From the NCBI RefSeq assembly GCF_014268275.3, contig NZ_CP077084.1, positions 2,542,001 to 2,606,000 on the forward strand: 64,000 nucleotides of DNA, given 5' to 3'. The stretch is from Pseudomonas tritici. Lineage in GTDB: Bacteria; Pseudomonadota; Gammaproteobacteria; Pseudomonadales; Pseudomonadaceae. The notes beneath the pieces are model-generated. The model was not told where the DNA came from. It saw only the letters and a list, made by a program, of their open reading frames with translations, and did not search any database. The translations under genes were made by a program, and so were the position numbers. This document shows, in pieces, positions 1-64,000 of this stretch (positions are counted from its first letter, which is position 1; every line of letters begins with the position of its first letter).

Positions 1-807
1 GAGCACATAGGCCTGCAAATGCCAGCCATGAATCGGCAGTGGCAGCCATTGTGTTTCATCCAGTCCCTTAGCGTTCAGCGCCGCCTTCCATTGCTCCCAG
101 TGTGCCGGGAAGTTGCTGGCGAACCAGGCGGGGTAGCTGGTCACGTGGGGCATGCTTTCGCTTTTGGCCATGTCAGCACGCAAGGCGGCAATTCGCAGGG
201 GTACCTGGGCGTTGAACTCCGGAGACAGTTGCTCGACCTCAGAGTCATTCAGTCCGGGGCGGGCTTTCCAGGTCGGGTAGTAGGGGTGACCTTCCAATGA
301 GCCCCACTGGTCCAGCAGGATGGCGGCGTCCTTGGTGCTCGAATGCCGGCGTAAGTAATCGGTAAGGCTGATGAGGCCCTGGCGTTGAGCGGCCTGGGCC
401 AGGCGTGCGTTCCAGTGTTGGCGATACTGGCGTGCATGGGCGTCGTTCAGCAGGCTGTTTTCCATATCCGACTTGAGACCGGCCACGCCTTCGTCGCTGG
501 GCTCAAAGTCGAAACTGTCGCGCAGTACATCCAGCAAGTCTTGATGGCGGGTGATCGCCTGGCGCACGCCTTCGGCCGTCAGCAGCACCACGTCGCCGTC
601 ATTGACCAGCGTGTCGGCCGGCCCCAGTGCAATCTCGGAGAAAAACAGCTGCGCGCCGCGCTGCTTGAGCGGGTAGGTGGCCTGGCGGCCGTCAGGGGTA
701 AACGCCAGCGCCGAACGATCCAGGATATTTTCCGCAAACAAGCAACGAATCAGTCGGCGCAGGGCGTTTTTGCGGGAGTAGGCGATCAAGGTGTTGAGGT
801 CATCCAT
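1..807 (-). CDS. IucA/IucC-family NIS siderophore synthetase (C-terminus beyond window)
   Basis: This gene runs off the left edge; 269 N-terminal residues are visible and uninterrupted. NRPS-independent siderophore (NIS) synthetases adenylate a carboxylate such as citrate and condense it with an amine or alcohol. The family signature around the nucleotide-binding pocket is visible at residues 172-185 (EGHPYYPTWKARPG), followed by the expected PLPIHGWH stretch near residue 257. The ATG at 807 is the only plausible start, because an in-frame stop lies 24 bases upstream. It is the last visible gene of a leftward operon and starts 37 bp after the opine-dehydrogenase-like gene. The partner genes suggest it condenses citrate with L-2,3-diaminopropionate or a derivative. 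The subtype (A, B or C) cannot be assigned from the half that is visible. Further synthetases or an exporter may lie to the left. Confidence 0.88.
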   Translation of the reverse strand, partial: MDDLNTLIAYSRKNALRRLIRCLFAENILDRSALAFTPDGRQATYPLKQRGAQLFFSEIALGPADTLVNDGDVVLLTAEGVRQAITRHQDLLDVLRDSFDFEPSDEGVAGLKSDMENSLLNDAHARQYRQHWNARLAQAAQRQGLISLTDYLRRHSSTKDAAILLDQWGSLEGHPYYPTWKARPGLNDSEVEQLSPEFNAQVPLRIAALRADMAKSESMPHVTSYPAWFASNFPAHWEQWKAALNAKGLDETQWLPLPIHGWHLQAYVL

Positions 808-844
808 ATCAGCTATCTGCTCGTTGAGTCATTCATTAAAAGGG

Positions 845-1993
845 TTATGCCGTGCGAGGCCATTGGCTCGGGAAGTAATCCAGCGCCGAGTCGCGCAGGC
901 CTTGCATGTAGGCAACGCTCCAGTGCAGGACTTCTTCGATATAGGGCACTTTCAGTTCAAACCGCCTGGCCATTTCCACCAGCAACACCAGCCCATAGGC
1001 GACGTCTTCGTTGAACGCGCGGCTCTCACGCTCGATCACATACCCGGCGCGGTTATCGCCGGCCGGCACCATGGGGGCGAGGATGTCGTTGTAGGCCTGG
1101 TTGGTGCGCAGAATCGACAACATGCTGCTCTGGTCGCGAATCTGATCGCCGTACGCCTCGACGATTTCCTGTTTCAAGGATTTGACGGACGACAGATCGA
1201 CGCCCATGCGCTCACTGATGACCGCGCACAGTTCCTGGCTTTCCTGATCCATGCGTTCCAGGAAGTAAGCGCCCAGTTCGGGGCACTCCGTCCACCAGCA
1301 CAGGCGCTGCGGAAAGATCTTGCGGTGCCATTGGCCGTAGGGGCCGATCAACCCGTAGATCACCGAGCTGTGCATGATCGGGTTGCCGGGCGTCAGGGTG
1401 ATTTCCAGGTAGTGATCGAGCAGCGTGACGCAAGGGCCGTAGAGCCGTTTGAGGATGTCGTGCAGGTGCTGGCGCGACGCCTGGGATTCTCGCGAATGGG
1501 TCGCGACATACAACTGGCTTTTGCCGCCGCCCATTTTTATCGACCGGCCGGGTTTGAGTTCGAAGGCGGTATGAGGCACGTCCTTCATGCCCCATATCAC
1601 CAGGTTCGGGTGATTTGCCAGTGTGGCCTCGGCCAGCCAGTCGAACCCGCAGAAGCCCGGAATCGCCCCGATGTACACCGGTTTACTCGTGCTCAGTTGC
1701 GGCGCGATGGCTTGCAGGATTTTGGCGCGGGCATGGGCTGGCACCGTGATGATGACGATATCGGCGTCTTCGACGGCGGGCCTGGCCTCGGCGGTCACCC
1801 GGTCCAGCCGGGCGGTCAGCGTGGATCCGTCCGGCAGCACAGCCTGGAGCGGCACCTGCCGGGCGTGGTGGTCGATGACGTCCAGATTGCTGGTCAGCAG
1901 CGCAACCTGGACGTCGGGCAGTTGTTTGAACAGGATGGCGTTGAGATGACCGGTCCGGCCACCGCCGCAAATGGCGACTTTCAGCGGTTTCAT
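845..1993 (-). CDS. Octopine/nopaline-dehydrogenase-family oxidoreductase in siderophore operon
   Basis: The 382-residue protein has an N-terminal Rossmann fold with a glycine-rich loop (GGGRTGHL, residues 10-17) and a C-terminal helical domain of the octopine/nopaline dehydrogenase family. That domain carries the family's NPxxH motif at 204-208. Such enzymes interconvert secondary-amine dicarboxylates (opines) with an amino acid plus a 2-oxo acid using NAD(P)H. In staphyloferrin B synthesis SbnA makes N-(1-amino-1-carboxy-2-ethyl)-glutamate, itself opine-like, and SbnB, an ornithine-cyclodeaminase homologue, oxidises it to L-diaminopropionate and 2-oxoglutarate. No SbnB homologue is visible here, so this enzyme may do that step in the oxidative direction; this is inference. 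The alternative is a true opine-forming step in the siderophore. I chose the ATG at 1993, preceded by AAGGAA, because the upstream extension overlaps the previous gene and reads like out-of-frame sequence. Confidence 0.8.
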   Translation of the reverse strand: MKPLKVAICGGGRTGHLNAILFKQLPDVQVALLTSNLDVIDHHARQVPLQAVLPDGSTLTARLDRVTAEARPAVEDADIVIITVPAHARAKILQAIAPQLSTSKPVYIGAIPGFCGFDWLAEATLANHPNLVIWGMKDVPHTAFELKPGRSIKMGGGKSQLYVATHSRESQASRQHLHDILKRLYGPCVTLLDHYLEITLTPGNPIMHSSVIYGLIGPYGQWHRKIFPQRLCWWTECPELGAYFLERMDQESQELCAVISERMGVDLSSVKSLKQEIVEAYGDQIRDQSSMLSILRTNQAYNDILAPMVPAGDNRAGYVIERESRAFNEDVAYGLVLLVEMARRFELKVPYIEEVLHWSVAYMQGLRDSALDYFPSQWPRTA

Positions 1994-2018
1994 GAGGCGT
2001 TCCTTAGTCGAAAGAGGG

Positions 2019-3062
2019 TCATGCAACGCTGAGTTGCAGCGGGGCGGAGCTGGACTCCTGCCAATGGTTCTTGCCCAACCAGGCATCCAGCTGCGACGCG
2101 ACGCCGGGGTCGAGCAGGTCGCGTTCGTCCAGCCACTTATCATCGAAGACCGTGTGCAGGTATTTTTCGCCGCCATCGGCAATCGGCACCACTACGTTGC
2201 CGCTCAGTACACCTTTGTGAATCAGTTCCAGGGCCTTGAAAATCGCACCACCGGTTGAGCCGCCTACGAGCAGGGCGAGGTGGCGGGCGATATAGCGGGA
2301 GGTCTCGAAGGCTTGTGAGTCGGTAACCTGCACGCCCAGGTCGATGCAGCTGTAATCGAGCACCAGCCCCACTGTGTCCCCGGCAGGCGTGCCGGTACCG
2401 GACTGATAATACGGATAGCCGGGGTGCCCGAAGACGATGGAGCCTGCGGGTTCCACTGCCACTGTGACGATGTCGGGGTTGTGCTGTTTAAGGCCTCGGG
2501 CAATTCCGGTCATCGACCCGCCGGTACCGACGCAACCGACATACGCGCCGATAACACCTTCGGCCTGAACGATGGTTTCCCGCACAAAGTCGCTGTAGCC
2601 GCCGGCGTTGGCCGCGTTATCGGACTGGTTCATGAACACGGCGCCCGGGATCTGCTCGGCGAGTTCGGCCGCCAGGCGCTGGCGCTCTACCACCGCGACT
2701 TCATCTTCGCGATAGGTCCCCGCGACAAACCGAATATCCGCGCCCAGTGCCTTCATCACCGCGATCTTGTCCTGCGCCGCGTGATGGTCAACCACCGCGA
2801 TAAACTGCAGGCCGAATTCAACGGCGGCCATGGCCAGGCCGATGCCGGTATTGCCCGACGACGACTCGACCACCACACCGCCCGGTTTCAGGCGTCCGGA
2901 TTTGAGCGCGGCGAGTACCATGTTGCGCGCCATGCGGTCTTTGATACTGCCACCGGGGTTATTTTTCTCTATCTTTAATAACAGCCGGGCGTCAGTTCCC
3001 GGGATATAAATACCCAACATGGGCGTATTACCAATCAGTTCGGAAACTTTGTTCAGTATCAT
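2019..3062 (-). CDS. sbnA: SbnA-like PLP enzyme (cysteine-synthase fold), diaminopropionate synthesis
   Basis: The 347-residue fold-type II PLP enzyme resembles cysteine synthase and SbnA. The Schiff-base lysine is K41 in PGGSIKDRMA, and the phosphate-binding loop SSSGNTG is at 67-73. SbnA condenses O-phospho-L-serine with glutamate to N-(1-amino-1-carboxy-2-ethyl)-glutamate, the precursor of L-2,3-diaminopropionate. This copy is clustered with a siderophore synthetase and decarboxylase rather than with sulfur genes, which favours the SbnA role over housekeeping CysK or CysM. It starts 14 bp after the decarboxylase gene, and 25 bp separate its stop from the opine-dehydrogenase-like gene, consistent with one transcript. 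An SbnI-like serine kinase that could supply O-phosphoserine lies on the opposite arm. Confidence 0.85.
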   Translation of the reverse strand: MILNKVSELIGNTPMLGIYIPGTDARLLLKIEKNNPGGSIKDRMARNMVLAALKSGRLKPGGVVVESSSGNTGIGLAMAAVEFGLQFIAVVDHHAAQDKIAVMKALGADIRFVAGTYREDEVAVVERQRLAAELAEQIPGAVFMNQSDNAANAGGYSDFVRETIVQAEGVIGAYVGCVGTGGSMTGIARGLKQHNPDIVTVAVEPAGSIVFGHPGYPYYQSGTGTPAGDTVGLVLDYSCIDLGVQVTDSQAFETSRYIARHLALLVGGSTGGAIFKALELIHKGVLSGNVVVPIADGGEKYLHTVFDDKWLDERDLLDPGVASQLDAWLGKNHWQESSSAPLQLSVA

Positions 3063-3076
3063 AGGAAGTACTCCCT

Positions 3077-4471
3077 CTAGTAGTCAGGTGAAAACGCGTA
3101 GTTACCGTGCGTGCAACAGGTCGCCACCATTCGCCGAGGTAAGGGGTGACGATGAAACTCGTTCTCCAGCAAGTCCATTTGGTAGCCGGCGGTATTGGCA
3201 TAAATCAATAAGTCGCCGGCCTTGGGGGACGTAGTAAAGTTGATCAGGCGCTGGGTGATGACGTCATCATCCAGACAACTATGCCCGGCAATATAGGCTT
3301 GCATCGGCGTGGCCGATGTTGGTGCCGCGCTGATTAATATCGGGTCGACCAGGTATTCCGACGCGAACCATGTTTCGCACGCGCTGAAACTACTGCCTTC
3401 GACAAACAACACAGTTTTGTTATTTGCCAGTTTTTTGCTGCGTGTAATGCGGAACACTGAAATGGCGGCTTGGTCCACCAGGCTTCGGCCTGGCTCCAAT
3501 CCCAGTGTGATGTTGTTGGCTTTCAAATACTGGGCAATGTTCTGGTGCGGCGAGTAGGCACTTTCCAGAAATGAATGCAGCCACTGGCTCGCCGTCAAGT
3601 TGCTGCCGTAAGGGTAGTAAGAGTTGGGCACGGATTGGTTGTAATAGTGACTGGGTGTATTGTCGTTGTGTATAAAACGATCGTAGGCGTGTGGCTCAAT
3701 ATAGCGAATGGGCAAGCCTCCCCCGATATCGATCATGGTCGGGTTCAATCCCATCTTTCGAGCCTCATCGACGAAATCCGTCACTTCACGAAAGGCCTGT
3801 GCTCGGGATTCGAACCCATAGCCACCCAGGTGGAAATGGAAACCCTCGAAGTCAAAAAAAGCCCGAAGCCCGGTCAGTAAGTGCAAACACACCAACACGT
3901 CCGAGGCCCCCATTCCGAAGCGGCTGGTCGCACAGTTTTTGGGCCTGTAACGCAATAAAACCCGGGCTTTGATGGCCTTGCTGCGGGCTTCGAGCAGTGT
4001 TTTCAAATGGTCGAATTCTTCCAGTGAATCCACGCAGATCAGTGCGCCGGCCTGGACGAGCTGCCGATGAAAATCCTCGGTTTTGGCAGGACCGGTGGCA
4101 CACAACTGATCGGCTGGCACACCGGCGCGCAGTGCTGCCTGCATCTCGTAAAGGCTGGAAACGTCGACGCCGATACCGGACGCCTTGGCCGCGCCCAGCA
4201 AACATTGCGACTTGTTGGCTTTGGCGCCATAGAAGATCGCATGCTGGACTTCATGCTGTTCCAGCACTGATCGCAATGCGCAGGTGTTCAGTGCAAAAGC
4301 ATGTGGCCATACAAGATTCAGGGGCGAGCCGTGTTGTGCAACGAGTTCAAGCAGGGTGTCGGGCTGGCTATGTAACAGCTGTGCGATGCTTACATCCAAT
4401 AATGGATTAAGCATTTTCGAAAGATGAACTTCAGTGCGCACTTTATTTGGGTGCGTTGTTGCAATGGACAT
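3077..4471 (-). CDS. Fold-type III PLP decarboxylase, SbnH/Y4yA type
   Basis: The 464-residue protein is a group IV decarboxylase with an alanine-racemase-like barrel. Visible landmarks are the PLP lysine K84 (FYGAKANK), HFHLGG at 212-217, DIGGG at 248-252, EPGR at 326-329 and a cysteine in HSCLDDD (C399) at the position of the catalytic Cys-x-x-x-Asp of the family. In staphyloferrin B synthesis SbnH decarboxylates a citryl-diaminopropionate intermediate. The order decarboxylase, SbnA-like, dehydrogenase, IucA/C also recalls, from memory, the y4x/y4y genes of a rhizobial symbiotic plasmid. It is the first gene of the leftward operon, with AGGGGAT ahead of its ATG and a long intergenic region upstream. 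The exact substrate, free diaminopropionate or a citryl conjugate, is not decidable from sequence. Confidence 0.8.
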   Translation of the reverse strand: MSIATTHPNKVRTEVHLSKMLNPLLDVSIAQLLHSQPDTLLELVAQHGSPLNLVWPHAFALNTCALRSVLEQHEVQHAIFYGAKANKSQCLLGAAKASGIGVDVSSLYEMQAALRAGVPADQLCATGPAKTEDFHRQLVQAGALICVDSLEEFDHLKTLLEARSKAIKARVLLRYRPKNCATSRFGMGASDVLVCLHLLTGLRAFFDFEGFHFHLGGYGFESRAQAFREVTDFVDEARKMGLNPTMIDIGGGLPIRYIEPHAYDRFIHNDNTPSHYYNQSVPNSYYPYGSNLTASQWLHSFLESAYSPHQNIAQYLKANNITLGLEPGRSLVDQAAISVFRITRSKKLANNKTVLFVEGSSFSACETWFASEYLVDPILISAAPTSATPMQAYIAGHSCLDDDVITQRLINFTTSPKAGDLLIYANTAGYQMDLLENEFHRHPLPRRMVATCCTHGNYAFSPDY

Positions 4472-4499
4472 AACTATCCCCTGGCGCTTATAGCGTCGT

Positions 4500-4536
4500 C
4501 ATTCATATTTTAATCTCTAAAAGAGATCGATGAATG
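4500..4536. repeat. Nested inverted repeat upstream of decarboxylase gene
   Basis: CATTCAT at 4500-4506 pairs with ATGAATG at 4530-4536, and between them ATCTCT and AGAGAT form a second perfect hairpin around AAA (4513-4527). It lies 29-65 bp upstream of the leftward start codon, so it could be an operator or a structured leader. No regulator can be assigned. Confidence 0.45.
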
Positions 4537-4835
4537 CGGTCTTGTCGCTTGTCGTGTTTTTACGCTTATGTGTTTGGCGGTGGATGCCACACGAATCCTG
4601 CAGGCGAAACTGTGGCTTTGACAGTCATAATCGGTTCACAAAACAATTGCATAAGAACCCCATTTCATAAGGTTTATACGGATGTAGCGATCAGCCACTA
4701 ACTGCTGATTTTCTTGATCTAATTCACCGGCGAGTGATGGGTAAATGATGTCGCGAGGCCATACTTTCGGTGAACATTAGGATTTGCATGTGCACAAGAA
4801 AAGTTTCTCTTGGCGGCGTGAACAATATTGCTACC

Positions 4836-4854
4836 GAGAATGATTATCAAGTAA
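4836..4854. promoter_or_regulatory. Candidate Fur box
   Basis: The sequence GAGAATGATTATCAAGTAA matches 12 of the first 14 positions of the 19-bp Fur consensus. The right half is degenerate. Its position in the divergent siderophore promoter region supports iron repression of one or both arms. Confidence 0.6.
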
Positions 4855-5082
4855 GGTTTTCAAATATTTCACATTAATGCCCGCTGAAGATCAGTGCGCG
4901 AACCCGTATTTGCACGCTCTTTCGGGCGTTCGTCCCTAGTTTGAAAGCGTTGTTAATTCATTGATCAATAAGGGGTTAAACGTTGATCGGCGAGGGTGAC
5001 GCCAGAGGCGCAATTTACCCCCTCGGTGCCCCTGAAAATTTTTTTCAAAAACCACGACTGATGCACGCCAAGGAGAGATGCC

Positions 5083-5973
5083 ATGAACACTGATCGTCAG
5101 AGCACGACCACGCTGCTTCCCATCAGCTACCTGTTCGTTCCGGGGAACCGTCCGGAGCGCTTTGCCAAAGCCGTTGAGGCCGGGGCGGATGCAATCATCC
5201 TGGACCTCGAGGATGCGGTTCATCCCGAGAGCAAAGCCGCTGCCCGAGCTGCCGTGTGGGCGTGGCAGGAAAGTACGTCGAGCGTTGCGTGCCAGCGGTT
5301 TATCCGGCTCAACAGTGTCGGCAGCGCGTTGTTCCGCCAGGACCTGACGTGGTTGGGCGACATGCGTTACCCCGAGCGTTGCACCGGGGTATTCCTGCCC
5401 AAGGCCGAGGCTCCCCAGGCGTTGGCGCGGGTGGTCGAGCAGCTGCTGGCATGGCAACCCCAGTTGCACATTGTCGCGATCATCGAGACGGCCAAAGGCT
5501 TGCAGCAGGTGGAGGCGATTGCCGCGATTCCCGGCCTGGCGCGCCTGGCCTTCGGCTCGCTGGATTTTTCCCTGGATATCAATTGCGGCCAGGTGCCCGA
5601 GGCGTTTCTGTACGCACGCAACCGCATCGTGCTGACCTCTCGCACTGCGGGTTTGCCGGCGCCAATCGACGGGGTAACGCCTGCGATCAACGACCTGGCG
5701 GTGGTCGCCCAGGACTCGCTTTACGCGCGCTCCCTCGGGTTCGGGGCCAAGCTGTGCATCCATCCCGCGCAGCTGTCGACGGTGCAGCGCGCGTTCTTGC
5801 CCGATGCCCACCAATTGGCCTGGGCGGATCGGGTGATGAGTGCCGTGGCCGGCGGTAGCCACGCGGTGCAAGTTGACGGAGAAATGGTCGATCTGCCGCT
5901 GATCGAGCAGGCGCAACGTCTGCTGGATCTGGCCCATCGATACGCAGCGGTCGCCAAGACCGGGACCTGCTGA
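5083..5973 (+). CDS. CitE/HpcH-type lyase (aldolase) in siderophore locus
   Basis: The 296-residue protein belongs to the HpcH/HpaI aldolase / citrate lyase beta superfamily. It opens with the CitE-like LFVPGNRPERF (residues 18-28), followed by DLEDAVHP (41-48), an IIETA segment and GSLDFSLDI, which carry the Mg/acyl-binding acidic residues of the family. In staphyloferrin B loci a related but shorter HpaI-type enzyme, SbnG, makes citrate from oxaloacetate and acetyl-CoA. This protein is closer to CitE than to SbnG, so a citrate- or citryl-supplying role is inferred from context. A strong GGAGAG precedes the ATG. It is the first gene of the rightward arm, 26 bp upstream of the serine-kinase-like gene. 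Confidence 0.75.
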   Translation: MNTDRQSTTTLLPISYLFVPGNRPERFAKAVEAGADAIILDLEDAVHPESKAAARAAVWAWQESTSSVACQRFIRLNSVGSALFRQDLTWLGDMRYPERCTGVFLPKAEAPQALARVVEQLLAWQPQLHIVAIIETAKGLQQVEAIAAIPGLARLAFGSLDFSLDINCGQVPEAFLYARNRIVLTSRTAGLPAPIDGVTPAINDLAVVAQDSLYARSLGFGAKLCIHPAQLSTVQRAFLPDAHQLAWADRVMSAVAGGSHAVQVDGEMVDLPLIEQAQRLLDLAHRYAAVAKTGTC

Positions 5974-5999
5974 ACATGCTGCCAGGGCAGGGGGGAACC

Positions 6000-6401
6000 A
6001 TGGGGCAGACCTATCAGATTGCGCTGCGGCCGGTGTGCGAAGTACGGCAATCGGAACAGGTGGACCCAGCCAATGTTCAGTGGCTATGCGACTCGATTAT
6101 CCGCGCAGGGCATTGGCTGGAACCGATCATCGTCGAGCGCTCGCATGGCATCGTGATGGACGGTAACCACCGCCTGAATGCAGCGTTGCAGTTGGGTCTG
6201 TGTCGAGTACCGTGCATCCAGCTCGACTATACGGACCCACGGGTGTGCGTAAGGCACTGGCGCACGGGGCATGCGTTCGAGGTCGCGCGGATTTTCAACA
6301 CCATCGCTCGCGGCGAGATCTTTCCGTACAAGACCACGCGGCATGTGTTTGATCCGGCGTTGCCGGTCATCGCGATACCGCTGGATCGCCTGTACGAATG
6401 A
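6000..6401 (+). CDS. sbnI: SbnI/SerK-like ParB-fold protein, probable free serine kinase
   Basis: This 133-residue protein (141 if the in-frame ATG at 5976 is used) is a stand-alone ParB/sulfiredoxin-fold domain. The core, residues 42-58, runs PIIVER, then VMDGNHR, the arrangement of the free-serine kinases SbnI and SerK. SbnI phosphorylates free L-serine to O-phospho-L-serine, the substrate of SbnA. The presence of an SbnA homologue in the same locus makes this assignment coherent. It is shorter than staphylococcal SbnI, lacking the C-terminal region tied to haem sensing, so it may be only the kinase domain. I prefer 6000 because GGGGG precedes it closely. It follows the CitE-like gene and is probably co-transcribed. 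Confidence 0.72.
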   Translation: MGQTYQIALRPVCEVRQSEQVDPANVQWLCDSIIRAGHWLEPIIVERSHGIVMDGNHRLNAALQLGLCRVPCIQLDYTDPRVCVRHWRTGHAFEVARIFNTIARGEIFPYKTTRHVFDPALPVIAIPLDRLYE

Positions 6402-6460
6402 GCCGTGCAAAAAAAATCATGGGGAGGGTGATACTTTTTCGCACGTCGACTGGCATTAGG

Positions 6461-6473
6461 AGTGATTCCCATT
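6461..6473. promoter_or_regulatory. Weak Fur-box-like site before receptor gene
   Basis: AGTGATTCCCATT matches 11 of 13 positions of the Fur-like core AATGATTCTCATT and lies 28 bp upstream of the receptor start codon. It suggests a separate iron-regulated promoter for the receptor. The match is partial. Confidence 0.4.
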
Positions 6474-6500
6474 TTCCCTCGTTGAAAGGATCCTCTCGTC

Positions 6501-8699
6501 ATGCCTGTTGCCAGTCGGCCCTGCGGTGAGCGCGTGTTAACACTCGCCATTCGAACCGCCCTGTTGAATTTTGTCATGGTCGCAGCGGGCGCCAATGCCT
6601 GGGCTGAGACACCAACGCCTGCCGCCACGGATGACAGCACGCCCAGCCTGACACTCGACACCACCACCATCGACGGTCGCTACAACGGCCCGACGGCGCT
6701 GCCCGACGTTCTCCCCGGTGGGCAGGTAGCGCGCGGCGCGCGGCTGGGCATGATGGGCAACAAAGACGTGATGGATACACCCTTCAGCGTCACCAGCTAC
6801 ACCGCCAAAACCCTCGCCGACCTGCAAACCGTCACCGTTGCCGATGCGCTGGAACGTGACCCCTCGGTGCGCTCCACGGGGCAGACGGGCGGGATCGTCG
6901 ATTCGTTTTTCATTCGCGGCTTTGCGATTGGCGAAGGCAACCTGGGTGAGCTGGCCTACGACGGCGTGTATGGCGTAGCCCCCAACTACCGGGCCTTTAC
7001 CGAGTACGCCGAACGTGTCGAAGTGCTCAAGGGGCCGGGCGCCTTGATGTACGGCATCTCGCCCAACAGCGGTGTCGGGGGGGTCATCAACATCGTGCCC
7101 AAGCGGCCGCTGGAGCAGGACCTGACCCGTTTTACCGGCAGCTACGCGTCGGACTCCCAAACGGGCGGACACCTGGATATCAGCCGGCGTTTCGGTGAGG
7201 AAAACCAGTTCGGCGTGCGCTTCAACGGCAGCCTGCAGGGCGGCGACACGGCCGTGAACGACCAGCATCGCGACGTGGGGATCGGTGCGATTGCCCTGGA
7301 TTATCGCGGCGAGCGGCTGCGCCTGAATCTCGACTACATCAGCCAGAAAGAAAGCTTCGACGGCGCATCACGCCCGTTTACCATCGCACCGGGCGTTGAC
7401 GTGCCATCCGCCCCGAATGGCCGCACCAGCCTGCCGCAGAAATGGGGTTGGTCGGATACCAAGGAACAGTCCGCGTTGCTCGGCGGTGAATATGATCTGA
7501 GCGACAACCTCACCGTGTTCGCGCATGCAGGGGGCGGCAAGTCGGATGTGAAGCGCCTGTCTGACCAGGTGCCGCGCATCCTCAATGATGCCGGTGACAC
7601 CAGCAACGTCCCGGGCTATTACAAATTCAACGTCGACCGTTCTACCGCCGATGTGGGGATGCGCGGGCTCTTCGCCACCGGCCCGGTCACCCATACCACC
7701 ACGTTGATGGCGACCCGTTACCAGGATGAGCTGTCGCGGGGCATCAACAACGGCACGACAATCCTCTCCAATATCTACCACCCGGTGGACACGCCCAAGC
7801 AATACATCAATACGCCCAAGGTGCTGCGAGTCTCCGAGTCGGAGTTGTCCGGCGTGGCGTTGACCGACACCTTGGGGATGCTGGATGACCGTTTTCAACT
7901 GACCCTGGGCGTGCGCCGGCAGTTTATCGAGTCACGTAACTATAATGCTGCCGGCTCCGTCAGCTCTCGTTACAACGCCAACGCCACCACGCCGTTGCTG
8001 GGTGTGGTGGTCAAGCCCTGGGAGGACGTCTCCCTCTACTACAACTACGTCGAAGGGCTGAGCAAAGGCGATGCGGCACCGGGCACGGCGAGCAACGCCG
8101 GGGAAACCTTTGCGCCGTACGAGTCCAAGCAACACGAACTGGGGGTGAAGTATGAACACGGCACCTTCATGACCACGCTGGCGTTGTTTCAGATCGAGAA
8201 ACCAGCCGGTGAACTGGGCGCCAATGGCGTGTATTCGGTGCAGGCCGAACAGCGCAACCGTGGCCTGGAACTCAGCGTGTTCGGCGAAGTGGCCACCGGC
8301 ACCCGTTTGATGGGGGGAGTGACCTTCCTTGATGGCGAGCTGACCAAATCTGCGACTGCCGCTAACCAGGGCAACAAGCCGGTCGGCGTGCCCGACATCC
8401 AGGCCAACCTGTGGGCGGAATACGACACCCCCTGGCTGGAAGGTTTGACCCTTACCGGTGGCGCGATCTACACCGACAGCCAATACGTCAACCAGGCCAA
8501 CACCCAAGCGCTGGACGCCTGGACCCGTATCGATGCAGGCGCGCGCTATGCCACCAAAATTGAAGGGCGGCCGACGACTTTCCGCGCCACGGTGCAGAAC
8601 GTATTCGACCGTGAGTATTGGTCGGGCGTGGCCTCTTATAGTGCGTTTTCCCCGGGGTATCCGCGCACGTTACAACTATCGGCTACCGTCGATTTTTGA
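6501..8699 (+). CDS. TonB-dependent siderophore receptor
   Basis: The 732-residue outer-membrane receptor starts with a signal peptide (hydrophobic stretch about 14-32, cleavage near AWA-ET). A plug domain follows, with the typical VADALERDPSVR and RVEVLKGPGALMYG segments around residues 112-190. The C-terminal beta-barrel ends in ATVDF with a terminal phenylalanine. Receptors of this class import ferric siderophores in a TonB-ExbB-ExbD-driven way. Its place directly after the biosynthetic genes suggests it takes up the siderophore made by this locus. GAAAGGA serves as ribosome binding site. A rho-independent terminator follows, closing the siderophore block. Confidence 0.92.
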   Translation: MPVASRPCGERVLTLAIRTALLNFVMVAAGANAWAETPTPAATDDSTPSLTLDTTTIDGRYNGPTALPDVLPGGQVARGARLGMMGNKDVMDTPFSVTSYTAKTLADLQTVTVADALERDPSVRSTGQTGGIVDSFFIRGFAIGEGNLGELAYDGVYGVAPNYRAFTEYAERVEVLKGPGALMYGISPNSGVGGVINIVPKRPLEQDLTRFTGSYASDSQTGGHLDISRRFGEENQFGVRFNGSLQGGDTAVNDQHRDVGIGAIALDYRGERLRLNLDYISQKESFDGASRPFTIAPGVDVPSAPNGRTSLPQKWGWSDTKEQSALLGGEYDLSDNLTVFAHAGGGKSDVKRLSDQVPRILNDAGDTSNVPGYYKFNVDRSTADVGMRGLFATGPVTHTTTLMATRYQDELSRGINNGTTILSNIYHPVDTPKQYINTPKVLRVSESELSGVALTDTLGMLDDRFQLTLGVRRQFIESRNYNAAGSVSSRYNANATTPLLGVVVKPWEDVSLYYNYVEGLSKGDAAPGTASNAGETFAPYESKQHELGVKYEHGTFMTTLALFQIEKPAGELGANGVYSVQAEQRNRGLELSVFGEVATGTRLMGGVTFLDGELTKSATAANQGNKPVGVPDIQANLWAEYDTPWLEGLTLTGGAIYTDSQYVNQANTQALDAWTRIDAGARYATKIEGRPTTFRATVQNVFDREYWSGVASYSAFSPGYPRTLQLSATVDF

Positions 8700-8766
8700 C
8701 GGGGGCCGTTTGATTTCAATGACTCGGACGCCAGATGCGAGTCTCGTTTCTCGCTCCAAATACAAG

Positions 8767-8797
8767 AAAAAGCCACTCTGGTGAGTGGCTTTTTTTT
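8767..8797 (+). terminator. Rho-independent terminator after receptor gene
   Basis: An AGCCACTC stem, TGGT loop and GAGTGGCT stem are followed by a run of T and preceded by a run of A. It lies about 70 bp after the receptor stop codon. The remainder of the gap to 8991 shows nothing recognisable. Confidence 0.85.
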
Positions 8798-8991
8798 GCC
8801 TGCGATTTATGAAATGGACGCTTAAATGTCTATTTTGTAAAAACCGTCAGTAGCCTGCTGTGCAGGCGTTTATCCCCAAGCAGATGGATCCTGCCCGAAC
8901 CCGTAAGAGCGGTGAGGAGCGGGGGACAAGCGTTGCACCCCGGCTTCACCCAGTGTCCGCAGCTTTTCAATCTACGCAGTTCACCGCGTAC

Positions 8992-10035
8992 TCAACGAAA
9001 CGCCGGCACCACATGCTTGATAAACAATTCCAGGGATTTTTTCTTCTCTGCGTGGGGCAGGCTGTTGTCACACCAGAAGCTGAACTCGTCGACACCCAGT
9101 TCCTGGTAGTACTGGATGCGCGGAATGATCTCTTCCGGCGTTCCGATCATCGCGGTCTTATGCAGGCTTTCCAGTTCAAACTCAGGGCGACCGGCGAATT
9201 TTTCTTCCGGGCTAGGGTCGAGGAAGCCGTTGACCGGCACGCTCTTGTTACCAAACCAGGCATCGAAGGTGCGGTAGAACTTCGAGATTGCCTTGGCCCC
9301 GACTTTCCAGCCTTCCGGGTCGTCAGCCGTATGCACATGGGTGTGGCGCAGCACCATCAGTTGCGGGCGTGGTACGTCAGGGTTGTTGTCCAGGGCGGCC
9401 TGGAATTTGTTTTTCAGGTCGAGGACTTCTTCATCACCCTTCATCAGCGGCGTGACCATTACATTGCAGCCGTTGGCGACGGCGAAGTTGTGGGAGTCCG
9501 GGTCGCGGGCGGCGATCCACATCGGCGGGTTGGGCTGTTGGATTGGTTTGGGCACGCTGGTGGAGGTGGGGAATTTCCAGATATCGCCGTCGTGGGCGTA
9601 GTCGCCTTTCCACAGTGCACGTACCACCGGCACCATCTCGCGCAGGGCCTGACCGCCGCTTGAGGCGGGCATGCCACCAGCCATGCGGTCAAACTCGACC
9701 TGATAGGCGCCCCGGGCCAGGCCGACTTCCATACGCCCGTTGCTGATCACGTCGAGCAGGGCGCATTCGCCTGCCACCCGCAATGGATGCCAGAACGGCG
9801 CAATGATGGTGCCAGCGCCCAAGTGAATGGTGGTGGTCTTGGCCGCGAGGTAAGCCAGCAGCGGCATCGGGCTTGGCGAGATGGTGTATTCCATGGCGTG
9901 GTGCTCGCCAATCCATACGGTGCTGAAACCACCGGCCTCGGCCATCAGGGTCAGTTCGGTCAAGTCTTCGAACAGCTGGCGATGGCTGACACTCTCATCC
10001 CAACGTTCCATGTGTACGAACAGGGAAAACTTCAT
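8992..10035 (-). CDS. tgnA: Luciferase-like flavin monooxygenase, probable TgnA (N-heterocycle ring cleavage)
   Basis: The 347-residue protein is an LLM-class flavin-dependent oxidoreductase with the bacterial-luciferase TIM barrel (WIGEHH at 42-47, LGAGTIIAPFWHP at 72-84, GLARGAYQVEFDR at 104-116). Such enzymes use reduced flavin from a separate reductase. In Acinetobacter, TgnA with reductase TgnB opens the pyridine ring of trigonelline between C2 and C3. The regulon contains two reductases, a TgnC-like dehydrogenase and a TgnD-like hydrolase, so the whole pathway is represented. An operator copy at 10145-10159 lies 110 bp upstream, and GAGGT precedes the ATG. Related substrates such as homarine, pyridine or another N-methylated heterocycle remain possible. 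Confidence 0.72.
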   Translation of the reverse strand: MKFSLFVHMERWDESVSHRQLFEDLTELTLMAEAGGFSTVWIGEHHAMEYTISPSPMPLLAYLAAKTTTIHLGAGTIIAPFWHPLRVAGECALLDVISNGRMEVGLARGAYQVEFDRMAGGMPASSGGQALREMVPVVRALWKGDYAHDGDIWKFPTSTSVPKPIQQPNPPMWIAARDPDSHNFAVANGCNVMVTPLMKGDEEVLDLKNKFQAALDNNPDVPRPQLMVLRHTHVHTADDPEGWKVGAKAISKFYRTFDAWFGNKSVPVNGFLDPSPEEKFAGRPEFELESLHKTAMIGTPEEIIPRIQYYQELGVDEFSFWCDNSLPHAEKKKSLELFIKHVVPAFR

Positions 10036-10144
10036 GACGCTTACCTCGGATCTATTGTGATCGGCCTGTCGACTGCGGGCCCTTAAGTGCTCTCGCCACT
10101 GTGAAGCGTGCCGGTGATAACGGCTGTTCGGCGGATTGATTGTT

Positions 10145-10159
10145 GGTATACCATAATAC
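10145..10159. promoter_or_regulatory. Shared operator copy 1 (GGTATACCATAATAC)
   Basis: This is one of six copies of GGWATACCRTAATAY in the window. It lies between the divergent monooxygenase and chemoreceptor genes. The following bases (GGAATATCC) extend it towards a 23-bp palindrome. It is the proposed binding site of the GntR regulator encoded at 48567-49319. Confidence 0.75.
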
Positions 10160-10223
10160 GGAATATCCGCAAAACTTTTCTCTCCAACGGTTGCACCCTC
10201 ACCTCACAAGGAAGGCGAGCTCG

Positions 10224-12170
10224 ATGAACATAAAACAAAAATTAATCCTGGCCTTTGCGGTGATCGCCAGCCTGCCGGTGATTCTGGTGGCTGTGCTGAT
10301 CATCCTCAATGTGCGCCATGAGGCCAGGGACGGCTTTGTCGACAGCAGTGGGCGCGAGATCCGCCAGGTGGACAACGCGATGCAGCTGTTTTTTGAAGGC
10401 ATCAGCCAGAACGTCGCCTATCTGGCCGGACACCCGCAGTTGCAGAGTATCAATGGTGATGTGAAACGCTACTTGGCCAGTGATGCGGCGCAGATCGCTC
10501 CCGGCGCGCGTGACGGGCAACTTTTCACGTTGTTCGAGGGCCTGGCCAAGAGTCACTCGGCCTACACCTATCTGTCCCTGGGCACCGAGGACGGCGGTTA
10601 TGTGTTCTGGCCCGGCGACCCCAAGCTAGCCAACTACGACCCACGCACACGGCCTTGGTATAAAACGGCCATGGCCCAGCCGGGCAAGACCCTGCGCACC
10701 GAGGCCTATTACTGGGCCGCCGACGATGTGGTGCTGGTCAGCACCGTGCAAAGCTTCAACGATCGCCAGGGCAAGGCGAGTGGGGTGGTGAACATCGACG
10801 TGTCCCTCAAGCAACTGACCGACCTGGTCAAGCAGATCAAGCTGGGCGAGAGCGGCTACCTGATGCTGATGGAAGCCAATAACACCGTGCTGGTGGACCC
10901 GAATGACCCGTCCCACAATTTCAAGAAGCTTGGCGAGCTGGGGGAAGGCTATCGGCAGTTGAGCGAAGCCGGCCAGGGGCTTGTGCAAGTCGAATTGGCG
11001 GGTGAGCGCTATATGGCCTTGGTATGGCCATCAAAGGCCTTGGGCTGGCGGTTTGTCGGGCTGGTGCGCGAGAGTGAAGTGATGGCCGGCGCAGCACGCC
11101 TGACCTGGCTGATTGCGGCCATTGCGCTGGTGTGCGGTGCGTTATTCGCGGTGGCCGGCGCCTGGTTTGCCGGGCTGATCGTCAAGCCGATTCGCGGCGT
11201 GGCCAGCGGCCTGGAAGGCATTGCCCAAGGTGAGGGCGACTTGACCGCGCGCCTGGATGTGAAAGGTCGCGATGAAACGGCGCAGCTTGCCGGTTGGTTC
11301 AACCAGTTCCTCGAAGCCATCCGCACGCTGATCCAACGTATCGGCCAGGCCGCCGCGCAGATCCACACCAGCTCAGGCAGTGCCACTGAAGTCTCGGTGG
11401 AGATGGCCGAAGTCGCCGAGCGACAGCGTGAAGCGGTGGATATGGTTTCGACGGCGTTTCATGAAATGGTCGCCACCTCCAACGAAGTCGCGCGCTCCTG
11501 CAGCCAGGCGGCCGACTCGGCCGACAACGGTCAGCGTCAGGCCCATACCGGGCAGCAGCAGATCGACGCGGCGGTGAGCAGTGTCGGGCGCTTGAGCCAG
11601 GAAATCGGCCACTCCGCCCAGGCCATGGAGCAGCTGGAAAAAGACAGCAATGACATACAGTCGATCCTCGGCACCATCCGCTCCATCGCCGAGCAGACCA
11701 ACCTGTTGGCGCTGAACGCCGCTATCGAAGCCGCGCGGGCGGGTGAGCAGGGTCGCGGTTTTGCGGTAGTGGCGGACGAGGTGCGCGCACTGGCCAAGCG
11801 CACCTCCGACTCCACCGGTGAAATCGACGGACTGCTCGGCAACCTGGCACGCCGCACTCATCAGATGGGCAAGCAGATGCATGCGAGCTTGGAGGTGTCC
11901 CAGGAAACGGTGGTGTCGATCAACGACGCGCGGGCCAGCTTTGGCCTGATCCGCGAGTCGGTCGACGTGATCCGCGACATGAACACGCAAATCGCCACCG
12001 CCGCCGAAGAGCAGCACCAGGTTGCCGAGGACATCAATCGGCACATCAGCCAGATTCATGGGGATGCGCAGTTAGTGGCAAGCCTGGCCGACTCCACGCG
12101 CCAGGATGCGCAGCAATTGACGGCGTTGTCGCAGACGTTGAATCAATTGGTCAGCCGCTTCCGCACCTGA
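10224..12170 (+). CDS. Methyl-accepting chemotaxis protein with dCACHE sensor
   Basis: The 648-residue chemoreceptor has a transmembrane helix near 8-28 and a periplasmic double-Cache domain with the hallmark DPRTRPWY at 139-146. A second transmembrane helix lies near 293-320, followed by HAMP and a cytoplasmic signalling domain with the conserved hairpin ([19 protein letters not shown]). I chose the ATG at 10224, behind AAGGAAGGCGAG, and not the upstream in-frame start at 10140, which would overlap the operator. Divergence from the monooxygenase gene across a shared operator suggests it senses the pathway substrate or a related compound. The ligand is not predictable from sequence. Confidence 0.9.
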
Positions 12171-12228
12171 CTGGCACCCTAGCGCAAACATGGACACCGG
12201 CAGACACGCTTTGGAATGCAGTCAAAAC

Positions 12229-12318
12229 TGTGGGAGCGGGCTTGCTCGCGAAGGCGGTGCATCAGTCACTGAATCCAACGACTGAAATACCGCCTTCGCG
12301 AGCAAGCCCGCTCCCACA
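12229..12318. repeat. REP-type inverted repeat pair
   Basis: Two perfect 30-bp inverted arms (12229-12258 and 12289-12318) begin with TGTGGGAGCGGGCTTGCTCG. Their loop is 30 bp. The element sits between convergent genes and belongs to the repetitive extragenic palindromes common in P. fluorescens genomes. It could act as a bidirectional terminator or mRNA stabiliser. Confidence 0.85.
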
Positions 12319-12352
12319 TTTGATCTTCGGTGTTTTCAGAAAGGGTCGGGGA

Positions 12353-12838
12353 TCAGGCAACCAAGGGCAGGGCGCCCATCTTGCCGTGGCAATACACCAG
12401 TGGCCCGGCGTTCTGCTGGGGCACGATCAGGTTTTTCACCGAGCCGACCATGATTGCGTGGTCGCCGCCTTCATATTCGCGCCACAACTCGCACTCGATC
12501 ACCGCCGTGGCATTGGCCAGGATCGGGTTGCCCAACTCACTGAGCGTCCATTCGATGCCCTGGGCCTTGTCCTTGCCTTTGCGCGCAAAGGCATAGGCTT
12601 CGGTTTGCTGCCCCCCGGAAAGCACGTGAATGGCAAAGCGCTTGTTCTTGATCAACACCGGGTACGAGTCGGAGCTGTAGTTGGGGCAGAACAGCACCAG
12701 GGCCGGGTCCATGGACAGTGAACTGAAGGCACTGGCGGTCAACCCGACGATTTGCCCCTCGTCATCGAGCGTGGTGATCACGGTGACACCGGACGGAAAC
12801 GAACCCATCACTTGTTTGTAGATAGCGGCATCAATCAT
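12353..12838 (-). CDS. tgnB: Flavin reductase, TgnB-like (copy 1)
   Basis: The 161-residue protein is a flavin-reductase-domain enzyme of the non-flavoprotein (HpaC-like) type, with FPSGVTVITT, GLTASAFSSLS and FCPNYSSDSYP segments. It would reduce FMN or FAD with NAD(P)H and pass it to the luciferase-like monooxygenase. It is closely similar in every segment to the second copy at 49746-50231. It stands alone, with its own operator 51 bp upstream (12889-12903). The presence of two reductases under the same element suggests dose or redundancy rather than separate pathways. The oxygenase it serves is inferred from the regulon. Confidence 0.82.
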   Translation of the reverse strand: MIDAAIYKQVMGSFPSGVTVITTLDDEGQIVGLTASAFSSLSMDPALVLFCPNYSSDSYPVLIKNKRFAIHVLSGGQQTEAYAFARKGKDKAQGIEWTLSELGNPILANATAVIECELWREYEGGDHAIMVGSVKNLIVPQQNAGPLVYCHGKMGALPLVA

Positions 12839-12888
12839 GGGACGGTCCTCTGCGGGTAATGTGGTTTTTATGAGTTTGTAGGTCTGAT

Positions 12889-12903
12889 GGTATACCGTAA
12901 TAC
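12889..12903. promoter_or_regulatory. Shared operator copy 2 (GGTATACCGTAATAC)
   Basis: Second copy of the 15-bp element, 51 bp upstream of flavin reductase copy 1. One base differs from copy 1. The rest of the 322-bp gap 12839-13160 holds only copy 3 and no gene. Confidence 0.72.
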
Positions 12904-13061
12904 AATCGATGCAACCGCTTTTTCAATCGCCCGATGAACGTCAATTCTGGGGCTTATCATCAATAAATACGGGAGCTATGGCGGGAAATAACAGGGTGCG
13001 CTGTGGCACAATTGCGGATCAGATGCGCGCTAAGACTACGGATCAGTCTTGTGAAAATGTT

Positions 13062-13076
13062 GGAATACCATAATAT
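13062..13076. promoter_or_regulatory. Shared operator copy 3 (GGAATACCATAATAT)
   Basis: Third copy, 85 bp upstream of the NCS1 transporter. Here the palindrome is nearly complete, GGAATACCATA followed by an A and TATGGTGTTC, which supports recognition by a dimeric repressor. Confidence 0.72.
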
Positions 13077-13160
13077 GGTGTTCATCTGAGGGGCAGCCAG
13101 AGAGCTCCCCCGGTTTGGCGTCAAACAACTATAAGATCAGACAAACGCGAGTTCATTTCC

Positions 13161-14567
13161 ATGCCCCAGATGTCCCGGCAAGACCCCCTGATCGAGCATC
13201 ACACGGTCGATTACGTCCCCCTCGCAGAGCGCCATGGAAAGGCCCGCGACCTGTTCACGTTATGGTTCAGCACCAACATCGCGCCGCTGCCGATCGTCAC
13301 GGGTGCCATGGTCGCCCAGGTGTTCCATCTCAATCTGGTGTGGGGGCTGCTGGCGATTGCCCTCGGGCACCTGCTCGGCGGCATCGTGATTGCCCTCGCA
13401 TCGGCCCAAGGCCCGCGCATGGGCATCCCGCAGATGGTGCAGAGCCGTGGCCAGTTCGGCCGTTACGGCGCGCTGCTGATCGTGTTCTTCGCCGCGCTGA
13501 TCTACATCGGCTTTTTCATCTCCAATATCGTCCTGGCTGGCAAGTCCATCGTCGGCATCGTGCCGTCGGTGCCGGTGCCGGCGAGCATCCTGATCGGCGC
13601 CCTCAGCGCCACCGCCATCGGCGTGATCGGCTATCGCTTTATCCATACCCTCAACCGCATCGGCACCTGGGTGATGGGCAGCGCTTTGCTGGCCGGTTTT
13701 ATCTACATTTTTGCCCATGACCTGCCGGCAGATTTCCTTACCCGTGGCGGCTTCAACGCGGCGGGCTGGTTGGCTACCGTGTCGCTGGGGGTGATCTGGC
13801 AGATCAGCTTTTCGCCCTACACCAGCGACTACTCGCGCTACCTGCCGGCGGACATTGGCATCACTCGGCCGTTCCTCGCCACCTACCTGGGCGCGACCCT
13901 CGGCACCATCCTGTCCTTCGCCTTTGGCTTGGTAGCTGCACTGGCCACGCCCGAAGGCACCGAAGCCATGGTCGCGGTCAAGCAAGCCACCGGCTGGCTG
14001 GGGCCGATCCTGATGGTGCTGTTCCTGCTCAATATCATCAGCCACAACGCCCTGAATCTGTACGGCGCGGTGCTGTCGATCATCACCTCGGTCCAGACCT
14101 TCGCCAGCCACTGGACACCGAGCATCAAGGTGCGCGTGGCGCTGTCGGGCGTGGTCCTGGCCGGTTGCTGCGTGGTGGCGTTGGGCGCGTCGGCGGACTT
14201 CATCTCGCAATTTATCGGCCTGATCCTCGCGCTGTTGCTGGTGTTGGTGCCGTGGGCGTCAATCAACCTGATCGACTTCTACATCATCAAGCGAGGGGTC
14301 TATGACATTGCCTCGATCTTCCAGGCCGATGGCGGGGTGTATGGGCGTTTCAACCTGCATGCGATCGTGGCGTACTTCATCGGCATCATCGTGCAACTGC
14401 CGTTTGCCAATACGTCGCTGTATGTGGGGCCGTGGGCCAACCTGGTGGAAGGCGCGGACTTGTCGTGGTTGGTGGGGTTGGTGGTGACGTGCCCGTTGTA
14501 TTACTGCCTGGCGACACGTCAACACACCCAAAAGGTCAGGGCGGCGCGGTTGGGCTACACCGACTGA
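13161..14567 (+). CDS. NCS1-family transporter
   Basis: The 468-residue membrane protein has about 12 transmembrane segments and the nucleobase-cation-symport-1 fold (early WFSTNIAPLPIVTGAM; mid-protein SDYSRYLP). NCS1 members import nucleobases, allantoin, hydantoins, thiamine, pyridoxine and related N-heterocycles, so an N-heterocyclic substrate such as trigonelline fits. Operator copy 3 lies upstream, placing it in the same regulon as the monooxygenase. The ribosome binding site is weak, and the ATG nine bases downstream (13170) is an alternative. Its 3' end overlaps the convergent mgdD gene by 13 bp. Confidence 0.85.
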   Translation: MPQMSRQDPLIEHHTVDYVPLAERHGKARDLFTLWFSTNIAPLPIVTGAMVAQVFHLNLVWGLLAIALGHLLGGIVIALASAQGPRMGIPQMVQSRGQFGRYGALLIVFFAALIYIGFFISNIVLAGKSIVGIVPSVPVPASILIGALSATAIGVIGYRFIHTLNRIGTWVMGSALLAGFIYIFAHDLPADFLTRGGFNAAGWLATVSLGVIWQISFSPYTSDYSRYLPADIGITRPFLATYLGATLGTILSFAFGLVAALATPEGTEAMVAVKQATGWLGPILMVLFLLNIISHNALNLYGAVLSIITSVQTFASHWTPSIKVRVALSGVVLAGCCVVALGASADFISQFIGLILALLLVLVPWASINLIDFYIIKRGVYDIASIFQADGGVYGRFNLHAIVAYFIGIIVQLPFANTSLYVGPWANLVEGADLSWLVGLVVTCPLYYCLATRQHTQKVRAARLGYTD

Positions 14568-15121
14568 CCCACGCCGCCGAACTCCTCCAGCGCATCCCGC
14601 AACGCGCCCTCGAAGTATGCCTTCGAGGCGCGATCCCAGAGGATATGAAACGCCGGCAGCTCCACACTGCCTGTGTGGATGACAATCGCATTGACCCGCG
14701 CCACCGAGGTCTGTGCCACCATCCCCGGCTTGAAGGCCGGGAAACTGAGATCCACCCCGCACAGCTTCGCCATCACCTGCGCAATCACCTCCCCGCTGAG
14801 CCGCACACAGGCATGGCTGTCCTGGCGCGGCAGCCGGTAGTTGGCGCGGTGGTCCAGTTCCCAACGCGCTTCTTCATCGGCAATCCGTTGCCCCTGATCC
14901 TGCAGGCTGCCCAGCACCAGGTATTCGTTCTGCGACAGGCGCGCCACCCAACTGCCGTCCGCTTGCGCGCAGGCTTGGTTAGGCGCGCCTGGCAACGTGA
15001 AGCCGCGCGCCGTGAGGTACTCGGCGCTTTGTGCGCCGCGAAAGCCGACCCGGGGCAGGTCGGTCTGGTCCTGCAGTTGGCAGGGCGGCGTGAACAATTC
15101 GTGGGCCTTCAGACTGGTCAT
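14555..15121 (-). CDS. mgdD: N-methylglutamate dehydrogenase gamma subunit (SoxG-like)
   Basis: The 188-residue protein resembles the gamma subunit of heterotetrameric sarcosine oxidase. It is the last gene of the leftward purU-folD-mgdABCD operon. In N-methylglutamate (NMG) pathway organisms the SoxBDAG-like complex MgdABCD oxidises N-methylglutamate to glutamate and passes the methyl carbon to tetrahydrofolate. The NMG reading, rather than sarcosine oxidase, is favoured by gmaS and mgsABC being divergently encoded next door. The subunit has no known catalytic residues. It begins 3 bp after mgdC ends. Confidence 0.8.
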   Translation of the reverse strand: MTSLKAHELFTPPCQLQDQTDLPRVGFRGAQSAEYLTARGFTLPGAPNQACAQADGSWVARLSQNEYLVLGSLQDQGQRIADEEARWELDHRANYRLPRQDSHACVRLSGEVIAQVMAKLCGVDLSFPAFKPGMVAQTSVARVNAIVIHTGSVELPAFHILWDRASKAYFEGALRDALEEFGGVGQSV

Positions 15122-15124
15122 GGC

Positions 15125-18022
15125 TTAACCCTCCTGGCGTTGGTTAGTGGGGTCGAAGAACGGCAGTTGCACCACCTCGGCCTGGACGACGATGCCGCCT
15201 TCGACGCGAATCGGAATACGCTGCCCCGGTGTGCTTTGGTCGATCCCGGCGTAGGCCAGCCCGATGATGCGGCCCAGGCTGGTGGAGTATTCGCAGGAGG
15301 TGACGTTGCCGCTGATGTCCGCGCCGTTGAGCACCAGGTGGCCTTCCAGCGGTTGCACACTGCCCTTGGGCAGGCTGAAACCCACCAGTTTGCGTTTCAG
15401 CGGCTGGGCTTCGAGGATGTCCACCGAGCGGCGGCCGACGAAGAACGGCTTGTTGCGGCTGACTGCCCAGCCCATGTCGATTTCCGCCGGGTGGGTCATG
15501 CCATCGGTGTCCTGGCTGATGATCACGTGGCCTTTTTCCAGGCGTAGCAGGCGCTGGGTCTCGACGCCGAAGGGGCGAATGTCAAAGGCCTTGCCGGCCG
15601 CCATCAACGCGTCCCACAACGCCAGGCCGTGGCGTGCCGGTACGTGGATTTCATAGCCCAGTTCGCCGACGAACCCGACCCGCAGCAGGCGTGCCTTGAT
15701 CCCGGCCACCGTGCCCTGGCGCACGCCCAGATAGGGAAAACCTTCGGCACTGAGGTCGAGATCGCTGCACACCTGCGCCAGCACCTTGCGCGAGTCCGGC
15801 CCGGCCACGTTGACCGCACAGATCGCGGCGGTGACGTTGGTCACGTCCACATCCAGGCGCCACTGCGCGTTCCACTTGAGCATCTGCTGGTAAATACGAT
15901 CGACGCCGCTGGTGGTGGCGGTGACGTAGAAATGGTTGTCGGCCAGCCGCGCGCACACGCCGTCGTCGATCACCACTCCGTGCTCGTTGGTCATCAGCGC
16001 ATAACGCGAACGGCCCACCGGCTGCTTGAGGAACGCAAAGGTGTACATACGGTTGAGCAATTCGGCGGCGTCCGGGCCGCGCACGTCGAGACCGCCGAGT
16101 GTGGACACATCGATCAGCCCGACCTTGTTGCGCACGTGCAGCGCTTCGGCCTGCATGCACGCTTCGCGGTCCTGGGCCTTGCCGTAATAGGCCGGGCGCT
16201 GCCAGATCCCGGCGGGCATCATCTTCGCCCCGGCTTGCACATGGCGCGCGTGCATCGGTGTTTGGCGGTAGGGGTCGAAGGCGCGTCCGGCGACATGCGC
16301 GAGTTTCTCCGCCACGAACGGCGGCCGTGCGGTGGTGACCCCGGTTTCGCTGATAGTGCGCTGGGTCGCCCAGGCCACCAGCCGTGCGGTCGGCAGCGCT
16401 GAGTGGCGCCCCTGGGACGGGCCCATGCCGACCGTGGAATAGCGCTTCACCAACTGCACATCGCGGTAGCCAATGCGGGTGGCGTTGACGATGTCCGCCA
16501 CCTGCAGGTCTTCGTCGAAGTCGACGAAATCCTTGCCCTTGGGGTGCGGGAAGATCGGCCAGGGGAAGTTGACCTGAGCTTCAGGGCGCAGCGCTGCAGG
16601 CGGGCTGGAGCTGTTCAATCCGAGGGCGAGCAGGCTGTCGGCGGCGGCGTTGGTCGCATCCGCCAGCACATTGTCCAGTTGATGCCGACCGTGTACGGAA
16701 CCGGCCACGCCCAGATTGCGCGGCAGGCCACTGAGGCTGAACTCCGCCCGCGAGTCTTCATAGGCCAGCTTGCCACCGGCCTGGCACAGCAACTGATAGA
16801 CCGGCATATAACCGGCCGACATGCACAGCAGGTCGCAGTCGATCACTTGCCCGCTGGCGCTGACCTGGCCCTGGCCAGTGATCTGGCGCACGTCGACGCC
16901 CTTCACATGGCGCAGGCCTTTTTCATGCAGGGCCTCGAACACCGTGCTGTTGCTCAGGCACGCGATCTTGCGCTGGGCCAGGGCGCCCGGCAGGGCTTTG
17001 TCCGCCGGGGCCTGACGCAGGTCGATCACGGCGGCCACGTCCACGCCCTGGTCATGCAGGTCGAGGGCGGCCAGGTAGCCGTCATCGTTGCCGGTGAGCA
17101 CCACCGCGCGCCTGCCGGGCTTGACCGCATACAGCTTCATCAGGCGTTGCGCGGCGCTGGTGAGCATCACGCCCGGCAGGTCGTTGTTGCGGAAGACCAC
17201 CGGTTGGTCGAATGAACCGCTGCACACCAGGCACTGTTTTGCGCGCACTTTGTACAGGCGCTTGCCCTGGATCACCGGCAGGTAGTTGTCGGTGAACCAG
17301 GCATTGCAGGTGGCGTCGGTGAGCACCTGGATATTCGCGTGTTGCTGCACCGCGCCCAGCAACTCGCGGCGCAAGGTGTCGGCACGGGTGCCGGCAATAT
17401 CGAAGCGCGCGTAGGTCAGCGACCCGCCGAGGATCGGTTGCTGCTCGATCAGCAGCACCTTGGCGCCGGCATTCGCGGCGGTCAGCGCGGCCTGCAGGCC
17501 AGCGGGGCCGGCGCCGATCACGGCGAGGTCGGTAAACAGGTAGGCCTTGTCGTAGTACTCGGGTTGGAACGTCAGGTCGAGCACGCCCAGGCCGGCCTTT
17601 TTGCGGATGATCGGCTCCCAGACTTTCCACATGCCCTTGGGCTTGTAGAACGAACGGTAGTAGAAACCCACCGGCATGAACTTGGAGAACTTGCCCAGGT
17701 AGGCGTCCTTGTCGTTGTCCAGCGAGCCGTTGACGTTCTGCGCCGTCACCGCCAAGCCGGCGGACAGCGCGTGGGCGTCGGCTAATACGTTGGGTTCGCG
17801 AGGCAGTTGCACCAGGCTGTTGGCGTCCTGGCCGGCCATGGTCAACGGGCCGCGTGGGCGGTGGTATTTGAACGAGCGCGACATCAGGAAACGCCCGTTG
17901 GCGAGCAGGGCGCTGGCGATGCTGTCGCCCTGCAAACCTTGGTAGGGCAGGCCGTCGAAGCTGAAGTCGAGTGGCTGGTCACGCTGGATCAGCAGGCCCA
18001 TGGGGGCGGGGAGGCGGTTCAT
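15125..18022 (-). CDS. mgdC: N-methylglutamate dehydrogenase alpha subunit (SoxA-like)
   Basis: The 965-residue subunit has three parts. The N-terminal region of about 100 residues is ferredoxin-like (Fer2_4). A two-dinucleotide-binding region contains the NAD/FAD loop VIGAGPAGLQAAL near residue 170. The C-terminal half is a GcvT-like folate-binding domain, ending in aminomethyltransferase C-terminal sequence. It would channel the methylene group from substrate oxidation to tetrahydrofolate, yielding 5,10-methylene-THF. I set the start at 18022, overlapping the end of mgdB by 4 bp, because the upstream extension is mgdB read out of frame. Whether the substrate is sarcosine or N-methylglutamate is judged from neighbours only. 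Confidence 0.85.
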   Translation of the reverse strand: MNRLPAPMGLLIQRDQPLDFSFDGLPYQGLQGDSIASALLANGRFLMSRSFKYHRPRGPLTMAGQDANSLVQLPREPNVLADAHALSAGLAVTAQNVNGSLDNDKDAYLGKFSKFMPVGFYYRSFYKPKGMWKVWEPIIRKKAGLGVLDLTFQPEYYDKAYLFTDLAVIGAGPAGLQAALTAANAGAKVLLIEQQPILGGSLTYARFDIAGTRADTLRRELLGAVQQHANIQVLTDATCNAWFTDNYLPVIQGKRLYKVRAKQCLVCSGSFDQPVVFRNNDLPGVMLTSAAQRLMKLYAVKPGRRAVVLTGNDDGYLAALDLHDQGVDVAAVIDLRQAPADKALPGALAQRKIACLSNSTVFEALHEKGLRHVKGVDVRQITGQGQVSASGQVIDCDLLCMSAGYMPVYQLLCQAGGKLAYEDSRAEFSLSGLPRNLGVAGSVHGRHQLDNVLADATNAAADSLLALGLNSSSPPAALRPEAQVNFPWPIFPHPKGKDFVDFDEDLQVADIVNATRIGYRDVQLVKRYSTVGMGPSQGRHSALPTARLVAWATQRTISETGVTTARPPFVAEKLAHVAGRAFDPYRQTPMHARHVQAGAKMMPAGIWQRPAYYGKAQDREACMQAEALHVRNKVGLIDVSTLGGLDVRGPDAAELLNRMYTFAFLKQPVGRSRYALMTNEHGVVIDDGVCARLADNHFYVTATTSGVDRIYQQMLKWNAQWRLDVDVTNVTAAICAVNVAGPDSRKVLAQVCSDLDLSAEGFPYLGVRQGTVAGIKARLLRVGFVGELGYEIHVPARHGLALWDALMAAGKAFDIRPFGVETQRLLRLEKGHVIISQDTDGMTHPAEIDMGWAVSRNKPFFVGRRSVDILEAQPLKRKLVGFSLPKGSVQPLEGHLVLNGADISGNVTSCEYSTSLGRIIGLAYAGIDQSTPGQRIPIRVEGGIVVQAEVVQLPFFDPTNQRQEG

Positions 18023-18318
18023 CCGGCGATCTCCTTGGCGGTGGTGAAGTCGACGCGGGTGGTGAACACTTCGCGCGGATCGAAGGTGCGCACGATCTCG
18101 TCGGTGACCGTGTGGCGCTCGGCGAGGAACCAGTAGCTGGACGGCGTGTGCATCCACCATTCGCGCACCACGCCGGCAAGGTTGTCGGTGTTGAACACGT
18201 AGTCGGCCCATTCGGCATCGCTGCAGGTCAGCGGGTCGGGCATCGGTTTGAATTCACCGCCGTAGGTGAACTCGCTGATATTGCGCGGCCCGTTGAGCGG
18301 GCAAATCATGATTTTCAT
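18019..18318 (-). CDS. mgdB: N-methylglutamate dehydrogenase delta subunit (SoxD-like), zinc ligands altered
   Basis: The 99-residue subunit matches the delta subunit of sarcosine oxidase (CPLNGPRN at 6-13, FTYGGEF at 17-23, WWMH at 54-57). In characterised sarcosine oxidase delta subunits two cysteines near the N-terminus (CPxC) and a later H-x3-C bind zinc. Here C6 is kept, but residue 9 is asparagine, and the residue three positions after H57 and its spacers is serine (S61). The zinc site therefore appears lost. The gene lies between mgdA (13-bp gap) and mgdC (4-bp overlap). Confidence 0.82.
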   Translation of the reverse strand: MKIMICPLNGPRNISEFTYGGEFKPMPDPLTCSDAEWADYVFNTDNLAGVVREWWMHTPSSYWFLAERHTVTDEIVRTFDPREVFTTRVDFTTAKEIAG

Positions 18319-18331
18319 CGTCTGCTCTCCG

Positions 18332-19573
18332 TCAGTGGCTGGCCGCTGTGGCGCCCATTTCGTTGACTTGCTGGAAGGTTGAAAAGCGCTCGAGGCCGAA
18401 GGGTTTGATCAAGTCCGGCACCTTACCGCCGCTGGCGACCAGCTCGGCCATGGTCTTGCCGCAGATCGGCGTGGCCTTGAAGCCCCAGGTGCCCCAGCCG
18501 GCGTCGAGGTAGTAATTCTTCACCGGCGACAGGCCCATGATCGGGCTGTAGTCGGGGGTCATGTCGGTGATCCCGGCCCACTGGCGCATCAACTTGGCGT
18601 TAGCCAGGAACGGGAACATCTCGATGGCATGGGCCAACAGGCTTTCCTTGAGGTCCAGGGTCGAGCGCGTGTTGAACAGCGGGTACGGGTCGGAACCGCC
18701 ACCGAACACCACTTCGCCACGGCTGGTTTGCTGCACGTAGCAGTGCAGCGCCGAGGAACTTACCAGCGGATCGAGGAACGGCTTGAACGGCTGGGTGACC
18801 ATGGCCTGCAGCGGGAACGTCTGGATCGGCGAGCGGATGCCGGCCTTGGCCATCAGCAGCGAACTGTGCCCGGCAATCGCCTGCACCGCGCAACCACACT
18901 TGATGGTGCCGCGATTGGTTTTCACGGCGGTGATAGTGCCGTTTTCGATGACCAGATCCTGCACTTCAGTGAGCTGGTGGATTTCCACGCCGCGCTTGGC
19001 CGCCTGCTTGGCGTAGCCCCACGCCACGGCATCGTGGCGCGCGGTGGCGCCGTCGATATGCCAGAGCCCGGCGATCACTGGCAGGTGGCCGGGGTCGAGG
19101 TTAAGGCTGGGCACCAGCTCGCGGATCTGCTGGCGATCGATCATCTCGGTACGCCCGCCGAAGTGCTTGTTGACCTCGGCGCGCTGGCGGAACGAACGCA
19201 CGGTGGCGTCGGTGTGGGCCAGGGTCAGTTGGCCGCGCTCGGAGTACATGATGTTGAAATCGAATTCGTTGGACAACGACTGGAACATCTTCACCGACTC
19301 GGCGTAGAAACGAACGCCTTCGCTGGTGAGGTAGTTGGAGCGGATCACCGCCGTATTGCGCGCGGTATTGCCGCCACCCAGGTAGGCCTTTTCCAGCACC
19401 GCGATATTGGTGATGCCGTGGTACTTGGCCAGGTAGTAGGCCGTCGCCAGGCCGTGGCCACCGGCGCCGATGATCACCACGTCGTAACTCGACTTGAGTT
19501 CCTTGGGCGGTGGCAGGTCCACCTCCACCGGGTACTCGGAACTCAGCCCGTATTTCAATAGATTGAATGGCAT
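18332..19573 (-). CDS. mgdA: N-methylglutamate dehydrogenase beta subunit (SoxB-like flavoprotein)
   Basis: The 413-residue FAD-dependent oxidoreductase has the dinucleotide loop [17 protein letters not shown] at 32-48 and [11 protein letters not shown] further on. The ATARHDAV segment near 175 contains a histidine at the place where sarcosine oxidase beta binds FMN covalently. It would carry out the amine oxidation. The gene overlaps folD by 19 bp and precedes mgdB. Length and order match both soxB and mgdA. The neighbouring gmaS-mgsABC operon decides in favour of N-methylglutamate. Confidence 0.85.
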
Positions 19574-20460
19574 ACGGCCTCCGATTGGCTGCGTAGGGCG
19601 TGGTGTTGCGCCTGGGCGGCGGCCACGGTGTTTTTCATCAGAAAGGCAATGGTCATCGGCCCGACACCGCCGGGCACCGGGGTGATGGCGGCGACATGGG
19701 GCAGGGCGCTGTCGAAGTCGACATCACCCACCAGGCGGCTGCGGCCGTCGTCGTCGATGCGGTTGATGCCGACATCGATCACCACCGCGCCGGGTTTCAA
19801 CCAGCTCGCGTCAATCAAGCGGGCGCGGCCCACGGCAGCGATCACGATATCGGCCTGGCGGCACAGGGCCTGGGCGTCGTGGCTGCGCGAATGCAGCACG
19901 GTCACCGAGCAATCCGCCTTGAGCAGCAGCGCGGCCATGGGCTTGCCAACGATGTTCGAGCGGCCGATCACCACCGCGTGTTTGCCGCGCAGGTCGCCGC
20001 AGGTGTGTTCCAGCAGGTACAGGCAACCACTCGGCGTGCACGGCGTGAGCACCGCGCGCCCTTGGCTGAGGCCGCCGACGTTCTGGCTGTGAAAACCGTC
20101 GACGTCCTTGTCCGGCGCGATGGCCTCCAGGGCGCGCAGTTCGTCCATCTGCGCCGGCAACGGCAATTGCAGGAGGATGCCGTGGATCGCCGGCTCGGCA
20201 TTCAATTGGCCGATCAGGATCAACAATTGTTCGGTGCTGGTATCGCTCGGCAGGCGATGCTCCACGGAGCGGATGCCCACCTCTTCGGCGCGCAGGATCT
20301 TGTTGCGCACATACACCTGGCTGGCCGGGTCGTTGCCCACTAGGATCACTGCCAGCGCCGGTTGAATAGCCTGCCCATGCAGACGCGCCACGTCCTCGCG
20401 CACTTGCAGCAGCACCTGTGCGGCGGCGGCTTTGCCGTCGATCAGTTTATGCGCGTTCAC
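19555..20460 (-). CDS. folD: Methylene-THF dehydrogenase/cyclohydrolase FolD (copy 1)
   Basis: The 301-residue bifunctional enzyme has the family signatures GILLQLPLP and GRSNIVGKP (NADP-binding), PGGVGPMT near the C-terminus, and the catalytic lysine in YVRNK. It converts 5,10-methylene-THF to 10-formyl-THF. It follows purU with a 4-bp overlap and precedes mgdA with a 19-bp overlap, so it is translationally coupled to the dehydrogenase whose product it oxidises. A second, clearly homologous copy lies at 28563-29525, at the end of the TMA operon. Both are probably dedicated to methylamine catabolism, with the housekeeping folD elsewhere. Confidence 0.93.
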
Positions 20461-21323
20461 CGGAACACCACCGTTCTGTCCTGATTGAGGAAGACCCGGT
20501 GCTCCAGGTGGTACTTGACCGCCTTGGACAGGGCCACGGTTTCGGTGTCGCGACCGATGGCGACCAGGTCGTCGGGCTTGTACACGTGGTCGACACGCTG
20601 CACTTCCTGCTCGATGATCGGGCCCTCATCCAGGTCGCTGGTCACGTAGTGCGCGGTGGCACCGATCAACTTCACGCCGCGTTGATAAGCCTGGTGATAG
20701 GGCTTGGCACCCTTGAAACCGGGCAGGAACGAATGGTGGATATTGATCGCCCGCCCCGACAGTTGCCGGCACAGGTCGTCGGAGAGGATCTGCATGTAGC
20801 GCGCCAACACCACCAGTTCGGTGTGGGTGTCGTCGACGATCTTCATCAACTCGGCTTCCTGCGCGGCCTTGTTGTCCTTGGACACCGGCAGGTAGATAAA
20901 GCGAATGCCCTCGCGCTCGGCCATCGGCCGCAGATCGAGGTGGTTGGAGACGATGGCGGTGATGGTCATGTCCATCTCGCCCTTGTGGTATCGGTAGAGC
21001 AGGTCGGTGAGGCAGTGGTCGAACTTGCTCACCATCAGCATCACGCGCATCGGCTCGCGGGTGTCGTGCAGCTCCCACTGCATGTCGAAGGCCTGGGCGA
21101 CATCGGCGAAACCGTCTCTGATCTCTTGCAGGTTGCCTTCGTGGCCATCGTTGAAGCGGAACACGGCGCGCATGAAGAAGCGGCCGCTGAAATCGTCATC
21201 GAACTGCGCCATTTCCCCGATGTAGCACGCGTTGTCCGCCAGGTAAGTGGTGACGGCCGCAACGATGCCGGACACGGCGGGGCACGTCACCTTGATGATG
21301 AAATGGTTTTTTTCGTGTTGCAT
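20457..21323 (-). CDS. purU: Formyltetrahydrofolate deformylase PurU (copy 1)
   Basis: The 288-residue protein has an N-terminal ACT domain and a C-terminal formyltransferase-fold hydrolase domain with [17 protein letters not shown] and the catalytic DLDEGPII segment. It hydrolyses 10-formyl-THF to formate and THF, regenerating the acceptor for the Mgd complex. It is the first gene of the purU-folD-mgdABCD operon. I chose the ATG at 21323 behind GAGGACG; the longer in-frame start at 21392 lacks a ribosome binding site. A 13-bp box resembling TTCCTGYAGGGAA lies 84 bp upstream at 21407-21419. Confidence 0.93.
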
Positions 21324-21406
21324 GACACGTCCTCGGGATGATGGCGGCAGCTCATCGCATAGCGAAAAAATGTCTGAGGACAGCAGGCTCATTCCTTGAG
21401 CGCGTT

Positions 21407-21419
21407 TTCTTGTGGGGAA
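21407..21419. promoter_or_regulatory. TTCCTGYAGGGAA-type box before purU operon
   Basis: TTCTTGTGGGGAA matches 11 of 13 positions of the palindrome found before gmaS and dmm. Further half-sites (TTCCTGAAG at 21427, AGGGGAA at 21445) follow at about 20-bp spacing. It is a possible target of the XRE-cupin regulator. Confidence 0.5.
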
Positions 21420-21585
21420 TAAAATATTCCTGAAGTGGCTTTATAGGGGAATGAAGGCGGGGCGTCCAGGGGTTTTGGGAAAGATTTTTAACTGGGGGGA
21501 ATTTTTTGCGGGGCGACTGGGAGGTCCAATGCGATCAAAGGTGGGCGCTGGCTTGCCTGCGATGGTCATAGGTCTCTGCAAAAAC

Positions 21586-21719
21586 TGTAGTGAGCGGGCT
21601 TGCCCCGCGCTGGGCGGCGAAGCCGCCCCAAACCAGGCGACTTGGTCTTATCTGGAACTCGGCGATGTTTTTACTGGGGCGGCTTCGCCGCCCAGCGCGG
21701 GGCAAGCCCGCTCACTACA
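21586..21719. repeat. Large REP-type inverted repeat, 44-bp arms
   Basis: Arms 21586-21629 and 21676-21719 are perfect inverted copies separated by 46 bp. Each arm contains an inner GGGCGGC/GCCGCCC palindrome. The outer TGAGCGGGCTTGC relates it to the shorter TGTGGGAGCGGGC elements elsewhere in the window. Confidence 0.85.
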
Positions 21720-21794
21720 AGGTGCTCATGTGCCTTTAAAAGATGTGCAGATACCCATCAGGCTCCCACAGCAGAGCCGCTCTCGGTTCGTTCA

Positions 21795-22394
21795 TCACTC
21801 TTTGTCGTTACCGTAGTTCATGATCGACAACAACCGAATCGGCACCCGCACCAACTCCTCAGGCCCATGGGGAATCTCGCCCTCAAACGTCAGGCTGTCC
21901 CCGGCCTCCATGCGATACAACTGGTTGCCGTGGCGATAAATCAGCTCCCCTTCAAGCAGGTGCAGAAACTCGGTCCCTGGGTGCGCAAACGTAGGAAACT
22001 CCTCACTGGCGTCATCCATGCTGACCATGTACGCCTCGAAGCTCTTCTTCGGCCCGCGCGTATGGTTGAGCAGGTGATAGGTATGCCCCTTCTCGGTCCC
22101 CCGGCGCACCACTTCCATGCCTTGGTCGGCCTTGACCAGCAAGGCGCTGCCATCCTGCTGGTCGTATTCGCTGAATAATTTCGAGAGCGGCAGCCCGAGC
22201 ACATCGCACAGGCGGCTCAAGGTATCGAGGCTGGTGGAGACCTGGGCGTTCTCGATCTTGCTCAACATGCCCTGGCTGATATCGGCAATTTTTGCCACGT
22301 CAGATAGCTTCAGGTCCTGGGCCTGGCGCTGGCGTTTGATCTGCAGCCCCAGGTATTGCTCGAGCTTGAGGCGCGGGGCGGTTTCGGTGGACAT
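21795..22394 (-). CDS. XRE-family transcriptional regulator with C-terminal cupin
   Basis: The 199-residue protein joins an N-terminal helix-turn-helix of the XRE type (LSDVAKIADISQGMLSKIENAQ, about residues 30-51) to a C-terminal cupin domain that would bind a small ligand. Related XRE-cupin proteins control amine, polyamine and amino-acid catabolism. It is divergent from gmaS and next to the mgd operon, so it is the best candidate regulator of the methylamine genes. The start at 22394 is chosen because GGAG lies nine bases upstream; in-frame ATGs at 22400 and 22412 have poorer spacing. Shared TTCCTGYAGGGAA boxes before three operons fit its size and symmetry. Confidence 0.85.
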   Translation of the reverse strand: MSTETAPRLKLEQYLGLQIKRQRQAQDLKLSDVAKIADISQGMLSKIENAQVSTSLDTLSRLCDVLGLPLSKLFSEYDQQDGSALLVKADQGMEVVRRGTEKGHTYHLLNHTRGPKKSFEAYMVSMDDASEEFPTFAHPGTEFLHLLEGELIYRHGNQLYRMEAGDSLTFEGEIPHGPEELVRVPIRLLSIMNYGNDKE

Positions 22395-22489
22395 GATCAT
22401 CGGCTCCTGCACGGTTTCCGTTCAGTAATATTATTTTCGCACTGGGAAAGTGCAACGTCTGGCGCTTAAAGGCCACCCTGCTGTACGTA

Positions 22490-22502
22490 TTCCTGCAGGG
22501 AA
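22490..22502. promoter_or_regulatory. TTCCTGCAGGGAA palindrome upstream of gmaS
   Basis: This near-perfect palindrome lies in the 282-bp gap between the XRE-cupin gene and gmaS, about 80 bp upstream of the sigma-54-type promoter. It can serve either divergent gene. Confidence 0.55.
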
Positions 22503-22569
22503 AAGAATTTTCCCATATATACAGCACAAAAGCGCTTTCACCGGCACGTCAAACAGCCGTCCGCGAATC

Positions 22570-22585
22570 TGGCAAGGGTATTGCA
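22570..22585 (+). promoter_or_regulatory. Sigma-54 (-24/-12) promoter of gmaS operon
   Basis: TGGCAAGGGTATTGCA has the GG and GC elements separated by exactly ten bases, matching the sigma-54 consensus TGGCAC-N5-TTGCA at all but one key position. It predicts transcription from about 22597, 80 bp before gmaS, and activation by an enhancer-binding protein such as NtrC. Confidence 0.6.
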
Positions 22586-22598
22586 TTCCTGTAGGGAA
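22586..22598. promoter_or_regulatory. TTCCTGTAGGGAA palindrome at gmaS transcription start
   Basis: The box directly abuts the -12 element and covers the predicted start site, a location expected for a repressor. An imperfect third copy (TTCTTTTTAGGAA) follows at 22605-22617. Confidence 0.58.
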
Positions 22599-22676
22599 AC
22601 TAACTTTCTTTTTAGGAATAAAAAGACAGCCTAGGCCCACCCACACGGTTTTGCCTTTCGCGAGGAGTGACACGCA

Positions 22677-24011
22677 ATGTTGCCAGCAGAAACCCAGCGC
22701 ATCATCGACAAGCACGGGATCAAGTACGTGCTTGCGCAGTTTGTGGATATACACGGTGCGGCCAAGACCAAGTCGGTGCCCATCTGCGGGCTCAAGACGG
22801 TGGCCGAAGAGGGCGCGGGGTTTGCCGGGTTTGCCATCAGCGGCATGGGCATGGAGCCCCACGGTCCGGACTTCATGGCGCGCGGCGATCTGTCGACATT
22901 GACCCCGGTACCCTGGCAGCCAGGTTATGGGCGCGTGGTGTGCGTCGGCCATGTCGACGGCAAACCCCACCCCTACGACAGCCGCTACGTGTTGCAGCAA
23001 CAAGTGCAGCGCCTGCAGGACAAGGGCTGGACGCTGAACACCGGCCTCGAACCCGAGTTCAATCTGATGCGCCGTGACGAGCAGGGCACGTTGCAATTGG
23101 TCGACCCCAGCGACAACCTCGACAAGCCTTGCTACGACTACAAGGGCCTGTCGCGTTCGCGGGTGTTCCTCGAGCGCCTGACCGAAGCCTTGCAGGCGGT
23201 GGATTTCGAGGTCTATCAAATCGACCACGAAGACGCCAACGGCCAGTTCGAGATCAACTACACCTACAGCGACGCCCTGACGTCCGCCGACCGTTTCACC
23301 TTCTTCCGCATGGCCGCCGGCGAGATCGCCAATGACCTGGGCATGATCTGCTCCTTCATGCCCAAGCCCGACCCGAAACGCGCCGGCAATGGTATGCACT
23401 TTCACCTGTCGATCAGCAGCGCCGAGAACAAAAACCTGTTCCATGACGCCAGCGACCCGAGCGGCATGGGCTTGTCGAAACTCGCCTATCACTTCGCCGC
23501 CGGCTTGCTCGCCCACGGCCCGGCGCTGTGTGCGTTCGCTGCGCCCACCGTCAACTCGTACAAGCGCCTGGTGGTCGGCAACTCGTTGTCCGGCGCCACC
23601 TGGGCCCCGGCCTTCATCGCGTTTGGCGCCAACAACCGCTCGGCCATGGTGCGCGTGCCGTACGGTCGCCTGGAATTTCGCCTGCCGGATGCCGGCTGCA
23701 ACCCCTATCTGGTCAGCGCCGCGATCATCGCCGCGGGCCTGGACGGTATCGATCGCCAGCTGGAAATCGACCACGTCTGCAACGAAAACCTCTACAGCCT
23801 GAGCCTCGAGCAGATCGCCGAGCGCGGCATCAAGACCCTGCCGCAGTCCCTCAAGGAAGCCTGCGACGCGCTGGAAGCCGACGCGCTGTTCGCCGAAGTG
23901 CTCGGCCCGCAGATTGTGGGTGAGTTCATCAAGCTCAAGCGTATGGAGTGGGTGGAGTACAGCCGCCATGTGAGCGACTGGGAAATCCAGCGCTACACCG
24001 AATTTTTCTGA
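22677..24011 (+). CDS. gmaS: Gamma-glutamylmethylamide synthetase (GlnA-type III)
   Basis: The 444-residue protein is a glutamine-synthetase-like ligase. It has GLEPEFNLM (metal-binding glutamate), [17 protein letters not shown] and [13 protein letters not shown], which form the ATP/metal bifunnel. GmaS ligates methylamine to glutamate with ATP, giving gamma-glutamylmethylamide. It leads an operon with three glutamate-synthase-like genes and is flanked by a dehydrogenase operon, which is the classical NMG gene set; a plain glutamine synthetase would not need them. A sigma-54-type promoter and palindromic boxes precede it. The long antisense frame across it is a shadow. Confidence 0.86.
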
Positions 24012-24033
24012 CACCGTGTGACGGAGACTTGTT

Positions 24034-24942
24034 ATGTGTGGAATCGTAGGCCTGTACCTGAAGAATCCGCAGCTGGAACCCCAGCTCGGCAAGCTGTTTG
24101 AACCCATGCTGCAAGCCATGACCGACCGTGGCCCGGACAGCGCCGGTTTCGCCATCTACGGCGATGAAGTCGCCGATGGCTGGGTCAAGCTGACCCTGCA
24201 AGCCACCACCGAAGCCTTCGACTGGAAAGGCTTGATGGGCGAGCTGGAAGGGCGCCTCGGCTGTTCCCTGGATTGGTTCCAGAACGCCAGCGCCGCTGTA
24301 CTTAAGATCCACGCCGACGAAGCCCCGGTACGCCTGGCCCTGGCCGAACTGGCGCCGAGCGTGCGCATCATGAGCGCCGGGCAGAGTATCGAGATCCTCA
24401 AGGGCATGGGCCTGCCCCAGGAGATTTCCCAGCGCTTCGGCCTGGCAAACATGCAGGGCAGCCACATCATCGGCCATACGCGCATGGCCACGGAAAGCGC
24501 GGTGACCATGGAAGGCAGCCACCCGTTTTCCACCGGCGCCGACCTGTGCCTGGTGCACAACGGCTCGCTGTCCAACCACTTCCGCCTGCGCCAGGAACTC
24601 AAGCGCGAAGGCATCCATTTTGAAACCGACAACGACACCGAAGTCGCCGCCGGCTACCTGACCTGGCGTCTGCAACAGGGTGATTCGCTCAAAGAGGCGC
24701 TGGACCATTCCCTGGAAGACCTCGACGGCTTCTTCACCTTCGCCATCGGCACGCGCAACGGCTTTGCGGTGATCCGCGACCCGATTGCGTGCAAGCCGGC
24801 GATCCTCGCCGAGACCGACGATTACGTCGCCATGGCCTCCGAGTACCAGGCGCTGTCGAGCCTGCCGGGCATCGAGAACGCGCGGATCTGGGAGCCGGCA
24901 CCGGCCACGTTGTACATCTGGGAACGCGAGTCAGCAGCTTAA
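24034..24942 (+). CDS. mgsA: N-methylglutamate synthase subunit A (class II glutamine amidotransferase)
   Basis: The 302-residue protein begins MCGIVG, exposing Cys2 as the N-terminal nucleophile of class II (Ntn) amidotransferases. DRGPDSAGF, GHTRMATES and VHNGSLSNH complete the glutaminase site. In N-methylglutamate synthase this subunit hydrolyses gamma-glutamylmethylamide to release methylamine within the complex. It follows gmaS by 22 bp. The same three-gene set is called GlxBCD where it is not linked to gmaS. Confidence 0.86.
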   Translation: MCGIVGLYLKNPQLEPQLGKLFEPMLQAMTDRGPDSAGFAIYGDEVADGWVKLTLQATTEAFDWKGLMGELEGRLGCSLDWFQNASAAVLKIHADEAPVRLALAELAPSVRIMSAGQSIEILKGMGLPQEISQRFGLANMQGSHIIGHTRMATESAVTMEGSHPFSTGADLCLVHNGSLSNHFRLRQELKREGIHFETDNDTEVAAGYLTWRLQQGDSLKEALDHSLEDLDGFFTFAIGTRNGFAVIRDPIACKPAILAETDDYVAMASEYQALSSLPGIENARIWEPAPATLYIWERESAA

Positions 24943-24953
24943 GGAGCGCACAC

Positions 24954-25628
24954 ATGAAAACCATCGATCTTTCCACCGCCACCGTGCGTGACCTCAACCA
25001 GGCGTTGCACGCCCAGGCCATCGACAACGAGTGGCGCGTGACCCATTCCAACGGCAAGCACAATCTCGCCGTGGGCGTGAACCAGGCCGTGTCCATCGAT
25101 ATCGAGGGCCACGCCGGTTATTACTGCGCAGGCATGAACCAACAGGCCTCGATCACCGTGCACGGCAATGTCGGCGTGGGCTGCGCCGAGAACATGATGT
25201 CCGGCTTTGTGCGCGTCAAAGGCAGCGCGTCCCAGGCTGCCGGGGCCACGGCCCATGGCGGTCTGCTGGTGATCGAGGGCGACGCGGGCGCGCGTTGCGG
25301 GATTTCCATGAAGGGCATCGACATCGTCGTCGGCGGTAGCATCGGCCATATGAGCTGCTTCATGGGCCAGGCCGGGCGTCTGGTGGTGTGCGGCGACGCC
25401 GGCGATGCGCTGGGCGATTCGCTCTACGAAACCCACATCTACGTGAAAGGCACGGTGGAGTCCCTGGGCTCGGACTGCGTCGAAAAAGAGATGCGCAGCG
25501 AACACCTGCACGAGCTGCAGGAACTGCTCGACCGCGCCGGTTTCGCCCACCAGGCGGCAGATTTCAAGCGCTACGGCTCGGCCCGTCAACTCTACAACTT
25601 CAAAGTCGATAACGCCTCCGCGTACTGA
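24954..25628 (+). CDS. mgsB: N-methylglutamate synthase subunit B (GltB C-terminal-like beta-helix)
   Basis: The 224-residue protein corresponds to the right-handed beta-helix domain at the C-terminus of the large glutamate synthase subunit. It shows the glycine-rich periodicity (HAGYYCAGMNQQA, GNVGVGCAENMMSGFV, GGSIGHMSCFMGQAG). It has a structural role in the synthase. I set the start at 24954 behind AAGGAG; the longer frame overlaps mgsA in another frame. Confidence 0.85.
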   Translation: MKTIDLSTATVRDLNQALHAQAIDNEWRVTHSNGKHNLAVGVNQAVSIDIEGHAGYYCAGMNQQASITVHGNVGVGCAENMMSGFVRVKGSASQAAGATAHGGLLVIEGDAGARCGISMKGIDIVVGGSIGHMSCFMGQAGRLVVCGDAGDALGDSLYETHIYVKGTVESLGSDCVEKEMRSEHLHELQELLDRAGFAHQAADFKRYGSARQLYNFKVDNASAY

Positions 25629-25642
25629 TCAGGAGCTCCACC

Positions 25643-26965
25643 ATGACTGAACAAACCCCTCCGGTCCTGCGCGAGTCGGCCACCTTCGACCGCCTGACCA
25701 TCCAGGAAATCCAGCGTGCCGCCGAAACTGGCATCTACGATATTCGCGGCGGCGGCACCAAGCGCAAGCTGCCGCACTTCGATGACTTGCTGCTGCTCGG
25801 CGCCAGCGTGTCGCGCTACCCGCTGGAAGGTTATCGCGAGAAGTGCGGCACCGATGTGATCCTCGGCAATCGCTTCGCCAAGAAGCCTATCCACCTGAAG
25901 ATCCCGGTGACCATCGCTGGCATGAGTTTCGGTGCGTTGTCGGCCAACGCCAAGGAAGCCCTGGGCCGTGGCGCGACCATCGCCGGCACCAGCACCACCA
26001 CCGGTGACGGCGGCATGACCCCGGAAGAGCGCGGCCAGTCCCAGCACCTGGTGTATCAGTACCTGCCGTCGCGCTACGGCATGAACCCGGATGATCTGCG
26101 CAAGGCCGACGCCATCGAGATCGTCCTCGGCCAGGGCGCCAAGCCCGGCGGCGGCGGCATGTTGCTCGGCATGAAGGTCACCGAGCGTGTGGCCGGCATG
26201 CGCACCTTGCCCATCGGCGTGGACCAGCGCAGCGCCTGCCGCCACCCGGACTGGACCGGCCCGGATGACCTGGCGATCAAGATTGCCGAGCTGCGTGAAA
26301 TCACCGATTGGGAAAAACCGATCTACGTGAAAATCGGCGCGAGCCGGCCGTATTACGACGTGAAGCTGGCGGTCAAGGCCGGTGCCGATGTGATCGTGCT
26401 CGACGGCATGCAAGGCGGCACCGCCGCGACGCAGGAAGTGTTTATCGAGCATGTGGGCATCCCGATTTTGTCGGCCATCCCGCAAGCGGTACAGGCTTTG
26501 CAAGAGATGGGCATGCACCGCAAGGTCCAGTTGATCGTGTCGGGCGGGATTCGCAACGGTGCCGATGTGGCCAAGGCCATGGCGATGGGCGCGGACGCGG
26601 TGGCCATCGGCACGGCGGCGCTGATTGCTCTGGGCGACAACCACCCACGGCTGGACGCGGAGCTGAAAAAGATCGGCTCGGCCGCCGGCTTCTACGACGA
26701 CTGGCAGAACGGCCGCGATCCGGCGGGCATCACCACTCAGGACCCGGAGCTGTCCAAGCGCCTTGACCCGGTGGAAGGCGGGCGGCGGTTGGCCAACTAC
26801 CTTCGGGTGATGGTGTTGGAGGCACAGACCATGGCGCGTGCGTGCGGCAAATCGCACCTGCACAACCTCGACCCCGAGGACCTGGTGGCGCTGACCGTGG
26901 AGTCGGCCGCCATGGCCCGGGTACCGCTGGCGGGGACCCGTTGGGTACCCGGTTCCGGCTACTGA
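25643..26965 (+). CDS. mgsC: N-methylglutamate synthase subunit C (FMN glutamate synthase domain), Fe-S cysteines absent
   Basis: The 440-residue protein is the FMN-binding TIM barrel of glutamate synthase (PVTIAGMSFGALS, GQGAKPGGGGMLLG, VIVLDGMQGGTAAT, VSGGIRNGADVAKAMAMGAD). It would combine methylamine with 2-oxoglutarate to form N-methylglutamate. In glutamate synthase the segment before ITTQDPEL carries the cysteines of a 3Fe-4S cluster (CPxG). Here it reads GRDPAGITTQDPEL, with no cysteines, so no such cluster is expected. It is followed by a REP element and the ammonium transporter. Confidence 0.85.
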   Translation: MTEQTPPVLRESATFDRLTIQEIQRAAETGIYDIRGGGTKRKLPHFDDLLLLGASVSRYPLEGYREKCGTDVILGNRFAKKPIHLKIPVTIAGMSFGALSANAKEALGRGATIAGTSTTTGDGGMTPEERGQSQHLVYQYLPSRYGMNPDDLRKADAIEIVLGQGAKPGGGGMLLGMKVTERVAGMRTLPIGVDQRSACRHPDWTGPDDLAIKIAELREITDWEKPIYVKIGASRPYYDVKLAVKAGADVIVLDGMQGGTAATQEVFIEHVGIPILSAIPQAVQALQEMGMHRKVQLIVSGGIRNGADVAKAMAMGADAVAIGTAALIALGDNHPRLDAELKKIGSAAGFYDDWQNGRDPAGITTQDPELSKRLDPVEGGRRLANYLRVMVLEAQTMARACGKSHLHNLDPEDLVALTVESAAMARVPLAGTRWVPGSGY

Positions 26966-26976
26966 GTTTACCCCCC

Positions 26977-27076
26977 TGTAGGAGCGAGCTTGCTCGCGAA
27001 GGTCGTCAACGATAACGCAGGCATCCTGGATGCCCACGTTGCCTGCGCGTTTTTCGCGAGCACGCTCGCTCCTACA
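26977..27076. repeat. REP-type inverted repeat between mgsC and amt
   Basis: 24-bp arms (26977-27000 and 27053-27076) with one mismatch belong to the TGTAGGAGCGAGC variety of the repeat. It lies 25 bp before the amt start codon and could separate amt expression from the upstream operon. Confidence 0.8.
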
Positions 27077-27101
27077 CATTTCTTTTGCAGGAGCTTTGAA
27101 C

Positions 27102-28427
27102 ATGGTCAATCGTCTTCTCGGCAAATCCCTCTTCGGTTTATTAGTGGCCGGTGCCTTTGCACCCTTGGCGTACGCCGCTGATGCACCCACTTTGAACACC
27201 GGCAGCACCGCCTGGATGGTCACCGCCGCCGTGCTGGTGCTGTTCATGTGCTTGCCGGGGCTTGCGCTGTTCTACGGTGGCCTCGTCCGTGCGAAAAACA
27301 TGCTTTCGCTGTTCACCCAGTGCTTCGGCATCGCCGGGTTGGTGGGCGTGCTGTGGGTGATCTACGGCTATAGCATGGTGGTCGACACCACCGGCATGGT
27401 CGAAGGGCAGGTGACCTTCAACAGTTTTGTCGGCGGCCTCAGCCGGGCCTTCCTGGCAGGCATGACCCCGGAGAGCCTGGTGGGGGATATCCCGGAAGGG
27501 GTGTTCGTGACCTTCCAGATGACGTTCGCCATCATCACCCCGGCCCTGATCGCCGGCGCCTTTGCCGAACGCATGAAGTTCTCGGCGGCGCTGTGGTTCA
27601 TGGCGCTATGGTTCACCCTGGTGTATGCCCCGGTGGCGCATATGGTCTGGGGCGGTTCGGGGGCCTTGATGCATAACTGGGGCGTGCTCGACTTTGCCGG
27701 CGGCACCGCCGTGCATATCAATGCGGGTGTGGCCGCGCTCGCCGCGTGCCTGATCCTCGGCAAGCGCAAGGGCTATCAGAACACGCCGATGCCTGCGCAT
27801 AACCTCAGCCTGACCATGGCCGGCGCGGCGATGCTCTGGGTCGGTTGGTTCGGCTTCAATATCGGCTCCGGCGGCGGCCTCAGCGGCACCTCGGGCATCG
27901 TCATGCTCAACACTCAGTTGGGCGCCTGCGCCGGGATTCTCGGCTGGATGTTCACTGAGTGGTTCAAGGTCGGCAAGCCCAGCGCCCTTGGCCTGGCCAG
28001 CGGTGCATTGGCGGGGTTGGTGGGGATTACCCCGGCGTGCGCTTATGTCGGTGTCGGCGGTGCATTGGCCATCGGCTTGCTGTGCGGGGTGTTCTGCTAC
28101 CTGAGCGTGACCGTGTTGAAGCGCCGCTTCGGCTACGACGACAGCCTCGATGTGTTCGGCTTGCACGGCATCGGCGGCATGATCGGCGCGGTGTTGACCG
28201 GCGTATTCTGCGTGCCGTCCATGGGGGGGCTGGTGGAAGGCGTGACCATGGGCGGTCAGGTGGTGGCGCAAATCAAGGGCGTACTGTTGACCACGGTGTA
28301 TTGCTTTGTGGTCAGTTGGATCATCCTCAAGGTGGTCAATGCGCTGGTCGGTCTGCGTGCCCATGAATCGGTGGAAGAGATGGGGCTGGACCTCGCCGAG
28401 CATAACGAGCGGGCTTACAACCACTGA
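27102..28427 (+). CDS. amt: Ammonium/methylammonium transporter
   Basis: The 441-residue Amt-family channel has a cleavable signal sequence (AYA-AD near residue 26), about 11 transmembrane segments and typical motifs (FYGGLVRAKNMLS, WGGSGALMHNWG, GWFGFNIGSGG, FGLHGIGGMIGA). Amt proteins carry ammonium and also methylammonium, so it may supply methylamine for GmaS or recover ammonium. It is codirectional with gmaS-mgsABC, but a REP element intervenes. The ATG at 27102 follows GCAGGAG; the upstream in-frame extension runs through the repeat. Confidence 0.93.
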   Translation: MVNRLLGKSLFGLLVAGAFAPLAYAADAPTLNTGSTAWMVTAAVLVLFMCLPGLALFYGGLVRAKNMLSLFTQCFGIAGLVGVLWVIYGYSMVVDTTGMVEGQVTFNSFVGGLSRAFLAGMTPESLVGDIPEGVFVTFQMTFAIITPALIAGAFAERMKFSAALWFMALWFTLVYAPVAHMVWGGSGALMHNWGVLDFAGGTAVHINAGVAALAACLILGKRKGYQNTPMPAHNLSLTMAGAAMLWVGWFGFNIGSGGGLSGTSGIVMLNTQLGACAGILGWMFTEWFKVGKPSALGLASGALAGLVGITPACAYVGVGGALAIGLLCGVFCYLSVTVLKRRFGYDDSLDVFGLHGIGGMIGAVLTGVFCVPSMGGLVEGVTMGGQVVAQIKGVLLTTVYCFVVSWIILKVVNALVGLRAHESVEEMGLDLAEHNERAYNH

Positions 28428-28457
28428 TCATCCGATTGCATGAATGCAGGTCAATAA

Positions 28458-28545
28458 TGTGGGAGCGGGCTTGCTCGCGAAGGCCGTGGATCAGCCAAAT
28501 GCATAGGCTGACTGACACGCCTTCGCGAGCAAGCCCGCTCCCACA
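28458..28545. repeat. REP-type inverted repeat between amt and folD copy 2
   Basis: Perfect 27-bp inverted arms (28458-28484 and 28519-28545) start with TGTGGGAGCGGGC. They lie between convergent genes, so the element may terminate both transcripts. Confidence 0.85.
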
Positions 28546-28562
28546 TGGGGTTTGTATCAGGC

Positions 28563-29525
28563 TCAGACTGCCGCCAGTACCTGGGGCAAGGCGGCGCGCT
28601 GCAACTGCGCAGCCACCAGCGTGTTCTTCAGCAAGTAGGCAATCGTCATCGGCCCCACACCGCCGGGCACCGGCGTGATTGCGCTGGCCACGGTGCGTGC
28701 GCTGGCGTAATCCACATCCCCCACCAACCGCGTACCGGTCTCGGTCGTGATGCGGTTGATCCCCACGTCGATCACCACCGCGCCAGGCTTGAGCCAACGG
28801 GCATTGATCAACTGCGGTCGGCCCACGGCGGCGACGACGATGTCGGCCAAACGGCACAAGGCCGGTGCATCGACGCTGCGCGAGTGCACCACGCTGACCG
28901 AGCAGTTGGCTTGCAACAGCAAGGTCGCCATGGGCTTGCCGACAATGTTCGAACGACCGATCACCACCGCGTGCAAGCCGCTCAAGTCGCCGCAGGTTTC
29001 GTGCAGCAGGCGCATGCAGCCGCTGGGTGTGCAGGGCGTGAGCACCTCGATGCCTTGCACCAGGCCGCCGACGTTTTCGCGGTGGAAGCCATCCACATCC
29101 TTGATCGGGTCGATCGCGTGGATCACCGCCGCTTCGTCGATCTGCGCCGGCAGCGGCAATTGCACCAGGATGCCGTTGACCGATGTGTCGGCATTCAACT
29201 GGGCAAGCAGGTCCAGCACCTGCGCCTGGCTGGCATCCTCCGGCAGCCGGTATTCCAGGGAGCGAATCCCGACGTCCTTGGCCCGCAGCAGTTTATTGCG
29301 CACGTAGACGTGGCTGGCCGGGTCGTCGCCCACCAGCAATACTGCCAGGGCCGGGTAGATCTGCTGTGAGGCAAGCAGCAGGACCTCTTCGCGAACCTCG
29401 TCGAGCACCAGGGCAGAGATGGCCTTGCCGTCAATATCGCGGGCAAGCGTGGGGAGAGAACTGGTCAAAAGCGTCACCGTTGTCTGGGGAATCAAGGCGC
29501 TGAGGGATAAGAATCCCTCAGCCAT
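28563..29525 (-). CDS. folD: Methylene-THF dehydrogenase/cyclohydrolase FolD (copy 2)
   Basis: This second FolD has 320 residues in the longest frame. Motifs are [23 protein letters not shown] and PGGVGPMT, with YVRNK as the catalytic lysine region. It has an N-terminal extension of about 25 residues compared with copy 1, so a GTG at 29477 may be the true start. It is the last gene of the leftward dmm-tmm-tdm operon, 16 bp after the permease. It would oxidise the methylene-THF made by Tdm and the GcvT-like protein, working with purU copy 2. Confidence 0.9.
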
Positions 29526-29541
29526 AGGCAGGCCAGAAGGC

Positions 29542-31221
29542 TCAGGCTACCAGTTGATGGCAGGCATACACCACCAGCACACCGGCGACCAGCGTGGCAT
29601 AGGGCAGCCAGCCGGCGCGGCGTTGCCCGTCATCGGCCTGTATATACAGGTCAGTGAGCATGGCGGCGGGGAAGCGGCCCTTGTCCTGCACATAGTGGCG
29701 GTAGCAGAACACCGGCAGGATCAGCAGCGCCAGCAACAAACCGGTGACCAGCGTGCCCGCGCCCCAGATGTCCGCGCCCAGGCCCATGCAGGCCAGGTTG
29801 ACGAAACTCAGCACGCCGCCGGCCGCCAGCAGCACGGTGGGGGCTTTGTACGGGCGCACCCAGTCGGGACGGTCCAGGCGGTGGATCCAGCCGGCATTGA
29901 GGTTGAGGAAGTTGAAGATGATGTAGCTGACGTTTGAAGCCGCAAGCACGAATACATAGTCCGACATCAGCAACAGCAGCAGGTTGAACGACAGGTCGGT
30001 CCACATCGCCGCCGTCGGCGCGCCATGTTCGTTGGTGCGCCCCAGGTACTTGGGCAGCCAACCGTCCACCGACGCCTGGTACAACGTTCGCGACGAGCCG
30101 GACATCGAGGTCATGATCGCCAGCAACGTCGCCAGCACCAGCATGATCAATACGATATTGGCCACCACCTTGCCGCCGCCAATGCTGTCGGCCATCACCT
30201 GGCCAACGCCCATGCCGCTGTAGATCGCCGGCGAAAGCAGGCCGCTGTACACCGCGGGCGTGACGACTGCGCCGCTGCCATCGAGCACCGCTGGCGTCAC
30301 CAGCTGCCCCAGCCCGAGGCTGCCTTGAAACGCCAGCGGCACCAGGGTGAACACCAGGATGCACAGCAGGCCGGCGTAGAAAATCGCCTTGAAGGTGTCG
30401 CGCTTGGGGTCCTTGAACTCGCGGGTGTAGCACACCGCCGTTTCAAACCCGTAGGTGGACCACGCCGCCATGAACAGCCCGCCGGCCATCAATGACCAGC
30501 CGGACATATCCCATGGCCCATCGATGACTTGCCCGGCTGCGTCATGGGCCAAGGGGAACAGCGGCAGGAAGTTGGCCTGGGTCGCATCCCCGGTGAACAA
30601 CGGCACCACGCCCACCAGCAGCAGCGGAATCAGCGAGGTCACGCCGAGCACCAAGGTCAGGCGCGCCGAGCGCAGGATGCCGCCATGCTGCACGGCAAAC
30701 ACCGTGAGCAGAATCAGCAGGCCAATACCGAACGTCGCGTTGATGCGCAACGACAGACCGCTTTTCACCCAGCCCAGGTCCAGCAGGGTCAGTTGCCAGG
30801 TGTTGATCAACGCATCGGCGGGAAACAGCGCCGTGAGGATATACCCCGCCGCCAGCCCCGAACCGATGGACAGCACCGGTGACCAAGCCAGCCAGTTGCA
30901 CCACACCGACACCGGGGCGATCAGCTTGCTGTAGCGCACCCACGCCACCGCGCCGTACACCGAGGCGCCGCCGGATTTGTGCGGGAACAGCCCCGCGATC
31001 TCGGCGTAGGTGAAGGCCTGGATAAACCCGAACAGGATCGACACGATCCACACGATCCACGCCGGTTTGCCCACCGTGGCGGCAATCGCACCGATGGAGA
31101 ACAGCACCAGCGCGGGTACGCCACTGGCGACCCAGAATGCCCCGCGCCAATCGATCTTGCGGTGCAGGCTGCCCACCGAGCCGGCAGCCTGCGGTACAGC
31201 CTCGAACGTCGTCGCTTCCAT
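29542..31221 (-). CDS. APC-family permease in methylated-amine operon
   Basis: The 559-residue protein is an amino acid-polyamine-organocation transporter with about 12-13 transmembrane helices, [14 protein letters not shown] at helix 1 and a long [20 protein letters not shown] cytoplasmic loop. It lies between tdm and folD in the trimethylamine operon. The likely cargo is trimethylamine, TMAO, dimethylamine or methylamine, or an amino acid made from them; sequence alone does not decide. It follows tdm by 74 bp. Confidence 0.8.
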
Positions 31222-31295
31222 CTTCGTATTCCCATGTCTGAATAGCGGTTAGGTTGGGGCAGTCAAAATGCGCTGGCACTCCCGTTTCGGGACGA

Positions 31296-33608
31296 TCAGC
31301 TGCGCACCCGGCTTTTGTCCGGGTCGTAGAAAATCGCGGCGCTGACCGTGGCGCTGATGCGCTTCTGCAGGCCATCGACTTTGCCGATCTCAAGTTCAGT
31401 GCCGGGCTCGGCGCAGCTCACGTCGACCCGGCACAGCGCGATATTGCTGGCCAGCAGCGGTGAGCGGCAGGCACTGGTGATTACCCCGACCTGGGCGCGG
31501 CCCTGGTACACCGGGTCGCCGTGGTGGGCGACCTCATTGCCGCTCAGGTGCAGGCCGACCAGTTTGTGGCTGGGGTGGGCGCTGCGCCGTAGCAGGGCGT
31601 CGCGACCGATAAAGTCATCCGTCTTGCTCTTGAGCGGCACGCTGAAACCGATACCGGCCTCGAACGGATCGGTCTGGTCGCTGAACTCGTAGCCGGCGAA
31701 AATCAGCCCGGCTTCGATGCGCAGCAGGTCCAGCGCTTCCAGGCCCAGGGGCACCAGGCCCAAGGGTTGGCCGAGTTGCCAGATGCGGTCCCAGACCTGT
31801 ACGGCGTCTTCGGGCTGGCACCACACCTCAAAGCCCAGTTCGCCGGTGTAGCCGGTGCGCGAAATCATCAACGGGCAGCCGTCGAAACCGTCCAGCCGAC
31901 CGACCAGGAAGCGAAACCAGCCGAGGGTCTCCACACTCGGTTGCGTGGGCGGCGTCCAGACCATCTGCTTGAGCAGCTCGCGACTCAGCGGCCCTTGCAC
32001 CGCCAGGTTGTGAATGTGCTCACTGGCCGACTTGACCCACACCTTCATGCCCAGTTTCTGTGCCTGCTCGCGCAACCACACGCCGGCGTAGTCTTCGCCG
32101 CAGATCCAGCGGAAGTTGTCCGGGCCCAGGCGCAGCAGGGTGCCGTCGTCGAGCATGCCGCCGTGGGCGTGACACATCGCCGAATACACCACCTGGCCCA
32201 CCGCCAGGCGCCGTACGTCGCGGGTCAGGCAGTACTGCAACAGGGCTTCTGCGTCGGGGCCGATGATTTCGAATTTGCGCAGGGCGGTCAGGTCCATCAC
32301 CGCCACCCGTTCGCGGCAACCGAGGTATTCCTCAGTCACGCCGTAACCGTCGTAGCGCAGCGGCAGCCACCAATTGCGGTAGTCGGTGAAGCTGCCGGTG
32401 AGGGCGCGGGTGCGTGAGTGGAACGCGGACTCACGGGTGAGGATCGGGTCGGCATCCGCCGTGGTTCGAGTGCTCATGGCGATGGAAAAACGCTCCTTCT
32501 CGCTGTAGATGCGGACATGGATATCGGTCGGGTTCCAGCCGTTGGCCGGGTCAATGTCATCCGGGCACGAGGTACTGCCGCACAGCAGGTCGTTCATTGC
32601 CCGCAGCAGCACGTAATCGCCGGGCCGCGACCAGGGTTCATCCAGGGTCATCTGCTGGTGCGCATCGATGCCGGTGTTGAAGAAGAAATTGATCGCCGGC
32701 CAGCCGTTGCGCGCCTGCACGCCATGGGGCGCAAGGACGCGGCTGAGGTTGTCGCTGCAGTTGTCGTGCCCGAAATAGCCATGGGTTTCGTAGTAGCGCG
32801 CCGCGCAGGCCAGGGCGAATGAATCGTGGCGCCCGACTGTGTCTTGCACCACCTCCAGCATCGGTTGCATATGGCGGTCGAAAAACTTCGAGAACAGCCC
32901 CGGTGCCGGGTAGGCGCTGCCGTTGAGCGTACGTGTGACGGTCTGGTCCAGGTCCAGCTCCACGCCGCGATCCAGGGCGCGACGGTCGAGGGCGACGAAG
33001 TCCGAACACTGGCGGCCCGCCACGTCCAGCACCTGGATGTACTGCCCCTTGGCGACGGTGTAGCTGCGCGCCGTACCCGCTCTCAGGGTGAATTCGTCCA
33101 GCACGTCGCCCAACGGCTCGGGCAGGGCGGGCACCAGCAGCGGCGACGGGTTGGCCCGCGTCACTATCAGGCGCAGCTCGCTGGGCCGGTATTGCCGGTC
33201 GACGGCCGTAGCCTCGGCGGGTGCGGCGACAATCACCAGCAGCGCGTCCTCGGCGACAAACTGTCGGCTGTGGCCGGGCGGGCTGTCGGCGTCCCATAGC
33301 GAGGCGGCCAGCGGCAATGCCTGTGCGTCGATGCCGCGCCGCTGGAGCGCCTGGCCGATACGCCCAGGCACACGGCAAGCCGTTGACGCGTTCAGCCCCC
33401 AGCTTGCCAGGGCGCTGCGACCGCCAGCGTCGAGGGCCAGCAGTGTGCAGGTTTGCCGGCCTTCGACGTCGATCACTTGCAGGCCGTCGCCGGGTTGCAA
33501 GTCGACCAGGGTCACACCGCCGGCGGCCACGCGGTAGCGTTCCAGGTTCGGCGCGCGGGCAAACAGCCCGGGCTCTCGGGGATGGGAAACACGGGGTGCA
33601 TTCATCAT
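31296..33608 (-). CDS. tdm: Trimethylamine N-oxide demethylase Tdm (DUF1989 + GcvT fusion)
   Basis: The 770-residue protein fuses an N-terminal DUF1989 region (about 1-385) to a C-terminal GcvT/aminomethyltransferase-like folate-binding domain (about 400-770, RTGYTGELGFEVW). This architecture is that of Tdm, which splits TMAO into dimethylamine and formaldehyde, the latter captured by THF. Cysteines in GHDNCSDN and CGSTSCPDD of the N-terminal domain are plausible zinc ligands. It overlaps the end of tmm by one base, and the substrate flow Tmm to Tdm is direct. Confidence is high because both the fusion and its neighbour are specific to this pathway. Confidence 0.9.
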   Translation of the reverse strand: MMNAPRVSHPREPGLFARAPNLERYRVAAGGVTLVDLQPGDGLQVIDVEGRQTCTLLALDAGGRSALASWGLNASTACRVPGRIGQALQRRGIDAQALPLAASLWDADSPPGHSRQFVAEDALLVIVAAPAEATAVDRQYRPSELRLIVTRANPSPLLVPALPEPLGDVLDEFTLRAGTARSYTVAKGQYIQVLDVAGRQCSDFVALDRRALDRGVELDLDQTVTRTLNGSAYPAPGLFSKFFDRHMQPMLEVVQDTVGRHDSFALACAARYYETHGYFGHDNCSDNLSRVLAPHGVQARNGWPAINFFFNTGIDAHQQMTLDEPWSRPGDYVLLRAMNDLLCGSTSCPDDIDPANGWNPTDIHVRIYSEKERFSIAMSTRTTADADPILTRESAFHSRTRALTGSFTDYRNWWLPLRYDGYGVTEEYLGCRERVAVMDLTALRKFEIIGPDAEALLQYCLTRDVRRLAVGQVVYSAMCHAHGGMLDDGTLLRLGPDNFRWICGEDYAGVWLREQAQKLGMKVWVKSASEHIHNLAVQGPLSRELLKQMVWTPPTQPSVETLGWFRFLVGRLDGFDGCPLMISRTGYTGELGFEVWCQPEDAVQVWDRIWQLGQPLGLVPLGLEALDLLRIEAGLIFAGYEFSDQTDPFEAGIGFSVPLKSKTDDFIGRDALLRRSAHPSHKLVGLHLSGNEVAHHGDPVYQGRAQVGVITSACRSPLLASNIALCRVDVSCAEPGTELEIGKVDGLQKRISATVSAAIFYDPDKSRVRS

Positions 33609-34975
33609 CAGCCGACCGACTTGATGGGGGTCGTGGGCTCTCCCAAGTAGGCCGCCATCGAGTCATCCAGGGCCTGCAACCAAGGCGTGTGGTGCGGCGG
33701 CGACTGGGTGCCGGTCATCAGCGAGCGATAGGACTTGTCGCGATAGCCCATGATGTTTTCCGCCTTGTCGTGCTTCCAGTGCAGAAAGGTTTCGTTGACG
33801 GCGGCGATGTCGAAACTCGGGTAGTCGGTGGCGTCCACCAGTTGCTGGATGTAGGCGCCCTGGTACTCGAACATCTGCTGGTTGGTTTCCAGGGCCTGTT
33901 CCCGTGCGTGCCACGCTTGGCTGTCGGCGACCATGTCAGCGTGGCCGGGCAGTGGTATGCGCCCGAGGATCACATCGCGGGCATACCAGGCCTGGGCGTC
34001 GAACATGTTGAAGGAGTACCACTGGTCCTGCATGCCCAAGTAGATCAGGCGGGGGTTGGGTTCCCAGAACACGCCCTTGTAGAGGTTCATCGGCCACAGG
34101 CGGTTTTCGGTCTTGAGGCTCAGTTCGTCCGGCAGGAACGGGAAGTGGTGCTTGTAGCCGGTGCACAGGATCACCGCGTCGATGTGCTTGCTGCTGCCAT
34201 CCACAAAGTAGGCGCGGTTGTTTTCCAGGCGCTGGAGCAGCGGTTTTTCTTCCCAGTTATCCGGCCAGGCATAGCCCATGGGCGCGCTGCGGTAGCAACT
34301 GGTGATGCTGCGCGCGCCGTACTTGTAGCATTGCGAGCCGATGTCCTCGGCCGAATAGCTGCTGCCGATAATCAGCAGGTCCTTGTCCTTGAACTCCAGC
34401 GCCTCGCGAAAATCGTGGGCATGCAGGATGCGCCCGGCGAACTGTTCGAAGCCTTCGAAGTACGGCACCTTGGGCGTGGAGAAGTGGCCGCAGGCGTTGA
34501 TCACGTAGTCGAATGCTTCGCAGGTCAAGGTGTCGCTGGTGTAGTCGTGGGCGTAGACGGTGAAGCGCTGGCTCTGTTCGTCGAAGGTGACTTGGCGCAC
34601 CACGTTGTTGAAGCGAATGTAGTCGCGCACGCCGGCCTTTTCCACGCGGCCCTTGATGTAGTCCCAGAGCACTTCACGCGGCGGGTAGGAACCGATGGGC
34701 CGGCCGAAGTGCTCTTCGAAGGTGTAGTCGGCAAACTCCAGGCATTCCTTGGGGCCGTTGGACCACAGGTAGCGGTACATGCTGCCGTGCACCGGCTCGC
34801 CGTTCTCGTCGAGGCCGGTGCGCCAGGTGTAGTTCCACATACCGCCCCAGTCCTGCTGTTTCTCGAAGCACACCAGTTCGGGGATGGCGGCGCCTTTGTC
34901 GCGGGCCGACTGGAAGGCGCGAAGTTGCGCCAGGCCGCACGGGCCGGCGCCGATGATTGCAACACGTAGGGTCAT
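33608..34975 (-). CDS. tmm: Trimethylamine monooxygenase Tmm (flavin monooxygenase)
   Basis: The 455-residue flavin-containing monooxygenase has the FAD loop ([12 protein letters not shown] at 6-17), the NADPH-binding loop ([12 protein letters not shown]) and an FMO identifying stretch ending in [17 protein letters not shown]. The downstream [11 protein letters not shown] is also typical. Tmm oxidises trimethylamine to TMAO with NADPH and oxygen in the cytoplasm. The adjacent tdm and dmm genes separate it from generic FMOs or Baeyer-Villiger enzymes. It starts 20 bp after purU copy 2. Confidence 0.92.
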
Positions 34976-34995
34976 GAGCGTGCCTCCTGAAGGGT

Positions 34996-35862
34996 TCAGC
35001 GAAAGATCACTGTCTTGTCCTGGTTGATGAACACCCGGTGTTCCAGGTGGTATTTCAGGGCTTTGGAAAGGGCTACGGTTTCGGTGTCACGGCCGATGGC
35101 GACCAGCGAGTCGGGCAAGTGGGTATGGTCGACGCGCTGGATTTCCTGCTCGATGATCGGGCCCTCATCCAAGTCGCTGGTGACGTAGTGGGCGGTGGCG
35201 CCGATCAGCTTGACGCCTCGGTCATAGGCCTGGTGGTAGGGCTTGGCGCCCTTGAAACCGGGCAGGAACGAGTGGTGGATATTGATCGCCCGGCCCGACA
35301 GTTGCTGGCAGAGGCCGTCGGACAGGATCTGCATGTAGCGCGCGAGCACCACCAGGTCGGTCTGGGTGTCTTCGACGATGCGCATCAGCTCGGCTTCCTG
35401 GCTGGCCTTGGTGTCCTGGGTGATCGGCAGGTAGATGAAACGAATGCCTTCGCGCTCGGCCATCGCCCGCAGGTCCAGGTGGTTGGAGACCACGGCGGTG
35501 ATGTGCATGTCCATCTCGCCCTTGCGGTGGCGGTAGAGCAGGTCGGTGAGGCAGTGGTCGAACTTGCTGACCATCAGCAGCACGCGGGTCGGTTGGCGTG
35601 AGCTGAACAACTGCCAGTGCATGTCGAAGCCACCGGCGAGGTCGCCGAGGCCGTTGCGCAGGGCACCGATGTCGCCGCTCACGCCGGTGTTGAAACGGAA
35701 CACCGCGCGCATGAAAAACTGCCCGGTGAACTCGTCGTCGAACTGCGCCAGCTCGCTGATGTAGCACTGCTGTTGGGCCAGGCACGCGCTGATCGCGGCG
35801 ACAATCCCGGACGCCGCCGGGCAGGTGATCTTGAGGATGTAATGTTCGCGTGAGGCGTCCAT
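34996..35862 (-). CDS. purU: Formyltetrahydrofolate deformylase PurU (copy 2)
   Basis: The 288-residue PurU closely resembles copy 1 (identical [17 protein letters not shown] and [21 protein letters not shown] segments) and has the same ACT plus hydrolase layout. In this operon it would regenerate THF consumed by Tdm and by the GcvT-like subunit, releasing formate. No formate dehydrogenase is seen in the window. It lies 30 bp after the GcvT-like gene and 20 bp before tmm. Confidence 0.93.
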
Positions 35863-35892
35863 CGAAGGCTCCTGAATTCGGTGAAGGAAGGC

Positions 35893-37023
35893 TCAGCCCT
35901 TGGCCGTGCGCTTGGTTTTTTGCGGGTCGTCGAAGGGCAGGGCGTGGGTGCTGGCGCTGACCTCAAGGCTGCCGCGAACCTGCAAGGCAATACCGGGTTC
36001 GGAACAGGCGACGCTCATGCGCGCGATGGCCATCGAGCGTTTGCTCAGGCGCGAATACATGCCGCAGGTGATCACGCCGACTTGCTGGTTGCCTTGCCAC
36101 AAGGTGTCGCCAGCCTCGGCGGCGCGGACGCCCTCAAGCAGCACGCCGGTGATCTTGAAACGCTCCTGGCCGCGCAGGCGCAGGTGTTCTTCGGCGCCAC
36201 GGAAGGCGTGCTTGCCAGGGGAAACGGTGAAGTCCAGGCCCATTTCCCAGAGGGTGTCGCCGGCCTTCTGGTCGGCGAAGGGGTACATCTGCGAGTTGTC
36301 GTAAGGGAAGAACATCAGCGAGCTTTCCACCCGCAGCCAGTCCAGGGCGGTGAAGGCGCAGGGGATGATCCCCAGGCTCGCCCCTTGTTCAAGAATGCTG
36401 TCCCACAGGAACGGCGCATCGGCGGCCTTGCAGAAAATCTCGTAGCCGCGCTCGCCGGTGTAGCCGGTGCGGGAGATCATCACCGGGCGGTCGAACAGGC
36501 GGGTTTGCAGGTGATGGAAGTACGCCAGTTGGCGGATGCCGGGCACGTGTTCGGCGAGGAAATCCACCGCCAAAGGACCTTGCAGCGACAGGTCGTGCAG
36601 GTCGTCATCGAACAGCACCGCCACTTGCCGGCCCTGGGCCGAGCGCACGAGCATTTCATGCCCGGTGCCAGCGCCATGCACCACCATGAACGCATTCGGA
36701 CCGGTGCGATAGACGATGCAGTCATCGACGAACTTGCCGTCCTCGTCGAGCATCGAGGCATACACCGATTTGCCGGGGTAGAGCTTGGCAATGTCGCGGG
36801 TGGTGGCCCACTGCAACAGGCTCTCGGCGTGGGGTCCCACGTAGTGGACTTTTTTCAGCCCCGACACGTCCATCAGTCCGGCGCGGGTGCGGATCGCCTG
36901 GTGGTGGTCGGCGAGGTCGCTGCTGTAGGTCCAGGCAGTGCCCATGCCGTTCCAGTCTTCGAGATTCGAGCCGAGGGCGCGGTGCCGTTCGGCCAATGCA
37001 GAAATACGCCATGAGTGGGTCAT
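35893..37023 (-). CDS. dmmD: GcvT-like THF-dependent methyltransferase of dimethylamine oxidation (DmmD type)
   Basis: The 376-residue protein has the aminomethyltransferase fold (MDVSGLKKVHYVGP near 51-64, MISRTGYTGERGYEIF near 180-195). It is not the glycine cleavage T protein of a gcv operon, since gcvH and gcvP are absent. In dmmDABC clusters a GcvT-like protein accompanies dimethylamine monooxygenase and transfers the released formaldehyde to THF. The subunit letter follows my memory of that nomenclature. It sits 30 bp after the DUF3445 gene. Confidence 0.8.
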   Translation of the reverse strand: MTHSWRISALAERHRALGSNLEDWNGMGTAWTYSSDLADHHQAIRTRAGLMDVSGLKKVHYVGPHAESLLQWATTRDIAKLYPGKSVYASMLDEDGKFVDDCIVYRTGPNAFMVVHGAGTGHEMLVRSAQGRQVAVLFDDDLHDLSLQGPLAVDFLAEHVPGIRQLAYFHHLQTRLFDRPVMISRTGYTGERGYEIFCKAADAPFLWDSILEQGASLGIIPCAFTALDWLRVESSLMFFPYDNSQMYPFADQKAGDTLWEMGLDFTVSPGKHAFRGAEEHLRLRGQERFKITGVLLEGVRAAEAGDTLWQGNQQVGVITCGMYSRLSKRSMAIARMSVACSEPGIALQVRGSLEVSASTHALPFDDPQKTKRTAKG

Positions 37024-37053
37024 GTGAGGTTCCTTGTCGTAGAAGAGGGGGCG

Positions 37054-38070
37054 TCAGGCCTGTGGGTCGAACTGGCTCAGCCACTCGACCAGCGTGTGGC
37101 GGTAGCGGGTCATGCCCTTGTAGTCGGCGATGGGGTCGGGCAGGTCGCGCAGCACGCGGTGCAGGCGGCAGCCCCAGCCGGGTTGCGTAACCAGCTCGTC
37201 CAGGCTGATCAGGTAGGTACGGATGCTGAACATCACCGCGTGGCTGCGCGGCAGGCGCGCCATCACTTGCAGCTCGACCCGCAGGTGTACCTGCTGCCCG
37301 ACGTTTTGCGCGGTGATCTGGCCGCGATCGGCGCCCCATTCATGGAAGGTTTCCGGCGACGAATCCAGGCGCGGGTTGATGGTCAGGGTCCAGTTCAAGC
37401 GCCGTACCGGTTGGCCGACCTGCAAGTTGAGCAGGTACTTCAGTGCCCGCTCGAACACACCCATCTGATGGGCCATGGGCACCGGTGCGTGCCATTGCTT
37501 GAAACTCATGCCGGCGTCGAACGCCAACGACCAGTCGGCCGGGCTGGTGACCAGGCCGGCGTCCATGTACAGGTCGCCGTCGCGCTGGTCGAGCAGGGCG
37601 AAATCCCCCTGCACCTGGCGGCCGATGTACTCCAGCGGCGCGCAGGGCAGGCTGGTGGTATCGCCGAAGATGAACGGCTGGTCGATGTCCAGCAGGTGGT
37701 TGCGCCACTGCCAGCGCTCGCCGTCTTGCACCAGGCTGAACCACTGCGGGTAGTCGGTAGCCAGGTGCTCCATGATCATCTGCAGTGCATCCCAGGCGGC
37801 CACTTGCATGTGTGGCATCACCAGGTAGCGGCGCGGGTCCTTGTCCAGCACCAGGGCGCGCTCGGCCATTTCCGAGCGGTAGTGTTCGTCGATGTCGAAG
37901 GCGTGCTCATAGATCGAGCCGGGGTCGCGGGAGATGGCCGGTTCGATGTTCACCGAGTACAGGTAGCTGTCCTCGATAAAGGGAAAGGGAAAACGGCGGA
38001 TCGCTGCCGGGCTGTTGCGAAAACTGAAATCGTCGCGATAGCTCAGCACGGGGCTCGTTTGCAGAGGCAT
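37054..38070 (-). CDS. Haem-dependent oxidative N-demethylase (DUF3445), dimethylamine monooxygenase subunit
   Basis: The 338-residue protein belongs to the DUF3445 / haem-dependent oxidative N-demethylase family, recognised by FPFPFIEDSYLYSV near the N-terminus and by the RLNWTLTINPRLD and FSIRTYLISLDELV segments. In dimethylamine monooxygenase it is the proposed oxygenase that converts dimethylamine to methylamine and formaldehyde. Electrons come from the adjacent reductase and small Cys-rich protein. I use the ATG at 38070, behind GGAG; a GTG three codons upstream is possible. It starts 11 bp after the reductase gene. Confidence 0.82.
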   Translation of the reverse strand: MPLQTSPVLSYRDDFSFRNSPAAIRRFPFPFIEDSYLYSVNIEPAISRDPGSIYEHAFDIDEHYRSEMAERALVLDKDPRRYLVMPHMQVAAWDALQMIMEHLATDYPQWFSLVQDGERWQWRNHLLDIDQPFIFGDTTSLPCAPLEYIGRQVQGDFALLDQRDGDLYMDAGLVTSPADWSLAFDAGMSFKQWHAPVPMAHQMGVFERALKYLLNLQVGQPVRRLNWTLTINPRLDSSPETFHEWGADRGQITAQNVGQQVHLRVELQVMARLPRSHAVMFSIRTYLISLDELVTQPGWGCRLHRVLRDLPDPIADYKGMTRYRHTLVEWLSQFDPQA

Positions 38071-38081
38071 GGCACTCACTC

Positions 38082-39011
38082 CTATAGGTCCAGCGAAACG
38101 CAGGGGCCGCTGCCGCGCGAGACGCAGGGCATCAGAAAGTCGGCCTGCTCGGCCGGGCTGAGGAAGCTGTCACGGTGTTCGATGGCGCCGCCTTGGTGGC
38201 GCGTGATGCATTGCCCGCAGACCCCGCCACGGCACAGGTTGGGCACTTGCAGGCCGGCCTGCTCCAAGGCTTCGAGCAGGCTTTGCTCGGCTTCGACCCG
38301 CAGTCGTCGGCCGCTGCGCAGCAGCTGCAGGTCGAACGGCTGGCCGGGTTGTGCGCCCTTGAAGGCTTCCGAATGCACACGCTTACTCGGCCAACCGAGG
38401 CGTGCGGCGTGTTGCTCAACCGCCTCGAGCAAGGGCTGCGGACCACAGGTGTAGACGTGGCTGCCCAGCGGCCGGTTGTCGAGGATTGGGTTCAGGTCCG
38501 GGCGCCGGTCGTAGGTGTGCAGGCGCGGGCCGAGGCGCTGTTGCAGCTCGTCGAGATAGGCGTCGCTGAGGCCCCGGCGGAACAGGTAATGCAGTTCGAA
38601 GTCGGCCTGCTGTTGTTCCATTGCGGCGATATAGGCCATGAACGGCGTGATCCCGATCCCGGCGGCGATGAGGATATGCAGGCGCGCGGTGCCATAGGGC
38701 GCGAACAGATTGGCCGGCGGCGAAATTTGCAAGGTGTCGCCGACCTGCACCTGCCTGTGCAGGTACTGCGAGCCACCGCGCGAGGCGTCTTGCAGGCGCA
38801 CCGCGATTCGGTAGTGCTGGGGGTACGCCGGGTCGCTGGTGAGTGAATAGGCGTTGCGCACCGTGCCTTCGGCCAGCGGCAGATGCACCTGCACATGGCT
38901 GCCGGGCGAGAAGCCGGGCAGGCTGCCCGTGGCGGGCGTCAGGGTGAATTCGCGAACTACGGGCGTGAGCATGCGTGCTGCGCTGACTTGGACGTTGAGG
39001 GCCGCGCTCAT
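38082..39011 (-). CDS. FNR/2Fe-2S reductase component of dimethylamine monooxygenase
   Basis: The 309-residue reductase has a ferredoxin-NADP-reductase-like FAD domain (HYRIAVRLQDASRGGSQYLH), an NAD(P)-binding domain (HILIAAGIGITPFMAY) and a C-terminal plant-type 2Fe-2S domain. The 2Fe-2S cysteines are in CRGGVCGQC plus a distal CVS. The order resembles phthalate dioxygenase reductase. It would pass electrons from NAD(P)H to the DUF3445 protein. Its start overlaps the upstream small subunit by 4 bp. Confidence 0.88.
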   Translation of the reverse strand: MSAALNVQVSAARMLTPVVREFTLTPATGSLPGFSPGSHVQVHLPLAEGTVRNAYSLTSDPAYPQHYRIAVRLQDASRGGSQYLHRQVQVGDTLQISPPANLFAPYGTARLHILIAAGIGITPFMAYIAAMEQQQADFELHYLFRRGLSDAYLDELQQRLGPRLHTYDRRPDLNPILDNRPLGSHVYTCGPQPLLEAVEQHAARLGWPSKRVHSEAFKGAQPGQPFDLQLLRSGRRLRVEAEQSLLEALEQAGLQVPNLCRGGVCGQCITRHQGGAIEHRDSFLSPAEQADFLMPCVSRGSGPCVSLDL

Positions 39012-39454
39012 GGCTGGAACCCCGCGTAGGGCTGGTCAGGGTTGATGCACACGCCGAGGTACGCCCCCAGGCGCCGGGAAAAATGCGTGCGGACCTCCAG
39101 CCCGACGTGGCAGCCAATGCAGTTCAACAGCGGGGCCGGCCCGGCCGCCTGGGTCAGGCCGCAGTGCGCGCAATACACTTGGCGCAGGCCCGGCGTGGTG
39201 CAGGTCATGTCGATCTCGTCGTCTTCCAGGCCCGCGGCGCGGGCCTCGCCGTGCACACGCCAGATAAAGGCTTCGTCGCCCAACAGGTAGAGCCGGCACC
39301 CCACGGTGGCGCTGGCCAACGCGTGTTGCAGGCGCCGCGCAAAGTCAGGGTGTTCGCCGTTCAACAACACGGGCATGTGCAGTTCACTGATGAACGCTGC
39401 GCGGGCGGTGGCGGATTGCATCACCACGATGGGGCGGCTGCGGGTGAACGTCAT
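39008..39454 (-). CDS. DmmA-family small subunit with two CxxC motifs
   Basis: The 148-residue protein ends with two Cys pairs, CAHC and CIGC, in a CX2C-X13-CX2C arrangement that should bind iron or zinc. It matches the small dimethylamine monooxygenase subunit (DmmA family). It is the first gene of the leftward operon, with GGAGAG before the ATG, and faces the histidine kinase gene across 85 bp. Two TTCCTGYAGGGAA-like boxes lie just upstream. Confidence 0.78.
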   Translation of the reverse strand: MTFTRSRPIVVMQSATARAAFISELHMPVLLNGEHPDFARRLQHALASATVGCRLYLLGDEAFIWRVHGEARAAGLEDDEIDMTCTTPGLRQVYCAHCGLTQAAGPAPLLNCIGCHVGLEVRTHFSRRLGAYLGVCINPDQPYAGFQP

Positions 39455-39480
39455 GCGGGCTCTCCACGGTGCGTTTTTGT

Positions 39481-39493
39481 TTCCTGTTGGGAG
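39481..39493. promoter_or_regulatory. TTCCTGYAGGGAA-type box 1 before dmm operon
   Basis: TTCCTGTTGGGAG matches 11 of 13 positions of the box found before gmaS. It lies 27 bp upstream of the dmm start codon. Confidence 0.55.
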
Positions 39494-39500
39494 AGATACT

Positions 39501-39513
39501 TTCCTATGGGGAA
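39501..39513. promoter_or_regulatory. TTCCTGYAGGGAA-type box 2 before dmm operon
   Basis: TTCCTATGGGGAA, 11 of 13 matches, lies exactly 20 bp from box 1, so both fall on the same DNA face. It is also 26 bp upstream of the divergent kinase gene. Confidence 0.55.
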
Positions 39514-39539
39514 AATGTTCTCAATCTGGAAAAAGGGCT

Positions 39540-40751
39540 ATGCCTTTGGAGATAAGCCTTGTGCGCCGGCCATTCGGGGCATGGAAGTTGCTGGGCTTCT
39601 TGACCACGCAGAGCAACCGGACGGGGAGTTATCAAAGAGTGCTGACACGACCAAAAGGCTGGCCGCTCTGGTTGGGGCCTGTACGACCCGAACAGGCGCG
39701 CAGCGTGCGCAGGTTGTTGGCCGGGTTGCCCCTGCACGCTGACGGTGCCTTGTCGGGTTTCCTGGACCGTTTCGACGCACTGCTGCCGCCTGCCAGGCTT
39801 AACCTGATCCTCGGCGGCGAAGACCTGGGCCCGACGCGGCGAGGGGCGGTCGACGGCTGCCAGGCCGTCGCGCGCTGCCCCTGGCGCGACGCCAGCGTGA
39901 CGGACGCTCCCCAAGCCTGCGGACCTTGCCGGCAAAGGGGCGTGCACCGTCTGGTGTGCGCCTTGCCCGAGGGTGAAAAGGGCGCATTGCTGCTCGACAC
40001 CCCTCGGCGGGCCGGTGCCAGTTGGCGCCGGATACTGGAAGAGGCGGCGCAGGCGGTGGGCGTGACCGTACGCCTGCGCTGCCACAACCGTGAGCAGCAG
40101 CGCAAACAGGCGACTTCCCGCCACGGCGCCCTGGCCCGTGAGCTGCACGATTCGGTGGCGCAGCAGTTGGGCTACCTGTCGTTCCAGGCCCATGGCTTGC
40201 AGTCGCAACTGGGCGAGCCGGCCCTGCAGGACCTGTGCACCGGCCTGAGCCAACTGCAACGCCAGGTGCGCGAGCTGATCACCAGTGCGCGCCTGACCAT
40301 GGACGGGCGCTCGCTGCGCCAGGCCCTGGCCGATTCGGTCGCGGAGTTCTCGCGGCGTTGCATCATTGTCTTCGAACTCGACAACCGCCTGGCCGACGAC
40401 GCCCTGAGCCCGGAAACCGAATTGCAGATCCTGCAGATCATCCGCGAGGCCCTGACCAACGCAGTGCGGCATTCCCACGCGCGCCACGTGCGGATCGAAC
40501 TGCGCCAGACCCAGGAGGGCGACGCCTCGGTGTCGGTGGAAGACGATGGCATCGGCTTGATCCCGGCCTGCGACGAGCACAACCATTTCGGCCTGGCGAT
40601 TATCCGCGAGCGCGCCGCCAGCATCGGCGCACGGCTGAGCATAGAGGCGATCCGTCCGCACGGGGTGCGTGTGCACCTTGGCCTGCGTCGCCATCACGAT
40701 CTGCCACAGGGGAGTCTCGATGGACTGCACGACCTTATTACTGATCGATGA
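39540..40751 (+). CDS. Cytoplasmic NarX-type sensor histidine kinase with Cys-rich sensor region
   Basis: The 403-residue protein has no obvious transmembrane segment. Its C-terminal half is a HisKA_3 dimerisation region with the phosphorylatable histidine in RELHDSVAQQLGYL and a HATPase domain (REALTNAVRHSHA, VEDDGIGL). The N-terminal half has four cysteines, CX5C...ACGPC, that could hold an iron-sulfur cluster or other redox group; this is inference. It overlaps the response regulator gene by 32 bp. The ATG at 39540 is used because longer frames run into the divergent dmm gene. Confidence 0.83.
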   Translation: MPLEISLVRRPFGAWKLLGFLTTQSNRTGSYQRVLTRPKGWPLWLGPVRPEQARSVRRLLAGLPLHADGALSGFLDRFDALLPPARLNLILGGEDLGPTRRGAVDGCQAVARCPWRDASVTDAPQACGPCRQRGVHRLVCALPEGEKGALLLDTPRRAGASWRRILEEAAQAVGVTVRLRCHNREQQRKQATSRHGALARELHDSVAQQLGYLSFQAHGLQSQLGEPALQDLCTGLSQLQRQVRELITSARLTMDGRSLRQALADSVAEFSRRCIIVFELDNRLADDALSPETELQILQIIREALTNAVRHSHARHVRIELRQTQEGDASVSVEDDGIGLIPACDEHNHFGLAIIRERAASIGARLSIEAIRPHGVRVHLGLRRHHDLPQGSLDGLHDLITDR

Positions 40752-41379
40752 TCACCCGTTGTTTCGCAAGGGCCTGGCGCAGTTATTCGATGCCAGCGGC
40801 GACTTCGAAGTGGTGGGGCAGGCGGCCAGCGGCCGAGAGGGCATCAACCTAGCCGTGAGCCTGACGCCGCAACAGGTGCTGCTGGATTTGCACATGCCCG
40901 GCCTCAGCGGTTTGCAGGTACTGGACGAACTGCGCCAGTTGCGCCTGGATTGCCAGGTGGTGGTGCTCACCGCCTCCATGGACCGCGCCGAGTTGCTCAC
41001 GGCCTTGCGCCTGGGCGCCAGCGGTTATGTGCTAAAGGAAACCGAGCCGGATGCATTGCTGGCGTATATGCGCAACTGTCACAAGGGCGCGATCGTACTG
41101 GACTCGACCCTGATTGCCTTGCTCGCCGACCAGGCTGAGCCGTCGCCGTCGTGCGACCCCATCGACAGCGGCAACCTCACCGAGCGCGAAGGCCAGACCC
41201 TGGCGCTGATCGCCGCCGGCATGAGCAATAAACAGATCGGCCGCGAACTGGGAATCAGCGACGGCACGGTGAAGATCTACGTGCGCAGCCTGCTGCAGAA
41301 ACTCGGCCTGCATTCGCGCCTGGAGCTGGCGGCCTGGGTGCACAGCGGCGCCTTGATGAAACACGAGGAGCGCCACTAG
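40720..41379 (+). CDS. NarL/LuxR-family response regulator
   Basis: The 219-residue protein has a receiver domain (IDDHPLFRKG at 8-17; phosphoacceptor aspartate in LLDLHMPG; lysine in VLKETEPDA) and a LuxR-type helix-turn-helix (LTEREGQTLALIAAGMSNKQ and beyond). It is partner of the overlapping kinase gene. AGGGGAG precedes the ATG at 40720. Position next to the dmm-tmm-tdm operon suggests it controls methylated-amine oxidation, though its target sites are not identifiable. Confidence 0.92.
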   Translation: MDCTTLLLIDDHPLFRKGLAQLFDASGDFEVVGQAASGREGINLAVSLTPQQVLLDLHMPGLSGLQVLDELRQLRLDCQVVVLTASMDRAELLTALRLGASGYVLKETEPDALLAYMRNCHKGAIVLDSTLIALLADQAEPSPSCDPIDSGNLTEREGQTLALIAAGMSNKQIGRELGISDGTVKIYVRSLLQKLGLHSRLELAAWVHSGALMKHEERH

Positions 41380-42120
41380 ATGAGGGACAGCCCCGAAGCG
41401 TTTGCGCCGCCGCCCATGGACGTGATGGATTGCTTTCCCGCCGCCTTAGTGCAACTGCGCGACAACGGCCAGATCGCCCACTCCAACCTGGCCTGGGCCG
41501 CGTTGATGGGCCCGCACGGCGCGGAGCGTAACCTGATGGACTACGTGCACCAGGAAGACCGCCCGCTATGGCGCCAGGCCTTGAATGAACTGCGCCGCCG
41601 CCCCGACACCTCATTCAACCAGCGCCTGCGTTTTGTGCACCCCAGCGGCGAATTGCGCTGGTTCGAGATCAGCCTCAAGCGCGGCCCCCAAGGCTTCTAC
41701 CTGGTGGCCGGGGACGTTACGGCCCACAAACGCCGCGAAACCGCCTTGCAGGCCAGCCAGCGCAGCAGCATGAGCTTGCTCGACAGCATGCCGGGCCTGA
41801 TCTATCGCGGCCGCAACAACCGCGACTGGACTATGGAATTCGTCAGCGCCGGCTGCCTGCAACTCACCGGCTACCCCGCCGAGCGCCTGGTGGACAACCA
41901 TGAGTTCACCTACAACAGCCTGATTCTCGCGCAGGATGCCGACTACGTCTGGCGTGAGGTGCAAAATGCGTTGTCGCGTCAGGAGCCGTTCGAACTCAGT
42001 TACCGGATTCGCTGTGCTGATCAGTCGATCAAGCAGGTGTGGGAGAAAGGCGTGGGGATTTATGCCGATACCCGTGAGGTGCTGGGGATCGAGGGGGCGA
42101 TTTTCGAACGCACGCTTTAA
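41380..42120 (+). CDS. Double PAS-domain protein of the two-component operon
   Basis: The 246-residue protein contains two PAS folds, about 15-125 and 130-245, with PHGAERNLMDYVHQEDR and the PAC-like FVHPSGELRWFEISLKR in the first. It has no kinase, cyclase or methyl-accepting output domain. The ATG directly follows the stop codon of the response regulator, so it is translationally coupled. It may sense a redox state or ligand and modulate the kinase. The ligand is unknown. Confidence 0.82.
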   Translation: MRDSPEAFAPPPMDVMDCFPAALVQLRDNGQIAHSNLAWAALMGPHGAERNLMDYVHQEDRPLWRQALNELRRRPDTSFNQRLRFVHPSGELRWFEISLKRGPQGFYLVAGDVTAHKRRETALQASQRSSMSLLDSMPGLIYRGRNNRDWTMEFVSAGCLQLTGYPAERLVDNHEFTYNSLILAQDADYVWREVQNALSRQEPFELSYRIRCADQSIKQVWEKGVGIYADTREVLGIEGAIFERTL

Positions 42121-42136
42121 CGGGCAAACGCAGTTC

Positions 42137-42168
42137 AAAATGTGGGAGCGGGCTTGCTCCCACATTTT
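42137..42168. terminator. Hairpin terminator derived from REP arm
   Basis: AAAATGTGGGAGC pairs perfectly with GCTCCCACATTTT around a six-base loop. A and T runs on both sides allow it to terminate in both directions between the convergent PAS and ABC-ATPase genes. Confidence 0.8.
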
Positions 42169-42224
42169 GGATCGAGGTGTATCAACCGCCCCGTGCAACT
42201 TTAAAAGAGGGACCCAAGGGTGAC

Positions 42225-43379
42225 TCAATGCGCGCCAGCCGCCTTGTTCAGGTCGCTTTCGGCCCACTCCGTATACACACACGCATCCGCCGTCGCCCAG
42301 CGCACACGTACCGGGTCGCCGGCCTTGAGCGGCATGCCCGCAGCGGACAACGCCTTGACCGTCATCGACGTGCCACCGAGGGTTTTCACCGTGCAGGTCT
42401 GGCTTTCACCGAGGAACAGCACTTCACCCACGATCGCCGATACTTCATTCCAGCCCGCCGCCAACGGCTGCTCGGCGGCCTGTTCGACATTCAGCGCCAG
42501 GGCTTTTTCCGGGCGCACCATCAACAGCACATCCTGCTCGGTGTGCAGCCCGATGGTCAGGCGGATCGACAGCGCCTGGCCTTCGAACGACGCCACTGCG
42601 TTGCCCTGGGCCTTGAGCTTGAGGAAGTTGGAGTTGCCGAGGAACGAGGCGACAAACGCGTTCGGCGGGTTCTGGTAGAGGTCGAAGCCGCTGCCCAGGC
42701 CGACGATCTTGCCGTGGCTGAAAATCGCGATGCGCTGGGACAGGCGCATGGCTTCTTCCTGGTCGTGGGTCACGTAGACGATGGTGATGCCCAGGCGCCG
42801 GTGCAGTTGGCGCAGTTCGTCTTGCAGGTCTTCACGCAGCTTCTTGTCGAGGGCGCCGAGGGGTTCGTCCATCAGCAGGATGCGTGGCTCGTACACCAGC
42901 GCGCGGGCGATGGCGACCCGTTGCTGCTGGCCGCCGGACAGTTGCGATGGGCGGCGATGGGCGAACTGTTCCAGCTGCACCAGCTTGAGCATGGCGTCGA
43001 CGCGCTTTTCGCGTTCGGCGCTGGCCAGTTTGCGAATCGCCAGGGGGAAGGCGATGTTGTCGCGCACCGACAAATGCGGGAACAGCGAGTAACGCTGGAA
43101 CACCATGCCGATGTCGCGCTTGTGCGGCGGCACGTTGACCAGGGATTGACCGCTGACCAGGATCTCGCCGCTGCTCGGCGTTTCGAAGCCGGCCAGCATC
43201 GACAGCGTGGTGCTTTTGCCCGAGCCGCTGGAGCCGAGGAAGGTGAGGAATTCGCCGTCCTGGATGTCCAGCGAGATGTTGTCCACGGCAGCGAATTCAC
43301 CGTAGTGCTTGTTCAGGTTGCGCAGGCTGACCAGGGGGTGGCCGTGGCTCTGTGCGACATCGTTGATCACTGCACTCAT
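42225..43379 (-). CDS. ABC transporter ATPase, PotA/PotG type
   Basis: The 384-residue ATPase has Walker A (GSSGSGKST), signature LSGGQQQR, Walker B (ILLMDEP) and the switch histidine (YVTHDQEE). A C-terminal TOBE domain follows at about 290-370. It energises the PotBC-like importer encoded upstream. It ends a four-gene leftward operon (binding protein, two permeases, ATPase) whose promoter carries operator copy 4. The start at 43379 follows GGAGAAGA; the longer frame overlaps a permease gene. Confidence 0.92.
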   Translation of the reverse strand: MSAVINDVAQSHGHPLVSLRNLNKHYGEFAAVDNISLDIQDGEFLTFLGSSGSGKSTTLSMLAGFETPSSGEILVSGQSLVNVPPHKRDIGMVFQRYSLFPHLSVRDNIAFPLAIRKLASAEREKRVDAMLKLVQLEQFAHRRPSQLSGGQQQRVAIARALVYEPRILLMDEPLGALDKKLREDLQDELRQLHRRLGITIVYVTHDQEEAMRLSQRIAIFSHGKIVGLGSGFDLYQNPPNAFVASFLGNSNFLKLKAQGNAVASFEGQALSIRLTIGLHTEQDVLLMVRPEKALALNVEQAAEQPLAAGWNEVSAIVGEVLFLGESQTCTVKTLGGTSMTVKALSAAGMPLKAGDPVRVRWATADACVYTEWAESDLNKAAGAH

Positions 43380-43396
43380 GTTCTTCTCCTCGGCGC

Positions 43397-44206
43397 TCAG
43401 GCGCGGGTTTCGGTACGCCGGCGAACGGCGGCGGCAATCACCATGACCAGTACCGACAGGCCGATCAGCAGCGTCGACGCGACGGCGATCACAGGCGTCA
43501 GGTCCTGGCGCAGGGTGGTCCACATTTTTACGGGAAGGGTTTGCAGGGTCGGGCTGGCCATCATCACGCTGAGCACCACTTCGTCCCACGAGACCAGAAA
43601 GGCGAACAATGCGCCGGCCACCATCCCCGGGCGGATCGCCGGGAAGGTCACCTTGAACACCGCCTGCAAGCGCGAGGCGCCGCAGATCACCGCCGCGTCT
43701 TCAATCGACTGGTCGAACAGCTTCAGCGAGTTGATGATCGAGATGATGGTGAACGGCAGCGCAACGATCACATGGCTGACCACAAAGGCGAACATCGTGC
43801 CGGTGTAGCCCAGCTTGAGGAACAGCGCGTACACCGCCACGGCGATGATCACCAAGGGCACGATCATCGGCAGGGTGAACAGGCCGTAGAGCAGCTCGCG
43901 GCCGGGGAAACGGCCACGCACCAGGGCAAAGGCGGTGGGCAAACCCAGCGCCACCGCGAAGATCGTGGTCAGCACCGCCACCTTGAGACTGGCCATCGCA
44001 GCGTTCATCCAATCCGCGTTGGAGAAGAACTGGCCGTACCATTTGAGCGTCCAGCCGGGCGGCGGGAACACCAGCCATTGCGATGAACCGAACGACAGCA
44101 GCACGATAAACACAATCGGCAGCAGCAGGAACAGGCCAATCAACCCGGTGGTGGTGTAGAGGCCCAAGCGCATCCTGCGACTCATGGCATTGGGGGTCAG
44201 GAGCAT
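43397..44206 (-). CDS. ABC transporter permease, PotC type
   Basis: The 269-residue membrane protein has six predicted helices and the EAA-type cytoplasmic loop (DAAVICGASRLQAVFKVTFP). It pairs with the adjacent PotB-like permease. GAGGTAAG precedes the ATG, 6 bp after the first permease gene ends. Confidence 0.9.
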   Translation of the reverse strand: MLLTPNAMSRRMRLGLYTTTGLIGLFLLLPIVFIVLLSFGSSQWLVFPPPGWTLKWYGQFFSNADWMNAAMASLKVAVLTTIFAVALGLPTAFALVRGRFPGRELLYGLFTLPMIVPLVIIAVAVYALFLKLGYTGTMFAFVVSHVIVALPFTIISIINSLKLFDQSIEDAAVICGASRLQAVFKVTFPAIRPGMVAGALFAFLVSWDEVVLSVMMASPTLQTLPVKMWTTLRQDLTPVIAVASTLLIGLSVLVMVIAAAVRRRTETRA

Positions 44207-44212
44207 GACGGC

Positions 44213-45130
44213 TTACCTCGCGTTGCTGGCGCCAACCGGGGATTCCGGCTGGAGCTTCAGGTAGAAGTAGAACAGCACCAGCGTGATGAAGATCAGCAAC
44301 GCGGCGCCGGCACTGGCCAGGCCCCAATTAAGGAACGATTGCACCTGCTGGATGATGAACTCGGGCAACATCATGTTCTGCGCACCGCCGAGCAGCGCCG
44401 GGGTGACGTAGTAACCGAGGGACATCACGAACACCATCAGGCCGCCGGAAAACAAGCCCGGCCGGCACAGCGGCAGGAAGACGCGGAAGAAGTTGGTCCA
44501 CGGGCTGGCGCCGCAGATCGAGCCGGCCTGCAGGATCATCGGGTCGATGGCCTGCATGGTCGCCTGCAACGGCAGCACGATGAACGGGATCATGATGTAG
44601 CTCATGCCGATCACTACGCCCGTGAGGTTGTGCACCATCTCCAGGGGCACATCGATGATGCCCATGGCCATCAGCGCCTTGTTGATCACCCCGGAGGCTT
44701 GCAGCAAGACCAGCCAGGAGTAGGTGCGGGCGAGCAGGCTGGTCCACATCGACAGCAGCACGATGTTGAGGATCCAGCGTCCCCAGCCGCGTGGCACCAG
44801 GGTGATCGCCCAGGCCAGCGGAAAGCCCAGCAGCAGGCTGAACAAGGTCACCAGGCCCGCCACCGAGAACGTGTTGAGCAGCACTCGGGCGTAGGCCGAG
44901 TTGGCGAACAGTTGTTCATAGTTGCCCAGGCCCGGCACCGGCTCCAGCACGCCGCGCAGCAACAGGCCGATCAGCGGCGCCAGGAAAAACAGGCCGAGGA
45001 ACAGCAGGGCCGGGATCAGGTTGCTCGACCCCCGCCAGCGCTGCGCCAGGGACGGCGCCCCGGCCTTGGCCGAAACCGCGCCGGCAGCGCCGAGGGCGCT
45101 CCCGGTCGGTGTGGTTGCCGTCATTTTCAT
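44213..45130 (-). CDS. ABC transporter permease, PotB type
   Basis: The 305-residue permease has six helices plus a long N-terminal cytoplasmic leader, with an EAA loop (QAGSICGASPWTNFFRVFLP). I place the start at 45130, because its ATG overlaps the binding-protein stop in the ATGA arrangement. An ATG four codons upstream (45142) is possible. Confidence 0.9.
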   Translation of the reverse strand: MKMTATTPTGSALGAAGAVSAKAGAPSLAQRWRGSSNLIPALLFLGLFFLAPLIGLLLRGVLEPVPGLGNYEQLFANSAYARVLLNTFSVAGLVTLFSLLLGFPLAWAITLVPRGWGRWILNIVLLSMWTSLLARTYSWLVLLQASGVINKALMAMGIIDVPLEMVHNLTGVVIGMSYIMIPFIVLPLQATMQAIDPMILQAGSICGASPWTNFFRVFLPLCRPGLFSGGLMVFVMSLGYYVTPALLGGAQNMMLPEFIIQQVQSFLNWGLASAGAALLIFITLVLFYFYLKLQPESPVGASNAR

Positions 45131-46152
45131 TTGACTAGCCATTCATTCCACCGTGTCGCAATGGCCGGGCCGTTCTTGGCCCAGTAGGCGAAATCGAGGG
45201 TGATCTGATCCTTGACGTAGGCGGTCGGCAGGTTCGGCGCGAGTACCGAATCCAGGCGCTGCACACTGTCGATATTCACCGGTGCGTAGGCGGTCAGGTT
45301 GGAGAAGTCAGCCTGGCCCTTGGCGCTGCTGGCGTTGGCCAGGAATTTCATCGCGGCGGCTTTGTTCTTGCTGCCTTTAGGCACGACGAGGATGTCGGCC
45401 ATCACCAGGTTCTGCTTCCAGCTCACGCCAACCGGCGCGCCGTCTTCCTGCAGGGCGTGAATGCGGCCGTTCCAGAACTGGCCCATGCTGACTTCGCCGG
45501 AGGCCAGCAGCTGTTGCGACTGCGCGCCGCCGCCCCACCAGACGATGTCTTTCTTGATGGTGTCGAGTTTCTTGAAGGCGCGGTCCAGGTCCAGCGGGTA
45601 GAGCTTGTCGGCGGCTACGCCGTCGGCCAGCAGCGCCAGTTCAAGCACGCCAGGGCTTGGCCATTTGTAGAGGGCGCGTTTGCCAGGGTAGGTCTTGGTG
45701 TCAAACAGCGCGGACCAATCCTGAGGCTTGCCAGCGCCGAGCTTGCCTTCGTTGTAGCCGAGCACGAAGGAGAAGAAGAACGAGCCCACACCATGGTCGG
45801 AGACAAACCGCGGGTCGATCTTGTCGCGCTGGATCACCGAGAAATCGAGGGGTTCGAGCAGGCCTTCGGCGGCGGCGCGCAGGGCGAAGTCGGCTTCGAC
45901 ATCCACCACGTCCCACTGCACGTTGCCGCTTTCGACCATGGCCTTGAGTTTGCCGTAGTCGGTGGGGCCATCCTGGACCACGGTAATGCCGCTGGCCTTG
46001 CTGAACGGGTCGGCCCAGGCCTGCTTCTGCGCATCCTGGGTGCTACCGCCCCAGCTCACGAAATTGACGCTTTCGGCTGCCAGGGCCGCGTGAGTGGCCG
46101 TAGCCAATAAACCCGCGAACAGCACCGCGGTTGCACGTTTGTTCAACACCAT
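45127..46152 (-). CDS. Periplasmic substrate-binding protein, PotD/PotF type
   Basis: The 341-residue protein has a signal peptide (cleavage near ALA-AE, residue 27) and the extracellular solute-binding fold of the polyamine/opine group (VNFVSWGGSTQDAQ, WDVVDVEADFA). The homologues bind cationic or zwitterionic amines, which fits a quaternary pyridinium such as trigonelline, but specificity cannot be read from sequence. It heads the ABC operon. Operator copy 4 lies 177 bp upstream, linking it to the catabolic regulon. The ATG at 46152 follows GAGGGCG. Confidence 0.88.
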   Translation of the reverse strand: MVLNKRATAVLFAGLLATATHAALAAESVNFVSWGGSTQDAQKQAWADPFSKASGITVVQDGPTDYGKLKAMVESGNVQWDVVDVEADFALRAAAEGLLEPLDFSVIQRDKIDPRFVSDHGVGSFFFSFVLGYNEGKLGAGKPQDWSALFDTKTYPGKRALYKWPSPGVLELALLADGVAADKLYPLDLDRAFKKLDTIKKDIVWWGGGAQSQQLLASGEVSMGQFWNGRIHALQEDGAPVGVSWKQNLVMADILVVPKGSKNKAAAMKFLANASSAKGQADFSNLTAYAPVNIDSVQRLDSVLAPNLPTAYVKDQITLDFAYWAKNGPAIATRWNEWLVK

Positions 46153-46328
46153 TTTCACGCCCTCATTTGTTTTGTTATTGAGCGGGCTTGGTAATGCCCG
46201 CCTATCGGGAGCAGTAGGTCCATCGGGAGCCTCTGATCGAGACCCCAAAAGGCGACCGTGCCAAGGGCTTTTATTGGTGCTCTCCCTGGCGGGCGCACTT
46301 GGCAGAAGCGTTCGGTCTATGGAATATC

Positions 46329-46343
46329 ATATTATGGTATTCC
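46329..46343. promoter_or_regulatory. Shared operator copy 4, near-perfect 23-bp palindrome
   Basis: On the minus strand this reads GGAATACCATAATAT. The surrounding 46321-46343 is a nearly perfect inverted repeat, giving the clearest view of the full site. It lies upstream of the ABC importer operon. Confidence 0.75.
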
Positions 46344-46380
46344 AAACTTTGTGCAAGCATTTTGCCTTACCGGTTATCCG

Positions 46381-47490
46381 TCATTCGGTGAAGGGAATGC
46401 TCTCGATCACCTCCAGGTTGTAGCCGGTCAGCCCGGCGTATTTGAGGGGCGGGCCGAGGTGACGCAGCTTGCCGACGCCGAGGTCCTGCAAGATCTGCGC
46501 CCCGGTGCCCACTTCAGAATAGATGCGCGACTGCGAACGGTTGAACTGGCGCGGCGCCTGGGTCAGTTGCGGCACGCGTTCCAGCAGCGCCTGGGACGAC
46601 TCATGGTTAGCCAGCACCACCACCACGCCGCTGCCTTCAGCGGCGACACGTTGCAAAGCCGCCCACAGCGTCCAGTTGGACGGGCCGCTGTAGTCGGCGC
46701 CGACCAGATCGCGCAGCGGGTCGATCACGTGCACGCGCACCAGCGCAGGTTCATCGCGGCGCAACTGGCCCATCACCATCGCCATGTGCACGCCGCCGTC
46801 GATGCGGTCTTCAAAGGTGATCAGGCGGAACGTGCCGTGCACCGTGGGTAGGTCGCGTTCGCCGATGCGCACCACGGTGCGTTCGGTGCTGAGGCGGTAG
46901 TGGATCAGGTCGGCGATGGTGCCGATCTTGATCCCGTGTTTGCGCGCGAAAATTTCCAGTTCGGGACGCCGCGCCATGGTGCCGTCGTCATTCATGACTT
47001 CTACGATCACTGAGGCGGGCGTGTGCCCGGCCAGGCGCGCCAGGTCGCAACCGGCCTCGGTATGGCCGGCGCGGGTCAGTACACCGCCGTCTTTAGCGCG
47101 CAACGGGAAGATATGCCCCGGCTGCACGATATCGGCAGGCCCGGCATTAATATCGACTGCGGCCGCGACGGTGCGCGCGCGATCGGCGGCTGAGATGCCG
47201 GTCGTCACGCCGGTGGCGGCCTCGATGGACACGGTAAACGCCGTGCTGAACACGCTGCCGTTGCTCGGCACCATCTGTTCCAGGCCCAGGCGCTGGCAAT
47301 GTTCATCGGTGAGAGTCAGGCAGATCAGGCCACGGGCTTCGCGGGCCATGAAGCTGATAGTCTCGGCGGTGCAGCACGCTGCGGGCAGCAACAGGTCGCC
47401 TTCGTTTTCTCGGTCTTCGTCGTCCACCAGGAGCACCATCTTGCCCTGGCGGTAGTCTTCAATGATGTCTTCGATGCTGTTGAAGGACAT
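46381..47490 (-). CDS. ribB: RibBA-type protein with degenerate GTP cyclohydrolase II half
   Basis: The 369-residue protein has a complete DHBP synthase half (residues 1-200: DDEDRENEGDL, RAGHTEAGCDLA). This half makes the four-carbon unit of riboflavin from ribulose 5-phosphate. The second half resembles GTP cyclohydrolase II but lacks the cysteine triad that binds zinc: where the family has a cysteine-rich segment after VRVH this protein has VRVHVIDPLRD. Cyclohydrolase activity is therefore unlikely. It is regulated by operator copy 5, so it probably raises flavin supply for the monooxygenase and reductases. It is not in a rib operon. Confidence 0.87.
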   Translation of the reverse strand: MSFNSIEDIIEDYRQGKMVLLVDDEDRENEGDLLLPAACCTAETISFMAREARGLICLTLTDEHCQRLGLEQMVPSNGSVFSTAFTVSIEAATGVTTGISAADRARTVAAAVDINAGPADIVQPGHIFPLRAKDGGVLTRAGHTEAGCDLARLAGHTPASVIVEVMNDDGTMARRPELEIFARKHGIKIGTIADLIHYRLSTERTVVRIGERDLPTVHGTFRLITFEDRIDGGVHMAMVMGQLRRDEPALVRVHVIDPLRDLVGADYSGPSNWTLWAALQRVAAEGSGVVVVLANHESSQALLERVPQLTQAPRQFNRSQSRIYSEVGTGAQILQDLGVGKLRHLGPPLKYAGLTGYNLEVIESIPFTE

Positions 47491-47517
47491 GTAGGATGCT
47501 CGGTCAGTTGGTTGTAT

Positions 47518-47532
47518 GTATTATGGTATACC
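47518..47532. promoter_or_regulatory. Shared operator copy 5 between ribBA and DUF1330 gene
   Basis: The minus strand reads GGTATACCATAATAC, identical to copies 1 and 6. It lies 27 bp from both divergent start codons. Confidence 0.75.
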
Positions 47533-47559
47533 ACAAAAATACAGCAAGAGGATGTCACG

Positions 47560-47853
47560 ATGAAGGCCTACTGGATTGCTCATGTGGATGTGTCTGATGC
47601 AGAGCAGTACACGCAATACACCCAACGCGCGCCGGCGGCGTTTGCCTTGTATGGCGGACGATTCCTGGCCAGGGGCGGGCGCAGCGAGGCGCTGGAAGGC
47701 GGGCCGGCACGCCAGCGGAATGTGGTGATCGAGTTCGACAGCTACGAGCAGGCGGTGGCTTGTTATGAGTCGGCGGAGTATCAGGCGGCGAAGGCGCACC
47801 GAGAGGGCGTGGGACAGGCGCAGATTATTATTGTGGAAGGCCTGGCACCTTAG
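47560..47853 (+). CDS. DUF1330 family protein
   Basis: The 97-residue protein (AYWIAHVDVSD at 3-13; RNVVIEFDSYEQAVACY at 53-69) is a small dimeric ferredoxin-like-fold protein of the DUF1330/EthD type. Members bind small aromatic molecules, but none has a firm activity. It is divergent from ribBA across operator copy 5. The start at 47560 follows AAGAGGA; the longer frame lies inside ribBA. A ring-fission or isomerase accessory role is conceivable. Confidence 0.82.
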   Translation: MKAYWIAHVDVSDAEQYTQYTQRAPAAFALYGGRFLARGGRSEALEGGPARQRNVVIEFDSYEQAVACYESAEYQAAKAHREGVGQAQIIIVEGLAP

Positions 47854-47879
47854 ATTTTTCGGGTGTAAGCCGATTTAAA

Positions 47880-47979
47880 TGTGGGAGCGGGCTTGCTCGC
47901 GAAAGCGGTATGTCAGATACCGAATGAATCGACTGAAACTCCGCCTTCGCGAGCAAGTCGAACCGCCGCTCCCACATTT
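47880..47979. repeat. REP-type inverted repeat, one arm disrupted
   Basis: The left arm has TGTGGGAGCGGGCTTGCTCG. The right arm (47941-47979) has the matching GCGAGCAAG, then an altered GTCGAACCGC stretch before GCTCCCACATTT. It lies between convergent genes. Confidence 0.7.
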
Positions 47980-48000
47980 GTAACCGGTTCGGCCTGGAGG

Positions 48001-49319
<1,319 letters not shown>

Positions 49320-49342
49320 GGGGTCTGCTCTGAATGTAACGG

Positions 49343-49732
49343 TTAACTGGAGGCCTCGGCATCGGCTTCGGCGAAGGCTTCTCGGGCCAGCCGGAAGCTG
49401 TCCACGGCGGCGGGAACCCCGCAATAAATACCGACTTGAAGCAAAATTTCGCGTATTTGTTCACGACTCAGCCCGTTACGCAAGGCGCCGCGTACATGCA
49501 GCTTGAGTTCGTGGGGCCGATTGAGGGCCGAAATCATTGCCAAGTTTATCATGCTGCGTTCTTTAAGCGACAAGCCCTCCCGGCCCCACACGTGGCCCCA
49601 GCAGTACTCGGTGACCATCTCCTGCAGCGGCCGGGTAAAGTCGTCGGCATTCTCGATCGAGCGCTGCACGTAGGCTTCACCCAGGACCTGAGTACGAATC
49701 TTCAGGCCCTGCTCATATTTGTCGTTACGCAT
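49343..49732 (-). CDS. Carboxymuconolactone decarboxylase-family protein
   Basis: The 129-residue protein belongs to the CMD/AhpD-like family (WGREGLSLKERSMINLAMISAL-type core, then HVRGALRNGLSREQIREILLQ). It lacks the CxxC pair of AhpD peroxidases. The family includes decarboxylases of gamma-lactones. In trigonelline catabolism a hydroxy-butyrolactone form of the ring-cleavage product occurs, so a lactone or decarboxylation step is possible. The real reaction is unknown. It lies between the flavin reductase and the GntR gene. Confidence 0.8.
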   Translation of the reverse strand: MRNDKYEQGLKIRTQVLGEAYVQRSIENADDFTRPLQEMVTEYCWGHVWGREGLSLKERSMINLAMISALNRPHELKLHVRGALRNGLSREQIREILLQVGIYCGVPAAVDSFRLAREAFAEADAEASS

Positions 49733-49745
49733 GCTTCAGCACTCC

Positions 49746-50231
49746 TCAGGCCAGGGTGGGCAGCGGGCCCAGCTTGCCTTTGTGATAGATCATCGGTGTG
49801 ACCGGCTGCTCGGGCAGGATCAGGTTCTTCACCGCGCCGACGATGATCGCGTGATCGCCGCCGTCGTATTCGCGCCACAGTTCGCACTCGATGATCGCGG
49901 TGGCCTTGGCCAGCAGCGGGTTGCCCAGTTCGCTCAAGTGCCACTCGATACCTTTGGCTTTTTCCTTGCCCTTGCTGGCAAAGGCATAGGCTTCGGCGGT
50001 CTGGTCGGCTGACAGTAAGTGAATCGCAAAGCGCTTGCTGTCGCGCAGGATCGGGTAGGTGTCGGAGGCGTAGTTGGGGCAGAACAGCACCAGCGCCGGG
50101 TCGATCGACAGCGCGCTGAACGCACTGGCGGTAATGCCGACGATGCCGCCGTCCGGGTCAAGGGTGGTAACCACCGTGACGCCGGAAGGGAAGGAGCTCA
50201 TGACGTCTTTGTAAATGCCGGGTTCGATCAT
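49746..50231 (-). CDS. tgnB: Flavin reductase, TgnB-like (copy 2)
   Basis: The 161-residue reductase is colinear with copy 1 at 12353 and shares most of its sequence (MSSFPSGVTVVTT, FCPNYASDTYP, IIECELWREYDGGDHAIIVG). It lies in the operon with the aldehyde dehydrogenase and hydrolase. It would supply reduced flavin to the luciferase-like oxygenase encoded 40 kb away in the same regulon. Confidence 0.84.
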   Translation of the reverse strand: MIEPGIYKDVMSSFPSGVTVVTTLDPDGGIVGITASAFSALSIDPALVLFCPNYASDTYPILRDSKRFAIHLLSADQTAEAYAFASKGKEKAKGIEWHLSELGNPLLAKATAIIECELWREYDGGDHAIIVGAVKNLILPEQPVTPMIYHKGKLGPLPTLA

Positions 50232-50243
50232 GGTGGTGGACTC

Positions 50244-51725
50244 TTAACGCATCACAAAAGGATCAGGCATGGGCGCCTGGGAGAGGTTGATCCACACCGT
50301 CTTCAGCTCGGTGTAGGCCAGCACCGAATCGATGCCGCTTTCACGTCCGTAGCCGCTGTTCTTGAAGCCGCCGATGGGCGCCATGGCCGAGACGGCACGG
50401 TAGGTGTTGACCCAGATGATACCCGAACGCACGTCGCGGGCCAGGCGATGGGCGCGGCCCAGGTCACGGGTCCAGATGCCGGCGGCAAGGCCGAACTGCG
50501 AGTCGTTGGCGATGGCCAGCGCTTCGGCCTCGTCCTTGAAACGGATGACCGACGCCACCGGACCGAACACTTCTTCCTGCATGATCTTCATCGAGTTGCG
50601 GTCGCACTCGAACAACGTCGGTTCGTAGAACCAGCCTTCGCCAAGGTTCTGCGGGCGCTTGCCGCCGGTACGCAGGCGTGCACCTTCAGCGATGGCATCC
50701 GCCACCAGGCCTTCGACCACGGCCAGTTGCTGTGCGGTGGCCATGGGGCCCATTTCACTGGCGTCGTCCTGAGGGTTGCCGATGCGGATACGCTGGGCGC
50801 GCGCCACCAGGCGCTCGACGAACTCGTCGTAGATTTCATCCTGCACCAGCAGGCGCGAACCGGAGACGCAACTCTGGCCGGACGCAGCATAAATGCCGGC
50901 AATCGCACCATTGATGGCGCTGTCCAGGTCCGCGTCGGCAAAGATGATATTCGGTGACTTGCCGCCCAATTCCAGGGATAACTTGGCGAAGTTCTCCGCG
51001 CTGCTGCGCACCACATGCCGCGCCGTGGCCGCGCCGCCGGTAAAGGCGATCTTGCGCACCAGCGGGTGGCGGGTGAGGGCGGCGCCGGTACTGGGGCCAT
51101 ACCCTGTGACCACGTTGACCACGCCAGGTGGGATGCCCGCTTCCAGGGCCAGGCGCGCCAGTTCGAGGATGGTTGCCGAGGCATGCTCGGAGGGTTTGAT
51201 TACGATGGTATTGCCTGCTGCCAGGGCCGGCGCGAGTTTGATCGCGGTCAGGTACAGCGGGCTGTTCCATGGAATGATCGCGGCGACCACGCCCATGGCT
51301 TCGTGCACGGTGTAGGCGAAGAGGTCGGGCTTGTCGAGGGGCAGGGTGCCGCCTTCGAGCTTGTCGGCCAGGCCTGCGGTGTAGTGGAAGAACTCCGGCA
51401 GGTAGGTGACCTGGCCACGGGTTTCGCGGATCAGCTTGCCGTTGTCGCGGCTTTCCAGCTGGGCCAGTTGCTCTTTGTTCTCGGCGATCAGGTCACCGAG
51501 GCGGCGCAGCAGTTTACCCCGCGCGGTGGCGGTGAGGCCACGCCAGGCCGGGCTGTCAAAGGCCGTTTGGGCCGCCTGTACGGCGCGCTCCACATCCGCT
51601 TCGTCGGCGTCGGGCAGTTGCGCCCAGGGCTCGGCCAGGGCCGGGTTAAGGCTGTCGAAGGTCTTGCCGGAAAGGGCATCGACCCATTCACCGCCGATGC
51701 ACATCTGGAAGCGTTCAAGCGTCAT
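50244..51725 (-). CDS. tgnC: Aldehyde dehydrogenase, TgnC-like
   Basis: The 493-residue aldehyde dehydrogenase has the NAD-binding FTGGAATARH, the catalytic glutamate in LELGGKSP and the catalytic cysteine in GQSCVSG. It lacks features that would fix a substrate. In the trigonelline pathway TgnC oxidises the aldehyde or lactol produced by ring cleavage to (N-methylformamido)methylene-succinate. Its 5' end overlaps the hydrolase stop codon by 4 bp. Confidence 0.8.
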   Translation of the reverse strand: MTLERFQMCIGGEWVDALSGKTFDSLNPALAEPWAQLPDADEADVERAVQAAQTAFDSPAWRGLTATARGKLLRRLGDLIAENKEQLAQLESRDNGKLIRETRGQVTYLPEFFHYTAGLADKLEGGTLPLDKPDLFAYTVHEAMGVVAAIIPWNSPLYLTAIKLAPALAAGNTIVIKPSEHASATILELARLALEAGIPPGVVNVVTGYGPSTGAALTRHPLVRKIAFTGGAATARHVVRSSAENFAKLSLELGGKSPNIIFADADLDSAINGAIAGIYAASGQSCVSGSRLLVQDEIYDEFVERLVARAQRIRIGNPQDDASEMGPMATAQQLAVVEGLVADAIAEGARLRTGGKRPQNLGEGWFYEPTLFECDRNSMKIMQEEVFGPVASVIRFKDEAEALAIANDSQFGLAAGIWTRDLGRAHRLARDVRSGIIWVNTYRAVSAMAPIGGFKNSGYGRESGIDSVLAYTELKTVWINLSQAPMPDPFVMR

Positions 51726-52555
51726 GCAACGATCCCCTTTATTGGATTATTTTGGGCGTATACGGTGTCAAGAAACCCCAGCAGCAACTGATTGACCAGG
51801 CGCGGCGATTCCACCGGCATCATATGCCGTTGCTCAGCCAGCACCGCAACCGTGGCCCCCGGAATACGATCGGCGAGTTGCCGGGCCATTTCCGGCGTCG
51901 AGCCGGGGTCCAGTTCGCCGGTGGCGACCAGGGTGGGGGCGCGCAGACCCTTGAGGTCATCGGCGCGGTACATGTCCTGGGTTGCAAACAGCTCATACGT
52001 GGTCAGGTAGCCTTGGGGGTCGTTGCCCGCCAGGGTCTGACGCAGCGCGGCGATCTGCGCCGGGTTGGCCGCCTGGTATTCGCGGCTGAACCAACGCGAC
52101 AGCGCCGCTTCGGCATTCGCATCCGGCCCGTGTTCGGCGGCCTGGGCGGTGCGTTCGATCACGCCGGCACGCTGCTCGGGGCTGCGGTTGAACACACTGT
52201 TGAGCACCACCAGGCTTTTGAGGCGGTCGGGGTAGTGCAGGGCAAACGCTCGCGCCACCAAACCGCCCATGGAAAACCCGATCACAGTGGCCTGGGGCAG
52301 TTGCAGGTGGTCGAGCAGCTCCAGCAGTTGGTCGGCATAACCCAGCAGCGGCGTGCCGGCGGCCGGGCGCGGGCTGGCGCCATGGCCGAGCATGTCGTAG
52401 GTGATCACGCGGTAGTGTGTGGCCAGGCCAACGACTTGCCCGCCCCACATTTCTTTGTTCAGGCCCACGCCGTGGATCAAAACCACAGGCTGGCCTTGGC
52501 CGGTCGCCAGATAACTGGTGCCAGCCGGGGTGCGTTCAGCGGTGAGCCGAATCAT
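51722..52555 (-). CDS. tgnD: Alpha/beta hydrolase, TgnD-like
   Basis: The 277-residue hydrolase has the oxyanion-hole HGVGLN, the nucleophile elbow GFSMGG and a distal acid/histidine (GELDPG, QRHMMP). In the trigonelline pathway the hydrolase TgnD releases methylamine, formate and carbon dioxide and leaves succinate semialdehyde. The ATG at 52555 follows GGAG eight bases upstream; longer frames lack this. If this role holds, the released methylamine can enter gmaS. Confidence 0.78.
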   Translation of the reverse strand: MIRLTAERTPAGTSYLATGQGQPVVLIHGVGLNKEMWGGQVVGLATHYRVITYDMLGHGASPRPAAGTPLLGYADQLLELLDHLQLPQATVIGFSMGGLVARAFALHYPDRLKSLVVLNSVFNRSPEQRAGVIERTAQAAEHGPDANAEAALSRWFSREYQAANPAQIAALRQTLAGNDPQGYLTTYELFATQDMYRADDLKGLRAPTLVATGELDPGSTPEMARQLADRIPGATVAVLAEQRHMMPVESPRLVNQLLLGFLDTVYAQNNPIKGIVA

Positions 52556-52599
52556 GGAGCGCTCCTGCATGCCTTTTTTTATTGGGGGGCTTGCCTGGC

Positions 52600-53190
52600 T
52601 TACTGGGCCTTTTCGGCGGCCAGTTCTTCCAGGTCGATATACCGGTTGCCGATGCGCGGGTGCAGGCGGCCGCCATCGGCGCAACCCAGCACCACGACGA
52701 TTTCGTCGGCCCGCGGCGCGTCTTCGATCTGCATTTCCAGGGTGATGTAGTGCGAGCGCAGGCCTTCGTCGTCCTTGTGCATCATCGGGATCTGGATCGA
52801 GGTGCCCGGGCCGCCGCGCTTGTTGGTGAAGCTCAGGTAGCTTTTGGCTTTGACCGCTTCGCGGTAGTGGTTGCCGAAACGCAGGGTATGGATGATCGCG
52901 CTGGCATGTTCGATCTCGCCGTCGGCACCGACCACAGCCGCTTTACCGTAGGCCTCAATGTTCTCGGCACCGCCGATGATGCCCACCAGGCGCTCGACCA
53001 TCAACGCGCCGAGGTCGGAGCAATTGGCACGGATCTCCGGCTTCAGGTCTTCGACAAAACCACGGCCCAGCCAGGGGTTTTTCAGCACAACGGCCAGGCC
53101 GACCATTTTCACGGGGGTGTCGGAGGCTTTGCCGCCTTCGATGAAGGTTTCTTCTACGTAGCTGACGATCTTGCGGATTTCGAAACTCAT
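52600..53190 (-). CDS. AA_synth family protein (PF06684)
   Basis: The 196-residue protein (IRKIVSYVEETFIEGG at 5-20; GADGEIEHASAIIHTLRFGNHYREAVK; GGPGTSIQIPMMHKD) belongs to the family annotated as amino acid synthesis. Its structures show a variant of the chorismate-mutase fold, but no activity is established. It is the first gene of the leftward operon, 38 bp downstream of operator copy 6, so it should be among the most highly expressed. A ring-opened intermediate isomerase or amide hydrolase is a reasonable guess. The start at 53190 excludes a frame reaching into the operator. Confidence 0.83.
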   Translation of the reverse strand: MSFEIRKIVSYVEETFIEGGKASDTPVKMVGLAVVLKNPWLGRGFVEDLKPEIRANCSDLGALMVERLVGIIGGAENIEAYGKAAVVGADGEIEHASAIIHTLRFGNHYREAVKAKSYLSFTNKRGGPGTSIQIPMMHKDDEGLRSHYITLEMQIEDAPRADEIVVVLGCADGGRLHPRIGNRYIDLEELAAEKAQ

Positions 53191-53227
53191 GGCTGCTCCA
53201 ACGGGATGCGATTGGTTTGCGTATGAT

Positions 53228-53242
53228 GGTATACCATAATAC
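53228..53242. promoter_or_regulatory. Shared operator copy 6 before AA_synth operon
   Basis: GGTATACCATAATAC, identical to copies 1 and 5. It lies 38 bp upstream of the first gene of the seven-gene catabolic operon. Confidence 0.75.
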
Positions 53243-53614
53243 CAGAAGCGCAAGAGTCAGAAATAAACCGAGGACGCAGTGATGCGATGAAAGGTCCAAG
53301 AGATGACTTTTTGTGGCGGGGTGTAAACGTCTGCTCATCAAGGTGAGTGGTGTGGAGCAGGGAGCACCAAGTGGTCATGAACGTTGTCGACAATCAGCAA
53401 GGCGAACACGCCGGGGCTCCGCGAGAGTCTGCCCATAACAGAGCGGTATAAACGCAGGCCCCGCACCGATGTCGATATCAGACCAATCCCTGCCGCTTTC
53501 AGGCTGTTTTCAGGAAAGTCAGGCCGCGTAAGGTGACCCATCATTAAGAAATGATGATCGCCTGACCCTTCAGTCAGTACGCCCTGACGTCGATCACCGA
53601 GAACAACAAAAACA
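53243..53614. other. Intergenic region with no recognised content
   Basis: These 372 bp separate the divergent catabolic operon and permease gene. Short frames exist on both strands, but none resembles a known protein. No hairpin or repeat stands out. It must contain the promoter of the permease gene. Confidence 0.5.
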
Positions 53615-55024
53615 ATGAATAGCCTGAATTCCAACGATTCGAACGGCCAGTTGGCGCAGGGCTTCAAGCCGCGTCATGTCACCATGCTTTCCATTGCGGG
53701 CATCATCGGCGCGGGGTTGTTCGTCGGTTCCGGACACGCGATCGCCGCGGCTGGGCCGGCAGTGCTGCTGGCCTATCTGTTCTCCGGCACGCTGGTGGTG
53801 CTGGTCATGCGCATGTTGGGGGAGATGGCGGTGGCCAACCCCGATACAGGGTCATTCTCGACCTATGCCGACCAGGCCATCGGCCGCTGGGCCGGGTTCA
53901 CCATCGGTTGGTTGTACTGGTGGTTCTGGGTGCTGGTGATCCCCATCGAAGCCCTGGCCGCCGGGCATATTCTCAACCAGTGGTTCCCACAGATCGACGC
54001 TTGGCTGTTTGCCTTGCTGTCGATCTTTTTGTTGGTGGTCACCAATCTGTTCAGCGTGTCCAAGTACGGTGAGTTCGAGTTTTGGTTCGCCATGGCGAAA
54101 GTGATTGCGATCATCGGCTTCATCGGTCTGGGCTTCGCGGTGTTGATGGGCTGGATTCCCGAGCGGGAGGCCAGTGGCTTGAGCCGATTGATGGAGGACC
54201 ATGGCGGTTTTGCGCCTAACGGGCTGTCGGCAGTGGTCGGGGCTTTCATCACGATCATGTTCAGTTTCATCGGCACCGAAGCGGTCACCATCGCAGCGGC
54301 CGAATCCAGCAACCCGGCGCAGAACATCGCCCGGGCCACGCGCTCGGTGATGTGGCGCATCGGCGTGTTCTACCTGTTGTCGATTTTCGTGGTGATTTCC
54401 GTGGTGCCATGGAATGACCCGCTGTTGGCGTCTGTAGGCTCGTATCAACGGGCGCTGGAGCTGATGAACATTCCCCACGCCAAACTGCTGGTGGATGGGG
54501 TGGTGTTGATCGCCGTGGCCAGTTGCATGAATTCCTCGATCTACATCGCCTCGCGCATGCTGTTTTCCCTGGGCAAGCGGGGCGACGCACCCAAGCTGAT
54601 GAGGAAGACTTCGGCGGCGAGCGTGCCGAGGGCGGCGGTGATTGCCAGCACGATCCTGGGCGCGGGAGTGACTCTGTTCAGCTACTTCGCGCCGGCCGGG
54701 CTGTTCCAGTTCCTGCTGGCCAGTTCGGGCGCCATCGCCTTGCTGGTGTACCTGGTGATCGCCATTTCCCAGTTGCGCATGCGCAAGATCCTACGGCAGC
54801 GCAACGTCACGCTGACCTTCCAGATGTGGCTGTTTCCGTGGCTGACCTGGTTGGTCATTGCGTTCATCTGTACCGCATTGACGGTGATGCTGGTGACCCC
54901 CGAGCACCGTTCTGAAGTGTCCTCGACAATCGGCCTGGCCTTGATAATTTCCCTGATCGGCTTGCTCACCGCGCGGCAGCCTGAACGCGCGCAAAAAACA
55001 GTGGCCGCAGCTTCGCAGCCATGA
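53615..55024 (+). CDS. gabP: GABA/amino-acid permease (APC family, GabP-like)
   Basis: The 469-residue permease has 12 predicted helices and the GabP/CycA hallmark RHVTMLSIAGIIGAGLFVGSG-type first helix, with GTEAVTIAAAES in the sixth. It takes up GABA or a similar zwitterion by proton symport. It shares a 4-bp overlap with the AraC regulator gene, so both form one operon. The ribosome binding site is poor. Confidence 0.8.
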   Translation: MNSLNSNDSNGQLAQGFKPRHVTMLSIAGIIGAGLFVGSGHAIAAAGPAVLLAYLFSGTLVVLVMRMLGEMAVANPDTGSFSTYADQAIGRWAGFTIGWLYWWFWVLVIPIEALAAGHILNQWFPQIDAWLFALLSIFLLVVTNLFSVSKYGEFEFWFAMAKVIAIIGFIGLGFAVLMGWIPEREASGLSRLMEDHGGFAPNGLSAVVGAFITIMFSFIGTEAVTIAAAESSNPAQNIARATRSVMWRIGVFYLLSIFVVISVVPWNDPLLASVGSYQRALELMNIPHAKLLVDGVVLIAVASCMNSSIYIASRMLFSLGKRGDAPKLMRKTSAASVPRAAVIASTILGAGVTLFSYFAPAGLFQFLLASSGAIALLVYLVIAISQLRMRKILRQRNVTLTFQMWLFPWLTWLVIAFICTALTVMLVTPEHRSEVSSTIGLALIISLIGLLTARQPERAQKTVAAASQP

Positions 55025-56097
55025 GTGCCCGTCCTGTCAGCAGCATCGTTTTCGTGTTGCTGGACCAGTTCACCTTGATGTCACTGGCGGCTGCAGTCGA
55101 GCCGTTGCGCATGGCCAATCAGCTGTCCGGCCAGGAGCTTTACAAGTGGCATACCGCGAGCCCGGACGGCAACCCTGTGTGGGCCAGTGACGGCGTGCCC
55201 ATCACGCCTGACGGTTCGATACTCGGCGTGCCGCCAGCCGACATTGTGATTGTCTGTGGCGGCATCGGCATCCAGGGCACCGTGACTGGCGAGCTGGTCA
55301 AGTGGTTGCGCAGCCAGGCGCGTTACGCCAAGCGACTGGGCGGTATTTGTACCGGTAGCTTTGTGTTGGCGCGGGCCGGCTTGCTGGATGGCTATGAATG
55401 CAGCGTGCATTGGGAGTGGTTGGCCGCCATGCAGGAGGCCTTCCCACGGGTGACTGTCAGTTCCAGCCTGTTCAGCCTCGACCGGGACCGTCTCACCAGC
55501 TCGGGCGGTACCGCGCCCTTGGACATGATGCTGCACTTGATCGGTCGGGATCACGGGCATGAGCTGTCGGCGGCCATTTCCGACATGTTTGTGTACGAGC
55601 GGATCCGCAACGAGCAGGACCATCAGCGCGTGCCCCTCAAGCATATGCTGGGCACCCAGCAACCCAAGTTGCAGGAAATCGTGGCCTTGATGGAGGCGAA
55701 CTTGGAGGAACCGATCAACTTGGACGAGCTGGCCGCGTATGTCGCGTTGTCGCGTCGCCAACTTGAGCGCATGTTCCAGAAGTACCTGCACTGTTCGCCT
55801 TCGCGCTATTACCTCAGGCTGCGGCTGATCCGTGCGCGGCAGTTGCTCAAGCAGACACCCATTTCAATCGTGGAATTGGCCGTGCTTTGTGGCTTTGTGT
55901 CCACGCCGCACTTTTCCAAGTGCTACCGCGAATACTTCGGCGTACCGCCCAGCGATGAGCGTTCAGTCACGGACAGCGAGCGATCCGTCGTGCTCAAGCC
56001 GGTGCTGCACGCGTTGCCTGCGCCCGCGCCCATGAACGTGTTGGAGCAGGCGCGGGGCGAGGCAACGTTTGCCAGCGTGAAGAACCTGAAGTCCTGA
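55021..56097 (+). CDS. GlxA-type AraC-family regulator
   Basis: The 358-residue protein has an N-terminal DJ-1/PfpI-like amidotransferase-fold domain (VLLDQFTLMSLAAAVEPLR; nucleophile elbow GGICTGSFVLA) and a C-terminal AraC helix-turn-helix pair (LDELAAYVALSRRQLERMFQ). Homologues such as GbdR, CdhR and ArgR control glycine betaine, carnitine and arginine catabolism. It is coupled to the upstream permease gene and ends 2 bp before the convergent cytochrome gene. The ligand is unknown, though the permease suggests an amino acid or betaine. Confidence 0.88.
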   Translation: MSARPVSSIVFVLLDQFTLMSLAAAVEPLRMANQLSGQELYKWHTASPDGNPVWASDGVPITPDGSILGVPPADIVIVCGGIGIQGTVTGELVKWLRSQARYAKRLGGICTGSFVLARAGLLDGYECSVHWEWLAAMQEAFPRVTVSSSLFSLDRDRLTSSGGTAPLDMMLHLIGRDHGHELSAAISDMFVYERIRNEQDHQRVPLKHMLGTQQPKLQEIVALMEANLEEPINLDELAAYVALSRRQLERMFQKYLHCSPSRYYLRLRLIRARQLLKQTPISIVELAVLCGFVSTPHFSKCYREYFGVPPSDERSVTDSERSVVLKPVLHALPAPAPMNVLEQARGEATFASVKNLKS

Positions 56098-56099
56098 AT

Positions 56100-57443
56100 T
56101 CAGCGCATATGCAGGATGATCGGGCTGCTGCTCGCCGGGTCGGTATGCCCGCGCAACTTGCCCACCGCCTTCGCCTCAACCGCACCGCCGTTATTACCCC
56201 AGGTGCCGCGCACGTAGCTCAGCACCTCAGCAATTTCCTGGTCGGACAATTGCTCGCGAAACGCCGGCATGCGGTAGGCGTCGGGTACGCCGGCGGCGAC
56301 CACGCGTTGCGAGCCGTTGAGGGTGATGTTGATCGCGGAGGCGCTTTCCTTGGCCAGTGCCGACGTGGCGCCGGCCAGGGGCGGCATCCACTCGGGCTGG
56401 CCCTTGCCGTCCAGGCCATGGCACGAGGCGCAACGGGTCGCGTAAGTGCGGGCGCCGGGGACGTCCTGGTTCGTGCTCACCGCCTGATACTGCCAGGGCG
56501 TGCCGTCGCGCTGCGGGTCGCCAGGCAGCGACTTGAGATAGCGCGCGATGGCGGCCAAGTCGTCGTCCTGCATGAACTGCGTGGAATTGTTGAAGGCTTC
56601 GGTCATTGAGCCATAGACCACTGCATGCGCGTTACGCCCGGTCTTGAGGAACTGCACGATCTGCGGCTCAGTCCAGCGTCCCAGCCCGGTGTTGGGGTCC
56701 TGGCGCAGGCTCGGTGCGTACCAGCCGTCGAGCAGGGCGCCGGCGAGGAACGGCTTGCCGGATTCATCCAGGGCTTTTTCGTTAAAGGCCAGGCCGCGTG
56801 GTGTGTGGCAGCTGCCGCAGTGGCCGGGGCCCTGGACGATATAGGCGCCGCGGTTCCACAGCGCGTCCTGGTCTGGCTTGGCTGCATAGGTAGCGGTTGG
56901 GGCGAACACGCCGTTCCACAGTGCGATGGGCCAGCGCATATTCAACGGCCAGGGAATATCGCTGGGGATATTCGGTTGGTTGGCCGGCTGTATGCCCTGC
57001 ATGAAGAACGCGTACAGCGCTTTTATGTCGTCATCGCTGAGTTTTACGTAGGACGGGTAGGGCATGGCCGGGTACAGCCGTCGCCCACCCGGCGCCACGC
57101 CATGGCGCACTGCGCGGTCGAAGTCAGCCAGGCTGTAAGTGCCGATCCCGGTGTTTTTGTCCGGCGTGATGTTGGTGGCGTGAATCGCCCCCAACGGCGT
57201 GGCCATTTCCAGCCCTCCGGCGAACGGCGCCTTGCCTGCCAAACTGTGGCAGGCCACGCAATCGCTGAGGCGGGCGACATACTCGCCACGGCTGACCAAG
57301 GCGGGTTCGAAGCTGGCACCCGCCTGTTCCTGTTCGAACGCAGTAGCAGGTTCACGGGTGACATACCAGGCCAGCAGGCCTGCGGCGACCAGGCAGGGCA
57401 GCGCCAGCCAGCCTGCGGTTCTTGCGAATCGACGGTTGTTCAT
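56100..57443 (-). CDS. Three-haem cytochrome c subunit of a periplasmic dehydrogenase
   Basis: The 447-residue protein has an N-terminal membrane anchor (about 10-27) and three c-type haem motifs, CVACH, CGSCH and CASCH, each with downstream Met ligands. It resembles the cytochrome subunit of membrane-bound alcohol/aldehyde/gluconate dehydrogenases. It is downstream of the molybdenum hydroxylase genes and would carry their electrons to the respiratory chain. Confidence 0.9.
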   Translation of the reverse strand: MNNRRFARTAGWLALPCLVAAGLLAWYVTREPATAFEQEQAGASFEPALVSRGEYVARLSDCVACHSLAGKAPFAGGLEMATPLGAIHATNITPDKNTGIGTYSLADFDRAVRHGVAPGGRRLYPAMPYPSYVKLSDDDIKALYAFFMQGIQPANQPNIPSDIPWPLNMRWPIALWNGVFAPTATYAAKPDQDALWNRGAYIVQGPGHCGSCHTPRGLAFNEKALDESGKPFLAGALLDGWYAPSLRQDPNTGLGRWTEPQIVQFLKTGRNAHAVVYGSMTEAFNNSTQFMQDDDLAAIARYLKSLPGDPQRDGTPWQYQAVSTNQDVPGARTYATRCASCHGLDGKGQPEWMPPLAGATSALAKESASAINITLNGSQRVVAAGVPDAYRMPAFREQLSDQEIAEVLSYVRGTWGNNGGAVEAKAVGKLRGHTDPASSSPIILHMR

Positions 57444-57459
57444 GGGCGTTTCCTGAGGG

Positions 57460-59685
57460 TCAGCTGAAAGTGTGTCGGCTCAAAGGCAGGCTGCGCACGC
57501 GCTGGCCCGTCAACTGCGCCACCGCATTGGCCACGGCCGGTGCCACGGCGGGCAACGGCGGCTCGCCGATACCGCCCATTTTTTCGCCACTCTCGACCAC
57601 CCGTACATGCACCCGCGCCATCTGTGCGGGCGCCAGGATCGGGTACAGGTCGTAGTTGCGCGCCCGTGGTTTTCCATCCACGTACACCGCTTCTTCCAGC
57701 AAGGTCTGGGACAAGCCCAACGCCACGGCACCATTGACCTGCGCCTCGACAATCGCCGGGTTGACGATGCTGCCCGGGTCGATGGCCTGCCAGATATCGT
57801 GCACCTTGACCTTCCCATTCTCGATGGACACTTCGGCGATCGCTGCCGTGTGGGAGCCGAACGGCGAGGCCATGGCCACGCCGCGAGCGCGTCGGGTGCC
57901 GTCCTCGGCGGTGAAGGGGCCACGCTTCCAGCCACCGGACAATTCACCCGCCACTTGCAGCAACGTGGTCAGCCGTGGGTTGTCGCGCAGCAAATGCAAG
58001 CGCAGCTCATAGGGATCATGTCCGCCTTTGTCCGCCAGCTCGTCGAGAAACGACTCATAGAAGAAGTCGTTGAGCGAGTTGCCCACCGAACGCCAATAGC
58101 CGAGCATGGGCGCGCCTTTGACGTAGATCTGCGCGATGCGTTTGTTGGGAATGGTGTAGGACTTGCCCGACAACCCTTCGAGGGCCGTGGGGTCGATTTT
58201 ATCGCCCTGTTTGCCGGCAAGCGCTTCGGTCGGGCCTTCGGTCGCGCTGACCGCTTCGATGGCCACCGGGAAGCCTTTGTCATCCAGTGCGGCACGGAAC
58301 TTGACCACGGCCACCGGGCGCAGCACGTCGCGCAGGAATTCTTCTTCACGGCTCCAGATCAGCTTGATCGGACGCCCCACTGCCTTGGCCAGCGCAATGG
58401 CCTGCGGGTAGGGGTTGGCCGAGTCATACAAGAAGTGCCGCCCAAAAAAGCCCCCCAGCAATGGCGAGTGCAGGGTGATTTTGTCGAGGTCGAGGCCGGT
58501 GCGCTTGGCGATGTCGGCGCGGAACATGTCCGGCGCCTGGTTAGGCAGCCAGATCTCCAGAGTGCCATCGGGGTTGAAGCGTGCGAGGGCGGATGGCGGT
58601 TCCAACTGGGCGTGGTTGAGGTACTGGTTGTGATACGTCGCTTCGATTTTGGTCTTGGCGCCTGACAGTGCGGCCGCCACGTCACCTTCATTTTCGTCGT
58701 CACGGGCCGGGCCTTGCTGAGCGGCGAGGAAGTCGCGGTGCTTGTCGCTGGAGAAGTCCGCCGGCATGACGCGCAGTGTCGAGTCGGCAGCCGCTTCTTG
58801 CCAGTCGACCTGGACCGCTTCAACCGCACGCTTGGCGTGCCACCAACGTTCAGCCACCACCGCCACTGCGCCGGGGAGCACGTGCACCGAATGCACGCCT
58901 TTCATGGCTTGCACGTGTGACTGGTTACGCAGGCTGCCCACGGTCATGCCCAGGCGTGGCGCATGCTGCACAGCCGCGTGAAGCATGCCGTCGACTTTCA
59001 GGTCGATGCTGTATTGCGCCTTGCCGGTGGATTTGTCGTAGGCATCCAGGCGTTTGACCGGCTTGCCGATCCAGCGGAACTGGCTTGGGTCGCGCAGCGT
59101 GATGCTGGCCGGGTCGGGCACCGGCATGTCCAGGGCGCGACTGGCCAATTCGCCGTAGCCCAACGAACGGCCGGAAGCCGTATGTACCACCCGGCCAGGC
59201 TGGGTGGTCAGTTCGGCAACCGGTACACCCAACTGCGCGGCACCGGCTTGCAGCAGCATCGCGCGGGCGAGGGCGCCCAGGCGGCGCATGGTCGGGTAGC
59301 TCATGCGCACCGACATGCTGCCGCCGGTGATGCGCAGGCCGTTGTCCATCACCACATACGCTTCGCCGGGTGGCGCGGCTTCGACGATAAACGTAGCGGG
59401 GTCGGCATCCAGCTCTTCGCCGACAATCTGCGCCATGGCGGTGTGGGTGCCTTGTCCGCCTTCCATGAACGGACTGAGCAGGCGCACCGTGCCGTCCGGG
59501 CGAATTTCAAGAAACGCCGGCACCTGAGTGCCACGTTCTGCCGCGTTGGCCGTGGCCGCCTGCACCCTCGACGCGCCAAGCGGCAGGCCGAAACCGATCA
59601 CCAGCGCGCCCACCGCCGTGCTCGCCAGGAAGCGGCGGCGCGACAGGTTTACCGGTGCTTCGAGCAGTTCATTGAGGATGCTCAT
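57460..59685 (-). CDS. iorB: Molybdenum hydroxylase large subunit (IorB-like, Tat-exported)
   Basis: The 741-residue protein has a twin-arginine signal (SRRRFLAST, residues 14-22) and the xanthine-oxidase-type molybdopterin-binding fold (SPFMEGGQGTH, GGFFGRHFLYDSANPYPQA, GIGEPPLP with the active-site glutamate near the end). IorB-type enzymes hydroxylate N-heterocycles or oxidise aldehydes. Together with the small 2Fe-2S subunit and the cytochrome it forms a periplasm-facing enzyme. The substrate is unclear: isoquinoline, nicotinate or aldehydes are all possible. Its start overlaps the small subunit by one base. Confidence 0.85.
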   Translation of the reverse strand: MSILNELLEAPVNLSRRRFLASTAVGALVIGFGLPLGASRVQAATANAAERGTQVPAFLEIRPDGTVRLLSPFMEGGQGTHTAMAQIVGEELDADPATFIVEAAPPGEAYVVMDNGLRITGGSMSVRMSYPTMRRLGALARAMLLQAGAAQLGVPVAELTTQPGRVVHTASGRSLGYGELASRALDMPVPDPASITLRDPSQFRWIGKPVKRLDAYDKSTGKAQYSIDLKVDGMLHAAVQHAPRLGMTVGSLRNQSHVQAMKGVHSVHVLPGAVAVVAERWWHAKRAVEAVQVDWQEAAADSTLRVMPADFSSDKHRDFLAAQQGPARDDENEGDVAAALSGAKTKIEATYHNQYLNHAQLEPPSALARFNPDGTLEIWLPNQAPDMFRADIAKRTGLDLDKITLHSPLLGGFFGRHFLYDSANPYPQAIALAKAVGRPIKLIWSREEEFLRDVLRPVAVVKFRAALDDKGFPVAIEAVSATEGPTEALAGKQGDKIDPTALEGLSGKSYTIPNKRIAQIYVKGAPMLGYWRSVGNSLNDFFYESFLDELADKGGHDPYELRLHLLRDNPRLTTLLQVAGELSGGWKRGPFTAEDGTRRARGVAMASPFGSHTAAIAEVSIENGKVKVHDIWQAIDPGSIVNPAIVEAQVNGAVALGLSQTLLEEAVYVDGKPRARNYDLYPILAPAQMARVHVRVVESGEKMGGIGEPPLPAVAPAVANAVAQLTGQRVRSLPLSRHTFS

Positions 59686-60140
59686 CAGACGCTCTCCTGC
59701 TTGGCCAGTGCGTCGACCGCCGCATGGATGGCGTTATAGGTGCCGCAACGACACAGGTTGATCATCGCCGCGTCGATCTGCGCCTTGCTAGGGGCGGGGG
59801 TGTGCTTGAGCAGCGCAGTCGCGGCCATTACCTGCCCGGACTGGCAATACCCGCATTGCGCCACCTGATGCTCGACCCAGGTCGCGACCACACGCTTGCC
59901 CACCTCATCGTCTTCAATCGCTTCGATGGTGGTGATTTCACGCCCGACCACGCCGGCCACTGGCGTGACACACGAGCGCACCACATTACCGTCCACCAGC
60001 ACCGAGCAGGCCCCGCACTGGGCCAGGCCGCAGCCGTATTTGGTGCCGGTCAGGCCCAGGTCGTCGCGGATCACCCATAGCAGTGGCGTGTCGGCGTCGG
60101 CTTCGACCTGATAGGTTTTCTGGTTGATTCGTAATTCCAT
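59685..60140 (-). CDS. iorA: 2Fe-2S subunit of molybdenum hydroxylase (IorA-like)
   Basis: The 151-residue subunit carries two 2Fe-2S clusters. The plant-type one is in CGLAQCGAC and the alpha-helical one in CGYCQSG and CRCGTY. Order and length match IorA and NicA. It is the first gene of the leftward iorAB-cytochrome operon. Confidence 0.93.
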   Translation of the reverse strand: MELRINQKTYQVEADADTPLLWVIRDDLGLTGTKYGCGLAQCGACSVLVDGNVVRSCVTPVAGVVGREITTIEAIEDDEVGKRVVATWVEHQVAQCGYCQSGQVMAATALLKHTPAPSKAQIDAAMINLCRCGTYNAIHAAVDALAKQESV

Positions 60141-60289
60141 GGCTCACCTGCTGATCATCGGTGTATGCGGCCATTTTTAGTATGAGGTTGCGGCGGCCGC
60201 TCATTGTCGAACTCTAGACCACGGTGCAAGGGCTATCTATCCGAAATCCGAGAAGTCGGAGGATCAGGCAAGTATTCAAGAGGATTGAG

Positions 60290-61198
60290 CTAGCGTGCCT
60301 GATCCCATTCTTGACGTACCGCACTGCGAATCCCGTCCAGCAACATTGCAAACGCCGGGTTGTCGTTGTTCTCGCGCCAGATCAAATGCAGCTCACTTTG
60401 CGCCCCTTCGCCCAAGTCGATATCGCGGAACACCACGTTCTTGAACACCACACTGCTGGCGCAACGCGGCACCAGTGCCAGGCCCATACCGGCATTGACC
60501 AGCGCCAGGATGGTCAGGGATGACCCCAGCCACTGCACAAACTCCGGAGCAACGCGCGCTGAGCGCAGCAGGCCGGTGAGCAGTTCGTTGAACGGCGGGT
60601 AGGCCGAGTGGGCGTACATCAGGAAGGGCTGGGCGTCCAAGTCGTGCACGCTGACCGTCTCGGCATTGGCCAACCGATGGCTGCTGGGAACTGCCAGCAC
60701 GAAGGGCTCGCGCACCAGGCATTCGGTGGCGTAGCCCGGCTCCAGCAGCGGCGCGCGGACAATCCCCAGGTCGATCCGGCGGGCGCGCAGCGCTTCATAT
60801 TGCTGGTAGGTGTTCATCTCTGACAGGTCGATCTTCACCTGGGGCTGCCGGAGCCGCGCCTCGGCGATCACGCGTGGCAAAAACTCGTACACCGCGCTGC
60901 CGACGAAGCTGATATTGACCGTGCCGATATCGCCCTCAGCGAAGCGACGCGCCGTCACCGCCGCTTGCTGGGCACGTTCCAGCAAGTTCTGCGCCTCGAT
61001 AAAAAAGGCGCGGCCGGCGGCGGTGAGGGCAACGCTGCGGGTGGTGCGGGCAAACAGTTCGACCCCCAAGTGATGTTCCAGCAATTGGATCTGTCGGCTG
61101 AGCGGCGGCTGGGTCATGTTCAGCCGTTCGGCCGCGCGCCGAAAATTCAGCTCGGTGGCCACAGTGGTGAAGCAACGCAGTTGAGTGAGTTCGAACAT
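60290..61198 (-). CDS. LysR-family transcriptional regulator
   Basis: The 302-residue regulator has an N-terminal helix-turn-helix (NFRRAAERLNMTQPPLSRQI, about 17-36) and a substrate-binding domain with IDLGIVRAP. It is divergent from the MFS and glucarate-dehydratase-like genes and probably controls them. The ATG at 61198 starts the canonical MFELTQLRCF sequence; the longer frame is an extension. Confidence 0.9.
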   Translation of the reverse strand: MFELTQLRCFTTVATELNFRRAAERLNMTQPPLSRQIQLLEHHLGVELFARTTRSVALTAAGRAFFIEAQNLLERAQQAAVTARRFAEGDIGTVNISFVGSAVYEFLPRVIAEARLRQPQVKIDLSEMNTYQQYEALRARRIDLGIVRAPLLEPGYATECLVREPFVLAVPSSHRLANAETVSVHDLDAQPFLMYAHSAYPPFNELLTGLLRSARVAPEFVQWLGSSLTILALVNAGMGLALVPRCASSVVFKNVVFRDIDLGEGAQSELHLIWRENNDNPAFAMLLDGIRSAVRQEWDQAR

Positions 61199-61200
61199 TG

Positions 61201-61240
61201 ATCTAATCCAGGTATCAATCGGATGCCAAGTTAGATTAGA
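61201..61240. promoter_or_regulatory. Inverted repeat in LysR/MFS divergent promoter
   Basis: ATCTAA (61201) and TTAGAT (61231), and overlapping TAATC/GATTA, form a spaced dyad in the 106-bp gap. It is a candidate LysR binding site. Confidence 0.35.
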
Positions 61241-61304
61241 CGGGATCAATGCCCGACGTCCATGATCAACGCGTCCCTAAAAAAACAATGATTGGGAGTT
61301 GCCC

Positions 61305-62666
61305 TTGGACACTGTTCAGAATCCGCCAGACCCGACCGTGCTCGCCCGTGCGGCCACCAAGGTCAAGCGTCATGTACTGCCATTATTTGTGGTGATGTTC
61401 ATCGTCAACTACATCGACCGGGTCAACATTGGCTTTGTGCGCAGCCATTTGGAGATCGACCTGGGCATTGGCGCGGCCGCCTACGGCCTCGGTGCCGGTT
61501 TGTTCTTCATTGGCTACGCGATCTTTGAAGTGCCGTCCAACCTGCTCCTGCAGCGCTACGGCGCAAGGGCCTGGCTGACGCGCATCATGTTCACCTGGGG
61601 CGCGGCCGCGATGGCCATGGCCTTCGTCAAAGGTGAAACCAGTTTTTATGTCCTGCGTTTTGTCCTCGGCGCCGCCGAGGCCGGTTTTTTTCCCGGTGTC
61701 ATCTACTACTTCACGCAGTGGCTGCCAGCCTCCGAGCGCGGCAAGGCCATGGCGATTTTCCTCAGCGGCTCTGCCATTGCCTCGGTGATTTCCGGCCCGG
61801 TGTCGGGGGCCTTGCTGCACATCAATGGTTTTAGCCTGCATGGCTGGCAGTGGATGTTTCTGATTGAAGGGTTTGCCTCGATCGTGCTCTGTGGCTTTGT
61901 ATGGTTCTGGTTGCAGTCCCGTCCCGATCAGGCGACATGGCTCAGCGCAGAGGAAAAACACGCGTTGGTGAGTGCCATCGAGGCGGAACAGCTAGCGCGT
62001 GAAGCCGTCCGGACTGTCCGACCCTCGATGTTCAAGCTGCTCGCCGACAGACAAATCGCGCTGTTTTGCTTTATTTACTTTTCCATCGCCCTGACCATCT
62101 ATGGCGCCACCTTCTGGCTGCCCAGCATGATCAAGAAAATGGGCAACCTGGGCGACTTCCAGGTGGGCTTGTTCAATTCGATTCCCTGGTTGATTTCCAT
62201 CGTCGCCATGTACGGTTTCGCCGCCCTCGCCAGCAAATGGAAGCACCAGCAGGCATGGGTTGCGCTGATGCTGGTGATTGCCGCGTTCGGTATGTTCATG
62301 TCTACCACCGGCGGGCCGGTGTTCGCCTTTGTCGCCATCTGTTTTGCCGCGATTGGCTTCAAGGCCGCCTCTGCCTTGTTCTGGCCAATTCCCCAGGGTT
62401 ATCTGGATGCCCGGATCGCCGCGGCGGTGATTGCCTTGATCAATTCGGTCGGCAACCTGGGAGGCTTTGTCGCCCCCACCACCTTTGGTTTGCTGGAACA
62501 GACCACCGGCTCCATCGAAGGCGGGCTGTATGGCCTGGCCGCTACCTCCCTGGTGGCGGCGGTGGTGGTGTTTTTTGCGCGCACCGCACCAAGGGGCACC
62601 GTGCCCCCCACACCGACTACACATCAGCACGCTTCGCGTCCAGGCCCACAGGGAGCAGCCTCTTGA
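61305..62666 (+). CDS. MFS transporter, anion/sugar-acid symporter type
   Basis: The 453-residue protein has 12 predicted helices and the MFS ACS-family motif (VNYIDRVNIGF; ERGKAMAIFLSG). Such transporters take up glucarate, galactarate or aromatic acids. No ATG is available in frame; TTG at 61305 with GGGAG six bases upstream fits best, with TTG at 61299 as an alternative. It overlaps the dehydratase-like gene by 4 bp. Confidence 0.85.
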   Translation: MDTVQNPPDPTVLARAATKVKRHVLPLFVVMFIVNYIDRVNIGFVRSHLEIDLGIGAAAYGLGAGLFFIGYAIFEVPSNLLLQRYGARAWLTRIMFTWGAAAMAMAFVKGETSFYVLRFVLGAAEAGFFPGVIYYFTQWLPASERGKAMAIFLSGSAIASVISGPVSGALLHINGFSLHGWQWMFLIEGFASIVLCGFVWFWLQSRPDQATWLSAEEKHALVSAIEAEQLAREAVRTVRPSMFKLLADRQIALFCFIYFSIALTIYGATFWLPSMIKKMGNLGDFQVGLFNSIPWLISIVAMYGFAALASKWKHQQAWVALMLVIAAFGMFMSTTGGPVFAFVAICFAAIGFKAASALFWPIPQGYLDARIAAAVIALINSVGNLGGFVAPTTFGLLEQTTGSIEGGLYGLAATSLVAAVVVFFARTAPRGTVPPTPTTHQHASRPGPQGAAS

Positions 62667-63937
62667 AAATCGTCCGCGTTACCGTCACGCCCATTGCCTT
62701 TCGCGACCCGCCGCTGCTTAACGCCAGCGGTATCCACGAAGCCTTCGCGCTGCGCTCGATCATCGAGGTCGAGAGCGACACCGGCTACATCGGCCTTGGC
62801 GAAAGCTACGGCGATGCCCCGGCGCTGGCGATCCAGCAACAGGTGCAGCCGCAACTGATCGGCCTCGATCCCTTCAACCTGAACGGGCTGCGTGCAATCG
62901 TCCAGGCCACGGTGGCCGCGCACAAGCCCGTGAGCCTCAGCGGCGCAGAACTGGCGCCGGGCTCCCACGCCAGCAAGGCCGTGAGCAATGCCTATTCGGC
63001 GTTCGAAGTGGCCTTGCTCGACCTCCAGGCCCACGCCTTGAACGTGCCGCTGGTGGACTTGCTCGGTGGGGCGATCCGCGACCGGATCCCGTTCAGTGCC
63101 TACTTGTTTTTCAAGTACGCCGAACACATCGACTCGCCCTACAAGCCCGACAGCTGGGGCGAAGCGCTCAACGAAGAGCAGATCGTCGCCCAGGCCCGGC
63201 GGATGATCGAAGCCTACGGCTTCAAAAGCATCAAGCTCAAGGCCGGCGCGCTGGAACCGGAACATGAGGTGCGCTGCATCAAGGCGCTGAAAAAAGCTTT
63301 CCCCGGCGTGCCGCTGCGCATCGACCCGAATGGCAATTGGTCGCTGGAAACCTCGATTCGCATGGCTGAACTGCTGGGCGATGACCTGCAGTATTACGAA
63401 GACCCGACCCCGGGCCTGGACGGCATGGCCGAGCTGCACAAACGCACCGGCCTCCCGCTGGCGACCAATATGGTGGTCACCGATTTCGACGAATTCCGCC
63501 GTAGCGTAGCGCTGAACAGCGTGCAGATCGTCCTCGCCGATCACCACTACTGGGGCGGCCTGCGCGACACCCAGGTGTTGGCCAAGATGTGCCAGACCTT
63601 CGGCCTGGGCGTGTCGATGCACTCCAATTCACACCTGGGCATCAGCCTGATGGCGATGGCCCATGTGGCTGCGTCGGTGCCCAACCTTGATTACGCTTGC
63701 GACACCCATTACCCCTGGCAGGAGCCGGACGAGGAAGTCATCAAGGGTGGCAAGGTGCCGATTGTCGATGGCTGCGTGACGATTACCCGTGCACCGGGCC
63801 TGGGCCTGGAACTTGACCATGACCAACTGGGCAAGCTGCATGACCAGTACCTCAGTTGCGGCATTCGCCAGCGCGACGACGTAAAACAGATGCAGCGTTA
63901 CCAGCCGGATTGGAAGACTGTGAAACCGCGTTTCTGA
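62663..63937 (+). CDS. gudD: Glucarate dehydratase-like enolase-superfamily enzyme (TTG start)
   Basis: The 424-residue protein has the enolase-superfamily KxK (SIKLKAG), metal ligands in LRIDPNGNW and YYEDP and a general base histidine in MHSNSHLGIS, as in the glucarate dehydratase group. It would dehydrate a hexaric acid such as D-glucarate. The start is TTG at 62663, overlapping the MFS stop codon (TTGA), with GGGAG upstream. Other members of the group use galactarate or idarate, so the sugar is not certain. Confidence 0.82.
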   Translation: MKIVRVTVTPIAFRDPPLLNASGIHEAFALRSIIEVESDTGYIGLGESYGDAPALAIQQQVQPQLIGLDPFNLNGLRAIVQATVAAHKPVSLSGAELAPGSHASKAVSNAYSAFEVALLDLQAHALNVPLVDLLGGAIRDRIPFSAYLFFKYAEHIDSPYKPDSWGEALNEEQIVAQARRMIEAYGFKSIKLKAGALEPEHEVRCIKALKKAFPGVPLRIDPNGNWSLETSIRMAELLGDDLQYYEDPTPGLDGMAELHKRTGLPLATNMVVTDFDEFRRSVALNSVQIVLADHHYWGGLRDTQVLAKMCQTFGLGVSMHSNSHLGISLMAMAHVAASVPNLDYACDTHYPWQEPDEEVIKGGKVPIVDGCVTITRAPGLGLELDHDQLGKLHDQYLSCGIRQRDDVKQMQRYQPDWKTVKPRF

Positions 63938-63956
63938 AGCTTGGTCGCTTCGCTTT

Positions 63957-63994
63957 GCCCGGTGACACATCCGCGTGTGTCACCGGGCTTTTTT
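63957..63994 (+). terminator. Strong rho-independent terminator after dehydratase gene
   Basis: GCCCGGTGACACA and TGTGTCACCGGGC form a 13-bp perfect stem with a six-base loop, followed by six T. It closes the MFS-dehydratase operon. Confidence 0.93.
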
Positions 63995-64000
63995 ATGCGA

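Follow-up and report, generated by a model that had tools for sequence, protein, structure and literature searches.

The window, a 64,000-nucleotide stretch of the Pseudomonas tritici genome, contains ring-cleavage genes in two halves, at 8,992-12,838 (LLM oxygenase, flavin reductase) and at 42,225-53,253 (ABC transporter to DUF1185 protein, including aldehyde dehydrogenase, ALDH, and hydrolase). The two are separated by a 27.7-kb block that carries the whole N-methylglutamate (NMG) pathway, with boundaries at about 14,569 and 42,224 as judged by comparison with genomes G405 and G366. Ring-cleavage genes (with strand) and operator-like sites are as follows.

8992..10035, minus: LLM-class flavin-dependent oxygenase, TgnB-type (Pfam PF00296, E 1e-54; 49% to the TgnB annotated in Acinetobacter PK01)
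10140..12170, plus: dCache_1 chemoreceptor (MCP), whose uncertain start codon is probably downstream of the site at 10144..10153
10144..10153: operator-like site TGGTATACCA, about 110 bp upstream of the start of LLM
12353..12838, minus: flavin reductase 1, TgnA-type reductase (PF01613; 37% to PK01 TgnA in its flavin-reductase part)
12888..12897: site TGGTATACCG
13061..13070: site TGGAATACCA
13161..14567, plus: NCS1-family transporter (PK01 tgn-cluster permease, 56%)
42225..46248, minus: whole ABC transporter, assigned to the ring-cleavage regulon by synteny (adjoins tgn-type genes in G010, locus L050)
42225-43589, minus: ABC transporter ATPase
43397-44206, minus: ABC transporter permease
44213-45142, minus: ABC transporter permease (no Pfam match)
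45127-46248, minus: ABC solute-binding protein (69% to that of G242)
46335..46344: site TGGTATTCCA
46381..47490, minus: ribBA, riboflavin synthesis, putatively for flavin supply
47524..47533: site TGGTATACCA
47560..47853, plus: DUF1330 protein (the PK01 tgn cluster has one too)
48001..48564, minus: NUDIX hydrolase (27% to part of PK01 TgnA, a weak match)
48567..49424, minus: GntR/FCD regulator, putative reader of TGGTATACCA-type sites
49746..50231, minus: flavin reductase 2
50244..51725, minus: ALDH, TgnC-type (52% to PK01 TgnC)
51722..52618, minus: alpha/beta hydrolase, TgnD-type (37% to the PK01 hydrolase)
52600..53253, minus: DUF1185/AA_synth protein (57.5% to PK01; probable start 53190)
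53227..53236: site TGGTATACCA

Judged by sequence, the content of this cluster is parallel to that of the annotated tgn cluster of Acinetobacter PK01, where tgnA, tgnB and tgnC are found with DUF1185, hydrolase, NCS1, SSADH, GntR and DUF1330 genes. LLM oxygenase, flavin reductase, and ALDH and alpha/beta hydrolase of TgnC and TgnD type are all present, as are gmaS, mgsABC and mgdABCD, in the kind of locus that a first-pass annotation of this DNA had described. That annotation took TgnA for the oxygenase and TgnB for the reductase, the reverse of the annotated record (tgnA reductase, tgnB oxygenase), and counted one flavin reductase where there are two (12353..12838 and 49746..50231). In the comparison with Acinetobacter Tgn proteins that it proposed, the identities to PK01 are 49%, 37%, 52% and 37%, and the window oxygenase belongs to a sister clade. 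Other differences from Acinetobacter are the length of the reductase (161 aa in the window, 310 aa in PK01), the lack of an SSADH in the window cluster and the addition of ribBA and the ABC transporter. A trigonelline pathway of Acinetobacter baylyi, TgnA-E, was reportedly described by Perchat et al. in 2018; the window also has an oxygenase, a flavin reductase, an ALDH, a hydrolase and a conserved hypothetical protein, the last probably corresponding to DUF1185. A similar set is found on S. meliloti pSymA (L092) in the order gntR-DUF1185-hydrolase-FR-LLM-ALDH-ABC-second ALDH, which differs in having an oxygenase of the other clade and no NMG genes in the mapped 19-kb stretch. According to an excerpt of PMC4207669, a strain of S. 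meliloti that lacks pSymA fails to grow on trigonelline.

The window cluster showed no SSADH (TgnE). Elsewhere in the genome two loci exceed the TIGR01780 cut-off, in keeping with the earlier suggestion that the enzyme is supplied from outside. Both sister operons tested (G010 and G248) have an internal SSADH over this cut-off, an Arthrobacter cluster with a 79% LLM has an annotated one inside, and the clusters of G042, G060, G069 and G008 have a second, similarly placed ALDH. Three LLM homologues (79-83%) bear the JGI name 'flavin-dependent trigonelline monooxygenase, oxygenase component' and two 96% hydrolase homologues that of '(E)-2-((N-methylformamido)methylene)succinate hydrolase'. Such KO-type third-party names were not accepted as proof of function because they also stand on the sister clade. 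Solved-structure matches for LLM, DUF1185 and hydrolase were to general relatives or uncharacterised proteins.

Do the two halves belong together? They are one regulon, beyond chance: the 64 kb hold six TGGTATACCA-type sites (at most one mismatch), where shuffled sequence averages 0.51 (maximum 3 in 100 shuffles), and all six are near 5' ends of genes in the two halves. No site of this type lies between 13.1 and 46.3 kb. In genome G010, which has no gmaS match, the ring-cleavage genes of both halves sit together (L050). The sites and this synteny uphold the earlier placement of gmaS, mgs and mgd genes between two parts of a regulon; the span given for it, however, covered the left half alone, and the regulon reaches 53253. 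The pattern search that yielded the TGGTATACCA motif also covered several GntR-type patterns, none of which matched the window, and a loose one with 14 scattered matches. Among the eleven named plasmid loci with trigonelline-type clusters (L091-L101), TGGWATACCA is found in nine; S. meliloti L092 has the site with one mismatch, and Arthrobacter L095 has no site of this type.

The intervening block and the genes at its edges are listed below.

14555..15121, minus: mgdD, N-methylglutamate dehydrogenase, sarcosine-oxidase-gamma-like (TIGR01375 below cut-off; position beside mgdA-C)
15125..18211, minus: mgdC, sarcosine-oxidase-alpha-like (TIGR01372 875 bits, under the SoxA cut-off; GCV_T, SO_alpha_A3, Fer2_4), start codon probably internal to this ORF
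18019..18318, minus: mgdB, sarcosine-oxidase-delta-like (TIGR01374 below cut-off)
18332..19573, minus: mgdA, sarcosine-oxidase-beta-like (TIGR01373 below cut-off)
19555..20460, minus: folD, methylene-THF oxidation (NF010790 over cut-off)
20457..21392, minus: purU, formyl-THF deformylase (TIGR00655 over cut-off)
21795..22412, minus: XRE-cupin regulator, adjoins gmaS (HTH_3 + Cupin_2)
22677..24011, plus: gmaS, gamma-glutamylmethylamide synthetase (TIGR03105, type III glutamate--ammonia ligase, over cut-off; mgs/mgd setting)
24034..24942, plus: mgsA, amidotransferase domain of N-methylglutamate synthase
24789..25628, plus: mgsB, GXGXG domain, start codon probably downstream
25643..26965, plus: mgsC, glutamate-synthase-like domain (PF01645, E 2e-91)
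27030..28427, plus: amt, Amt-type ammonium transporter (TIGR00836 over cut-off)
28563..29525, minus: second folD
29542..31221, minus: TMAO permease (NF053774 over cut-off)
31296..33608, minus: tdm, TMAO demethylase (NF053776 over cut-off)
33608..34975, minus: tmm, trimethylamine monooxygenase (NF058570 over cut-off)
34996..35862, minus: second purU
35893..39454, minus: dimethylamine monooxygenase genes (GcvT-like 35893-37023, HODM-like 37054-38079, reductase 38082-39011)
39008-39454, minus: DmmA family gene of the same set (NF041259 over cut-off)
39306..42120, plus: sensor kinase ORF (39306-40751), NarL-type response regulator (40669-41379), 246-aa ORF (41380-42120)

All of gmaS, mgsABC and mgdABCD are thus found together, the Mgd subunits matching sarcosine oxidase models below cut-offs. 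Compared with the known NMG pathway, every subunit and folD/purU are present, and the difference lies in placement within a heterocycle-degradation regulon. The tmm, tdm and dmm genes for TMA and TMAO oxidation (NCBIfam models over cut-off for Tmm, Tdm, TMAO permease and the DmmA family) make the stretch 28563-39454 another methylamine source; the first-pass annotation correctly reported methylamine-consuming genes but omitted these. The marine TMA oxidation cluster of Ruegeria pomeroyi, as excerpted in PMC13390433, also has tmm, tdm, dmm, gmaS and mgd clustered, whereas the window has in addition an XRE-cupin regulator, a two-component system and the joined ring-cleavage genes.

How might these parts function together? 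Quite probably, this is a regulon for the catabolism of trigonelline (N-methylnicotinate) that in the present lineage harbours a methylated-amine block, whose NMG pathway recovers the methylamine released. Trigonelline, an abundant plant betaine, would be taken up via the NCS1 and ABC transporters and its ring opened by the LLM oxygenase with reduced flavin from the flavin reductases. The ALDH might then oxidize the aldehyde, and the hydrolase and DUF1185 protein would release formate, CO2, methylamine and succinate semialdehyde from the oxidized product; the semialdehyde would enter the TCA cycle via the SSADH encoded elsewhere. GmaS would capture the methylamine, MgsABC form N-methylglutamate, and MgdABCD yield glutamate and methylene-THF, with the C1 unit handled by FolD/PurU. 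In the window strain the same sink would also serve TMA, TMAO and DMA. The ring-cleavage promoters are predicted to be under the GntR protein acting at TGGTATACCA. If the NMG pathway does recover ring-derived methylamine, one locus provides TCA carbon, glutamate nitrogen and C1 units.

Among 119 Pseudomonas genomes, LLM is present in 63 (the matches of G046 and G080 being partial), the hydrolase in 64 and both in 63. gmaS occurs in 28, and 27 of these also have LLM (Fisher 3e-8, kinship uncorrected), at a distance of 30 kb or less in 19; in 15 of the 27 there is no TMA monooxygenase (Tmm) at E <= 1e-100, and therefore TMA oxidation by Tmm cannot supply methylamine there. On these three counts the LLM-gmaS pairing in Pseudomonas is not coincidence, despite the TMA route in the window block. 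G113 has gmaS and Tmm without LLM. Junctions between LLM and NMG genes are of at least four types in Pseudomonas, and the linkage recurs in G776 (another Pseudomonadaceae genus) and G242 (another family). Linkage is partial in two further cases: a plasmid of Acinetobacter bearing annotated tgn genes, where the stretch read has mgd genes, and Azospirillum B510, which has mgsAB. Over 398 Pseudomonadota genomes the LLM-gmaS association is not significant, both genes occurring in only 2 (Fisher 0.11).

Could the NMG genes in the window strain serve TMA, TMAO and DMA alone, their position in the ring-cleavage regulon being an accident of insertion? This appears unlikely. It would account for the company of Tmm, Tdm, TMAO permease and DMA monooxygenase genes, for the block boundaries relative to G405 and G366, and for the lack of a shared operator upstream of gmaS in the window strain; it also fits G008, G060 and G113, where gmaS has Tmm at a distance of about 10-27 kb and no LLM nearby, and a 98% gmaS without an LLM match in P. 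helleri DSM 29165. But the variety of junctions and the genomes without Tmm argue against it, as does the presence of a site before gmaS in related species: 15 of the 23 named-panel genomes with gmaS promoters have one (shuffle mean 0.26), and TGGCATACCA is a form of the site in a gmaS promoter. The earlier proposal that one locus recovers both ring carbon and N-methyl group thus draws support from the tgn parallel, the recurrent NMG linkage, the 15 of 27 genomes without Tmm and a partial phenotype fit, set beside the window block's own TMA route, its gmaS without a site and the 398-genome result.

A control switch common to ring cleavage and gmaS appears to exist in some Pseudomonas, and in P. 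syringae relatives the GntR protein probably controls gmaS as well. A broader reading, which we find reasonably likely, is that the Pseudomonas trigonelline regulon has evolved the methylamine sink as one of its branches, with NMG genes beside ring-cleavage genes in several arrangements; that the GntR of this regulon directly controls gmaS in the P. syringae group, via TGG(T/C)ATACCA about 132 bp before the gene; and that the window oxygenase represents a second lineage of trigonelline-cleaving enzymes, common to Pseudomonas and Actinobacteria. This is a new linkage of known pathways. Among the literature matches listed, titles and abstract openings contain nothing joining trigonelline and the NMG pathway, and the three listed papers with both terms all concern human metabolites. 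The recurrent pairing suggests that Pseudomonas salvage both ring and methyl-nitrogen. The linkage, if true, would give a plant-linked role to gmaS, a gene that serves as a marker for marine methylamine users, and the presence of gmaS need not imply TMA use.

The substrate itself deserves consideration. In a tree of 25 of the 81 collected rows, with A. baylyi not among the references, the window oxygenase falls outside the half containing annotated TgnB and S. meliloti (split 100/100); it is a sister of the annotated or phenotyped trigonelline oxygenases, not a member of their clade. Published phenotypes record trigonelline use by P. viridiflava and P. syringae isolates and not by P. coronafaciens, and these fit the gene distribution in part, the phenotyped strains differing from the sequenced ones. 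LLM is present in P. viridiflava ICMP strains. P. tremae (ICMP 9151), the phylogenomic species-mate of P. coronafaciens, has no LLM match in a whole-genome search limited to LLM and gmaS, and its locus is without DUF1185, hydrolase and most of the ALDH, which 17 of 53 panel loci carry there; this absence counts as one loss event, and quality problems are reported for the genome (PMC10974278). LLM is found in one of two panel genomes labelled P. syringae (GAW0119 is without) and is absent from two of four labelled P. viridiflava (p23.C6, p8.G8), and P. amygdali ICMP 3918 carries the half from DUF1185 to nudix without an LLM match. P. caspiana, P. maioricensis and P. fragi are likewise without LLM. 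The named panel was made after a search of 42 chosen genomes for the P. syringae hydrolase (P0230) gave none near-identical, the best being 90% (G022). If trigonelline is the substrate, the cluster offers a testable genetic basis for the trigonelline-use diagnostic test of plant-associated Pseudomonas.

Homarine, or another N-methylpyridine carboxylate or N-methylated heterocycle, ranks second to trigonelline and is improbable, more so than service to TMA, TMAO and DMA alone. The distinct oxygenase clade and the imperfect phenotype match would be in accord with it, as would the role that Mgd reportedly has in the catabolism of homarine, an N-methylpyridine carboxylate (Ferrer-Gonzalez 2026, as cited in the excerpt of PMC13390433). 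The SSADH in sister operons, however, fits a nicotinate-type skeleton, and the lineage on record as not using trigonelline has no LLM. In panel genomes that carry the window-type LLM, it is the single match at E <= 1e-60, and therefore no second oxygenase of annotated type stands in. Action of TgnA/TgnB on homarine is called unlikely for steric reasons in an excerpt of PMC8269262. Degradation of a pyridine without an N-methyl group, with unrelated methylamine genes, is very improbable: flavin-dependent oxygenases of the LLM class could act on other pyridines, but the linkage to NMG genes is recurrent and the enzymes are 37-57% identical to the annotated trigonelline set.

The first-pass annotation had placed gmaS, mgsABC and mgdABCD between two parts of a ring-cleavage regulon. 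This arrangement is seen, with flanks at 8992-14567 and 42225-53253, in a genome of 6.24 Mb on one contig; among named hits, its proteins are closest to those of Pseudomonas.

Gene content of the window
8992-14567 (left to right): LLM-class flavin-dependent oxygenase (LLM; 8992-10035, minus strand), dCache chemoreceptor, flavin reductase (FR1), NCS1 transporter
14555-28427 (left to right): mgdABCD, folD, purU, XRE-cupin regulator, gmaS, mgsABC, amt
28563-42120: second folD, TMAO permease, tdm, tmm, second purU, dimethylamine monooxygenase genes, two-component system
42225-53253: ABC transporter, ribBA, DUF1330, NUDIX, GntR/FCD (48567-49424), second flavin reductase (FR2), ALDH, alpha/beta hydrolase, DUF1185

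How might such a locus work? Perchat et al. in 2018 reportedly described ring opening, oxidation and hydrolysis to methylamine, formate, CO2 and succinate semialdehyde (SSA). In the proposed route, a two-component oxygenase would open the trigonelline ring, oxidation and then hydrolysis would yield these same four products, and methylamine would pass to GmaS, MgsABC and MgdABCD of the N-methylglutamate (NMG) pathway, with the TMA genes as a second methylamine source in the P. tritici strain. The SSA dehydrogenase (SSADH, TgnE) had been expected from elsewhere, and two loci over the cut-off do lie outside the cluster in the same genome; these can complete the carbon route. In favour of a trigonelline substrate, both sister operons tested (G010 and G248) include an SSADH over the TIGR01780 cut-off, and an annotated one is part of the Arthrobacter cluster, which has an LLM of 79% identity. 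A GABA permease adjoining the cluster (53615-55024, over the TIGR01773 cut-off) may be linked to the SSA product. Cytochrome c, molybdopterin-binding and 2Fe-2S genes of the xanthine dehydrogenase type (56100-60140) also adjoin the ring-cleavage genes and represent a possible nicotinate hydroxylase.

In G010, a Pseudomonas with no gmaS match, the flanking genes form one stretch (L050): DUF1185-hydrolase-ALDH-FR2-(second ALDH)-gntR-nudix-ribBA-ABC transporter-FR1-LLM. In G405 and G366 the gene next after NCS1 is that of the ABC ATPase, and homology to the window ends at ~14,568 and restarts at ~42,225; a 27.7-kb block is therefore extra in the window. The operator-like palindrome TGGTATACCA, with up to one mismatch, is present six times in the window versus 0.51 expected (maximum three in 100 shuffles), and no copy is inside the NMG/TMA block.

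TGGTATACCA sites in the window
10144: before LLM
12888 and 13061: between FR1 and NCS1
46335: before the solute-binding protein
47524: before ribBA
53227: 5' end of DUF1185

The dCache_1 chemoreceptor gene (10140-12170), between LLM and the flavin reductase, adjoins a regulon site and also adjoins LLM in G059, G067, G071, G060, G008 and G211; it is a candidate trigonelline chemoreceptor. REP-like inverted repeats of the GTGGGAGCGGGCTTGCTCGC type are found at several gene borders (12171-12352, 28428-28562, 42121-42224 and 47850-48000), among them the extra block's right-hand border, and are possible sites of rearrangement.

Is the association with methylamine genes recurrent? Among 119 Pseudomonas genomes, LLM is found in 63, the hydrolase in 64 and gmaS in 28. 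LLM accompanies gmaS in 27 of the 28 (partial in G080) and the only exception, G113, has Tmm; each of the 28 thus carries at least one of LLM and Tmm. The two genes are at most 30 kb apart in 19 of the 27, farther apart on one contig in three and on separate contigs in five; Tmm, the sole methylamine source sought besides LLM, has a match in 12 and none in 15. A named panel, drawn via the neighbouring pbpG gene (53 loci, 43 genomes searched), has both genes in 21 genomes, gmaS only in two, LLM only in five and neither in 15, P. tremae included. Tmm is present in three of the 21, of which 19 were searched by panel handle and two, G409 and G432, via the genus set as G066 and G071 (equal coordinates), which are common to both sets. 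Fisher tests of LLM against gmaS, uncorrected for kinship, give 3e-8 for the genus and 1e-5 for the panel. Among 398 Pseudomonadota genomes (LLM limit 1e-80) LLM is found in 23, three of them of a third type at 40-44% identity, gmaS in 10 and both in two (p 0.11). The coupling therefore characterises Pseudomonas and is found only sporadically outside it. In the stretches that were fetched, the junctions are of at least four types.

LLM-NMG junctions
Between NCS1 and ABC ATPase: window, G059, G048 (over two contigs); G101 (NCS1 side only)
Past LLM via the TMA block: G022, G070
Past LLM via amt, in a stretch without TMA genes: G018, G066, G085, G051, G086, G071
Nudix side via amt, a second NCS1 gene or both: G065, G077, G081, G045, G057 (LLM 73 kb off)

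Outside Pseudomonas, linkage is found in another genus (G776) and another family (G242, L054), and partial linkage in Acinetobacter PK01 (mgd genes) and Azospirillum B510 (mgsAB). P. helleri DSM 29165 carries NMG genes (L166, L196) with a gmaS 98% identical to that of the window and no LLM match in its genome, which suggests a recent transfer of the NMG genes.

In 15 of 23 panel genomes, gmaS has the sequence TGG(T/C)ATACCA 131-136 bp upstream (shuffle mean 0.26, maximum 3 in 300), and a site with up to one mismatch is upstream at five of 28 genus-set loci; of the 28, one has no upstream sequence and one just 208 bases. These counts represent few events, because homologous promoters share ancestry. 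The genus-set sites are at 131-136 bp in G018, G066, G085 and G022 and at 92 bp in G008; G776 has a one-mismatch site ~100 bp before gmaS. No such site precedes gmaS in the window, or in the panel members P. helleri, P. chlororaphis, P. morbosilactucae, P. ovata, P. californiensis, P. avellanae, P. graminis and P. syringae pv. cilantro. The reading proposed for this pattern is that, in the P. syringae group, gmaS was recruited to the trigonelline regulon, with predicted GntR binding.

A plasmid of Acinetobacter sp. PK01 carries annotated tgnA (reductase), tgnB (LLM oxygenase) and tgnC (ALDH) alongside DUF1185, alpha/beta hydrolase, NCS1, SSADH, GntR and DUF1330 genes, and the window enzymes have counterparts there at 37-52% identity (LLM 49%, reductase 37%, ALDH 52%, hydrolase 37%), as do DUF1185 (57.5%) and NCS1 (56%). 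The window LLM, however, falls outside the annotated TgnB clade in a midpoint-rooted tree of 25 rows of 81 collected, and the substrate is therefore judged by other evidence. It groups with Pseudomonas, Nitrincola, Actinobacteria, G312 and G248 (split 100/100); on the other side are Acinetobacter, Sinorhizobium, Shinella, Ensifer, Ruegeria, Paraburkholderia, Caballeronia, Mesorhizobium, Azospirillum, G242 and G396. Also in favour of a trigonelline substrate, TGGWATACCA is present in nine of 11 plasmid loci with trigonelline-type clusters (L091-L101) and, with one mismatch, in the S. meliloti cluster; the Arthrobacter cluster has no such site. The third LLM type (40-45% identity; L189, L190 and L191 of G740, G561 and G677) occurs with DUF1185, ALDH, hydrolase and reductase genes in stretches devoid of TGGTATACCA, and may act on another N-heterocycle. 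The window NUDIX protein weakly matches part of PK01 TgnA (27%); a reductase-NUDIX fusion is only a suggestion, as Pfam shows just a flavin-reductase domain in TgnA.

Do trigonelline phenotypes follow the genes? In the parts of the sources consulted, S. meliloti without pSymA, which carries a sister-type cluster (L092), does not grow on trigonelline (PMC4207669); trigonelline is used by 97.9% of 48 P. viridiflava isolates and, in a second survey, by all 33 pv. actinidiae, two pv. actinidifoliorum and 18 P. syringae isolates (PMC9412563, PMC10890144); and the six P. coronafaciens strains listed do not use it (PMC6283537, where P. syringae data come partly from earlier literature). The phenotyped strains differ from those sequenced. 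Window-type LLM is present in 26 of 43 panel genomes, a single match each at E <= 1e-60; no second oxygenase, of the annotated type, was found in these 26, although it too would pass this limit. DUF1185 and hydrolase genes lie beside pbpG at 17 of 53 loci, including P. viridiflava ICMP 19473 and ICMP 2848, P. syringae pv. cilantro, P. asturiensis, P. congelans and P. cichorii; some other members have LLM away from pbpG. P. tremae ICMP 9151, described as one phylogenomic species with P. coronafaciens (ANI over 98%) and as having genome quality problems (PMC10974278, in part), has no LLM match in a genome-wide search for LLM and gmaS. Compared with pv. cilantro, homology at its pbpG locus stops just 5' of DUF1185 and restarts within the 3' part of ALDH, after which FR2 alone was detected, with no gntR or nudix seen over the next 5 kb; P. 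tremae counts as one event. Against or beside the trigonelline reading, GAW0119, one of the two panel members that bear the label P. syringae, has no LLM match, nor do two of the four labelled P. viridiflava (p23.C6, p8.G8). The labels are probably not all correct, because the collection has one genome per species; misnamed P. viridiflava strains are reported in the same source. P. amygdali ICMP 3918 retains the DUF1185-to-nudix half and has no LLM match.

Among the papers listed by the literature search, none joins trigonelline catabolism with the NMG pathway; a prior mention in key trigonelline or homarine papers is possible. Mgd takes part in homarine catabolism according to a report cited in PMC13390433 (seen in part), and an N-methylpyridine-Mgd link is therefore already in print for another substrate.

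Farther left (845-8699), opine-dehydrogenase-like, SbnA-like PLP enzyme, Orn/Arg decarboxylase-like, CitE-like and SerK-like genes lie beside a TonB siderophore receptor, the only one to pass its NCBIfam cut-off; this locus may be for a metallophore of the staphyloferrin-B-like or opine type.
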